Of a stretch of DNA of 64,000 nt, positions 1 to 64,000 are shown in pieces. Both the position numbers and the translations under genes were made by a program. The DNA comes from Pegea sp. RAD2-039 (Eukaryota > Chordata > Thaliacea > Salpida > Salpidae). The stretch is taken from NCBI GenBank assembly GCA_034620365.1, contig JAQGEQ010000343.1, forward strand, positions 557,895 through 621,894, in the 5' to 3' direction. The stretch's first letter is position 1. Each line of letters opens with the position of its first letter. The notes under the pieces are model-generated. The model did no database searches. It worked only from the letters and a program-made list of their open reading frames with translations, and was not told the DNA's origin.

Positions 1-506
1 CTTCAAAGTTTCAACTGATTTTTTGTGGAAATATGTTTAAAAACTGAATTATATTTTTCAATTTATAAGTTAATTAGAAGTTAATTGTATTTAAGAAGTT
101 AATTAAACTGATTTTTGAGTTCATCCTTTTGGAGATTTCAAATATTTTTGAAGAAAATTTTATTAAAAGCTTCTTTTGGAAGATTGGATTTTTTTAAAGA
201 TAATTTTTGAAAATTTATTAAAAAATCTGAAATTCTACTGAAGTAGAAACTAATTTGAAAATCTGTTTTCATGTTAATAAATGGAAGTTGTTTTTGGAGT
301 AAATAATTAACTAGTTTTGATTAAAAACCTCCAAATTACGATTTTAAAATATTTTCAAAAACAGCTGATAAAAATATTTTCGAATTTTGAAAAAAACAAT
401 GAACTGAAAAACAGCAGCTATTTGAATAAAAAAACAAATTTCCAGTTTTAAATAAACTTCAAACTTTTGAAGAGCTTTTAAACCAACAGAACTTTAAATG
501 AAATAA
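1..506. other. AT-rich sequence downstream of TGR, no gene seen
   Basis: Very AT-rich sequence lying beyond the 3' end of the minus-strand reductase gene. I see no open frame with coding character, no RNA gene and no clear repeat. Confidence 0.6.
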
Positions 507-512
507 TTTATT
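507..512 (-). promoter_or_regulatory. candidate poly(A) signal of the TGR gene
   Basis: AATAAA on the minus strand, about 260 bases past the stop codon and beyond the SECIS candidate. The position suits the end of a selenoprotein mRNA. The hexamer is common in AT-rich DNA, so this is only a candidate. Confidence 0.4.
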
Positions 513-631
513 AAACTAATAACAAAATTAAACAGAAGTTAATATTCATAATCATCACTTCATGGGGATTTTTCTACAGAAGCCAAATTAGTCGATGCTA
601 GAAATAATTGAGAGAAGATGATAAAAAGCAT

Positions 632-676
632 TTCAAACTTATCCATTCTCAAAGAGATTTACAGAAAAGTCATCAT
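632..676 (-). promoter_or_regulatory. SECIS element candidate in TGR 3' UTR
   Basis: About 110 bases downstream of the recoded UGA, the minus strand shows the SECIS order of parts. There is an AUGA (673-670), then a 9-position arm CUUUUCUGU. An apical AAA (660-658) follows, then a small UCUC/GAGA stem. The return arm AUGGAUAAG pairs with the first arm at eight of nine positions, counting G-U pairs. UGA (635-633) closes it. The apical AA and the UGA/GA quartet are the defining parts of eukaryotic SECIS elements, and the extra mini-stem fits form 2. There are one or two unpaired U residues between the return arm and UGA, so exact folding is inferred by eye. Confidence 0.6.
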
Positions 677-774
677 AAGTAACCAACAAGAAGACAATGA
701 CGTCATCACGTCTCGCGGTTCGCTTCTACCATCATCTCAAGTAGGGATCAGTCTCTTATAAACTGATCCTTACT

Positions 775-6785
<6,011 letters not shown>

Positions 6786-9700
6786 TGTATTGTATTTTTA
6801 TTTAAACCATATAACAAAGGCTGTAAAAAATAAATTTATATAACCTTGAAGTATTTTAAACTGTTTTTTAAATAAATTAAAAGTATGTGTGAACCAAAAG
6901 AAAATTAATTTAAAGAAATATATAAAATATTTTTAAAATAAACAAACTAATATAGAACAAATTTATTTTTATTTATTTTTAACCAGAAATATTTGAAAAT
7001 AAATTTATCTTTTTAGAAGTTAAAAAAATATTTTATGAAATAGAAAAACGGTGAAAGTTTTTAAAAGAAATTAAATCCTTTTAAATGAATCATAAAATAA
7101 ATAAAATACTTTTTTAAATCTTAAAAAATTAAATAAAAATTCTAATTTAGAACTTAATAAATAGCAACTTAAATATAACATAGACTTTTATACTTATAAA
7201 AATTAAGTTTATTATTTTAGTAAACGAAATAATGAAAATAATATCCTTTATATAACTTTTGCAGATACTTAAAAATAAATTAAGTTTATTATTCTATATT
7301 AAATTTATATGTCTGCAAATAAGTTCAACTTTTTAAGAATTAAAAAGGAAAACAAAATCAATTTTAAATTGTTGTTAATAAGTTTTTTTAGTTCTAAACA
7401 AAAAACATTAAACTTTTATTATAAACAAAACCTTAAAAATAAATGTTATTTTTATATATGAGAAAATAAAGATAAAAAAACAATTTTTCTGAAAGTTCCT
7501 TTTAAAATTGTTTTTTAGAAAACTTATTTAGTAACATGTAATAAAATAATTTGTAATAAATCTAATAATTTACTTAATAAATATGAATAAATTAAGTAAA
7601 TTATAAATTAAATTGAAAAAAAATCATTGATTTAATTGTTTATATAAAAAAATCAAACTTTAAATTGAAACAAAACGAACAAATGCAAAAATAAAAAGTG
7701 AAATTATTTCAAGTGTTCAACAATGACTTTGCGATTTCAAAAGTTTCATCAGTTCTCTCTATCTAACAAAAACAATTTTCCATTAGCATCAAATCATTGA
7801 ATACACAAATAAAAAAACAAATATTATTCGTTGCAAGTAATAATCTAAACAAACAACATATTTACCAGCAATTACGGTGTTAAAAATCTTTTAAACTTGA
7901 ATAATAATCACTTTAAACAACATTAGCAGAATTTAAATTGCTACAATTTACGCTAACAAAGGATAATTAACTCATCAATTTTTTTAAATTAAAGAAAAAT
8001 GTAAATCAATTTTAAAATATTCCCCAATATGTTAATAAGTTGAAGATTTTGAGTTTTTGATATAAAATAAATTCAGTATCAGTTTTTTTAATAAAACTTT
8101 TGATCTATTTGAATAAAATTGAAATTGAATTTATAACTTAAAAATAATTTGTATATTTCAATTAAAATTCTATAAAATATATTTTTGTTTAAGTTGTAGA
8201 CGGCTACTCAGAGTTTTGGATTGTATTAAAGTTAATTATTAGTGTTTTAATAGAAATAAATAAGAACGTAAAGACTGGATTAAGAAACACGTTTAACATT
8301 TTTTTAATTTGAAAAAAACGAATGTTATTTCGATATTTATAAGAAATAATAAAGTCCACATTTTTAAAGTTTTTGAATATAAATTGAATACAAACTTATT
8401 TAAACCTTTTTATTTTTCTAAAAAGAAAACTGTTTATTAATACATTCAACAAACAATTTTATTGTAAACTATTTTATTATATTTTTAGATATTCTCCATA
8501 TTAATTTGAAAATAATTAAAAACTAAATATTAAATAACAAACGATAAACACCAAAAATAAAAGGCAACAAAACTTCGTAAAAAGTGTTTTCAGGAATTTT
8601 TTTATTAACTGAAGCTTTTATAAAACTTTCTCAAACTATAAACTCCATTCAACTAAGAAATGTAAATAATTTCATCATTATATTTCGTCTTTTATTATAT
8701 GCTTCTTTTCTCTTTGAGAGTTTATATATTTTTTTATTACTTAATTTGAATTTTTTGATATAGCATCTTTTAGTTTTATTAAGTTATTTAAAATGAGTGG
8801 AAATAAATAATCTTGTTTTTCTAGTTTTCAACAATAAGTAGATATTTGTTTTATTAAAAAAATTATGTTTGTGCCGAACCGATGTGAAAATAAGATAAGA
8901 AACCAGAAAACAGTCAGTTTTTTTTTTAGGTTCAACTCAAGGTTTAGTCTCTAAGTTCAGTCTTGTTCGGGCTTCACTCCGACAAGGCGCTAGGTCTGAA
9001 CGGCTTTTAGCGTCTTCTTAGGGAGCTTTTCAGTTCGATCTTATCATTTTCTTCATCTATATCATTCTATCATAAAATTTGTTTGTCTTCATTGGTCGTT
9101 CTTATTGAATTACTCATTAAAAACTATTTAATCATTAATAGCAAATTTATTGTATTTTTATTGCTTTTAACTTCTGATCTAGTTATTTTAAGGTAGTATC
9201 TTTTAAACAAGTGTTTATTTGTTGTTTAAAATAATTTCAAAACATATATTTGTAAGATAATAAAATCCTAAGTCTTGATAATCGTATAAAATGAATTAAA
9301 TCTGTTTTTATCTTAAATTTAATAATTATAAATGAAATATTACTTGTTTTTATAAAAATTAATTTATTCTGGATATGTTTTAGTTTGTATTTTATCTTCA
9401 TATGTTTTTATAATTTAAATTTGTTGGTTTTTTTATGTAAATAAATATATATTTTATTGTTAAAACTTTTTTTAAACGTTTATTTTCATTTAAAAGTAAA
9501 TTTATTCTTTAAAATATCATTTAAAATTCTTATTTTCTTCATTTCTTCAACAGATTTTGATTAAAAATTTATATTTTACTTCAAAATTTTTCTTTTATTT
9601 TATATCAATTTTAAATTAAGATAATTAAAACCTTTTCAATTAAAATAAAACCTTTTCATTATCTTTCTATTCATATTGGTTTTTACTATAATCATTTTTA

Positions 9701-10375
9701 ACCATGTGTTGAATAAATAAACCTTAAAAGTAAATTTCCTTTAAATTAAAATAACGAGTAAATCAAAATTTATAAATATATTTTATATTCGAACATTTAT
9801 CATCATAATATTATATAATAATATTGTTAACTATGGTTTTTATATTATTTATATTTATTTATTCATGTTTACTTTTGTCTTATATCCACTTTGAACTAAT
9901 TTTAATTAAATTATGACTTGATTAGTAAATGTTCAAAATTGTTCAAATAAAAAAGAATTTTCTATAAAATGTTGAATGAATTTAATTGATATTTTAAACT
10001 GAAAGTATTTTATCTTTAAAAGTTTTTATTTTATATCTTTTATCATATTCTGCTGTTACTTATATTCTAAATATTTCGAAATAAAAATAATTTTACATAA
10101 CTTTAAAATTAATGAAATTTTTATATTTAAAAAATGTTAGATTTAAATAGTTATTACTAATAATTATAATAATTAAAAGAAATATTCAAGCAATTTATTT
10201 CGGTGGAAATAATCTATAATTAAAATCAAATATTAATACTGATTATATAAATAATTTTTAATGTTTATAATTAATAAAATTAAAACTGAATATTATAAAA
10301 TAAAACAATTATTTCCATCAAGGTGGTATCAGTTTAGATAGACTTAATCTAAAAGTACATCAGCCAACCTTAAAA
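6786..10375. other. AT-rich intergenic region between divergent TGR and MED26
   Basis: About 3.6 kb of extremely AT-rich sequence separating two divergent genes. I see no coding exon, tRNA or clear transposon. One less AT-rich island at about 8870-9035 is listed separately. The outer edges must contain both promoters, but no convincing TATA or initiator can be singled out in this composition. Confidence 0.6.
8955..9001. other. hairpin-forming GC-richer island, identity unknown
   Basis: Within the AT desert, GTTCAG (8955-8960) is complementary to CTGAAC (8996-9001). Nested inside, CTTGTTCGG (8962-8970) pairs with CCGACAAG (8979-8986) apart from one bulged base. The surrounding 8870-9035 is clearly less AT-rich than its neighbours. 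It could be a small structured RNA or the core of a short palindromic element. I do not recognise it. Confidence 0.35.
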
Positions 10376-11584
10376 ATGTCTGTAAACCCCAAGGAATTAA
10401 CCACAAAGCTTCTTGCTTGTGTTACTCCAAGTGGAAAAGTGTGTCTTCCACTTTAATAAAAATTCAATTTTTATAAAAGTTTAATTTTCAGGTTAAAAAT
10501 CTGCATACAGTGATGGAGATTTTAAAGATCTTAGAAACAACAAAACTAACGATCTCTGATCTTCAAGTGAGTCTCTACAACTCCACTTAAAGATCTTTAA
10601 CGTCTGAGTTGCTAGGAGACGAGACTCGGGAAATATGTGAACGATATAAGAAGGAAAAACACAGATGAAGTTTTGTTGAACAAGAAAGCTAGAAAACTAA
10701 TCAGAAGTTGGCAGGCAATTGCTACTGATGTTAGCATCTTATAATTTCTCTGTCTTCATCTCATTTGCATAATCGCAGAACTCTTCTCAACCTAATCGAG
10801 ACGTTGCCACGCAACGAAAAATCGCTCCAACCGCCAATCCAAAGATCCCAGCAACCAATCAAATAAGAAAGAAGCCCGTCATAAACACACCAACAGTAAA
10901 ATCGAAGCGTTCATGCGTTGCTACTAGCAACAACAACCACACAACTACAACAAACGGTCATAGCAACCAATCCCTAGCAACCGCAGCGGTGAAGAGAAAG
11001 TTGGGAACAACGTTGATGACGTCAGGGAGTAAGAAGATCAAGACACAAGAGCCTACGTCTTTTACGTGTACAAACGTCAAAGATTTTCGTTTTATTTTGA
11101 AGGTGAGTAAATTACGTGAAGTTTTGAGAAGTTTTTAACTTGCACCTTAATCAAGACTAAAGAAACTACAAATCCTGTCCACGAGGTGGCGCTATCGAGT
11201 CTGGAAAAATTACCAAATTCACCAGACTCACTAGATTCAGATCGAACACTCGATACTTCATCTTCTCCAACAGAACATCAAAAAACTACCAACAACAACC
11301 CCCCTAAACCAACCCATCAAAAACCGCGTACGCGAGAAGACCTCCCTGTTCACTTTAACGTCAACGACGACCCATTCTTCTGTAGTACCCTACACCCAAG
11401 CAAAGAGTTAATTACAAATAGACCAGCCGACCAAAAACATGGTACGAATGGTTACGTTGGTGATAATGGTAAATGGTACCCATGGATTGAAAGTATTTTA
11501 TTAAAACACAGAACACAAGCAGTCCTGAATGACCCAAATGATCAAGGGTTACTCTGTATTCTTCCTTATGTTGAAATTGAATGA
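10376..11584 (+). CDS. MED26: Mediator complex subunit 26
   Basis: Mediator subunit that docks elongation factors on RNA polymerase II. Exons: 10376-10438, 10492-10566, 10616-10729, 10779-11102, 11156-11584, all joining in phase, giving 334 residues. Residues 1 to about 85 form the TFIIS N-terminal (LW) domain, with the family signature TRLGKYVNDIRRK and ARKLIRSWQ. A basic Ser/Thr/Asn-rich linker follows, holding GTRLAT-like repeats of no clear function. The C-terminal Mediator-binding region has DDPFFCS, GDNGKWYPW and the terminal ILPYVE, as in known MED26 proteins. It is shorter than vertebrate MED26 because of the linker. The last acceptor was chosen at 11155 because the one at 11162 breaks phase. 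Confidence 0.9.
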
Positions 11585-12990
11585 GTTTTTCTTCTTCTTT
11601 TTTTTACTTTTTTTTCACTTTTTTTTTGACTAATTTATTATGAGTCAGATGATAAAGAACCATAAAAGACCCTTTCCCCTGTCCAGAGCATCAAATGAGC
11701 TCTTCTAGAATATGCAAATTAGCGTGTGGTGCATGGTAACGGCGCCCCATCTCGTCACCAAATCCTTTTTGTCTTTATGTTGTCTGTCTCGACCAATACA
11801 CAAAAATCACTTTCAAGTTTTTTCGTCAAAAATTTTTCATCAGCTGAAAAAAAAATTTTTTTTATTTTTTTTTTCTGATTAAATTCAGTTTAATTTGAAG
11901 AAATCGAAAAAATAGTCTTTCAATTTAATCAAGTTTTAAATTTAGGGTTTTTTTTTTTAGAGTAATTTTATTTTTTAAAAGTTGAAATTGGTTCAAAAAC
12001 AAGAAAATATTTTGAAGTTTTTTTTAAGGAAGTTTTACTAGCTAAGTTTGTTTAGATGGGAATTCCCCGTTTATGAGTCTTAAAATCACAAGCTACAAAA
12101 TGGCGTTTAAATAAATAATTCAAAAAGTTTTTCTTCCATATATATTAGTGAAAAAATATTTAAAAATTAAATTAGCTAATTACATAATTCGTGTTTTCTT
12201 TATTTTAACTAAGTTTTTGAATACGTGTTAATATATAAAAACAAATTCTTTTTTAAATAAACCAGTATAAAAAATTAAAGTCAATTTAATGTAGAAGAGC
12301 CTCTTTTAGTGGTATACTTAATTTGAGTAATCAGAGATTTTAAATAAGAAGATTTTGAAACTGATACGAAAGGTTGTTAGGGAAGCAAAGAAAATAATTG
12401 ACGATTTTATGATCAAAAAAGCTTTAAAATAAAGTAGCGTTGATCAAAAGGCTTTGGAAAATCAAAGAAAGTATTAAAAGAAAAACTAACAAACAAAATC
12501 CGAACAAAAGCGTATGATTGAAGTATCTAAAGTCTCTATTTTGTATAATAATTAGTTTGGTAGTAATAATACATAACAAGATATTGCTTATAAATATTTT
12601 AAAAATAAATATGTATTTTATACAAGCTAGCAATAGTATTATTATGATAAGAAAAATCAATAAGTAGCTAGAAACCATTTCTTAGTTTTCAAATTACGTC
12701 AGTTGATAAACGCTAAACAGTAATAATTAGTCATCATTAGAACACTTTCTTTAATGATAAAACAAGAATTGAACTTTTACAATTAAGCAAAATAGAATTA
12801 AAAACTTCAATAATTTCACTTCTAATAAATAAATGTGAAAATTTATGACAAAAACTACTTACAAAGTTAGAAAACTGGCTACAGTTATTATTTAGCAACA
12901 TTAAAATTGTTTGCAGAACTATAAAAAGATGAAATGATAATTCTGATATATTTCCCTTAAATGAAATTAACAACTTTCAAACGCTTAAAT
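11585..12990. other. intergenic region with two promoter-like motifs
   Basis: Mostly AT-rich. A less AT-rich patch at about 11640-11810 contains the octamer ATGCAAAT (11712-11719). At 12058-12068 there is a perfect GGGAATTCCCC palindrome, which fits a Rel/NF-kB site; a second lies at 13459-13469. No coding exon is convincing; small open frames on the minus strand here lack splice or homology support. Confidence 0.5.
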
Positions 12991-13365
12991 GTTTCCGTAG
13001 TGTAGCAGTTATCGCACCCGCCTAACACGCGAAAGGTCCCCGGTTCGAGCCCAGGTGGACATATATTTGCGGCAAGGGAAAGTTCATAAAAAACCATTTA
13101 GAAGGGCTTGTTAGTATTGTTAACACGTTTAAGAGATACAAAACTCCAAATTTAAAGCCAGAGTTGGAGCCATGTAGGCAGTTTGTCTCTGTACTCAGTC
13201 GTTCTGACAGCTCCTGCGACGCCAGCTGGGTGTAGCTGCATCAGTCCTTCTGTTTCGCTGCAACCTTGTTGGCGTAGAGAGTTGAATCCTGCTGCATGGG
13301 CAACAACTGGATATCAAAAATTCGTGTCCTCGCTGAGAATATGAGCGTTTCTGGCCTTATTACAA
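12991..13365 (+). mobile_element. SINE with tRNA-Val(AAC)-like head
   Basis: 12991-13063 resembles a tRNA-Val with anticodon AAC, including a box A region (TAGTGTAGCAGTTAT) and box B (GGTTCGAGCCC). It has mismatches in the acceptor, anticodon and T stems, so it is probably not a working tRNA. It runs without a break into a roughly 300-base body. That body is shared with 27385-27665 in inverted orientation, for example GCATGGGCAACAACTGGAT at about 13296 and AAGTTCATAAAAAACC at about 13081. The 3' end is rich in TTATTA. A tRNA-like head plus a dispersed body is the structure of a SINE; the family is not one I recognise. Confidence 0.75.
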
Positions 13366-14004
13366 TTATTTATAAAATATTATTTATAAAATATTATTTA
13401 TTAATTTAATTAATTTATTATTATTAATTAAAGCATGTTGTTATTAAATTTCAGTTTAGGGAATTCCCCAAGCCCATGACTAAGGTTGAATTTGTATTTA
13501 ATTTAAAATATTTAATATTCAATAGTTTAATTATAAATAAAAATAATTTTAATAATTTGATTTAGAAAATTAATTTTATATAAAAATTTGACAATTCATT
13601 CTTTTTTTCTATTTTAATCTTATTTAAATATAGTTATAAATAATTTAAAGATAAGAATTAATAAATTTAAATTATTATTAGAAGTTAGTTGACTATTAGA
13701 ATTAAATTCTCTTTTTAAATTAAGATTTCTTTAAATAACTGAAGTTAATTTTTATAATAAGTATTTCTTATTTAAGTAAATTATAAAAAAAATATCTGAT
13801 AATTATATTTTTTCTTTATTTTATTCAATGACAACAAAGTTTAAAAAATTAACTTAAATTTTATAAAATGAAATATAAACTTAATCTAAAACTTATTTGT
13901 TTTTCAAATAGACAAAACCAATAAATTATCTATTTTTCAAAATTTAAATCAAAAATATTTTGAAAACCAAATGAAAATAAATCCAAAAGTTAAATCTTTG
14001 AAAT
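13366..14004. other. AT-rich spacer upstream of MTU1
   Basis: AT-rich spacer with the second GGGAATTCCCC palindrome at 13459-13469 (same short context GTTTAG before it as the copy at 12058). It must contain the MTU1 promoter, but no element can be defined. Confidence 0.5.
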
Positions 14005-16965
14005 ATGCTTAGAAAGAAACTGATTTGTTCGATATCAGGTGGTGTGGACAGCGCTGTTACTGCTTTGCTGCTGAAAAGAAAAGGTTTTGGTGAAATAAAA
14101 GCTTCAATCTGTCAACTTTTCACTTTTAGGTTTTGATGTTTGTGGAGTTTATATGAGAAATTGGGATATTAGAGATGAACAAGGGTTTTGTCAAGCAGAT
14201 AAAGATCAACAATACGCGAGAAGGGTTTGTGACGTTTTGGACATTCCTTTAACAGAAGTAAATGAATTCTTTGATTATTTTTGATCTGATTTCAAAGATT
14301 TTAGGTGAATTTTGTGAAAGAATATTGGAATAATGTATTTCAACCAATGATTGAACAATATGAGATAGGAAATACAGTTAACCCAGATATTTGGTGTAAT
14401 TCATTCATTAAATTTGATGCTTTACATAAAAAATGTGAAGAAATCTTTGAAACAAAAGATTTTGTTGTTGCAACTGGTCATTATGCTGGGACTTCAGTTG
14501 GTGATAGAGTTTTATATGAAGATGAAATCTCAGGTTTTTAACTTTTATGGAATTTTCATTAAAATTTGACTTTTATTGAAATTTATTTAGTGACCAGTTC
14601 CTTATGTACCACTGACCAGGTCTGTATGCACCAATGACCAGGTCTTTATGTACCACTGGTCAGATATTTATGTACCACTGACCAGGTCCTTATGTACCAC
14701 TGGTCAGGTCTTTATGTACCAATGGTCAGGTCCTTATGCACTAATGGCCAGGTCCTTATGCACTAATGACCAGGTTCTTATGTACCAATGACCAGGTTCT
14801 TATGTACCAATGACCAGTTCCTTATGTACCACTGACCAGGTCTGTATGCACCAATGACCAGGTCTTTATGTACCACTGGTCAGATATTTATGTACCACTG
14901 ACCAGATCCTTATGTACCACTGACCAGATCCTTATGTACCAATGGTCAGGTCCTTATGTACCAATGGCCAGGTCTTTATGTACCAATGGCCAGGTCTTTA
15001 TGTACTAATGACCAGGTTCTTATGTACCACTGACCAGATCTTTATGTACCACTGGCCAGGTGTCCATGACCACAAGGCTTTTAAGTTTCTTCAACTTTAA
15101 ATTTCACTTTTTACACTGAAGTTTGTAATTTGATAATAATAAGGACCCAAGCCTACCACCAATACCGACCATAATAGGGGCCTGCTTCGACCAAGAACGT
15201 CCATAATAGGGTCCTTCTTTGACCAAGAACGTCCATAATAGGATAGTATTAAGAATAAAGTAGTGAGATGCAGAACACTTCGAGCAAGACACAGAAAAGA
15301 GCAAACGAAGAGGCTTTCAGGGTTTCTTTGTTTGAAACTAATTTTAAATTGAATCAAAGTTTCGATTTTAATTTGATAAATTGAGGTTTGCACCTTAAAC
15401 CACTTCTATTTTGTTCTTCAGATGTAAAACTGATTAAAGCGGTGGATACTCGCAAAGATCAGACGTTCTTCCTGCATCGAGTAAGACTCTACATCCTTAA
15501 GATCATCTGATTTGTGTCTTTGATTTACAAGATCACTGAGGAAGCTTTAAAAAGATCTCTCTTCCCACTACAATCTTACATGAAGACACAAGTGAAGAAG
15601 ATTGCAGAAGACTCGGAGATCAACTTCACTTTAGAGAAGAAAGAAAGTTATGGGATCTGTTTCGTCGGGAAGAGGAAATTTGGGGAGTTTATATCAGTGA
15701 GTAACTGGGCTCCCTGTTTCGATGAGATGATGTCCTGAGTATCTTTAGGATTACATCACTCCAAGAAAAGGAGATTTTGTTGATTTGGAATCCGGTAAAA
15801 TCTTAGGAAGTCACGCCGGGATGTTTCAGTTCACAAGAGGACAAAGATCTCGGATATCAGGACTAGATCAATCTTATTTAGTTCTTCACAGGGATCACAA
15901 GAGTGGAAATGTTGTTGTGGTTCGTTTCATCTGATTTCAAATACAACTGATGACGTCATCAACTTGTTTATCGAATCATCGATCGCTTCTTTCATGATGA
16001 CGTCATCAACTGATGATTAATTTTTAAAATATTAATTACTAAAACTAAAATTGTCCCCGACTACTTTTAATGGTCCTCAACCACTTTTAAATGGTCCCCA
16101 ACCACTTCTAAATGGTCACCAACCACCCCTAAAAATCCCCAACCACTCTTAAACATCCCAACCACTCTTAAAGGTCACCAACCACTTCTAAATGGTCACC
16201 AACCACCCCTAAAGGTCCCCAACCACTCTTAAATGGTCCCCAACCACTCTTAAAGGTCTGTAGCCACTTCTAAATGGTCCTTGACCACTTCTAAATGGTC
16301 CCAACCACTTCTAAATGGTCCCCAACCACTCTTAAAGGTCCCCGACCACTCCTAAATGGTCCCCAACTACTTCTAAATGGTCCTTAACTCTGACCCAGAT
16401 TTTTCTAACCACGTGACTTCTTTCAGGTTCCTTATAATCATAAAGCTCTTTACAATAAAAGTCTTCTGATCTCTGAACCTCACTGGATCGCGTCTTCTGA
16501 CTCCTGCTTACGTCATCGCGTCCCATTTCGATGTCAGATGCGCTATTACCACGGCGGAGATTTGAGTTAGTGAAATTTAAGCGGAAAACAGTGTTTCCAA
16601 ATTAATTTCTAAACTTTAGTCGACTGCACTCTCATCAAACTCAATTCTGATCTTCTTCTGATCTCTGATCTTCCTCTTCGCGCGCTTACAGTCGGTCAAG
16701 TGAGTCTGCCACCTAGTGGTCGCGATTTAACATCATCACTTCATTCCAGGACGCGATCTTCTACAGCGAAGATCGTTGCCTTGGAGGCGGAAAGATCAGA
16801 TCTCTAGGACCCTCTCTTCACGAACTTCGCGAACCGGAAGTTAATTTTGACGGATATCGCGATCAACAGGAAATTGCTCTTTGGCGCCAACTGGTGGCTG
16901 AATTTCCTCATCACTTCCGATCGTCAATGAATGATGACGTCATCAGTCGCGCGACTCATCGATGA
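14005..16965 (+). CDS. TRMU: mitochondrial tRNA-specific 2-thiouridylase 1
   Basis: Enzyme that puts sulfur on U34 of mitochondrial tRNAs for Lys, Glu and Gln. Exons: 14005-14083, 14130-14257, 14305-14533, 15422-15480, 15532-15696, 15749-15919, 16427-16565, 16620-16699, 16750-16965; all phases fit and give 421 residues, the same as the human enzyme. The ATP PP-loop SGGVDS is at residues 11-16. NPDIWCN carries catalytic Cys100, and SYGICFVGKR carries the second catalytic Cys208, followed by GDF..L.SGKILGSHAGMFQFTRGQR. TGHYA and KDQTFFL are family motifs. Introns 3 and 6 are swollen by minisatellites; the rest are 46-54 bases. The start lacks an obvious presequence, so an upstream start or exon cannot be excluded. 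Confidence 0.93.
14590..15075. repeat. 22-bp minisatellite in MTU1 intron 3
   Basis: About 22 tandem units of roughly 22 bp, of the form TTATGTACCAATGACCAGGTC. Units switch between GACCAG and GGTCAG, which are near inverted versions within the unit. A block of several units starting AGTTCCTTATGTACC (about 14592 and 14815) is duplicated. The array lies wholly inside the 888-base intron 14534-15421. Confidence 0.92.
16050..16390. repeat. 21-bp minisatellite in MTU1 intron 6
   Basis: About 16 units of 17-22 bp based on CCCCAACCACTTCTAAATGGT, inside the intron 15920-16426. Its sequence is unrelated to the other intronic arrays. The exon boundaries on both sides look normal. Confidence 0.9.
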
Positions 16966-17504
16966 TATTTCACGCAATTAATTATTAACTTTTTTTGTTT
17001 GTACCTCAGTTTGTTTTGGAGGATTAAAAATTCTGACCGCAAACCCGAAAATGGTCGTTTACACTTTTGTTTATTTGATGACGTCATCAAGTTTGTAGTT
17101 TTTGAAATTTGAACGCCGCAAATCAAACACTTGAAAACCGAGAAAATTTTTGGACAAAAGAAAGTTTGAAGAATAATAAAAAAAGCAGCGAACACAAAAC
17201 AACCTTTGTAATTGTTCAAATGTTCTTGTCTCATTCTATCTGGGAATTTTTAAACATTTCTAGATTATCTAGCAGATCAGTTTTCTTTTATTTACTTTTC
17301 TACTAATAAAACCTAATAATAAATACGATAAACATTTGATGATGGAAGACGTTGTCATGGAGCTTGTATGCTCTCTGTGACGTTTCGATCACATTGTTGT
17401 CTGACAATAACCAAAATTAGTGTAAGATACAAAGAGTCAAAATTCTAACTTTATTTTCTTTGTTTTGTGTAAAAAGAACATTGTGCTTAAATTTGAAAAT
17501 AGAA
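16966..17504. other. MTU1 3' flank and upstream region of next gene
   Basis: Holds the MTU1 3' UTR, with AATAAA-type signals around 17305-17325, and the 5' region of the next gene. A TGACGTCA palindrome is at 17079. Open frames here do not look coding. Confidence 0.5.
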
Positions 17505-19748
17505 ATGGAAGATTTGAATGAGGTAGAGACTTTATCAGCGCAAGAAATTAGTGTTGATCGTGAAGATACTTCAGACCTATCAGTTGCTGAAAGTAATGTT
17601 AGTGGAGGCGTTGATGAAAGTGAATCTCCTTGTGTTGAAGTAGAAGATGCTACAGACAGATTTAGTAATGAAATAATTCCTTTAATCGGTTTGTAGATAA
17701 ATTTCAAGATTTTTAGAAAGTTTTAGTTTAGTTTGAGGTCTAGAAAGTTGTTTAGTTTTATTGGATTGAAGTAGAAAAGACATTTAAATAAAACTAAAAT
17801 CAAAATCTAAATTAAAACTTTTTCTAAGATAGAAAATTAATATAAAAAATCAAAAATGAGATTTTGTAAATAAATAAAAATAATGAAAGAAGTGAGACGA
17901 AGTCTTTTGAAAAATACCAACATTTTATGTGAAGAACCTGAGCCCTCATTGGTTGAAATGTTTCATGATTTGATGATAATTGCTGAGAAAATAACCAATC
18001 AGGTGAAGGTTGCTGTTGATGAAGAGGTTGCAAAAAGCTCTTTACAAAAACAAGAAGAAGACGAAGAAGAATCTGATGACTCTGATGATGACGTCAGCAT
18101 CGCAGGAGACGAAGACTCAAACAGCGAGAACGAAGAAGACGAGAAAAAGCCGGAAGTTAATTTTAAACCCAACAAATTGTGTCTTCAATTAACATTTATT
18201 TGTTGTATTTAGAAAAAAGATAAAAAAGTAGTGCTTAGTGATCTTGAAAATTTGTTGGGAGTTTTACAACTGCACCGACAACAAAAACAACATCTGCTTA
18301 TTAAAAGAGCAATCTTATTAAAGTTTGAAGAAAAGTTATTCGGGAACAACAATATTACGATGACAATTGATTTAAGGTTGGTTTTGGGGTCTGACCCATT
18401 TTTTCTTAAATTTCTGATTAAATTTAAAAATAATTTTTTCTTTTCAAAAAAACCTCAAAAAAAATAAAAGTTTTTCTTTCAAATATTTCAGACAACTCGG
18501 TGAAGAAGCTAAAGATGGAAAACTTGAACGAATCCTCAAATGTCGAGATCTTTCCAGATATCTTCCTAAGCAAGTCACCGGAAACGGAAATGTCCTTGAT
18601 CTTGCAGAGAAAGCAGAGATGAGAGAGATTGTATCTTCAGCTCAGTATCCACCAGACATACTCTCTCATCTGAAATCCAAGACCCCGAAGAGCGTAGCTG
18701 TGAACCTGATCCTTCAACAATACAACATCCGGTGAGTCCCTAGGAAGAGTTATAAAGATTCTGGAAATTTTATTTCTAGATGGAATACGTCATCAGGTGA
18801 ATCAAAGCCTTTCGAGTTCTATTCTCTTCCAAAACACTTCATGAAAGGCTCTGTAAGAAGAGCTCATCTTCAAACTGTTCTTTACGAACATAAAAACGCG
18901 ATTGCCAACCTCCATACGATCTTTGATCTCAGTCACCTGACGCCCTTACAACTTCATCACCTTTGCCCCTCTCTTGCTTACGTCAAAAAGGACCCTTACG
19001 CGAAACCAGGAGATGAAGACACAGGTCTCCCAATCCGAAGCCGAGATGAACCCAAATATTCATGGCAAAGTTGGTCCTTCAACAACCCGGAGTCAGAAAC
19101 TGCAACCAGCCGGGATTTGGGCTTCGAATTCCCGCCAGATATTACTTGGATCTCCCCTAAAGTAAAGACTCTCATTAAGAAGCTCTGTGAGCCGATCCCA
19201 GATGACTTCAACCCGGAAACGACTCCTAATGTCATGTACATGTTGGTCATCAGTGAGACTCTGCCAGTAAAGCTAAAAGAACCAGCGATGCGTAGCCAGG
19301 TATGACGTCAGCAGGGATTTCCCCCACACTGAAACTAGTTGTGTAGGTCTACATTGGAGGAGCAGATCAAGGGATCAAGGAGAGATTTTTAGGAGATGAA
19401 GGACACTGTTTGAAGATGATCAATGTCTTTAACCATTTCTCAGACATCCAATATTTTGTTCCTCATCCGTCTGCTCTTCTTATCGAGATGAGACTTCTTC
19501 TCGCGTTAGCTCGACGCGAAAGACACGCTCTATTCGTTCTTAAGATCTGTGACAGTCCACGCACTCTGGGTCGCGAAGTTCATGACGTCATAGTGCAAGC
19601 GATGTGGTTGGCGAAGGACGAGATTTGGGGTCCCGCTGTTGATATGAGATTCGGTTTGAATATGAAAGAAGAGCTAAAGAAGAAGAGAAGATTTCTCCCC
19701 GATTCCTTCCCGGGTTCCAACCGCCGCACGAAGAGAACTCGAAAGTAG
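17505..19748 (+). CDS. unrecognised protein with C-terminal GIY-YIG-like domain
   Basis: Six exons join in phase: 17505-17688, 17890-18155, 18213-18376, 18492-18731, 18780-19299, 19347-19748, giving 591 residues. The N-terminal third is acidic and Ser/Glu-rich, with a long Asp/Glu run near residues 120-145. The middle is predicted globular (RYLPKQVTGNG, IRWNTSSGE). The C-terminal part has the order of marks of a GIY-YIG nuclease: MYM (437-439), then VYIGG (459-463), Arg471 in KERF, His478, and Glu505 in LLIEMR. The tail is very basic (NRRTKRTRK), suiting nuclear or nucleic-acid binding. I recognise no named family. Nuclease assignment is inferred from spacing and motif only; the gene itself is well supported by splice phase. 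Confidence 0.75.
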
Positions 19749-19767
19749 TTTGTGACGTAATAACGCG

Positions 19768-19773
19768 AATAAA
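19768..19773 (+). promoter_or_regulatory. candidate poly(A) signal
   Basis: AATAAA 20 bases after the stop codon of the GIY-YIG-like gene. This is close to the stop, as expected for a compact 3' UTR, and sits between the gene and a T-rich tract. Confidence 0.4.
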
Positions 19774-20425
19774 ATCTTCATTAGTAACATGTGTGATGAC
19801 GTCATTCATTCGAGAATTAATTGAACTTGTTTAGGTGTTTTTGCTTCGCGCGTTTTTCAAATCTATTTTAGTAAAAGAACTTCGAACAAATCGCGTTGTA
19901 AGTTGTAGCCTGCGGCGATGAGAAACTTCTTTTTCGTCTTTTTTTCTTCTAAATATTTTCTGATACTATATGAGGCTCAATTAAACTATTTCCTAGAAGA
20001 TTACTTTAAAAAGTTTTTCGTAAATTTTTTTTCTATTTGAGTTTCATCAAAAAAATGAAATATTTAATTGAGGATTTTTTTTTGATAAAAAGTTTTGAAA
20101 CACTTTTTACTGCAGTTAATAAATTGTTTTTTTTTTTAGCAAATTTTTAACACAAAGTCATTTTTAACCAGAATTTTTTTGATCAAATTAAAGAAAGAAT
20201 TTGAACAAGACTCTTTTCAAAATCACTTTTTTAATCTTAGGATTTTTTAGGTTTATTTACAAAAATCTGAACCCTTTTTTTTTAGACCCTAAATAAACTT
20301 GTTCAGCTTTCTAGGAAATTGCTAGTTCCTTATTTCATCACGAAATAAAAAACCTCCCCAAAAAATTCTGTTTTTTTTTTGAAAACTTCAAAATTTTCAG
20401 TTAAAATCGAAATTTTAGAAATAAA
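19774..20425. other. T-rich spacer
   Basis: Spacer with many long T and A runs; a TGACGTCA palindrome at 19797. No gene seen. Confidence 0.5.
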
Positions 20426-22530
20426 ATGAAATTGTTCCTGCTTCTAATCACCATAGTGATGTGTGACGTCACAACAGCTTCGTTCAATGATCTTCCAGAA
20501 ATGAGCGACTCAACTATTTATAAAGGTGATATTAAAGCGCCACCTAGTGACAGAAATTGATCATCTTCACTTAGATTGGAATGATCACATCAAACACGTT
20601 GAGTTAGTTGATGGAGATGTCTTCTGTGTCTATTGGGAGCCACCAAAGGACTCGGAACCGTTTCTAAAGTAAGATCCAAGCAACAATGACTCCTTGGGAC
20701 TTATTGATCTGATGTTAGAGTCGTTTACACAAACTCTGCTGAAATGGAAGATATTAAAGAGTGTGAAGGAACGGAACTCAGGATCCCTTATTCGATCCAA
20801 AGCAAAGAATTGTACTTTTGTAGTTGGCTTATTCATTCGCCGGAACAAATATTTGTGTCTTTAAGACCTCTGAGTTGTCATGGCAACACCGCTTGTCATC
20901 TTCCAAATCCTCGACCTCCAAAATGGAAGGAATATCGATCTTGGGAAATTAAAGGTAAGGATGTCTTTGGGATGCTGTTTTTTTGCTGATTTTATGTCTT
21001 AGAGGTCTTTGAGACTGCTCCATCTTTGCAGTTGATCAAGGATGTTCATAGTTACGTTCTCCAGTGGCGAATGGATCCTCTTCTTTGGAATAATTATTTT
21101 TATATCGATAAAGAAAAATGCTATAAATTAGAAGAGCTGAAGACAGATCTTGACGGATCAAGGATCTTTGGAGGTTGGAAGGTAAGATTGAAATATTGAA
21201 AATGTTGGAAAACAAGTTTTGGAAATCAACCAATCAGCAATCAGAAAAAATGAATTTTAAATTTGAAATATTTTAAAACTTTTCTGTAATAATTTCGATT
21301 GTGAATATTTTGGTTTTTTTTGGAAAATAATTTCTTTAATTTTTTATTCTTCTTTTTGACGCGCTTCTAACTTCCGCTATCTAAAAACTAATTTTTTTAA
21401 ATAGACTGTATACTTTGGACAGCATGAATATCGGACTATGAAATTAAAAAAGCCGGGAATATATCACTACCAAGTATTTTTAGCAAACTGTTTAAACCAC
21501 AGCTTAACTGAGATTAGTAATAATTTAATTTGGAGTCAACCATCTAATATTACAAACATTACTATAACCTATGGAACAGAACTTGGTAAGTTAGTACGAA
21601 AATGGTCAGATTATTTTTGGTTTTCGTTAATATAGATTTAATGAGATAATTGATTGCTTATAAATATTTATATTAAAATAGATTTTGATTTAAAACATTT
21701 AAGATAGTTTTTTAATTGATTTTATCTAATAATTTAACTTTCAGATATAAGTACAACCACAGAAGACGATAAGTGTAAGTTTTTTTTTAATTTGTAAACT
21801 AAATTTGAAACATTAAGAAAATACACTTAATTGTATTTTTAATGAGTAGCCCGCGGTCATATTTAAGCTATTTACAGCTGTTCCAACGTCAGTATTTTGA
21901 CTAGCAACACTAGGAAAATATTTTTGCTTCAAAATATAAAACAAATATTTTGAAATTTATTTTACACAGTGAAATAAAAATAAATTTTTTAGGGATTATT
22001 TTATCATTATTATTATTTGGTGAAGTTAAAACCACTTTAAAACAATTGAAGTTGCACAATTTTAAGCAATATCATCAAAACCTCGCACACGCTATTGAAA
22101 TATGACTAGGCAGTTATTAATCATCATTTAATCATTTTAGCTTTACAAAATCAAGTTGACTTATATCGGAAATTGAAGCTACAGAAGGTATTTATTTCTC
22201 TTTCTTCAATTGTATTACTTGGAGTTGTGGTTTTTATTTCTTATTACCTTTGCTACAAACATTGTGGGCTATGTAGGAAATTTGAAGATGGCATACCTAA
22301 ACCAAAACTATTAATTCAAATCGCTCAAACGAATGACCTTGAGAAAGTAAATATCAAATATATTTCTTGAAATTGTACTTTAATTACTTCAATTTATTTA
22401 AAAGTAGAGATTATATATTTATAATATTTTGTAAATAATTAATATTCATTTATATTTAATACAGATTTATTATGAAGACATTGAGAGTGAGGTATATATT
22501 GCTGTAGACAGAGAAAAGAAAACCTTCTAA
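20426..22530 (+). CDS. type I membrane receptor, class I cytokine receptor-like
   Basis: Eight exons join in phase: 20426-20525, 20575-20668, 20719-20954, 21003-21181, 21405-21585, 21745-21774, 22141-22346, 22465-22530; 363 residues. A signal peptide (MKLFLLLITIVMC...) leads an extracellular part of about 270 residues. One membrane span lies at about 289-311, and a short cytoplasmic tail follows. The ectodomain has a YFCSW segment like the CXW mark of the first cytokine-receptor domain. Next come VLQWRMDP and YHYQVFLANC, typical of a fibronectin III fold, and IWSQPS at the place where WSXWS occurs. Several N-glycosylation sites (NHS, NIT) follow. GIPKPKLL just inside the membrane resembles a Box 1 JAK-binding motif. 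These are family resemblances seen by eye; WSXWS itself is absent. The gene structure is more certain than the family. Confidence 0.7.
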
Positions 22531-25500
22531 ACGACTTTTTACTTTTTGTAATTTATAAATTTTTTTGCTTTGTTGTCTTGATAATATCTTGTTGAAAATT
22601 ATATTTTTCCTGAATTCTATTTATTTGATATCAAAAATAGGTTTTTGTGTTAATCGGACAGTTTTATAAAAAGTTTAAATTGAAAACCGCTAAAAATAGT
22701 TAAAATGGTTTTATGGTCACTTAAAGTTGATGAAAGGTAAAAAATCTACTTTAATGGTAGCACTTAAAAATAGATATAGATATAATTTGTCTTTAATAAA
22801 TTCAAATTTAATTTAATAAATTTAAACAAAACTAGCTTTTTATTTCTTTTTTTGTATCTAGTTTGTGTTTATAAATTATAAATAAAAATAATAAAGTTAT
22901 AAATTCCAGAAATAATCTATTTAATAGCTATTCAAAAATTTGGAAAACGTTTTTTAATTCAAATTTATTTTTTTTATTTGAAGTTAAAATGTTTTTTTGC
23001 ACAAAACAAAAAATTGTTTTTTTATTATTTTATTTTAAGGTCACTTTTAAAAATACTTTAACAAAAAACAGATTTAAAAGATTTAGAAAATATCATTTTC
23101 TGTTTACATTTAAAGTTATTAAAGAATTTTTATATTAAAGAAATGTTAAAAGAATAAAATTCTAAATTGTAGATCTTTTTTTTACTTATAAAACAATTCT
23201 TCAAGATAATACCAATAAATTATTTTTCAAATCTATTTTTGCTGATATTTTTAAGTTTATTTATTTTGAAACTAAACATTTAGAACAATATTTTGTTGTT
23301 TCTTTATATTGAAAAACAGGTTTAGCTTGTTTTTCAAATTTTCCTACGTTTATCTAAATTACTTTAAAATGAAAATTTGTTGAGCAAAGAATATTGAAAA
23401 ATAGACAAAATTGTTAAAACTGAATTGTTTAACTTCAATTTTCTTGAACTTAAATAAACTTATAATATAAAACTCTAAACAAATATAAAAACTGTTTTTA
23501 ATTTCTTTAAACAAAATTCTTCAAATTTTTAATGAATTAAAAATCTCGAACAATTTTAACCGATTTTATCAAATTTTGAAATTTTTGAAGATTTAATCAA
23601 TTACTACTAAAGGTCATCTACGTTTCACTCCAATTTAAAGTTTGACTTTTAAGTTGAAACCAGTTGTAATTTGTTTTCAATATAATAATAATTTGCTTGC
23701 TATTCAAAGTTCAAAATATTTTCATTTCTGGAAATTTTTTCCGTGTTGGAATTTTTTTTATAAAAACTGTCTTTAAAGTTTGAAATTTAAAAACTTTTTT
23801 GGAGTTTACCCAATATGGCCCAATCCATTATTATTAATTATTATTATTATACTTTTATTTTAAAATAAAAATTCATTTTTTATAATTATACTGAATAATA
23901 AAACATAAATGGCTTTAAAGTAGGCAAATTTAATTAAAATTATCTGGGGTTTTATTACAGCAAATCAATTCTAAGGGTTATAACTGAACAGTTTTATAAA
24001 CTTTAATAAGTTTCTCAGCATTTAAAATGTGAAATATTTGCTGATAAAAATCCAACAAAATTAAATTTTTAATTCAAATTTTTTGCTGACTTCTAAGATT
24101 TTATTTCGATTAAAAACAGTTTATCAAACAGAAAATCTGAAAATACATTTTCTGGTTGAAGATATTTTAATCTAATTTATCAAATTGACAATATCTTATT
24201 TTTTGATAATCTAATTTTAATTAAAATTATTATTATTAAAGATATAAAATATTTATAATCGTGGATATAAATGTTTATAATATGATATAATCGATGATAC
24301 AACTTTGATTTATTTACAGAATATTTGAATAATTAATCATTGAGTTTTATGATTATATTGATTTATGTGATCTTTCATAAAATCTTTAAAAAGTTTCATA
24401 ATTTTGTTGCTCAAAATCTGCAGACTTTTTTATTAAAAATCTTTTAGTTTATATTTAAATAATTGAATCTTTAAAATGTATTTCATGTCTATTTATTCGA
24501 AAAGACATAGAAAAGGCTATTTCATTACTGATAAACGCTTGTTAAGTTAATTGGATATTTAATTTAAAGTTATTTAATTAATATTCTAAAGTCTTAAAAA
24601 ACAAAAACATCCAAATAAATAATTTAGTTTAAATTAGGATTTTTTTTACAAAATTTTCCGAAATTGTACAAATGATGTTTTGAAGAAAGATATTTTAATT
24701 AAAGATTGTTTTATTGTAGCTTTTATCTAAACTACTTTTCATGTGTGTCTCCTTTATTTGTAAAGTCATACTTGGGTTATATTAAGACCTTTAAGCATTG
24801 CTAATAAAATGAACATTCTGTTTATGGCACAAAACCAAAAAACCAATCTTATTTATAGTTTATTTCAAATACTTTATTATGAGTGAGTCTTCTTGCAATT
24901 ATTTGAGTCAACTCTAATCAAACTAAAATAAATTTTTACAAAGTTAGAAGCAAAAAATGACTCTTATATTCCAAGTGGAAATTGTTTTGATGAAAACTAT
25001 AATTTCTTTATTATACAAAATATTTGTAGTTTTTCATGTCCGTAAATACCAAAACAAGAGTTTGTTGGTATAACAGTAAGCTCATGATCTTGTCATCTAA
25101 GAATTTCATTTTTAGATTTAGAAGAACTTCGGAGACTCACTTTGTATCTTTCTTCAACTAATTCTGCTTCGTTTAGGGTTTGATCTTTAACAAAATATGT
25201 TAGTATCTAAGTGTTAATAGATTTCCTGAGAAGCAATCTTTTTTAAAGTAAATGTTTGTTCTCCATGTTGGATTTGAACTAATTTAGTTAATATTACAAA
25301 TCAAAGATTTTTAATTTTTAAGAATTTACATTAAAAAGTTTCTTCATTTGATTTACAAATTTAAAAAATCGGTAAACAACATTTTTCAATCTTTCAAGAT
25401 TAAAGAAAACTCATCTCCTTAGATTATTTATAGAATTTAGATAGAAAAATATTTCTTTCACACGAAATTAAAAGTATTTTTCTAAAATTAAAAAGAAGTT

Positions 25501-26030
25501 TCATTCATTTTTATCTACAAGTAAATTAGTTGTAAAACTGAAAAACAGCAAATTAAATCACTTCAAGAAATTTTAGGATAAGCAAATTTTTATCCTATCT
25601 ATTAAAGTAAAGAAGATTTATTTTAAAAATTTGTTTTGGACCCAACTTTGTTTAAGTATTCATACGTTTGCATCAATTAATATAAGTTTCATAATTGGCA
25701 AGCCATTAAATAAATTGTTGGTTTGATGATATGCTGAGTTTTGTTTCAATCAATTTTTTGATTCACAAGGTAATTATAGATTTTTTTTTGAAAAACTTGC
25801 TTTAAATTGTTTAATGATTTTATTTTATATAAATTGCTACAGTTAAATAAATAAAATAAGCTTACAATTAAACTTGAATCCGTATGCTTCAGATGTAATT
25901 ACTTTCTTAAGTACTTCTCGACTTTAAATAGATGTCGTCAAGTAAATGTCTACTTAAGACAATTTATAATTATTTTTACTTATTTATTACAATAAATCCA
26001 ATAGAGGATTTATTTTATTTTTATTTATTT
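22531..26030. other. AT-rich gene desert
   Basis: About 3.5 kb of very AT-rich sequence. A likely poly(A) signal for the receptor gene is AATAAA at 22795-22800. No exon with coding bias, RNA gene or repeat stands out beyond this. Confidence 0.6.
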
Positions 26031-26210
26031 ATATATATAAATGCGAAGGAGGGTGCCTAAAGAGAGCACATCTCACTAACACACATTCTCACGAATTTTT
26101 ATGGTTTTTCTCAGGAGTTTTATATGTCTCCACCCGGGGTCGAACCCGGAACTTCCTAGCTAGATGTACCTTGTAGCTAGGTGTAGTAACCGCTTCGCCA
26201 CTAAGCAGGA
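26031..26210 (-). mobile_element. tRNA-headed SINE with LINE-like 3' tail
   Basis: Read on the minus strand, 26208 to about 26125 looks like a tRNA. It has a box A-like TAGTGGCGAAGCGG, an 8-bp inverted repeat CCTAGCTA/TAGCTAGG around the anticodon region, and box B GGTTCGACCCC. The 3' part ends with GAGAATGTGTGTTAGTGAGA, a small hairpin, then CACCCTCCTTCGCATTTAT and a TAAATAAA-type end. That tail matches the 3' end of the LINE fragments at 34027 and its copies. A tRNA-derived head joined to a LINE tail is the classic SINE layout. Confidence 0.75.
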
Positions 26211-26290
26211 TAATTCCAGGATACCTGGAAAGAGCACCTATCGCCATCAGACAATCTCACAAATAGTTTATGATTATCCAATTGCGAAGA
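26211..26290 (-). mobile_element. second LINE/SINE tail fragment
   Basis: Directly next to the SINE head, the minus strand again shows TTTGTGAGATTGTC, then GATAGGTGCTCTTTCCAGG and TATCC. It is a diverged copy of the same 3' tail with its hairpin. It is probably the end of an older insertion into which, or next to which, the SINE landed. Confidence 0.6.
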
Positions 26291-27314
26291 AGACCAATTA
26301 ACATCACTATTACCATAACTATTAGAACTAAAATATTCTTTTATGTAATTAAAACAGATTTAGAAATAAATCAAAATATTGAACTTAGTAGATATTGTAA
26401 ATATTAAAAGTTAATTCAACTAATACTAAAAAATTGTTAGATTTATATTAAACTAATGATGAAATAAAATAAATTATGTCGTGTCTTTCTTAAGATATTT
26501 TAAGTCTAAAAAATCGTTTCGAACTTAAATAATTAATTTTAGCGAAGGTATCCAACGAGTATTATATTATATATTGAATTATATTTGTTATGTTATTTAT
26601 AACTTTTGTTTTGCACAGCAAACTGAGATTGCAAATTTGATGAAAATTGTTAGTAACCTATTTAAATATTTAGCAACAAATTTGGTCAGTTTAAATTTGG
26701 GACTTTAATAAACAGGGATTTTTTGAAATTTAGTCTAAAAAGATTCTAGACTATGAAGGTTTGGCGCGTTTCTTTTAAAACCTAATAATATAAAAATTAA
26801 AAGAGTTAACTTTAATTTTAAGAATATGACAAAAATAATAACTTGTATTAGCTGATTTATTGAAATAATTATTATCTTATTATATCTATGTTTGCTAATA
26901 AAAATTTTAAGAAATGAATTTTCTACTTTACTTTATTTTTCATTCTCTTTTTTAACATTGTTGTCATTTCAAAATAGAATATCAAAAAGAATTCAGTTAA
27001 TAGTGACAACTTTAAAGTAACTAAATGATTTTATTTATATTATGACCAGTTTGATGTTTATTTAGCTTTGTAAGGTTGTTGAACTTATATAAAAGTTGAT
27101 ACTTTTGAACGAGCAAATAATTAAACTATTATTTTTATTTATTTACGAAATAATTATTATTATATTTTGTTTGCTTAAAATCAAACCTAAACTTCCGAAT
27201 TTCTTGCATTATCATAAATTATCATTTCATTAATTTTTTCAAGGTTTTATTTTATAATTTATTTCACTCAATTAATGTAAATGTCATTTTCAAAAGCTGC
27301 TATAAAGAGGTTCT
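26291..27314. other. AT-rich spacer upstream of Ser-rich gene
   Basis: AT-rich spacer with no recognised exon or RNA gene. The promoter of the next gene should lie near its right end. Confidence 0.5.
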
Positions 27315-30300
27315 ATGATAATCAAGGTAAGAATATTATTATTTTTACATTTTATCATTATTTAATAATAATGAGGTCAACTTCGGCTGAGGATAGTGAT
27401 GCTCTCAGCCAGGGTTAAAAATTATGAGGATCCAGTTGTTGCCCATGTAGCAGGAGTTGATTCTTCATACCACTCAGACTATTCAGCAAAACAGACAGGT
27501 TGATGCAGCTGACATCGCAAGAGATACCTTAATGACATTGAGTACAGTGATGAACTGCTCTGTGTCTTTAAATACAGAGTTTTGCATCTCCTAGAAGTGT
27601 TGTGATTAGCCAGACTCATAGGGCCCTTCTACTTGGGGTTTTTTATGAACTTTTTCTGCCCCCTTTTTTTTCACTAAGTGAAACTCCGGTTTGTGTCTTG
27701 TATCACAAAAAGATGTAGAGTTTAAGATTTGATTTTTAGGAAACAAGAAATCCGTTGATATCTGGTGATGAAGGAGCAATTGAAAGAAGATCTTCTTCCA
27801 GGACATCATCTCTACATAAACCAGTTGACTTCCAAGCTTGGTCCGAATTTGAAACTAACCAGGTAACCAGCAACCATCTGTCCTCGATCTTTTACTTAAA
27901 TTTGCTATTTTTAGACTGAAAGTCCTTCACAGCAATCATCTTTGATGAAAAAATCTTCCAAATTAAATCCAAGTTCGAGTCAACAATCATTTGCTGATAC
28001 ACAAGGGTAAGTTGATGACGTAGTTGATGACCTAGTTGATGACGTAGTTGATGATACAGTTGATGATTTAGTTGATGAAGTAGTTGATGATTTAGTTGAT
28101 GAAGTAGTTGATGAAGTAGTTGATGACGTAGTTGATGAAGTAGTTGATGACGTAGTTGATGACGTAGTTGATGAAGTAGTTGATGATTTAGTTGATGAAG
28201 TAGTTGATGATGTAGTTGATGAAGTAGTTGATGATGTAGTTGATGAAGTAGTTGATGATGTAGTTGATGAAGTAGTTGATGATGTAGTTGATGGTGTGGT
28301 TGATGATGTAGTTGATGACGTAGTTGATGAAGTAGTTGATGATTTGGTTGATGAAGTAGTTGATGATGTAGTTGATGAAGTAGTTGATGATGTAGTTGAT
28401 GAAGTAGTTGATGATGTAGTTGATGAAGTAGTTGATGAAGTAGTTGATGAAGTAGTTGATGAAGTAGTTGATGATGTAGTTGATGATGTGGTTGATGATG
28501 TAGTTGATGAAGTAGTTGATGATGTAGTTGATGATGTAGTTGATGATGTAGTTGATGAAGTAGTTGATGATGTAGTTGATGAAGTAGTTGATGATGTAGT
28601 TGATGAAGTAGTTGATGATGTAGTTGATGGTGTGGTTGATGATGTAGTTGATGGTGTGGTTGATGAAGTAGTTGATGGTGTGGTTGATGAAGTAGTTGAT
28701 GATGTAGTTGATGAAGTAGTTGATGATGTAGTCGATGATGTAGTTGATGATGTAGTTGATGACGTAGTTGATGACGTAGTTGATGACGTAGTTGATGAAG
28801 TAGTTGATGATGTAGTCGATGATGTAGTTGATGATGTAGTTGATGACGTAGTTGATGATTTAGTTGATGAAGTAGTTGATGACGTAGTTGATGAAGTAGT
28901 TGATTGTGTGGTTGATGAAGTAGTTGATGATGTAGTTGATGACGTAGTTGATGAAGTAGTTGATGATTTAGTTGATGATGTAGTTGATGAAGTAGTTGAT
29001 GAAGTAGTTGATGATGTAGTTGATGAAGTAGTTGATGATGTAGTTGATGATGTAGCTGATGATGTAGTTAATGAAGTAGTTGATGATGTAGTTGATGAAG
29101 TAGTTGATGATGTAGTTGATGAAGTAGTTGATGATGTAGTTGATGGTGTGGTTGATGATGTAGTTGATGGTGTGGTTGATGAAGTAGTTGATGGTGTGGT
29201 TGATGAAGTAGTTGATGATGTAGTTGATGAAGTAGTTGATGATGTAGTCGATGATGTAGTTGATGATGTAGTTGATGACGTAGTTGATGACGTAGTTGAT
29301 GACGTAGTTGGTGATGTAGTTGATGAAGTAGTTGATGATGTAGTCGATGATGTAGTTGATGATGTAGTTGATGACGTAGTTGATGATTTAGTTGATGAAG
29401 TAGTTGATGACGTAGTTGATGAAGTAGTTGATGGTGTGGTTGATGAAGTAGTTGATGATGTAGTTGATGACGTAGTTGATGAAGTAGTTGATGATTTAGT
29501 TGATGATGTAGTTGATGAAGTAGTTGATGAAGTAGTTGATGATGTAGTTGATGAAGTAGTTGATGATGTAGTTGATGATGTAGTTGATGACGTAGTTGAT
29601 GAAGTAGTTGATGATGTAGTTGATGATGTAGTTGATGAAGTAGTTGATGAAGTAGTTGATGATGTAGTTGATGATGTAGTTGATGATGTAGTTGATGAAG
29701 TAGTTGATAATGTAGTTGATGAAGTAGTTGATGAAGTAGTTGATGATGTAGTTGATGATGTAGTTGATGATGTAGTTGATGATGTAGTTGATGGAGTAGT
29801 TGATGAAGTAGTTGATGAACTAGTTGATGACGTAGTTGATGAAATAGTTGATGATGTAGTTGATGAAGTAGTTGATGAAGTAGTTGATGATGTAGTTGAT
29901 GAAGTAGTTGATGATGTAGTTGATGAAGTAGTTGATGATGTAGTTGATGAAGTAGTTGATGAAGTAGTTGATGATTTAGTTGATGACGTAGTTGATGAAG
30001 TAGTTGATGAAGTAGTTGATGATGTAGTTGATGATGTAGTTGATGACGTAGTTGATGAAGTAGTTGATGATGTAGTTGATGATGTAGTTGATGAAGTAGT
30101 TGATGAAGTAGTTGATGATGTAGTTGATGAAGTAGTTGATGATGTAGTTGATGAAGTAGTTGATGATGTAGTTGATGGTGTGGTTGATGAAGTAGTTGAT
30201 GACGTAGTTGATGATGTGTTGATGATGTAGTTGATGATGTAGTTGATGATTTAGTTGATGACGTAGTTGATGAAGTAGTTGATGGTGTGGTTGATGAAGT

Positions 30301-32428
30301 AGTTGATGATGTAGTTGATGATGTAGTTGATGACGTAGTTGATGAAGTAGTTGATGATTTAGTTGATGACGTAGTTGATGAAGTAGTTGATGAAGTAGTT
30401 GATGATGTAGTTGATGATGTAGTTGATGACGTAGTCGATGATGTAGTTGATGATGTAGTTGATGACGTAGTTGATGACGTAGTTGATGATTTAGTTGATG
30501 AAGTAGTTGATGAAGTAGTTGATGATTTAGTTGATGATGTAGTTGATGAAGTAGTTGATGAAGTAGTTGATGATGTAGTTGATGATGTAGTTGATGATGT
30601 AGTCGATGATGTAGTTGATGATGTAGTTGATGACGTAGTTGATGACGTAGTTGATGACGTAGTTGATGACGTAGTTGGTGATGTAGTTGATGAAGTAGTT
30701 GATGATGTAGTCGATGATGTAGTTGATGATGTAGTTGATGACGTAGTTGATGACGTAGTTGATGACGTAGTTGATGATTTAGTTGATGAAGTAGTTGATG
30801 ACGTAGTTGATGATGTAGTTGATGGTGTGGTTGATGAAGTAGTTGATGATGTAGTTGATGATGTAGTTGATGACGTAGTTGATGAAGTAGTTGATGATTT
30901 AGTTGATGACGTAGTTGATGAAGTAGTTGATGAAGTAGTTGATGATGTAGTTGATGATGTAGTTGATGATGTAGTCGATGATGTAGTTGATGATGTAGTT
31001 GATGACGTAGTTGATGACGTAGTTGATGACGTAGTTGATGACGTAGTTGGTGATGTAGTTGATGAAGTAGTCGATGATGTAGTTGATGATGTAGTTGATG
31101 ACGTAGTTGATGACGTAGTTGATGACGTAGTTGATGATTTAGTTGATGAAGTAGTTGATGACGTAGTTGATGATGTAGTTGATGGTGTGGTTGATGAAGT
31201 AGTTGATGATGTAGTTGATGATGTAGTTGATGATGTAGTTGATGACGTAGTTGATGATTTAGTTGATGACGTAGTTGATGAAGTAGTTGATGAAGTAGTT
31301 GATGATGTAGTTGATGATGTAGTTGATGACGTAGTTGATGAAGTAGTTGATGATGTAGTTGATGATGTAGTTGATGAAGTAGTTGATGAAGTAGTTGATG
31401 ATGTAGTTGATGAAGTAGTTGATGATGTAGTTGATGATGTAGTTGATGAAGTAGTTGATGATGTAGTTGATGGTGTGGTTGATGATGTAGTTGATGATTT
31501 AGTTGATGACGTAGTTGATGAAGTAGTTGATGAAGTAGTTGATGATGTAGTTGATGACGTAGTTGATGACGTAGTTGGTAATTCGGTAATTTTCTATTTC
31601 TGACATCACAGTTCGACAAACTGATTTTGTATCTAGCAAACATTGTCAACGTAGAACAGGTGGAATGCTTCTTGCATGTCATTAATGCTTCTCACTTGTG
31701 ATGACGTCATTATTTTATGACGACAATTTTACTTAAGAATATGAAACTTTAATGACGTCACGTACACGCTTGCATGTGCCTTTAAATGTTTTTTTTCCGA
31801 AATTTAAATTTTTTATCGCAAAAAATTTAAATCTTTGGATGTTTTATCATAACCCGATCTTCATCTGATCTTCATCTAATCTCTGTTCAGTCCTTTGACT
31901 TCCTGCATGAAATTCATCTTCAAATTGTCCAATCATTAATTTTGAAACTTCTAACAGATTACACTTGGGATGTTAGCGACTGGGCCAAATCCGCTGACCC
32001 AGCATCCAATCAAATCAAAGTTGTGGACCACGTGACCAACGTACCAGTCAACCGTCATCGAGTCACAGCAAACTCTCGCAAATACAGGAAGGGCCGCAAA
32101 CCAACCACCGACCCTAAAGTAACTTGCTGTGGCTGCGGACCACTTTGTCCTGACACAACTTTCACAGGGCCGCAACTGCCATGCAACACGAGAAGCTGTC
32201 GAAGTTGTGACGTCATCATTCAGTAATGATGAAAATCGAAGACGTCACGTGACGTCACAGCAAAACAACCTACCCACGCTAACAGGGCGTGACAGAGTAC
32301 CCTTGACATCACACTCATCAAATACAACTGAGAAGAATTTTGCGGATTCAGAATGCGATGATGACGATCGCTTTCCGCTGCCTCTTGATTACCAGCAATT
32401 ATCACGCTTCAGTAAACAAGTTCCTTGA
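27315..32428 (+). CDS. unrecognised Ser-rich protein, last exon cut by in-frame TGA
   Basis: Exons that keep phase: 27315-27326, 27740-27862, 27915-28006, a 23-base microexon 31637-31659, 31958-32118, 32168-32428. They give 223 residues starting MIIKETRNPL. The product is Ser/Gln-rich, then basic (HRVTANSRKYRKGRK), then Ser/Asp-rich. No domain is recognised; there is no signal peptide or membrane span. The ATG at 27281 was rejected because it leads out of phase with exon 2. Intron 1 contains a SINE remnant, intron 3 the 12-bp array. After TGA (32426-32428) the same frame stays open to TAA at 32693-32695. All downstream copies have CGA here, so the ancestral protein probably had about 312 residues, ending SSLSDLEE. 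First exon and microexon are the least certain parts. Confidence 0.6.
27385..27665 (-). mobile_element. 5'-truncated copy of the tRNA-Val-headed SINE body
   Basis: Reverse complement matches the body at 13067-13365: GCATGGGCAACAACTGGAT-like text at about 27430-27450, GTTCATAAAAAACC at about 27640-27655, and a 3' end running into TTATTATTA. No tRNA-like head can be seen, so it is 5' truncated or diverged. It sits in intron 1 of the Ser-rich gene, on the opposite strand. Confidence 0.7.
28010..31577. repeat. 12-bp array GTAGTTGATGAN starting at a splice donor
   Basis: About 297 tandem units of GTAGTTGATGAN occupy nearly all of intron 3 (28007-31636). The array begins within the splice donor itself, GTAAGTTGATGACG, and ends near GTAGTTGGTAATTCGG. 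Variant units (GTGGTTGATG, TTTAGTTGATG, GTAGTCGATG, GTAGTTGGTG) recur in blocks; one block repeats after about 520 bases, another after about 370, so there are higher-order repeats. Because 12 is divisible by three and the unit has no stop in some frames, open frames of 644 and 438 codons (VVDDVVDE) and 568 on the other strand (HQLRHQL) arise. I treat them as artefacts. Confidence 0.93.
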
Positions 32429-32695
32429 TATGAGAGCCAAAAAGACTTCATAAATGATGACTTCAAGATGCCTGATTCAAATTCAAGGTCTTACTCCTCT
32501 TTACTTGGAGCAGAAATCGATTCTTCAATCCCAACTCCTGGAAGAGTGAGGAAGACTCGATTTCATCCAGACATGTATCTTCCACCAGCTCTAAATCCTA
32601 CTGATGAAGTTGCCAACAAATCATATCGCTCTGATGATCATTATGATGTAAACAACCAATTAATGATGTCCTCATTGTCAGATTTGGAAGAATAA
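32411..32695 (+). pseudogene. unit 1 terminal-exon segment, interrupted by TGA
   Basis: Frame SKQVP-stop-YESQKDFINDDFKMPDSNSR and on to SLSDLEE-TAA. The stop replaces CGA at a CpG, a C-to-T change; a Gln-Glu to Gln-Lys change follows. The rest of the frame is intact. This segment is contiguous with the Ser-rich gene. Confidence 0.75.
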
Positions 32696-33002
32696 CATTC
32701 CCTTTCACTTTATTTTTATCTTTTTGTTTTTATTTTTTTATTTTTCTGTTTTGTTTATTCACAACGCTGCTGCTTCAATCCAAAAGTTAGATAAAGATTA
32801 AATACATTGAAGGATACCCCTGTCACTGTGATGTCGTTGACATCAAATAGTTAGTCAAAACAGATACTAAAATAATTCTCAATTAGTGCCTTTTAGTAAT
32901 CAGCAACGAAAACAGTTTCTGAAAATAAGCAGAGACTTTATACTTGGATTTAGAAGATCTAAACAATGCGATGTATAATTGTCAAAGTTTAAAAGTTTTA
33001 TA

Positions 33003-33008
33003 AATAAA
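33003..33008 (+). promoter_or_regulatory. candidate poly(A) signal for the Ser-rich gene
   Basis: AATAAA followed by GATTTTGCAACAATTATGG, about 310 bases after the TAA; kept in every tandem unit (for example 38873, 45109, 51349). Confidence 0.35.
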
Positions 33009-34026
33009 GATTTTGCAACAATTATGGTTTATGATGTTTTTGAATTATTATAACTTAGATTGAGAATTTTGAACAAAATTTAATTGGTGTTTAAAATTGT
33101 AAAAATTAGAAAACTTCTGAATAATTTTGATAAGATTTTGAATATTCTAAAACAGATAGACTTTCGTTAACATTTGTCAACTTGTAAGCAAACAAATGAT
33201 ACTGAAACAAAACAAAAAACTTGTTTAAGGAATAATTTTTGATTAAGACTTGCTTAGTATATTTACAATTTGTTTTATTTCATCTTTAAATACATTAAAA
33301 CATTTTAACTTGAAAGTTTATGATAACTTGTTTAACACACAAAAAATAATCGAAAATAATTTGTAAAATGCTGTAGCAGAACTTTCAACATCTAATGCTC
33401 AAATATATTTGTAATATTTGCATAACCACATTAAACAAATCAAAGATGTTTTTACATAATTTCAACAACAATTTTAAACTTTCTTTTTGCTGAAAAGTTG
33501 TAAGTTATTATAGTTAACGACGTTTTTCAATAATTATAATAATATATAGTTAACATGAATATGTCAAAAACGATTTATTATCTTTTAAATCTGTTCAGAC
33601 GTTAGTACAAAAACTATACTCATTACGTACTTATAAAAAACTTTTCACTTTTTAATTGTACTTCTTTAAAAAATTTCCTTATTTATTAGGAAACTAAAGT
33701 GGGTCAACAAAACTCCTAACCGATATAATATCAAATTTTGACAACTTTTATAGAAGCAATAAAGTTTTTAGTCACTATATTATGTTGTTAAGTATATCAA
33801 TTGATGTTAGAAGGCATTACTAATTTCATAAAAAAAATGAATGAAATAAAAATCTATTTTTTAACTTCTTATCAATTTGAAAATGAATTTCAAAAATCTT
33901 TTGTATAAAAGAATGACTTTTTGAGAAAACATTGATCATGTTTTGAACAACTAAAGACTTTTATTTTGGTCACAACTATATTAGTCTATTTCTTCTTCCG
34001 ATTATTTAGATAAACTCACTTACTAA

Positions 34027-34343
34027 GTTTATTTATTTCAATAAATGCGAAGGAGGGTACCTGAAAAGAGTACCTCTCGCTAATGCACATTCTCACAAAT
34101 AACTTCTATTTAGCCCAAAATATAGAAAGCAAAAGATGTAACACATAGTATTTCGGTATCACTCAAAGCATATAACAGTGAACAATTATATGGGATGTTA
34201 ATAATATGAAAACGAGAAAAAAAACACAGTTTAGAAATGACAGTGTTGGCAATATTATAACGGTTCAACTTCTGCTTGAACAATGCGAGTGACTTCGATA
34301 TGGCAATGTCTGATGGCAGCTGATTCCATGTATTAATTGTACG
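34027..34343 (-). mobile_element. 5'-truncated LINE 3' end, unit 1
   Basis: Minus strand encodes TWNQLPSDIAISKSLALF and KQKLNRYN, the C-terminal WN-LP motif typical of non-LTR retrotransposon reverse transcriptase polyproteins. The frame goes on to FYILG-stop. Next comes a 3' UTR with GGTACTCTTTTCAGGTACC (a 5-bp hairpin), CCTCCTTCGCATTTATTG and AAATAAATAAA. Only about 320 bases remain, so it is 5' truncated and inactive. Confidence 0.75.
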
Positions 34344-35204
34344 GTATTAATTAATTTACACACAAATTTTTGTCGATAATTTTTTTCCGATAAATTTTAT
34401 CTATATTTGATATCGTGTTATTATCAAAATGTAATTTTAGCTCTAAGCATAAATCTATTAAATTATTCTCTTTGAGAAGAATCAGTTCTTTTTCAATCCT
34501 TGGTTCATTCTGATACATTTTTCATCTTGTTATACATCTTGTCATATCAAACCTATTTACAGTAAAGCTTAATATTGATTTTATTATATTACGCATTCAA
34601 ATAATTATTTATCTATTCAAAAAGCTACTGCGCATGAGAAATGTAACAGCTATTTATTATAAGAACAGCAATCAGCTGTACTGTTGCTTATTTAGCAAGT
34701 CGTTAAAAGAGTTCTAAATCTTTCCAGTAGAATATTGTTTAGTTATCATAAACCAACGATTTCCAACAAAGACTCTTTTTGAGTTTTGCTGCTTGTTTTT
34801 AGATTAAAACTCGAAATAGTTTTTCTGTGCTACGATTTTAACAAATATTTTTTAGGTTGTAATGATCTAATTGTATCGCGTATGTATTAATGAATATTTT
34901 GCGAATAAATATAGATATCATCAAGCTAATTAAATGTTAAACATCTCTTATCACTCCTTAAAAGTGTGAATTATTGAACGAGAACAATCGTTCTTTCAAA
35001 TAATCGATTAAAATAGAAAATTTTTAAGCAAAATAAATGACCTGATTTTATTTTTGAATCGTATATTATTGTATTAAATATTCTTAATATAAAAAATAAT
35101 AACTTAACCGCTTACGTAGTTTCAAACAAGCATAAGTTCACTTTCACGTTACTACACTAGTCCTTTTCAGGTATAATTCTCTAAGCTGTCATCATCTTTT
35201 AGCA

Positions 35205-35284
35205 ATGGGTTTTGGGCATCGAAAAAGTGAATCTGGTATTAAGCAATTAGATAGCTTTTTGGAAAGCAAAAGCTACATTGACGG
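35205..35284 (+). pseudogene. EF1-beta first coding exon, unit 1 (degenerate)
   Basis: Encodes the N-terminal MGFG..KS..GI..LDSFLESKSYIDG of elongation factor 1-beta, the nucleotide exchange factor for EF1-alpha. It is preceded by a TTTTAG acceptor two or three bases before ATG and followed by a GTTAGTG donor. This copy reads MGFGHRKS instead of MGFGDLKS. No later EF1-beta exon occurs in the unit, so it cannot make the factor. Confidence 0.8.
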
Positions 35285-36061
35285 GTTAGTGTTTTTTTTA
35301 TCAAAATGTATAAATATTCAATGTTTTGTATATTCAAGTTTAAATTGAAATTCGGATTTTTCTGGTTAATTTATTTTTGATATAATCTAATTTTTTTGTA
35401 ACTATTTAGTAAAGTAATTTTTTCTATAATAAATATATTATTAAAGTATATATATTATATATTAATGTATATATATTATATACTATTAAAATATATTAGT
35501 AAAGTATATTATTTTTTAATATTTTTAAAGTAACTTTATATTTTTTTATATATATTAAGATGTGTTTATAAATGTTTGATTTTGTGCTTTTATTCAAAAT
35601 GTAATTGCATGCCATTTTATAAACATTTATAAACTCTTGAATTAAACTTCATAATTTTTTTATTCATAAATAAATTTTATAATTTTTCTTACTTTATGAC
35701 CTTCATGAATTTTTAAATTTCACATCTGCTAAAGATTCATATTAACTTCTTGAATTAAGCATAAATTAATTTATTAAACTAATTTTCACTTCTTAGTAAT
35801 GTTTGATAACTCCTTCTTGTAGAACAACTTTTAAACTTTTTAATCAACTTCAAAGTTTGAATTTGATTTTTATATTGTTGTGCTTATATTGCAGATCAAC
35901 TTCAAAGTTTGAATTTGATTTTTATATTGTTGTGTTTGCTGATCAACTTCAAATTACTTGAGATCCGATTAAGAATCCGTTATCTGATCTTTGAAAATTG
36001 AACAATTAACTTCAAATATTTATCAAAAGTTGGTTTTTTAGAAGCAAGATATAAAAATTAC

Positions 36062-38180
36062 TTTTAATTGAGAAAAAAGAAGTCCAAGCTGCTCTTTCTC
36101 TTCATTTATAGTTTGTATATCTGAAAATTTCTTTGTATTTTCAGCAATTTTTTCTTCTAGTTTCACTTGTAAGCTTAAAATTTCTCTCTTACAGAAAATT
36201 ATGCTTAACATAAAAGCAGATTTGATTTCTACCTTTTCATTTAATCTCTGCAATATAAACTGTTTAGCTAAAATATTAAATCAATCACAAACCACTTATT
36301 TGAGATTGAAAAAAGTCTAACTTTCTATTTAATTATTTTATTATCTTTTCTTTGCCAACCATTTCACCTTCAACGCTAGATTTATTTCTATTCAACGAAG
36401 TTACCAAACCCTCAAGCTTTTGAAGTTCAATTTTAGAATTGAATAATTCTATTCCTATATTATTCAAAGCATATATCAATTGTTTGTTCTGTTGAAAATA
36501 AAATAAGTCTTTTATAAATATCAAATAAGTGAAAATGTGATTTGAAAACCTGTTTTTCAAGCTCCTTAAGGCTATTAGATTCTTTTGAAATGGGAGTTTT
36601 TTTCAGTCTGGGCTAAGCAACTTGACTTACTGTTAAGTTTTCTTTAGAGTTGCTTCTTGATCTGATGTTATCAATTTCATTATTCTTTTCTTCCAGTTGA
36701 AAGTTGCATACCTTGATTTTATTATTCAAATCATTTATAATGATTAAAAATCAAAAAAAGTTGAAATAGAAAAGAAGAAAAATTTTGAAAACTGATTCCT
36801 ACATTGTAGTTTGTTGTGTTGTTCCAAAACGTTACCTTCATGCTCTCTTATATCTTTTATCTTATATTCTTTTCTTCCAATTTCAAAGAAATAAATAAGA
36901 GATGTTATCTGTCGAACATCGATATCCACTTGATTCAGTCGCATCCACGTGACACATCTCATCAGGAGCACATACGTCATTAATGACGTCACAAATCGGT
37001 TGACATTTATTTCCCTTATAACCTTTGGGGCAAATACATTCTGGAGCCCGCGTGAAATGGGGCGTGAGAACGCTTCGCGTTTGTGACGTCACAGGTAGCT
37101 CATTTGAAGTGTTTCCTAATTTGATGACTGACAAACATTTTCCAGCACATGACGTCAATTTACATTCAGTACCGATGACGTCACGAACGATGACGTCTAC
37201 TTACTTAAGTCCTTGAGACTTAACTTCATCATCTTCTCCACAATCTTCCTGCCAAGACCTTCACTTTTTTCCACCATTTCCTACAAACAGAATTCGATAT
37301 TCAAACTCGAAAACCAACTAACCGTTTTTCATCTTCAACTTTATCGATTTTTTGCGACAATCTCTTATTTTGAACTTCTAACTCTTTCTTCTCATCGAGC
37401 AACTCTAAGCTACAGAATAAGTCAACTTCAAATTGATCTCTTTAACTTCTCACTTTTTAGAAGTTAATTTTTCATAAGAAACTTGGAGTTGTTTGGCGCT
37501 GAGAGCAGGAGATGTTATCCGTCGATTCATGTCTTTCATCTTTGCTTCGTTTGCCTGAAATGTTTTAAAGGAATGAAGATTAGTTTGTAATTATGTAGAA
37601 TCACTCTCAAATATAGAATTATTTGTGTCTCAGAAGAAATGAATTTAGTTTTAAGTAACAATTTCGTTTTATGCTTGATCATCAATAAAATTAGATGAAA
37701 TCAAATCTACTTTTTCCATCGATTGAAAGTTATATTAAAAACTGAATTTGATAAAAACCTCAAACTATCTGAAATTTGATGAAAATTAAACTTGATGATT
37801 TTCTTTTTAACATATTTTGTAGAATGAAGATTATCATGAAAAAATACAAGCTTAAATATAAAGAAAAAATTAAACTCTTAATATCAACAGACCTATACAA
37901 GTGTTTGTTGGTCTTCTATGATCTGATCAACTAGGTTCTTTTGGTTGATTAATCTAAAATATAAACAAATTAATAATAATTGAGAATAAATATAAATATG
38001 ACTTCTTTGTTGATAACTGCGGTGTTAGCAAGCATTTTTCAATGACTGGTGCCAATGGTATATCCACATCACAACTTTCACCTTTAAATATTCAAATAAT
38101 TAAATTTCAGATAAACTAGAAATTTAAAACTTTCTATTTTCACCTGGTGGTGCTAGTGGTTCATGAGAATATATATTCAT
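36062..38180 (-). pseudogene. multi-exon coiled-coil protein gene fragment, unit 1
   Basis: From the ATG at 38180 the minus strand gives a run of short exons: MNIYSHEPLAPPG; an exon ending near IEK; INQKNLVDQIIEDQQ; ANEAKMKDMNRRITSPALSA; LELLDEKKELEVQNKRL; EMVEKSEGLGRKIVEKMM. Then come VCNFQLEEKNNEIDNIR, LKKTPISKESNSLKELEKQ, NKQLIYALNNIGIELF..KIELQKLEGL, and KREILSLQVKLEEKIAENTKKF..EEKEQLGLLFSQLK. Heptad-like Leu/Ile with Glu/Lys shows coiled coil. Private damage: one T fewer in the run near 38035 shifts the frame, and a TAG near 37893 replaces GAG. The gene is cut at its 3' end in every unit. Family not recognised. Confidence 0.65.
36900..37199 (-). pseudogene. EGF-like exon, unit 1
   Basis: Minus-strand frame with DVIVRDVIGTECKLTSCAGK, then CICPKGYKGNKCQ and CDVINDVCAPDEMCHV...GYRCS. 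The C-x-C and GY-G--C spacing is that of EGF-like domains of extracellular proteins. It lies among coiled-coil exons, which is odd for one protein; it may come from another gene. Four GACGTC motifs sit in it. The boundaries are uncertain. Confidence 0.55.
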
Positions 38181-38283
38181 GTTGCCGAGTTTGTTTATAA
38201 AAATGTAACTGTTATCAAAAACCTATCTCTAAACAAACAAGTTTAAATAATACTCAGAATTAAGATGCATATGTAGCCATATC

Positions 38284-38558
38284 AGTAAACAAGTTCCTCG
38301 ATATGAGAGCCAAGAAGACTTCATAAATGATGACTTCAAGATGCCTGATTCAAATTCAAGGTCTTACTCCTCTTTAGTTGGAGCAGAAATCGATTCTTCA
38401 ATCCCAACTCCTGGAAGACTCGATTTCATATAGACATGTATCTTCCACCAGCTCTAAATCCTACTGATGAAGTTGCCAACAAATCATATCGCTCTGATGA
38501 TCATTATGATGTAAGCAACCAATTAATGATGTCCTCATTGTCAGATTTGGAAGAATAA
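38284..38558 (+). pseudogene. terminal-exon copy with 10-bp deletion, unit 2
   Basis: Has CGA instead of the TGA of unit 1. A 10-base deletion between two GAAG repeats (at about 38416, GGAAGACTCG) shifts the frame before TRFHPDMYL. Reads SSLVGAE where odd units read SSLLGAE. Confidence 0.75.
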
Positions 38559-39889
38559 CATTCCCTTTCACTTTATTTTCATCTTTTTGTTTTTATTTTT
38601 TTATTTTTCTATTTTGTTTATTCACAACGCTGCTGCTTCAATCCAAAAGTTAGATAAAGATTAAATACATTGAAGGATACCCCTGTCACTGTGATGTCGT
38701 TGACATCAAATAGTTAGTCAAAACAGATACTAAAGTAATTCTCAATTAGTGCCTTTTAGTAATCAGCAACAAAAACAGTTTCTGAAAATAAGCAGAGACT
38801 TTATACTTGGATTTAGAAGATCTAAACAATGCGATGTATAATTGTCAAAGTTTAAAAGTTTTATAAATAAAGATTTTGCAACAATTATGGTTTATGATGT
38901 TTTTGAATTATTATAACTTAGATTGAGAATTTTGAACAAAATTTAATTGGTGTTTAAAATTGTAAAAATTAGAAAACTTCTGAATAATTTTGATAAGATT
39001 TTGAATATTCTAAAACAGATAGACTTTCGTTAACATTTGTCAACTTGTAAGCAAACAAATGATACTGAAACAAAACAAAAAACTTGTTTAAGGAATAATT
39101 TTTGATTAAGACTTGCTTAGTATATTTACAATTTGTTTTATTTCATCTTTAAATACATTAAAACATTTTAACTTGAAAGTTTAAGATAACTTGTTTAACA
39201 CACAAAAAATAATCGAAAATAATTTGTAAAATGCTGTAGCAGAACTTTCAACATCTAATGCTCAAATATATTTGTAATATTTGCATAACCACATTAAACA
39301 AATTAAAGATGTTTTTACATAATTTCAACAATAATTTTAAACTTTCTTTTTGCTGAAAAGTTGTAAGTTATTATAGTTAACGACGTTTTTCAATAATTAT
39401 AATAATATGTAGTTAACATGAATATGTCAAAAACGATTTATTATCTTTTAAATCTGTTCAGACGTTAGTACAAAAACTATACTCATTACGTACTTATAAA
39501 AAACGTTTCACTTTTTAATTGTACTTCTTTAAAAAATTTCCTTATTTATTAGGAAACTAAAGTGGGTCAACAAAACTCCTAACCGATATAATATCAAATT
39601 TTGACAACTTTTATAGAAGCAATAAAGTTTTTAGTCACTATATTATGTTGTTAAGTATATCAATTGATGTTAGAAGGCATTACTAATTTCATAAAAAAAA
39701 TGAATGAAATAAAAATCTATTTTTTAACTTCTTATCAATTTGAAAATGAATTTCAAAAATCTTTTGTATAAAAGAATGACTTTTTGAGAAAACATTGATC
39801 ATGTTTTGAACAACTAAAGACTTTTATTTTGGTCACAACTATATTAGTCTATTTCTTCTTCCGATTATTTAGATAAACTCACTTACTAA

Positions 39890-40205
39890 GTTTATTTATT
39901 TCAATAAATGCGAAGGATGGTACCTGAAAAGAGTACCTCTCGCTAATGCACATTCTCACAAATAACTTCTATTTAGCCCAAAATATAGAAAGTAAAAGAT
40001 GTAACACATAGTATTTCGATATCACTCAAAGCATATAACAGTAAACAATCACATGGAATGTTAATAATATGAAAACGAGAAAAAAAACACAGTTTAGAAA
40101 TGACAGTGTTGGCAATATTATAACGATTCAACTTCTGCTTGAACAATGCGAGTGACTTCGACATGGCAATGTCTGATGGCGGCTGATTCCATGTATTAAT
40201 TCTAC
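39890..40205 (-). mobile_element. LINE 3' end, unit 2
   Basis: Copy of the truncated LINE of unit 1. It keeps SKSLALFKQKLNRYN; in the tail GGAGGG became GGATGG next to the hairpin. Confidence 0.7.
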
Positions 40206-41067
40206 GGTATTAATTAATTTACAAACAAATTTTTGTCGATAATTTTTTTCCGATAAATTTTATCTATATTTGATATCGTGTTATTATCAAAATGTAATTT
40301 TAGCTCTAAGCATAAATCTATTAAATTATTCTCTTTGAGAAGAATCAGTTCTTTTTCAATCCTTGGTTCATTCTGATACATTTTTCATCTTGTTATACAT
40401 CTTGTCATTTCAAACCTATTTACAGTAAAGCTTAATATTGATTTTATTATATTACGCATTCAAATAATTATTTATCTATTCAAAAAGCTACTGCGCATGA
40501 GAAATCTAACAGCTATTTATTATAAGAACAGCAATAAGCTGTACTGTTGCTTATTTAGCAAGTCGTTAAAAGAGTTCTAAATCTTTCCAGTAGAATATTG
40601 TTTAGTTATCATAAACCAACGATTTCCAACAAAGACTCTTTTTGAGTTTTGCTGCTTGTTTTTAGATTAAAACTCGAAATAGTTTTTCTGTGCTACGATT
40701 TTAATAAATATTTTTTAGGTTGTAATGATCTAATTGTATCGCGTATGTATTAATGAATATTTTTCGAATAAATATAGATATCATCAAACTAATTAAATGT
40801 TAAACATCTCTTATCACTCCTTAAAAGTGTGAATTATTGAACGAGAACAATCGTTCTTTCAAATAATCGATTAAAATAGAAAATTTTTAAGCAAAATAAA
40901 TGACCTGATTTTATTTTTGAATCGTATATTATTGTATTAAATATTCTTAATATAAAAAATAATAACTTAACCGCTTACGTAGTTTCAAACAAGCATAAGT
41001 TCACTTTCACTTTACTACACTAGTCCTTTTCAAGTATAATTCTTTAAGTTGTCATCATCTTTTAGCG

Positions 41068-41147
41068 ATGGGTTTTGGAGATCTAAAAAGTGAATCTGGT
41101 ATTAAGCAATTAAATAGCTTTTTGGAAAGCAAAAGCTACATTGACGG
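41068..41147 (+). pseudogene. EF1-beta first coding exon, unit 2
   Basis: Reads MGFGDLKSESGIKQLN and so on to SYIDG, the sequence closest to known EF1-beta, with acceptor and donor intact. No downstream EF1-beta exon follows. Confidence 0.8.
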
Positions 41148-42305
41148 GTTAGTGTTTTTTTTATCAAAATGTATAAATATTCAATGTTTTGTATATTCAA
41201 GTTTAAATTGAATTTCGTTTTTTTCTGGTTAATTTATTTTTGATATAATCTAATTTTTTTGTAACTATTTAGTAAAGTAATTTTTTCTATAATAAATATA
41301 TTATTAAAGTATATATATTATATATTAGTAAAGTATATTATTTTTTAATATTTTTAAAGTAACTTTAATATATTATTTTGTATTTTGAATCAGTTGTTTG
41401 TCAGAATTTCTAGTTGGATTTTTATATATTTGTACTTATAATATTATAAATTAGTTTATAAATTGTTTAAATTTATGTTTATTATATAAATTGTTTATTA
41501 TGAATTTTTTGTTGGTCTTTTTTGACTGATAAACATTTTTTTTTGATGTTTTTTATAATTTTTCTTACCAAATGAACTTTTTCATTTCAAATCTGCTAAA
41601 GATTTATATAATAAAAGTTTATTATGCTTCACAATTTGAAAAAAATATTATTGACTATTTATTATAACGTTAATCAAATATATCATCTATTTTCTTTGTT
41701 GAGAATTATATAATTTTTAAATTTGGTTTATGTTTTATGTATAGAAATTTTAAACTTTCCTTTTTTTTGTTATTTTGTATTAATCTCTAAAAAATATATT
41801 AAGATGTGTTTATAAATGTTCGATTTTGTGCTTTTATTCAAAATGTAATTGCATGCCATTTTATGAACATTTATAAACTCTTGAATTAAACTTCATAATT
41901 TTTTTATTCATAAATAAATTTCATAATTTTTCTTACTTTATGACCTTCATGAATTTTTAAATTTCACATCTGCTAAAGATTCATATTAACTTCTTGAATT
42001 AAGCATAAATTAATTTATTAAACTAATTTTCACTTCTTAGTAATGTTTGATAACTCCTTCTTGTAGAACAACTTTTAAACTTTTTAATCAACTTCAAAGT
42101 TTGAATTTGATTTTTATATTGTTGTGCTTATATTGCAGATCAACTTCAAAGTTTGAATTTGATTTTTATATTGTTGTGTTTGCTGATCAACTTCAAATTA
42201 CTTGAGATCCGATTAAGAATCCGTTATCTGATCTTTGAAAATTGAACAATTAACTTCAAATATTTATCAAAAGTTGGTTTTTTAGAAGCAAGATATAAAA
42301 ATTAC

Positions 42306-44422
42306 TTTTAATTGAGAAAAAAGAAGTCCAAGCTGCTCTTTCTCTTCATTTATAGTTTGTATATCTGAAAATTTCTTTGTATTTTCAGCAATTTTTTCTT
42401 CTAGTTTCACTTGTAAGCTTAAAATTTCTCTCTTACAAAAAATTATGCTTTACATAAAAGCAGATTTGATTTCTACCTTTTCATTTAATCTCTGCAATAT
42501 AAACTGTTTAGCTAAAATATTAAATCAATCACAAACCACTTATTTGAGATTGAAAAAAGTCTAACTTTCTATTTAATTATTTTATTATCTTTTCTTTGCC
42601 AACCATTTCACCTTCAACGCTAGATTTATTTTTATTCAACGAAGTTACCAAACCCTCAAGCTTTTGAAGTTCAATTTTAGAATTGGATAATTCAATTTCT
42701 ATATTATCCAAAGCATATATCAATTGTTTGTTCTGTTGAAAATAAAATAAGTCTTTTATAAATATCAAATAAGTGAAAATGTGATTTGAAAACCTGTTTT
42801 TCAAGCTCCTTAAGGCTATTAGATTCTTTTGAAATGGGAGTTTTTTTCAGTCTGGGCTAAGCAACCTGACTTACTGTTAAGTTTTCTTTAGAGTTGCTTC
42901 TTGATCTGATGTTATCAATTTCATTATTCTTTTCTTCCAGTTGAAAGTTGCATACCTTGATTTTATTATTCAAATCATTTATAATGATTAAAAATCAAAA
43001 AAAGTTGAAATAGAAAAGAAGAAAAATTTTGAAAACTGATTCCTACATTGTAGTTTGTTTTGTTGTTCCAAAACGTTACCTTCATGCTCTCTTATATCTT
43101 TTATCTTATATTCTTTTCTTCCAATTTCAAAGAAATAAATAAGAGATGTTATCTGTCGAACATCGATATCCACTTGATTCAGTCGCATCCACGTGACACA
43201 TCTCATCAGGAGCACATACGTCATTAATGACGTCACAAATCGGTTGACATTTATTTCCCTTATAACCTTTGGGGCAAATACATTCTGGAGCCCGCGTGAA
43301 ATGGGGCGTGAGAACGATTCGCTTTTGTGACGTCACAGGTAGCTCATTTGAAGTGTTTCCTAATTTGATGACTGACAAACATTTTACAGCACATGACGTC
43401 AATTTACATTCAGTACCGATGACGTCACGAACGATGACGTCTACTTACTTAAGTCCTTGAGACTTAACTTCATCATCTTCTCCACAATCTTCCTGCCAAG
43501 ACCTTCACTTTTTTCCACCATTTCCTATAAACAGAATTCGATATTCAAACTCGAAAACCAACTAACCGTTTTTCATCTTCAACTTTATCGATTTTTTGCG
43601 ACAATCTCTTATTTTGAACTTCTAACTCTTTCTTCTCATCGAGCAACTCTAAGCTACAGAATAAGTCAACTTCAAATTGATCTCTTTAACTTCTCACTTT
43701 TTAGAAGTTAATTTTTCATAAGAAACTTGGAGTTTGGCGCTGAGAGCAGGAGATGTTATCCGTCGATTCATGTCTTTCATCTTTGCTTCGTTTGCCTGAA
43801 ATGTTTTAAAGGAATGAAGATTAGTTTGTAATTATGTAGAATCACTCTCAAATATAGAATTATTTGTGTCTCAGAAGAAATGAATTTCGTTTTAAGTAAC
43901 AATTTCGTTTTATGCTTGATCATCAATAAAATTAGATGAAATCAAATCTACTTTTTCCATCGATTGAAAGTTATATTAAAAACTGAATTTGATAAAAACG
44001 TCAAACTATCTGAAATTTGATGAAAATTAAACTTGATGATTTTCTTTTTAACATATTTTGTAGAATGAAGATTATCATGAAAAAATACAAGCTTAAATAT
44101 AAAGAAAAAATTAAACTCTTAATATCAACAGACCTCTACAAGTGTTTGTTGGTCTTCTATGATCTGATCAACTAGGTTCTTTTGGTTGATTAATCTAAAA
44201 TATAAACAAATTAATAATAATTGAGAATAAATATAAATATGACTTCTTTGTTGATAACTGCGGTGTTAGCAAGCATTTTTTCAATCACTGGTGCTAATGG
44301 TATATCCACATCACAACTTTCACCTTTAAATATTCAAATAATTAAATTTCAGATAAACTAGAAATTTAAAACTTTGTATTTTCACCTGGTGGTGCTAGTG
44401 GTTCATGAGAATATATATCCAT
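42306..44422 (-). pseudogene. coiled-coil gene fragment, unit 2
   Basis: Starts MDIYSHEPLAPPG and keeps the extra T that puts IEKMLANTAVINKE in frame with INQKNLVDQ. The GAG that is TAG in unit 1 is intact. The LELLDEKK exon ends in a phase that does not match the next exon, so full-length splicing is doubtful; the 3' end of the gene is missing. Confidence 0.65.
43144..43443 (-). pseudogene. EGF-like exon, unit 2
   Basis: Same EGF-like frame, with CAGKC changed to CAVKC and a few other substitutions. All cysteines are kept. Confidence 0.55.
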
Positions 44423-44525
44423 GTTGCCGAGTTTGTTTATAAAAATGTAACTGTTATCAAAAACCTATCTGTAAACAAACAAGTTTAAATAATACTCAGA
44501 ATTAAGATGCATATGTAGCCATATC

Positions 44526-44810
44526 AGTAAACAAGTTCCTCGATATGAGAGCCAAGAAGACTTCATAAATGATGACTTCAAGATGCCTGATTCAAATTCA
44601 AGGTCTTACTCCTCTTTACTTGGAGCAGAAATCGATTCTTCAATCCCCACTCCTGGAAGAGTGAGGAAGACTCGATTTCATCCAGACATGTATCTTCCAC
44701 CAGCTCTAAATCCTACTGATGAAGTTGCCAACAAATCATATCGCTCTGATGATCATTATGATGTAAGCAACCAATTAATGATGTCCTCATTGTCAGATTT
44801 GGAAGAATAA
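44526..44810 (+). pseudogene. intact terminal-exon copy, unit 3
   Basis: Open frame from SKQVPRYESQEDF through MPDSNSRSYSSLLGAE to SLSDLEE. No upstream exons of the gene lie before it. Confidence 0.7.
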
Positions 44811-46054
44811 CATTCCCTTTCACTTTATTTTTATCTTTTTGTTTTTATTTTTCTGTTTTGTTTATTCACAACGCTGCTGCTTCAATCCAAAAGTTAGATA
44901 AAGAATTAATACATTGAAGGATACCCCTGTCACTGTGATGTCGTTGACATCAAATAGTTAGTCAAAACAGATACTAAAATAATTCTCAATTAGTGCCTTT
45001 TAGTAATCAGCAACAAAAACAGTTTCTGAAAATAAGCAGAGACTTTATACTTGGATTTAGAAGATCTAAACAATGCGATGTATAATTGTCAAAGTTTAAA
45101 AGTTTTATAAATAAAGATTTTGCAACAATTATGGTTTATGATGTTTTTGAATTATTATAACTTATATTGAGAATTTTGAACAAAATTTAATTGGTGTTTA
45201 AAATTGTAAAAATTAGAAAACTTCTGAATAATTTTGATAAGATTTTGAATATTCTAAAACAGATAGACTTTCGTTAACATTTGTCAACTTGTAAGCAAAC
45301 AAATGATACTGAAACAAAACAAAAAACTTGTTTAAGGAATAATTTTTGATTAAGACTTGCTTAGTATATTTACAATTTGTTTTATTTCATCATTAAATGC
45401 ATCAAAACATTTTAACTTGAAAGTTTAAGATAACTTGTTTAACACACAAAAAATAATCGAAAATAATTTGTAAAATGTAAAATTTTCAACAACAATAATT
45501 TTAAACTTTCTTTTTGCTGAAAAGTTGTAAGTTATTATAGTTAACGACGTTTTTCAATAATTATAATAATATATAGTTAACATGAATATGTCAAAAACGA
45601 TTTATTATCTTTTAAATCTGTTCAGACGTTAGTACAAAAACTATACTCATTACGTACTTATAAAAAAGTTTTCACTTTTTAATTGTACTTCTTTTAAAAA
45701 TTTCCTTATTTATTAGGAAACTAAAGTGGGTCAACAAAACTCTTAACCGATATAATATCAAATTTTGACAACTTTTATAGAAGCAATAAAGTTTTTAGTC
45801 ACTATATTATGTTGTTAAGTATATCAATTGATGTTAGAAGGCATTACTAATTTCATAAAAAAAATGAATGAAATAAAAATCTATTTTTTAACTTCTTATC
45901 AATTTGAAAATGAATTTCAAAAATCTTTTGTATAAAAGAATGACTTTTTGAGAAAACATTGATCATGTTTTGAACAACTAAAGACTTTTATTTTGGTCAT
46001 AACTATATTAGTCTATTTCTTCTTCTTCCGATTATTTAGATAAACTCACTGACT

Positions 46055-46368
46055 AAGTTTATTTATTTCAATAAATGCGAAGGAGGGTACCTGAAAAGAG
46101 TACCTCTCGCTAATGCACATTCTCACAAATAACTTCTATTTAGCCCAAAATATAGAAAGTAAAAGATGTAACACATAGTATTTCGATATCACTCAAAGCA
46201 TATAACAGTAAACAATCACATGGAATGTTAATAATATGAAAACAAGAAAAAAACACAGTTTAGAAATGACAGTGTTGGCAATATTATAACGATTCAACTT
46301 CTGCTTGAACAATGCGAGTGACTTCGATATGGCAATGTCTGATGGCGGCTGATTCCATGTATTAATTG
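46055..46368 (-). mobile_element. LINE 3' end, unit 3
   Basis: Copy of the truncated LINE; shares GGTCATAAC and an extra TTC triplet just upstream with unit 5. Confidence 0.7.
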
Positions 46369-47233
46369 TACGGTATTAATTAATTTACACACAAATTTTT
46401 GTCGATAATTTTTTTCCGATAAATTTTATCTATATTTGATATCGTGTTATTATCAAAATGTAATTTTAGCTCTAAGCATAAATCTATTAAATTATTCTCT
46501 TTGAGAAGAATCAGTTCTTTTTCAATCCTTGGTTCATTCTGATACATTTTTCATCTTGTTATACATCTTGTCATTTCAAACCTATTTACAGTAAAGCTTA
46601 ATATTGATTTTATTATATTACGCATTCAAATAATTATTTATCTATTCAAAACGCTACTGCGCATGAGAAATCTAACAGCTATTTATTATAAGAACAGCAA
46701 TAAGCTGTACTGTTGCTTATTTAGCAAGTCGTTAAAAGAGTTCTAAATCTTTCCAGTAGAATATTGTTTAGTTATCATAAACCAACGATTTCCAACAAAG
46801 ACTCTTTTTGAGTTTTGCTGCTTGTTTTTAGATTAAAACTCGAAATAGTTTTTCTGTGCTACGATTTTAACAAATATTTTTTAGGTTGTAATGATCTAAT
46901 TGTATCGCATATCTATTAATGAATATTTTTCGAATAAATATAGATATCATCAAACTAATTAAATGTTAAACATCTCTTATCACTCCTTAAAAGTGTGAAT
47001 TATTGAACGAGAACAATCGTTCTTTCAAATAATCGATTAAAATAGAAAATTTTTAAGCAAAATAAATGACCTGATTTTATTTTTGAATCGTATATTATTG
47101 TATTAAATATTCTTAATATAAAAAATAATAACTTAACCGCTTACGTAGTTTCAAACAAGCATAAGTTCACTTTCACGTTACTACACTAGTCCTTTTGAAG
47201 TATAATTCTCTAAGTTGTCATCATCTTTTAGCG

Positions 47234-47313
47234 ATGGGTTTCGTGGATCTGAAAAGTGAATCTGGTATTAAGCAATTAAATAGCTTTTTGGAAAGCAAAA
47301 GCTACATTGACGG
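47234..47313 (+). pseudogene. EF1-beta first coding exon, unit 3
   Basis: Reads MGFVDLKSESG: the conserved Gly of MGFGDLKS is Val. The same change is in unit 4. Confidence 0.8.
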
Positions 47314-48553
47314 GTTAGTGTTTTTTTTATCAGAATGTATAAATATTCAATGTTTTGTATATTCAAGTTTAAATTGAAATTCGGATTTTTCTGGTTAATT
47401 TATTTTTGATATAATCTAATTTTTTTGTAACTATTTAGTAAAGTAATTTTTTCTATAATAAATATATTATTAAAGTATATATATTATATATTAATGTATA
47501 TATATTATATACTATTAAAATATATTAGTAAAGTATATTATTTTTAATATTTTTAAAGTAACTTTAATATATTATTTTGTATTTTGAATCAGTTGTTTGT
47601 CAGAATTTCTAGTTGGATTTTTATATATTTGTACTTATAATATTATAAATTAGTTAATAAATTGTTTAAATTTATGTTTATTATATAAATTGTTTGATAT
47701 GAATTTTTTGTTGGTCTTTTTTGACTGGTAAACATTTTTTTTTGATGTTTTTTATAATTTTTCTTACCAAATGAACTTTTTCATTTCAAATCTGCTAAAG
47801 ATTTATATAATAAAAGTTTATTATGCTTCACAATTTGAAAAAAATATTATTGACTATTTATTATAACTTTAATCAAAAATATCATCTATTTTCTTTGTTG
47901 AGAATTATATAATTTTTAAATTTGGTTTATGTTTTATGTATAGAAATTTTAAACTTTCCTTTTTTTTGTTATTTTGTATTAATCTCTAAAAAATATATTA
48001 AGATGTGTTTATAAATGTTTGATTTTGTGCTTTTATTCAAAATGTAATTGCATGCCATTTTATAAACATTTATAAACTCTTGAATTAAACTTCATAATTT
48101 TTTTATTCATAAATAAATTTTATAATTTTTCTTACTTTATGACCTTCATGAATTTTTAAATTTCACATCTGCTAAAGATTCATATTAACTTCTTGAATTA
48201 AGCATAAATTAATTTATTAAACTAATTTTCACTTCTTAGTAATGTTTGATAACTCCTTGTAGAACAACTTTTAAACTTTTTAATTAACTTCAAAGTTTGA
48301 ATTTGATTTTTATATTGTTGTGCTTATATTGCAGATCAACTTCAAAGTTTGAATTTGATTTTTATATTGTTGTGCTTATATTGCAGATCAACTTCAAAGT
48401 TTGAATTTGATTTTTATATTGTTGTGTTTGCTGATCAACTTCAAATTACTTGAGATCCGATTAAGAATCCGTTATCCGATCTTTGAAAATTGAACAATTA
48501 ACTTCAAATATTTATCAAAAGTTGGTTTTTTAGAAGCAAGATATAAAAATTAC

Positions 48554-50663
48554 TTTTAATTGAGAAAAAAGAAGTCCAAGCTGCTCTTTTTCTTCATTTA
48601 TAGTTTGTATATCTGAAAATTTCTTTGTATTTTCAGCAATTTTTTCTTCTAGTTTCACTTGTAAGCTTAAAATTTCTCTCTTACAAAAAATTATGCTTTA
48701 CATAAAAGCAGATTTGATTTCTACCTTTTTATTTAATCTCTGCAATATAAACTGTTTAGCTAAAATATTAAATCAATCACAAACCACTTATTTGAGATTG
48801 AAAAAAGTCTAACTTTCTATTTAATTATTTTATTATCTTTTCTTTGCCAACCATTTCACCTTCAAAGATAGATTTATTTTTATTCAACAAAGTTACAACA
48901 CCCTCAAGCTTTTGAAGTTCAATTTTAGAATTGAATAATTAAATTTCTATATTATTCAAAGCATATATCAATTGTTTGTTCTGTTGAAAATAAAATAAGT
49001 CTTTTATAAATATCAAATAAGTGAAAATGTGATTTGAAAACCTGTTTTTCAAGCTCCTTAAGGCTATTAGATTCTTTTGAAATGGGAGTTTTTTTCAGTC
49101 TAGGCTAAGCAACTTGACTTACTGTTAAGTTTTCTTTAGAGTTGCTTCTTGATCTGATGTTATCAATTTCATTATTCTTTTCTTCCAGTTGAAAGTTGCA
49201 TACCTTGATTTTATTATTCAAATCATTTATAATGATTAAAAATCAAAAAAAGTTGAAATAGAAAAGAAGAAAAATTTTGAAAACTGATTCCTACATTGTA
49301 GTTTGTTGTGTTGTTCCAAAACGTTACCTTCATGCTCTCTTATATCTTTTATCTTATATTCTTTTCTTCCAATTTCAAAGAAATAAATAAGAGATGTTAT
49401 CTGTCGAACATCGATATCCACTTGATTCAGTCGCATCCACGTGACACATCTCATCAGGAGCACATACGTCATTAATGACGTCACAAATCGGTTGACATTT
49501 ATTTCCCTTATAACCTTTGGGGCAAATACATTCTGGAGCTCGTGTGAAATGGGGCGTGAGAACGCTTCGCTTTTGTGACGTCACAGGTAGCTCATTTGAA
49601 GTGTTTCCTAATTTGATGACTGACAAACATTTTCCAGCACATGACGTCAATTTACATTCAGTACCGATGACGTCACGAACGATGACGTCTACTTAAGTCC
49701 TTGAGACTTAACTTCATCATCTTCTCCACAATCTTCCTGCCAAGACCTTCACTTTTTTCCACCATTTCCTACAAACAGAATTCGATATTCAAACTCGAAA
49801 ACCAACTAACCGTTTTTCATCTTTAACTTTATCGATTTTTTGCGACAATCTCTTATTTTGAACTTCTAACTCTTTCTTCTCATCGAGCAACTCTAAGCTA
49901 CAGAATAAGTCAACTTCAAATTGATCTCTTTAACTTCTCACTTTTTAGAAGTTAATTTTTCATAAGAAACTTGGAGTTGTTTGGCGCTGAGAGCAGGAGA
50001 TGTTATCCGTCGATTCATGTCTTTCATCTTTGCTTCGTTTGCCTGAAATGTTTTAAAGGAATGAAGATTAGTTTGTAATGATGTAGAATCACTCTCAAAT
50101 ATAGAATTATTTGTGTCTCAGAAGAAATGAATTTAGTTTTAAGTAACAATTTCGTTTTATGCTTGATCATCAATAAAATCAGATGAAATCAAATCTACTT
50201 TTTCCATCGATTGAAAGTTATATTAAAAACTGAATTTGATAAAAACCTCAAACTATCTGAAATTTGATGAAAATTAAACTTGATGATTTTCTTTTTAACA
50301 TATTTTGTAGAATGAAGATTATCATGAAAAAATACAAGCTTAAATATAAAGAAAAAATTAAACTCTTAATATCAACAGACCTCTACAAGTGTTTGTTGGT
50401 CTTCTATGATCTGATCAACTAGGTTCTTTTGGTTGATTAATCTAAAATATAAACAAATTAATAATAATTGAGAATAAATATGACTTCTTTGTTGATAACT
50501 GCGGTGTTAGCAAGCATTTTTTCAATCACTGGTGCCAATGGTATATCCACATCACAACTTTCACCTTTAAATATTCAAATAATTAAATTTCAGATAAACT
50601 AGAAATTTAAAACTTTGTATTTTCACCTGGTGGTGCTAGTGGTTCATGAGAATATATATCCAT
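48554..50663 (-). pseudogene. coiled-coil gene fragment, unit 3
   Basis: As unit 2. The NKQLIYALNN exon is damaged (AATTAAATT near 48935 gives a stop), so its frame is not open as in the other units. Confidence 0.6.
49392..49691 (-). pseudogene. EGF-like exon, unit 3
   Basis: EGF-like frame with all cysteines kept. The duplicated TACT before the exon (ACTTACTTAAG) is single here (ACTTAAG), as in unit 4. Confidence 0.55.
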
Positions 50664-50766
50664 GTTGCCGAGTTTGTTTATAAAAATGTAACTGTAATCA
50701 AAAACCTATCTCTAAACAAACAAGTTTAAATAATACTCAGAATTAAGATGCATATGTAGCCATATC

Positions 50767-51041
50767 AGTAAACAAGTTCCTCGATATGAAAGCCAAGAAG
50801 ACTTCATAAATGATGACTTCAAGATGCCTGATTCAAATTCAAGGTCTTACTCCTCTTTAGTTGGAGCAGAAATCGATTCTTCAATCCCAACTCCTGGAAG
50901 ACTCGATTTCATCCAGACATGTATCTTCCACCAGCTCTAAATCCTACTGATGAAGTTGCCAACAAATCGTATCGCTCTGATGATCATTATGATGTAAGCA
51001 ACCAATTAATGATGTCCTCATTGTCAGATTTGGAAGAATAA
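50767..51041 (+). pseudogene. terminal-exon copy with 10-bp deletion, unit 4
   Basis: The same 10-base deletion and SSLVGAE variant as unit 2. YESQ reads TATGAAAGC here, as in unit 6. Confidence 0.75.
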
Positions 51042-52371
51042 CATTCCCTTTCACTTTATTTTTATCTTTTTGTTTTTATTTTTTTATTTTTCTGTTTTGT
51101 TTATTCACAACGCTGCTGCTTCAATCCAAAAGTTAGATAAAGATTAAATACATTGAAGGATACCCCTGTCACTGTGATGTCGTTGACATCAAATAGTTAG
51201 TCAAAACAGATACTAAAATAATTCTCAATTAGTGCCTTTTAGTAATCAGCAACAAAAACAGTTTCTGAAAATAAGCAGAGACTTTATACTTGGATTTAGA
51301 AGATCTAAACAATGCGATGTATAATTGTCAAAGTTTAAAAGTTTTATAAATAAAGATTTTGCAACAATTATGGTTTATGATGTTTTTGAATTATTATAAC
51401 TTAGATTGAGAATTTTGAACAAAATTTAATTGGTGTTTAAAATTGTAAAAATTAGAAAACTTCTGAATAATTTTGATAAGATTTTGAATATTCTAAAACA
51501 GATAGACTTTCGTTAACATTTGTCAACTTGTAAGCAAACAAATGATACTGAAACAAAACAAAAAACTTGTTTAAGGAATAATTTTTGATTAAGACTTGCT
51601 TAGTATATTTACAATTTGTTTTATTTCATCTTTAAATAAATCAAAATATTATAACTTGAAAGTTTAAGATAACTTGTTTAACACACAAAAAATAATCGAA
51701 AATAATTTGTAAAATGCTGTAGCAGAACTTTCAACATCTAATGCTCAAATATATTTGTAATATTTGCATAACCACATTAAACAAATCACAGATGTTATTA
51801 CATAATTTCAACAATAATTTTAAACTTTCTTTTTGCTGAAAAGTTGTAAGTTATTATAGTTAACGACGTTTTTCAATAATTATAATAATATGTAGTTAAC
51901 ATGAATATGTCAAAAACGATTTATTATCTTTTAAATCTGTTCAGACGTTAGTACAAAAACTATACTCATTACGTACTTATAAAAAACTTTTCACTTTTTA
52001 ATTGTACTTCTTTAAAAAATTTCCTTATTTATTAGGAAACTAAAGTGGGTCAACAAAACTCCTAACCGATATAATATCAAATTTTGACAACTTTTATAGA
52101 AGCAATAAAGTTTTTAGTCACTATATTATGTTGTTAAGTATATCAATTGATGTTAGAAGGCATTACTAATTTCATAAAAAAAATGAATGAAATAAAAATC
52201 TATTTTTTAACTTCTTATCAATTTGAAAATGAATTTCAAAAATCTTTTGTATAAAAGAATGAATTTTTGAGAAAACATTGATCATGTTTTGAACAACTAA
52301 AGACTTTTATTTTGGTCACAACTATATTAGTCTATTTCTTCTTCCGATTATTTAGATAAACTCACTTACTA

Positions 52372-52685
52372 AGTTTATTTATTTCAATAAATGCGAAGGA
52401 GGGTACCTGAAAAGAGTACCTCTCGCTAATGCACATTCTCACAAATAACTTCTATTTAGCCCAAAATATAGAAAGTAAAAGATGTAACACATAGTATTTC
52501 GATATCACTCAAAGCATATAACAGTGAACAATTATATGGGATGTTAATAATATGAAAACAAGAAAAAAAACACAGTTTAGAAATGACAGTGTTGGCAATA
52601 TTATAACGGTTCAACTTCTGCTTGAACAATGCGAGTGACTTCGATATGGCAATGTTTGATGGCGGCTGATTCAATGTATTAATTG
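52372..52685 (-). mobile_element. LINE 3' end, unit 4
   Basis: Copy of the truncated LINE; WNQLPSD has become NQPPSN through point changes. Confidence 0.7.
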
Positions 52686-53551
52686 TACGGTATTAATTAA
52701 TTTACACACAAATTTTTGTCGATAATTTTTTTCCGATAAATTTTATCTATATTTGATATCGTGTTATTATCAAAATGTAATTTTAGCTCTAAGCATAAAT
52801 CTATTAAATTATTCTCTTTAAGAAGAATCAGTTTTTTTTTCAATCCTTGGTTCATTCTGATACATTTTTCATCTTGTTATACATCTTGTCATATCAAACC
52901 TATTTACAGTGAAGCTTAATATTGATTTTATTATATTACGCATTCAAATAATTATTTATCTATTCAAAAAGCTACTGCGCATGAGAAATCTAACAGCTAT
53001 TTATTATAAGAACAGCAATAAGCTGTACTGTTGCTTATTTAGCAAGTCGTTAAAAGAGTTCTAAATCTTTCCAGTAGAATATTGTTTAGTTATCATAAAC
53101 CAACGATTTCCAACAAAGACTCTTTTTGAGTTTTGCTGCTTGTTTTTAGATTAAAACTCGAAATAGTTTTTCTGTGCTACGATTTTAACAAATATTTTTT
53201 AGGTTGTAATGATCTAATTGTATCGCGTATGTATTAATGAATATTTTTCGAATAAATATAGATATCATCAAGCTAATTAAATGTTAAACATCTCTTATCA
53301 CTCCTTAAAAGTGTGAATTATTGAACGAGAACAATCGTTCTTTCAAATAATCGATTAAAATAGAAAATTTTTAAGCAAAATAAATGACCTGATTTTATTT
53401 TTGAATCGTATATTATTGTATTAAATATTCTTAATTTAAAAAATAATAACTTAACCGCTTACGTAGTTTCAAACAAGCATAAGTTCACTTACACTTTACT
53501 ACACTAGTCCTTTTGAAGTATAATTCTCTAAGTTGTCATCATCTTTTAGCG

Positions 53552-53631
53552 ATGGGTTTCGTGGATCTGAAAAGTGAATCTGGTATTAAGCAATTAAATA
53601 GCTTTTTGGAAAGCAAAAGCTACATTGACGG
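53552..53631 (+). pseudogene. EF1-beta first coding exon, unit 4
   Basis: Reads MGFVDLKSESG, as unit 3. Confidence 0.8.
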
Positions 53632-54562
53632 GTTAGTGTTTTTTTTATCAAAATGTATAAATATTCAATGTTTTGTATATTCAAGTTTAAATTGAAATTC
53701 GGATTTTTCTGGTTAATTTATTTTTGATATAATCTAATTTTTTTGTAACTATTTAGTAAAGTAATTTTTTCTATAATAAATATATTATTAAAGTAAAGTA
53801 TATATATTTTATATTAATGTATATATATTATATACTATTAAAATATATTAGTAAAGTATATTATTTTTTAATATTTTTAAAGTAACTTTAATAAATTATT
53901 TTGTATTTTGAATCAGTTGTTTGTCAGAATTTCTAGTTGGATTTTTATATATTTGTACTTATAATATTATAAATTAGTTAATAAATTGTTTAAATTTATA
54001 TTTATTATATAAATTGTTTAATATGAATTTTTTGTTGGTCTTTTTTGACTGATAAACATTTTTTTTAATTTTAATTGTATATATATTATTTTATTCAAAA
54101 TGTAATTGCATGCCATTTTATAAACATTTATAAACTCTAGAATTAAACTTCATAATTTTTTTATTCATAAATAAATTTTATAATTTTTCTTACTTTATGA
54201 CCTTCATGAATTTTTAAATTTCACATCTGCTAAAGATTCATATTAACTTCTTGAATTAAGCATAAATTAATTTATTAAACTAATTTTCACTTCTTAGTAA
54301 TGTTTGATAACTCCTTCTTGTAGAACAACTTTTAAACTTTTTAATCAACTTCAAAGTTTGAATTTGATTTTTATATTGTTGTGCTTATATTGCAGATCAA
54401 CTTCAAAGTTTGAATTTGATTTTTATATTGTTGTGTTTGCTGATCAACTTCAAATTACTTGAGATCCGATTAAGAATCCGTTATCTGATCTTTGAAAATT
54501 GAACAATTAACTTCAAATATTTATCAAAAGTTGGTTTTTTAGAAGCAAGATATAAAAATTAC

Positions 54563-56672
54563 TTTTAATTGAGAAAAAAGAAGTCCAAGCTGCTCTTTCT
54601 CTTCATTTATAGTTTGTATATCTGAAAATTTCTTTGTATTTTCAGCAATTTTTTCTTCTAGTTTCACTTGTAAGCTTAAAATTTCTCTCTTACAAAAAAT
54701 TATGCTTTACATAAAAGCAGATTTGATTTCTACCTTTTCATTTAATCTCTGCAATATAAACTGTTTAGCTAAAATATTAAATCAATCACAAACCACTTAT
54801 TTGAGATTGAAAAAAGTCTAACTTTCTATTTAATTATTTTATTATCTTTTCTTTGCCAACCATTTCACCTTCAAAGATAGATTTATTTTTATTCAACGAA
54901 GTTACCAAACCCTCAAGCTTTTGAAGTTCAATTTGAGAATTGAATAATTCAATTCCTATATTATTCAAAGCATATATCAATTGTTTGTTCTGTTGAAAAT
55001 AAAATAAGTCTTTTATAAATATCAAATAAGTGAAAATGTGATTTGAAAACCTGTTTTTCAAGCTCCTTAAGGCTATTAGATTCTTTTGAAATGGGAGTTT
55101 TTTTCAGTCTGGGCTAAGCAACTTGACTTACTGTTAAGTTTTCTTTAGAGTTGCTTCTTGATCTGATGTTATCAATTTCATTATTCTTTTCTTCCAGTTG
55201 AAAGTTGCATACCTTGATTTTATTATTCAAATCATTTATAATGATTAAAAATCAAAAAAAGTTGAAATAGAAAATAAGAAAAATTTTGAAAAATGATTCC
55301 TACATTGTAGTTTGTTGTGTTGTTCCAAAACGTTACCTTCATGCTCTCTTATATCTTTTATCTTATATTCTTTTCTTCCAATTTCAAAGAAATAAATAAG
55401 AGATGTTATCTGTCGAACATCGATATCCACTTGATTCAGTCGCATCCACGTGACACATCTCATCAGGAGCACATACGTCATTAATGACGTCACAACTCGG
55501 TTGACATTTATTTCCCTTATAACCTTTGGGGCAAATACATTCTGGAGCCCGCGTGAAATGGGGCGTGAGAACGCTTCGCTTTTGTGACGTCACTGGTAGC
55601 TCATTTGAAGTGTTTCCTAATTTGATGACTGACAAACATTTTCCAGCACATGACGTCAATTTACATTCAGTACCGATTACGTCACGAACGATGACGTCTA
55701 CTTAAGTCCTTGAGACTTAACTTCATCATCTTCTCCACAATCTTCCTGCCAAGACCTTCACTTTTTTCCACCATTTCCTACAAACAGAATTCGATATTCA
55801 AACTCGAAAACCAACTAACCGTTTTTCATCTTCAACTTTATCGATTTTTTGCGACAATCTCTTATTTTGAACTTCTAACTCTTTCTTCTCATCGAGCAAC
55901 TCTAAGCTACAGAATAAGTCAACTTCAAATTGATCTCTTTAACTTCTCACTTTTTAGAAGTTAATTTTTCATAAGAAACTTGGAGTTGTTTGGCGCTGAC
56001 AGCAGGAGATGTTATCCGTCGATTCATGTCTTTCATCTTTGCTTCGTTTGCCTGAAATGTTTTAAAGGAATGAAGATTAGTTTGTAATTATGTAGAATCA
56101 CTCTCAAATATAGAATTATTTGTGTCTCAGAAGAAATGAATTTAGTTTTAAGTAACAATTTCGTTTTATGCTTGATCATCAATAAAATTAGATGAAATCA
56201 AATCTACTTTTTCCATCGATTGAAAGTTATATTAAAAACTGAATTTGATAAAAACCTCAAACTATCTGAAATTTGATGAAAATTAAACTTGATGATTTTC
56301 TTTTTAACATATTTTGTAGAATGAAGATTATCATGAAAAAATACAAGCTTAAATATAAAGAAAAAATTAAACTCTTAATATCAACAGACCTCTACAAGTG
56401 TTTGTTGGTCTTCTATGATCTGATCAACTAGGTTCTTTTGGTTGATTAATCTAAAATATAAACAAATTAATAATAATTGAGAATAAATATGACTTCTTTG
56501 TTGATAACTGCGGTGTTAGCAAGCATTTTTTCAATCACTGGTGCCAATGGTATATCCACATCACAACTTTCACCTTTAAATATTCAAATAATTAAATTTC
56601 AGATAAATTAGAAATTTAAAACTTTCTATTTTCACCTGGTGGTGCTAGTGGTTCATGAGAATATATATCCAT
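54563..56672 (-). pseudogene. coiled-coil gene fragment, unit 4
   Basis: As unit 2; NKNKSIFEGE replaces NKNKSSVEGE, shared with unit 5. Confidence 0.62.
55401..55698 (-). pseudogene. EGF-like exon, unit 4
   Basis: EGF-like frame with QPSCDV in place of QPICDV; one of the GACGTC motifs is lost (GATTACGTCA). Confidence 0.55.
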
Positions 56673-56775
56673 GTTGCCGAGTTTGTTTATAAAAATGTAA
56701 CTGTTATCAAAAACCTATCTCTAAACAAACAAGTTTAAATAATACTCAGAATTAAGATGCATATGTAGCCATATC

Positions 56776-57060
56776 AGTAAACAAGTTCCTCGATATGAGA
56801 GCCAAGAAGACTTCATAAATGATGACTTCAAGATGCCTGATTTAAATTCAAGGTCTTACTCCTCTTTACTTGGAGCAGAAATCGATTCTTCAATCCCAAC
56901 TCCTGGAAGAGTGAGGAAGACTCGATTTCATCCAGACATGTATCTTCCACCACCTCTAAATCCTACTGATGAAGTTGCCAACAAATCGTATCGCTCTGAT
57001 GATCATTATGATGTAAACAACCAATTAATGATGTCCTCATTGTCAGATTTGGAAGAATAA
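56776..57060 (+). pseudogene. intact terminal-exon copy, unit 5
   Basis: Open frame; MPDLNSR instead of MPDSNSR, and LPPPLN instead of LPPALN (shared with unit 6). Confidence 0.7.
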
Positions 57061-58394
57061 CATTCCCTTTCACTTTATTTTTATATTTTTGTTTTTATTT
57101 TTTTATTTTTCTGTTTTGTTTATTCACAACGCTGCTGCTTCAATCCAAAAGTTAGATAAAGATTAAATACATTGAAGGATACCCCTGTCACTGTGATGTC
57201 GTTGACATCAAATAGTTAGTCAAAACAGATACTAAAATAATTCTGAATTAGTGCCTTTTAGTAATCAGCAACGAAAACAGTTTCTGAAAATAATCAGAGA
57301 CTTTATACTTGGATTTAGAAGATCTAAACAATGCGATGTATAATTGTCAAAGTTTAAAAGTTTTATAAATAAAGATTTTGCAACAATTATGGTTTATGAT
57401 GTTTTTGAATTATTATAACTTCGATTGAGAATTTTGAACAAAATTTAATTGGTGTTTAAAATTGTAAAAATTAGAAAACTTCTGAATAATTTTGATAAGA
57501 TTTTGAATATTCTAAAACAGATAGACTTTCGTTAACATTTGTCAACTTGTAAGCAAACAAATGATACTGAAACAAAACAAAAAACTTGTTTAAGGAATAA
57601 TTTTTGATTAAGACTTGCTTAGTATATTTACAATTTGTTTTATTTCATCTTTAAATACATTAAAACATTTTAACTTGAAAGTTTAAGATAACTTGTTTAA
57701 CACACAAAAAATAATCGAAAATAATTTGTAAAATGCTGTAGCAGAACTTTCAACATCTAATGCTCAAATATATTTGTAATATTTGCATAACCACATTAAA
57801 CAAACCAAAGATGTTTTTACATAATTTCAACAATAATTTTAAACTTTCTTTTTGCTGAAAAGTTGTAAGTTATTATAGTTAACGACGTTTTTCAATAATT
57901 ATAATAATATATAGTTAACATGAATATGTCAAAAACGATTTATTATCTTTTAAATCTGTTCAGACGTTAGTACAAAAACTATACTCATTACGTACTTATA
58001 AAAAACTTTTCACTTTTTAATTGTACTTCTTTAAAAAATTTCCTTATTTATTAGGAAACTAAAGTGGGTCAACAAAACTCCTAACCGATATAATATCAAA
58101 TTTTGACAACTTTTATAGAAGCAATAAAGTTTTTAGTCACTATATTATGTTGTTAAGTATATCAATTGATGTTAGAAGGCATTACTAATTTCATAAAAAA
58201 AATGAATGAAATAAAAATCTATTTTTTAACTTCTTATCAATTTGAAAATGAATTTCAAAAATCTTTTGTATAAAAGAATGACTTTTTGAGAAAACATTGA
58301 TCATGTTTTGAACAACCAAAGACTTTTATTTTGGTCATAACTATATTAGTCTATTTCTTCTTCTTCCGATTATTTAGATAAACTCACTTACTAA

Positions 58395-58707
58395 GTTTAT
58401 TTATTTCAATAAATGCGAAGGAGGGTACCTGAAAAGAGTACCTCTCGCTAATGCACATTCTCACAAACAACTTCTATTTAGCCCAAAATATAGAAAGTAA
58501 AAGATGTAACACATAGTATTTCGATATCACTCAAAGCATATAACAGTAAACAATCACATGGAATGTTAATAATATGAAAACGAGAAAAAAAACACAGTTT
58601 AGAAATGACAGTGTTGGCAATATTATAACGGTTCAACTTCTGCTTGAACAATGCGAGTGACTTCGATATGGCAATGTCTGATGGCAGCTGATTCCATGTA
58701 TTAATTC
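58395..58707 (-). mobile_element. LINE 3' end, unit 5
   Basis: Copy of the truncated LINE with the WNQLPSD motif intact. Confidence 0.7.
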
Positions 58708-59572
58708 TACGGTATTAATTAATTTACACACAAATTTTTGTCGATAATTTTTTTCCGATAAATTTTATCTATATTTGATATCGTGTTATTATCAAAATGT
58801 AATTTTAGCTCTAAGCATAAATCTATTAAATTATTCTCTTTGAGAAGAATCAGTTCTTTTTCAATCCTTGGTTCATTCTGATACATTTTTCATCTTGTTA
58901 TACATCTTGTCATTTCAAACCTAATTACAGTAAAGCTTAATATTGATTTTATTATATTACGCATTCAAATAATTATTTATCTATTCAAAAAGCTACTGCG
59001 CATGAGAAATCTAACAGCTATTTATTATAAGAACAGCAATAAGCTGTACTGTTGCTTATTTAGCAAGTCGTTAAAAGAGTTCTAAATCTTTCCAGTAGAA
59101 TATTGTTTAGTTATCATAAACCAACGATTTCCAACAAAGACTCTTTTTGAGTTTTGCTGCTTGTTTTTAGATTAAAACTCGAAATAGTTTTTCTGTGCTA
59201 CGATTTTAACAAATATTTTTTAGGTTGTAATGATCTAATTGTATCGCGTATGTATTAATGAATATTTTTCGAATAAATATAGATATCATCAAACTAATTA
59301 AATGTTAAACATCTCTTATCACTCCTTAAAAGTGTGAATTATTGAACGAGAACAATCGTTCTTTCAAATAATCGATTAAAATAGAAAATTTTTAAGCAAA
59401 ATAAATGACCTGATTTTATTTTTGAATCGTATATTATTGTATTAAATATTCTTAATATAAAAAATAATAACTTAACCGCTTACGTAGTTTCAAACAAGCA
59501 TAAGTTCACTTACACTTTACTACACTAGTCCTTTTGAAATATAATTCTCTAAGTTGTCATCAGCTTTTAGCG

Positions 59573-59652
59573 ATGGGTTTTGGAGATCTAAAAAGTGAAT
59601 CTGGTATTAAGCAATTAGATAGCTTTTTGGAAAGCAAAAGCTACATTGACGG
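59573..59652 (+). pseudogene. EF1-beta first coding exon, unit 5
   Basis: Reads MGFGDLKSESGIKQLDSFLE; canonical N-terminus and donor intact. Confidence 0.8.
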
Positions 59653-60582
59653 GTTAGTGTTTTTTTTATTAAAATGTATAAATATTCAATGTTTTGTATA
59701 TTCAAGTTTAAATTGAATTTCAGATTTTTCTGGTTAATTTATTTTTGATATAATCTAATTTTTTTGTAACTATTTAGTAAAGTAATTTTTTCTATAATAA
59801 ATATATTATTAAAGTATATATATGATATATTAATGTATATATATTATATACTATTAAAATATATTAGTAAAGTATATTATTTTTTAATATTTTTAAAGTA
59901 ACTTTAATAAATTATTTTGTATTTTGAATCAGTTGTTTGTCAGAATTTCTAGTTGGATTTTTATATATTTGTACTTATAATATTATAAATTAGTTAATAA
60001 ATTGTTTAAATTTATATTTATTATATAAATTGTTTAATATGAATTTTTTGTTGGTCTTTTTTGACTGATAAACATTTTTTTTAATTTTAATTGTATATAT
60101 ATATATTATTTTATTCAAAATGTAATTGCATGCCATTTTATAAACATTTATAAACTCTTGAATTAAACTTCATAATTTTTTTATTCATAAATAAATTTTA
60201 TAATTTTTCTTACTTTATGACCTTCATGAATTTTTAAATTTCACATCTGCTAAAGATTCATATTAACTTCTTGAATTAAGCATAAATTAATTTATTAAAC
60301 TAATTTTCACTTCTTAGTAATGTTTGATAACTCCTTCTTGTAGAACAACTTTTAAACTTTTTAATTAACTTCAAAGTTTGAATTTGATTTTTATATTGTT
60401 GTGCTTATATTGCAGATCAACTTCAAAGTTTGAATTTGATTTTTATATTGTTGTGTTTGCTGATCAACTTCAAATTACTTGAGATCCGATTAAGAATCCG
60501 TTATCCGATCTTTGAAAATTGAACAATTAACTTCAAATATTTATCAAAAGTTGGTTTTTTAGAAGCAAGATATAAAAATTAC

Positions 60583-62690
60583 TTTTAATTGAGAAAAAAG
60601 AAGTCCAAGCTGCTCTTTCTCTTCATTTATAGTTTGTATATCTGAAAATTTCTTTGTATTTTCAGCAATTTTTTCTTCTAGTTTCACTTGTAAGCTTAAA
60701 ATTTCTCTCTTACAAAAAATTATGCTTTACATAAAAGCAGATTTGATTTCTACCTTTTCATTTAATCTCTGCAATACAAACTGTTTAGCTAAAATATTAA
60801 ATCAATCACAAACCACTTATTTGAGATTGAAAAAAGTCTAATTTTCTATTTAATTATTTTATTATCTTTTCTTTGCCAACCTTTTCACCTTCAAAGATAG
60901 ATTTATTTTTATTCAACGAAGTTACAAAACCCTCAAGCTTTTGAAGTTCAATTTTAGAATTGAATAATTCAATTTCTATATTATTCAAAGCATATATCAA
61001 TTGTTTGTTCTGTTGAAAATAAAATAAGTCTTTTATAAATATCAAATAAGTGAAAATGTGATTTGAAAACCTGTTTTTCAAGCTCCTTAAGGCTATTAGA
61101 TTCTTTTGAAATGGGAGTTTTTTTCAGTCTGGGCTAAGCAACTTGACTTACTGTTAAGTTTTCTTTAGAGTTGCTTCTTGATCTGCTGTTATCAATTTCA
61201 TTATTCTTCCAGTTGAAAGTTGCATACCTTGATTTTATTATTCAAATCATTTATAATGACTAAAAATAAAAAAAAGTTGAAATAGAAAAGAAGAAAAATT
61301 TTGAAAAATGATTCCTACATTGTAGTTTGTTGTGTTGTTCCAAAACGTTACCTTCATGCTCTCTTATATCTTTTATCTTGTATTCTTTTCTTCCAATTTC
61401 AAATAAATAAATAAGAGATATTATCTGTCGAACATCGATATCCACTTGATTCAGTCGCATCCACGTGACACATCTCATCAAGAGCACATACGTCATTAAT
61501 GACGTCACAAATCGGTTGACATTTATTTCCCTTATAACCTTTGGGGCAAATACATTCTGGAGCCCGCGTGAAATGGGGCGTGAGAACGCTTCGCGTTTGT
61601 GACGTCACAGGTAGCTCATTTGAAGTGTTTCCTAATTTGATGACTGACAAACATTTTTCAGCACATGACGTCAATTTACATTCAGTACCGATGACGTCAC
61701 GAACGATGACGTCTACTTACTTAAGTCCTTGAGACTTAACTTCATCATCTTCTCCACAATCTTCCTGCCAAGACCTTCACTTTTTTCCACCATTTCCTAC
61801 AAACAGAATTCGATATTCAAACTCGAAAACCAACTAACCGTTTTCATCTTCAACTTTATCGATTTTTTGCGACAATTTCTTATTTTGAACTTCTAACTCT
61901 TTCTTCTCATCGAGCAACTCTAAGCTACAGAATAAGTCAACTTCAAATTGATCTCTTTAACTTCTCACTTTTTAGAAGTTAATTTTTCATAAGAAACTTG
62001 GAGTTGTTTGGCGCTGAGAGCAAGAGATGTTATCCGTCGATTCATGTCTTTCATCTTTGCTTCGTTTGCCTGAAATGTTTTAAAGGAATGAAGATTAGTT
62101 TGTAATTATGTAGAATCACTCTCAAATATAGAATTATTTGTGTCTCAGAAGAAATGAATTTAGTTTTAAGTAACAATTTCGTTTTATGCTTGATCATCAA
62201 TAAAATCAAATGCAATCAAATCTACTTTTTCCATCGATTGAAAGTTATATTAAAAACTGAATTTGATAAAAACCTCAAACTATCTGAAATTTGATGAAAA
62301 TTAAACTTGATGATTTTCTTTTTAACATATTTTGTAGAATGAAGATTATCATGAAAAAATACAAGCTTAAATATAAAGAAAAAATTAAACTCTTAATATC
62401 AACAGACCTCTACAAGTGTTTGTTGGTCTTCTATAATCTGATCAACTAGGTTCATTTGGTTGATTAATCTAAAATATAAACAAATTAATAATAATTGAGA
62501 ATAAATATGACTTCTTTGTTGATAACTGCGGTGTTAGCAAGCATTTTTTCAATCACTGGTGCCAATGGTATATCCACATCACAACTTTCACCTTTAAATA
62601 TTCAAATAATTAAATTTCAGATAAACTAGAAATTTAAAACTTTGTATTTTCACCTGGTGGTGCTAGTGGTTCATGAGAATATATATCCAT
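60583..62690 (-). pseudogene. coiled-coil gene fragment, unit 5
   Basis: As unit 4. One T fewer at about 61842 (CCGTTTTCATC) alters the end of the LELLDEKK exon, and six bases are missing near 61205. Confidence 0.62.
61416..61715 (-). pseudogene. EGF-like exon, unit 5
   Basis: EGF-like frame with CAEKC and CALDEMC; all cysteines kept. Confidence 0.55.
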
Positions 62691-62791
62691 GTTGCCGAGT
62701 TTGTTTATAAAAATGTAACTGTAATCAAAAACCTATCTCTAAACAAACAAGTTTAAATAATACTCAGAATTAAGATGCATATGTAGCCATA

Positions 62792-64000
62792 TCAGTAAAC
62801 AAGTTCCTCGATATGAAAGCCAAGAAGACTTCATAAATGATGACTTCAAGATGCCTGATTCAAATTCAAGGTCTTACTCCTCTTTAGTTGGAGCAGAAAT
62901 CGATTCTTCAATCCCAACTCCTGGAAGAGTGAGGAAGACTCGATTTCATCCAGACATGTATCTTCCACCACCTCTAAATCCTACTGATGAAGTTGCCAAC
63001 AAATCATATCGCTCTGATGATCATTATGATGTAAGCAACCAATTAATGATGTCCTCATTGTCAGATTTGGAAGAATAACATTCCCTTTCCCTTTCACTTT
63101 ATTTTTATATTTTTGTTTTTAATTTTTTATTTTTCTGTTTTGTTTATTCACAACGCTGCTGCTTCAATCCAAAAGTTAGATAAAGATTAAATACATTGAA
63201 GGATACCCCTGTCACTGTGATGTCGTTGACATCAAATAGTTAGTCAAAACAGATACTAAAATAATTCTCAATTAGTGCCTTTTAGTAATCAGCAACAAAA
63301 AGAGTTTCTGAAAATAAGCAGAGACTTTATACTTGGATTTAGAAGATCTAAACAATGCGATGTATAATTGTCAAAGTTTAAAAGTTTTATAAATAAAGAT
63401 TTTGCAACAATTATGGTTTATGATGTTTTTGAATTATTATAACTTAGATTGAGAATTTTGAACAAAATTTAATTGGTGTTTAAACTTGTAAAAATTAGAA
63501 AACTTCTGAATAATTTTGATAAGATTTTGAATATTCTAAAACAGATAGACTTTCGTTAACATTTGTCAACTTGTAAGCAAACAAATGATACTGAAACAAA
63601 ACAAAAAACTTGTTTAAGGAATAATTTTTGATTAAGACTTGCTTAGTATATTTACAATTTGTTTTATTTCATCTTTAAATACATTAAAACATTTTAACTT
63701 GAAATTTTAAGATAACTTGTTTAACACACAAAAAATAATCGAAAATAATTTGTAAAATGCTGTAGCAGAACTTTCAACATCTAATGCTCAAATATATTTT
63801 TAATATTTGCATAACCACATTAAACAAACCAAAGATGTTTTTACATAATTTCAACAATAATTTTAAACTTTCTTTTTGCTGAAAAGTTGTAAGTTATTAT
63901 AGTTAACGACGTTTTTCAATAATTATAATAATATATAGTTAACATGAATATGTCAAAAACGATATATTATCTTTTAAATCTGTTCAGACGTTAGTACAAA
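62792..64000. repeat. 6-kb tandem unit 6, partial at window edge
   Basis: Start of a sixth unit; the array runs past the window end, so total copy number is unknown. Confidence 0.93.
62794..63078 (+). pseudogene. intact terminal-exon copy, unit 6
   Basis: Open frame with SSLVGAE but without the 10-base deletion of units 2 and 4; LPPPLN as in unit 5. A CCCTTT duplication follows the stop. Confidence 0.7.

Follow-up and report, generated by a model that had tools for sequence, protein, structure and literature searches.

The closest known case to the locus described here is Sdic of Drosophila melanogaster. As presented in the available part of its description, Sdic is an expressed coding multigene family with signs of selection and two adjacent source genes, and its repeat contains part of a non-LTR retrotransposon as well as a presumed pseudogene (PMC7475035). 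On the Drosophila Y chromosome, Su(Ste) and petrel are reported, in the accessible sections of the source, to give rise to small RNAs that silence their targets (PMC9031259). In a limited search of the literature, we found no paper that unites satellite DNA, a tandem array, segmental duplication and chimeric gene fragments.

Here, we describe a tandem array of chimeric gene fragments in Pegea sp. RAD2-039. The window, the whole 64,000-nucleotide stretch that we analyzed, corresponds to C247:557895-621894 of the searched assembly (105.7 Mb in 387 contigs). Self-comparison revealed a head-to-tail repeat of ~6 kb running from position 32409 to the window end. With unit borders set by the junction positions, five complete units (32410-62792) and a partial sixth lie on the forward strand throughout: U1 (32410..38282; 5873 bp), the long forms U2 (38283..44524; 6242 bp) and U3 (44525..50765; 6241 bp, with one extra copy of a 52-bp tandem), U4 (50766..56774; 6009 bp), U5 (56775..62792; 6018 bp) and the initial 1208 bp of U6 (62793..64000). 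Both the junction positions and the self-comparison agree with the original prediction, made from the window sequence, of five full ~6-kb units and part of a sixth in one direction. The predicted extent of 32409-64000 holds as coordinates, but 64000 is not the end of the array: it is the last base of C247 (621894), the contig stops inside the array, cutting U6, and C248 continues it. The array is picked up again on C248 from position 1 to about 11440 (11.4 kb), where it is left at its far edge; this part comprises 5457 bp of a unit (U7p) and then a full unit, U8. The assembly thus holds seven complete or near-complete units (U1-U5, U7p and U8) and the partial U6, and since the size of the gap between C247 and C248 inside the array is not fixed by the assembly, seven is the assembled count.

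The tandem array is confirmed to be real and not a chance resemblance. When the whole assembly was searched on both strands with a 30-base junction pattern at up to 3 mismatches, the junction was found six times, all on the forward strand (five on C247, one on C248); the reverse strand gave no match, and neither did a reversed-pattern control across the whole assembly. Pairwise identity was 98.1-98.9% over ungapped columns in 28/28 pairs among U1-U6 and both C248 units. The end of C247 and the start of C248 overlap by 638 bp in unit space with 12 mismatches, a level typical between units, indicating that these ends are different copies or alleles. We infer that the two contigs are adjacent from their common array and consecutive contig numbers, rather than from a spanning sequence.

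Each unit begins mid-exon, as had been proposed; the exon is the final coding one of a Fat-like cadherin gene. The left half (32410..35772, plus strand, in U1) is a colinear copy, with small gaps, of C51:121712-125453 and extends from the cadherin 3′ end into EEF1B intron 1. The counterparts of window 32409-35422 and 35550-35772, in the same order and on the same strand, are C51:121711-124773 and C51:125223-125453, respectively. At C51, where Pfam identifies cadherin, laminin G and EGF domains, the last cadherin exon is followed by its 3′ region, a LINE tail, EEF1B exon 1 and then EEF1B exons 2-4. As C51 presents the cadherin exon, the LINE tail and the 5′ end of EEF1B in the order of the unit, the left half is a copied block and contains no fusion. 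Its cadherin piece (32410..32695, plus strand) is part of the last coding exon, the counterpart of which is open at C51. The LINE tail (34028..34347, minus strand) is a 320-bp, 5′-truncated 3′ tail, which predates the duplication because it is present at the same place in C51. Similar tails occur at 91-94% identity in at least 34 other places (among the 38 of 3014 candidates that were scored); in a comparison of four such places, one fuller copy, L006, carried a reverse-transcriptase domain (RVT_1, 1e-31).

The EEF1B first coding exon (35205..35284, plus strand) includes its splice donor, and its upstream DNA likewise comes from C51, so that the colinear match bears out the prediction of EF1-beta exon 1 with upstream DNA and a truncated LINE in the unit. 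The EEF1B parent at C51 contains exons 2-4 (EF1_GNE, 1.6e-33). Intact EEF1B exons 2 onward inside the array had been named as a finding that would speak against the prediction; such exons were not found within the array and were seen only at C51, with a diverged relative on C4. A search for a second EEF1B exon-1 donor behind clustered changes found none. Each unit had been suggested to be open to transcription through its EEF1B promoter-side DNA; by eye, the bases directly before the EEF1B start codon resemble a splice acceptor, and the real promoter may therefore sit further upstream.

The real joins lie in the right half, where decayed and scrambled HMMR meets part of the cadherin and the 5′ end of SF3B2 on the minus strand. 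In U1, a C1-like stretch (35930..36183, 79% to C1:4930354-4930607) precedes out-of-order HMMR pieces (36227..36857; C1:4923987-4924380, 4923844-4923891 and 4924645-4924840, 87-92%), which include an exon-4 piece with a stop. Next come 286 bp from a large cadherin exon (36912..37197; C51:118447-118732, 98%), the end of HMMR exon 8 to exon 11 (37220..37931; C1:4924873-4925582, 86%), with one base lost at the exon 11 start, and the SF3B2 5′ end (37934..38249; C248:18841-19157, 98%), which spans ~70 bp of upstream DNA, exons 1-2 and the start of exon 3. All are on the minus strand, on which the order is SF3B2, HMMR, the cadherin piece, pieces of the earlier part of HMMR running backward, and the 79% C1 match. 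The proposed fusion of fragments of three or more genes and a LINE is thus borne out in part, as a patchwork in the right half, whereas its cadherin, LINE and EEF1B components are simply neighbors at C51. Likewise, the coiled-coil and EGF-like exons that had been noted are present, but the former are now recognized as disordered, minus-strand HMMR pieces and the latter as a cadherin piece, which is EGF-like by its cysteine pattern (by eye), Pfam placing EGF only further along the exon. SF3B2, a fourth contributing gene, was absent from the prediction; its identity comes from a 78-residue stretch downstream at C248 that matches the solved Splicing factor 3B subunit 2 (7.3e-40).

Pieces of four host genes from three contigs have therefore been joined, and their parents stand elsewhere in the assembly; a search for intact source genes, suggested with the prediction, located EEF1B at C51 and HMMR on C1. 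The HMMR gene model on C1 contains HMMR_N (2.3e-14), and HMMR protein matches with E up to 0.001 (36 in total) were found only on C1 and in the array. These matches leave no second HMMR gene as a nearer donor, and 3 kb at C1:5074940, considered as a second HMMR-like locus, contained no HMMR exon by eye.

The left flank is itself a mosaic. Its distal part (26574..27657, plus strand) matches the HMMR upstream region, exon 1 and part of intron 1 (C1:4922135-4923244, 77-79%), and its proximal part (27670..32409, plus strand) is a copy of C51:120104-121711, with cadherin tail exons (98.8% identical to C51 over 343 bp and 97.5% over 833 bp) between which an intronic 12-bp minisatellite has expanded. 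Since U1 is continuous with this flank, the array is a duplicated internal interval of a pre-existing mosaic. The left flank, unit junction and right flank have one base in common, in line with the one or two shared bases that had been proposed; this count refers to the tandem breakpoint, and the other joins were inspected by eye. At the left edge the array continues into C51-like DNA and at the right edge into the C248 flank, which argues for a duplicated interval and not an inserted element. No RNA family matched in 26000-45000 at gathering thresholds, and a tRNA scan of the window, run with the bacterial code setting, gave no hit.

Divergence of individual units from their majority sequence is 0.7-1.0%. 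The biallelic ungapped sites in the seven units include 143 private changes, each confined to a single unit, and 53 informative sites. U1 has 37 private changes, compared with 13-21 in each of the other six units; U8, at the other edge, has 20, and isolation of the edge unit is thus visible at one side only. Exchange among the units is evident from the four-gamete test, in which 766 of the 1378 pairs among the 53 informative sites fit no single tree, as the original prediction of exchange between copies would have it; indels are also common to non-neighboring units (U2 and U4; U2 and U8). The long units U2 and U3 retain C51-like sequence that is absent from U1, U4, U5, U7p and U8. With C51 as outgroup, the derived state is confined to one copy at 75 of 112 polarized sites. 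Fixed differences to C51 are patchy, amounting to 4/790 sites at the unit start versus 73/1864 further on (P=8e-8), so that a single duplication date does not fit and either conversion with C51 or constraint is needed. Exchange between the array and C51 is therefore possible. Because the lower identity of the HMMR pieces (86-92%) suggests a greater age than for the other parts, the mosaic appears to have been built in more than one step. As far as identities can order events, and then approximately, the HMMR pieces would be oldest, the C51 and SF3B2 parts younger and amplification last.

We favor, as the probable explanation, a mosaic segmental duplication that became a young tandem repeat and then underwent exchange between its copies. 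One site now brings together parts of four host genes, introns included: the colinear block of cadherin 3′ end and EEF1B 5′ end, HMMR, a further cadherin piece and the 5′ end of SF3B2. As the introns are retained, these parts were copied as DNA. Because the HMMR pieces run backward and no long stretch of sequence is shared at the tandem join, the mechanism may have been replication template switching or another non-homologous repair. An interval that starts within the last cadherin exon and ends shortly beyond the SF3B2 piece, of which the end state can be read directly, would then have been duplicated head to tail at a breakpoint with one shared base; the copies have since exchanged sequence. 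The outcome is most likely a neutral, possibly transcribed repeat, which would be either an incipient satellite or a source from which a chimeric gene could form.

Could the array instead encode something? One possibility is a chimeric gene family like Sdic, in which the SF3B2 5′ end drives a minus-strand HMMR fusion or EEF1B exon 1 a plus-strand one. The SF3B2 5′ end, HMMR and cadherin pieces are all in sense on one strand, the SF3B2 start codon and exon-1 donor are retained in 7/7 units, and EEF1B exon 1 is open in 7/7 units with no fixed difference to C51 in 81 sites. Against this, the SF3B2-HMMR joined-exon frame is broken in 7/7 units, and all seven units that reach the HMMR exon-4 piece have an in-frame stop there (two in U3), as checked in a fixed frame; a stop that also appeared in the C1 protein match lay in intron bases into which that match extended. 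Reading SF3B2 exons 1-3 through the join leads to a stop shortly after in 6/7 units, and the shifted frame of U1, in which SF3B2 codon 2 is changed and a base is lost in exon 2, stops further on. The majority sequence of the HMMR pieces has altered splice sites and the one-base loss in exon 11, and the cadherin last-exon frame is broken in U1, U2 and U4 (3/7) and open to the stop in U3, U5, U6 and U8. If the joined exon were skipped, SF3B2 exons 1-2 (residues 1-39) would be in frame with HMMR exons 9-10, giving 118 residues open to a stop in exon 11 in U3, U4, U7p and U8; as far as modeled, the frame stays open to the end of exon 9 in U5 and of exon 10 in U2. However, this frame is broken in U1 and closes by a frameshift at exon 11, and by eye its exon-2 donor is unusual in parental SF3B2 as well. 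Moreover, openness in 4/7 units is weak evidence, since chance alone would hardly yet have closed a frame in copies that differ by only 1-2%. An SF3B2-HMMR fusion protein made by exon skipping would be short and is a hypothetical product, and we consider a coding family improbable, if the least so of the alternatives.

It is also conceivable, but unlikely, that the array is a regulatory small-RNA locus resembling Su(Ste) and petrel, in which the HMMR, cadherin and SF3B2 stretch would be transcribed from both sides to yield paired RNAs matching live genes. The EEF1B (plus strand) and SF3B2 (minus strand) 5′ ends do face each other, ~3 kb apart, and the copies are multiplied with partly decayed frames, as in the portion of the Su(Ste) account available (PMC9031259); but HMMR matches its parent at only 86-92%, and the 5′ fragments are putative promoters. 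Just as unlikely would be a newborn regulatory locus combining the facing housekeeping 5′ ends, RNA from both strands, small RNAs and the short exon-skipped fusion protein. If it existed, one array could tune several live genes (HMMR, the Fat-like cadherin and SF3B2) through small RNAs. Helitrons are known to capture host gene fragments. Pack-TIR elements, in the part of the source available, capture host gene pieces (PMC8277862). Either might have made the array by replicating captured fragments in tandem. Of the alternatives this is the hardest to sustain: the 13 inverted pairs of at least 14 bp in 32300-38400 are all short and provide no terminal inverted repeats at the unit ends, no Helitron 3′ end motif (as generally known) was seen by eye at the unit borders, the array edges continue into C51-like DNA and the C248 flank, the LINE tail is older and also at C51, and the unit junction occurs nowhere else in the assembly. 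Scarcely more credible is an assembly artefact, or heterozygous copies placed end to end. Although the contig breaks within the array and allelic and paralogous copies are indistinguishable, C247 alone contains five identical junctions, and the units on either side of them are set apart by indels and by 1.2-1.7% substitutions.

If the array is a mosaic segmental duplication turned tandem repeat, its value lies in donors that are still readable in the same assembly, such that the path from mosaic duplication to tandem repeat can be followed. The donor block, the disordered joins, the tandem junction with its single shared base, the subsequent exchange and the greater isolation of one edge copy are all visible, making the array useful for the study of both satellite birth and chimeric gene birth.

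How does the array compare with the systems introduced above? With animal Pack-TIR elements, as far as the available description goes, it has in common host gene pieces in a new context and a chimeric structure; unlike them, it lacks terminal inverted repeats and its edges are continuous with the flanks (PMC8277862). Like Su(Ste) and petrel, in the accessible parts of that account, it consists of gene-derived copies in tandem that carry frameshifts and a piece of a transposon, and petrel is also a mosaic, but the Drosophila copies are far more numerous (PMC9031259). Tandem gene-derived copies with broken frames, the hallmark used for the Su(Ste) kind, are thus present here, as are the joined host-gene pieces, head-to-tail repeats and exchange between copies that mark the Sdic kind. 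Gene-segment duplication, a chimeric tandem repeat, a non-LTR fragment and conversion between copies are common to Sdic, as described in the sections at hand, and to the array; conversion with the parent also occurs in Sdic, whereas in the array it may have occurred (PMC7475035). The array differs from Sdic, so described, in its four source genes from three contigs, its scrambled right half and its mostly broken frames (PMC7475035). It clearly exemplifies a known route to new repeats and fusion genes, and does not represent a change in kind.

Among the seven array units compared, EEF1B exon 1 contains a tight cluster of variation, with 7 variable columns falling within 10 bp (35213–35222 in the first unit and the matching site in the others), a density reached in none of 5000 permutations. 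A donor sequence for these clustered changes was sought in the assembly and not found. The cluster may represent conversion, a complex mutation or a polishing error.

The flank to the left of the array is a patchwork. Positions 24687–27657 form a mosaic of pieces, all in the same orientation, that match the contig carrying the parent HMMR gene (C1:4935054–4936918, C1:5074940–5075543 and C1:4922135–4923244), with a widespread repeat interspersed among them. Within the adjoining copy of the cadherin intron, a 12-bp minisatellite (28010–31577) is present in 297 copies, whereas its counterpart on C51, which carries the parent Fat-like cadherin, spans ~437 bp, or ~36 copies.

Minisatellites are abundant across the window. 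A 16-bp minisatellite of 147 copies (1930–4285) lies inside what, judged by eye, appears to be a minus-strand thioredoxin-glutathione reductase gene, and additional minisatellites (5503–6004, 14591–15061 and 16048–16383) are inside or close to apparent introns.

On C248, where the array resumes, inspection by eye places a single-exon gene (positions 2800–3900 of C248:10001–20000) apparently inside intron 1 of another gene. By eye, the nested gene resembles IBA57 and its apparent host is presumably D123/CDC123-like.
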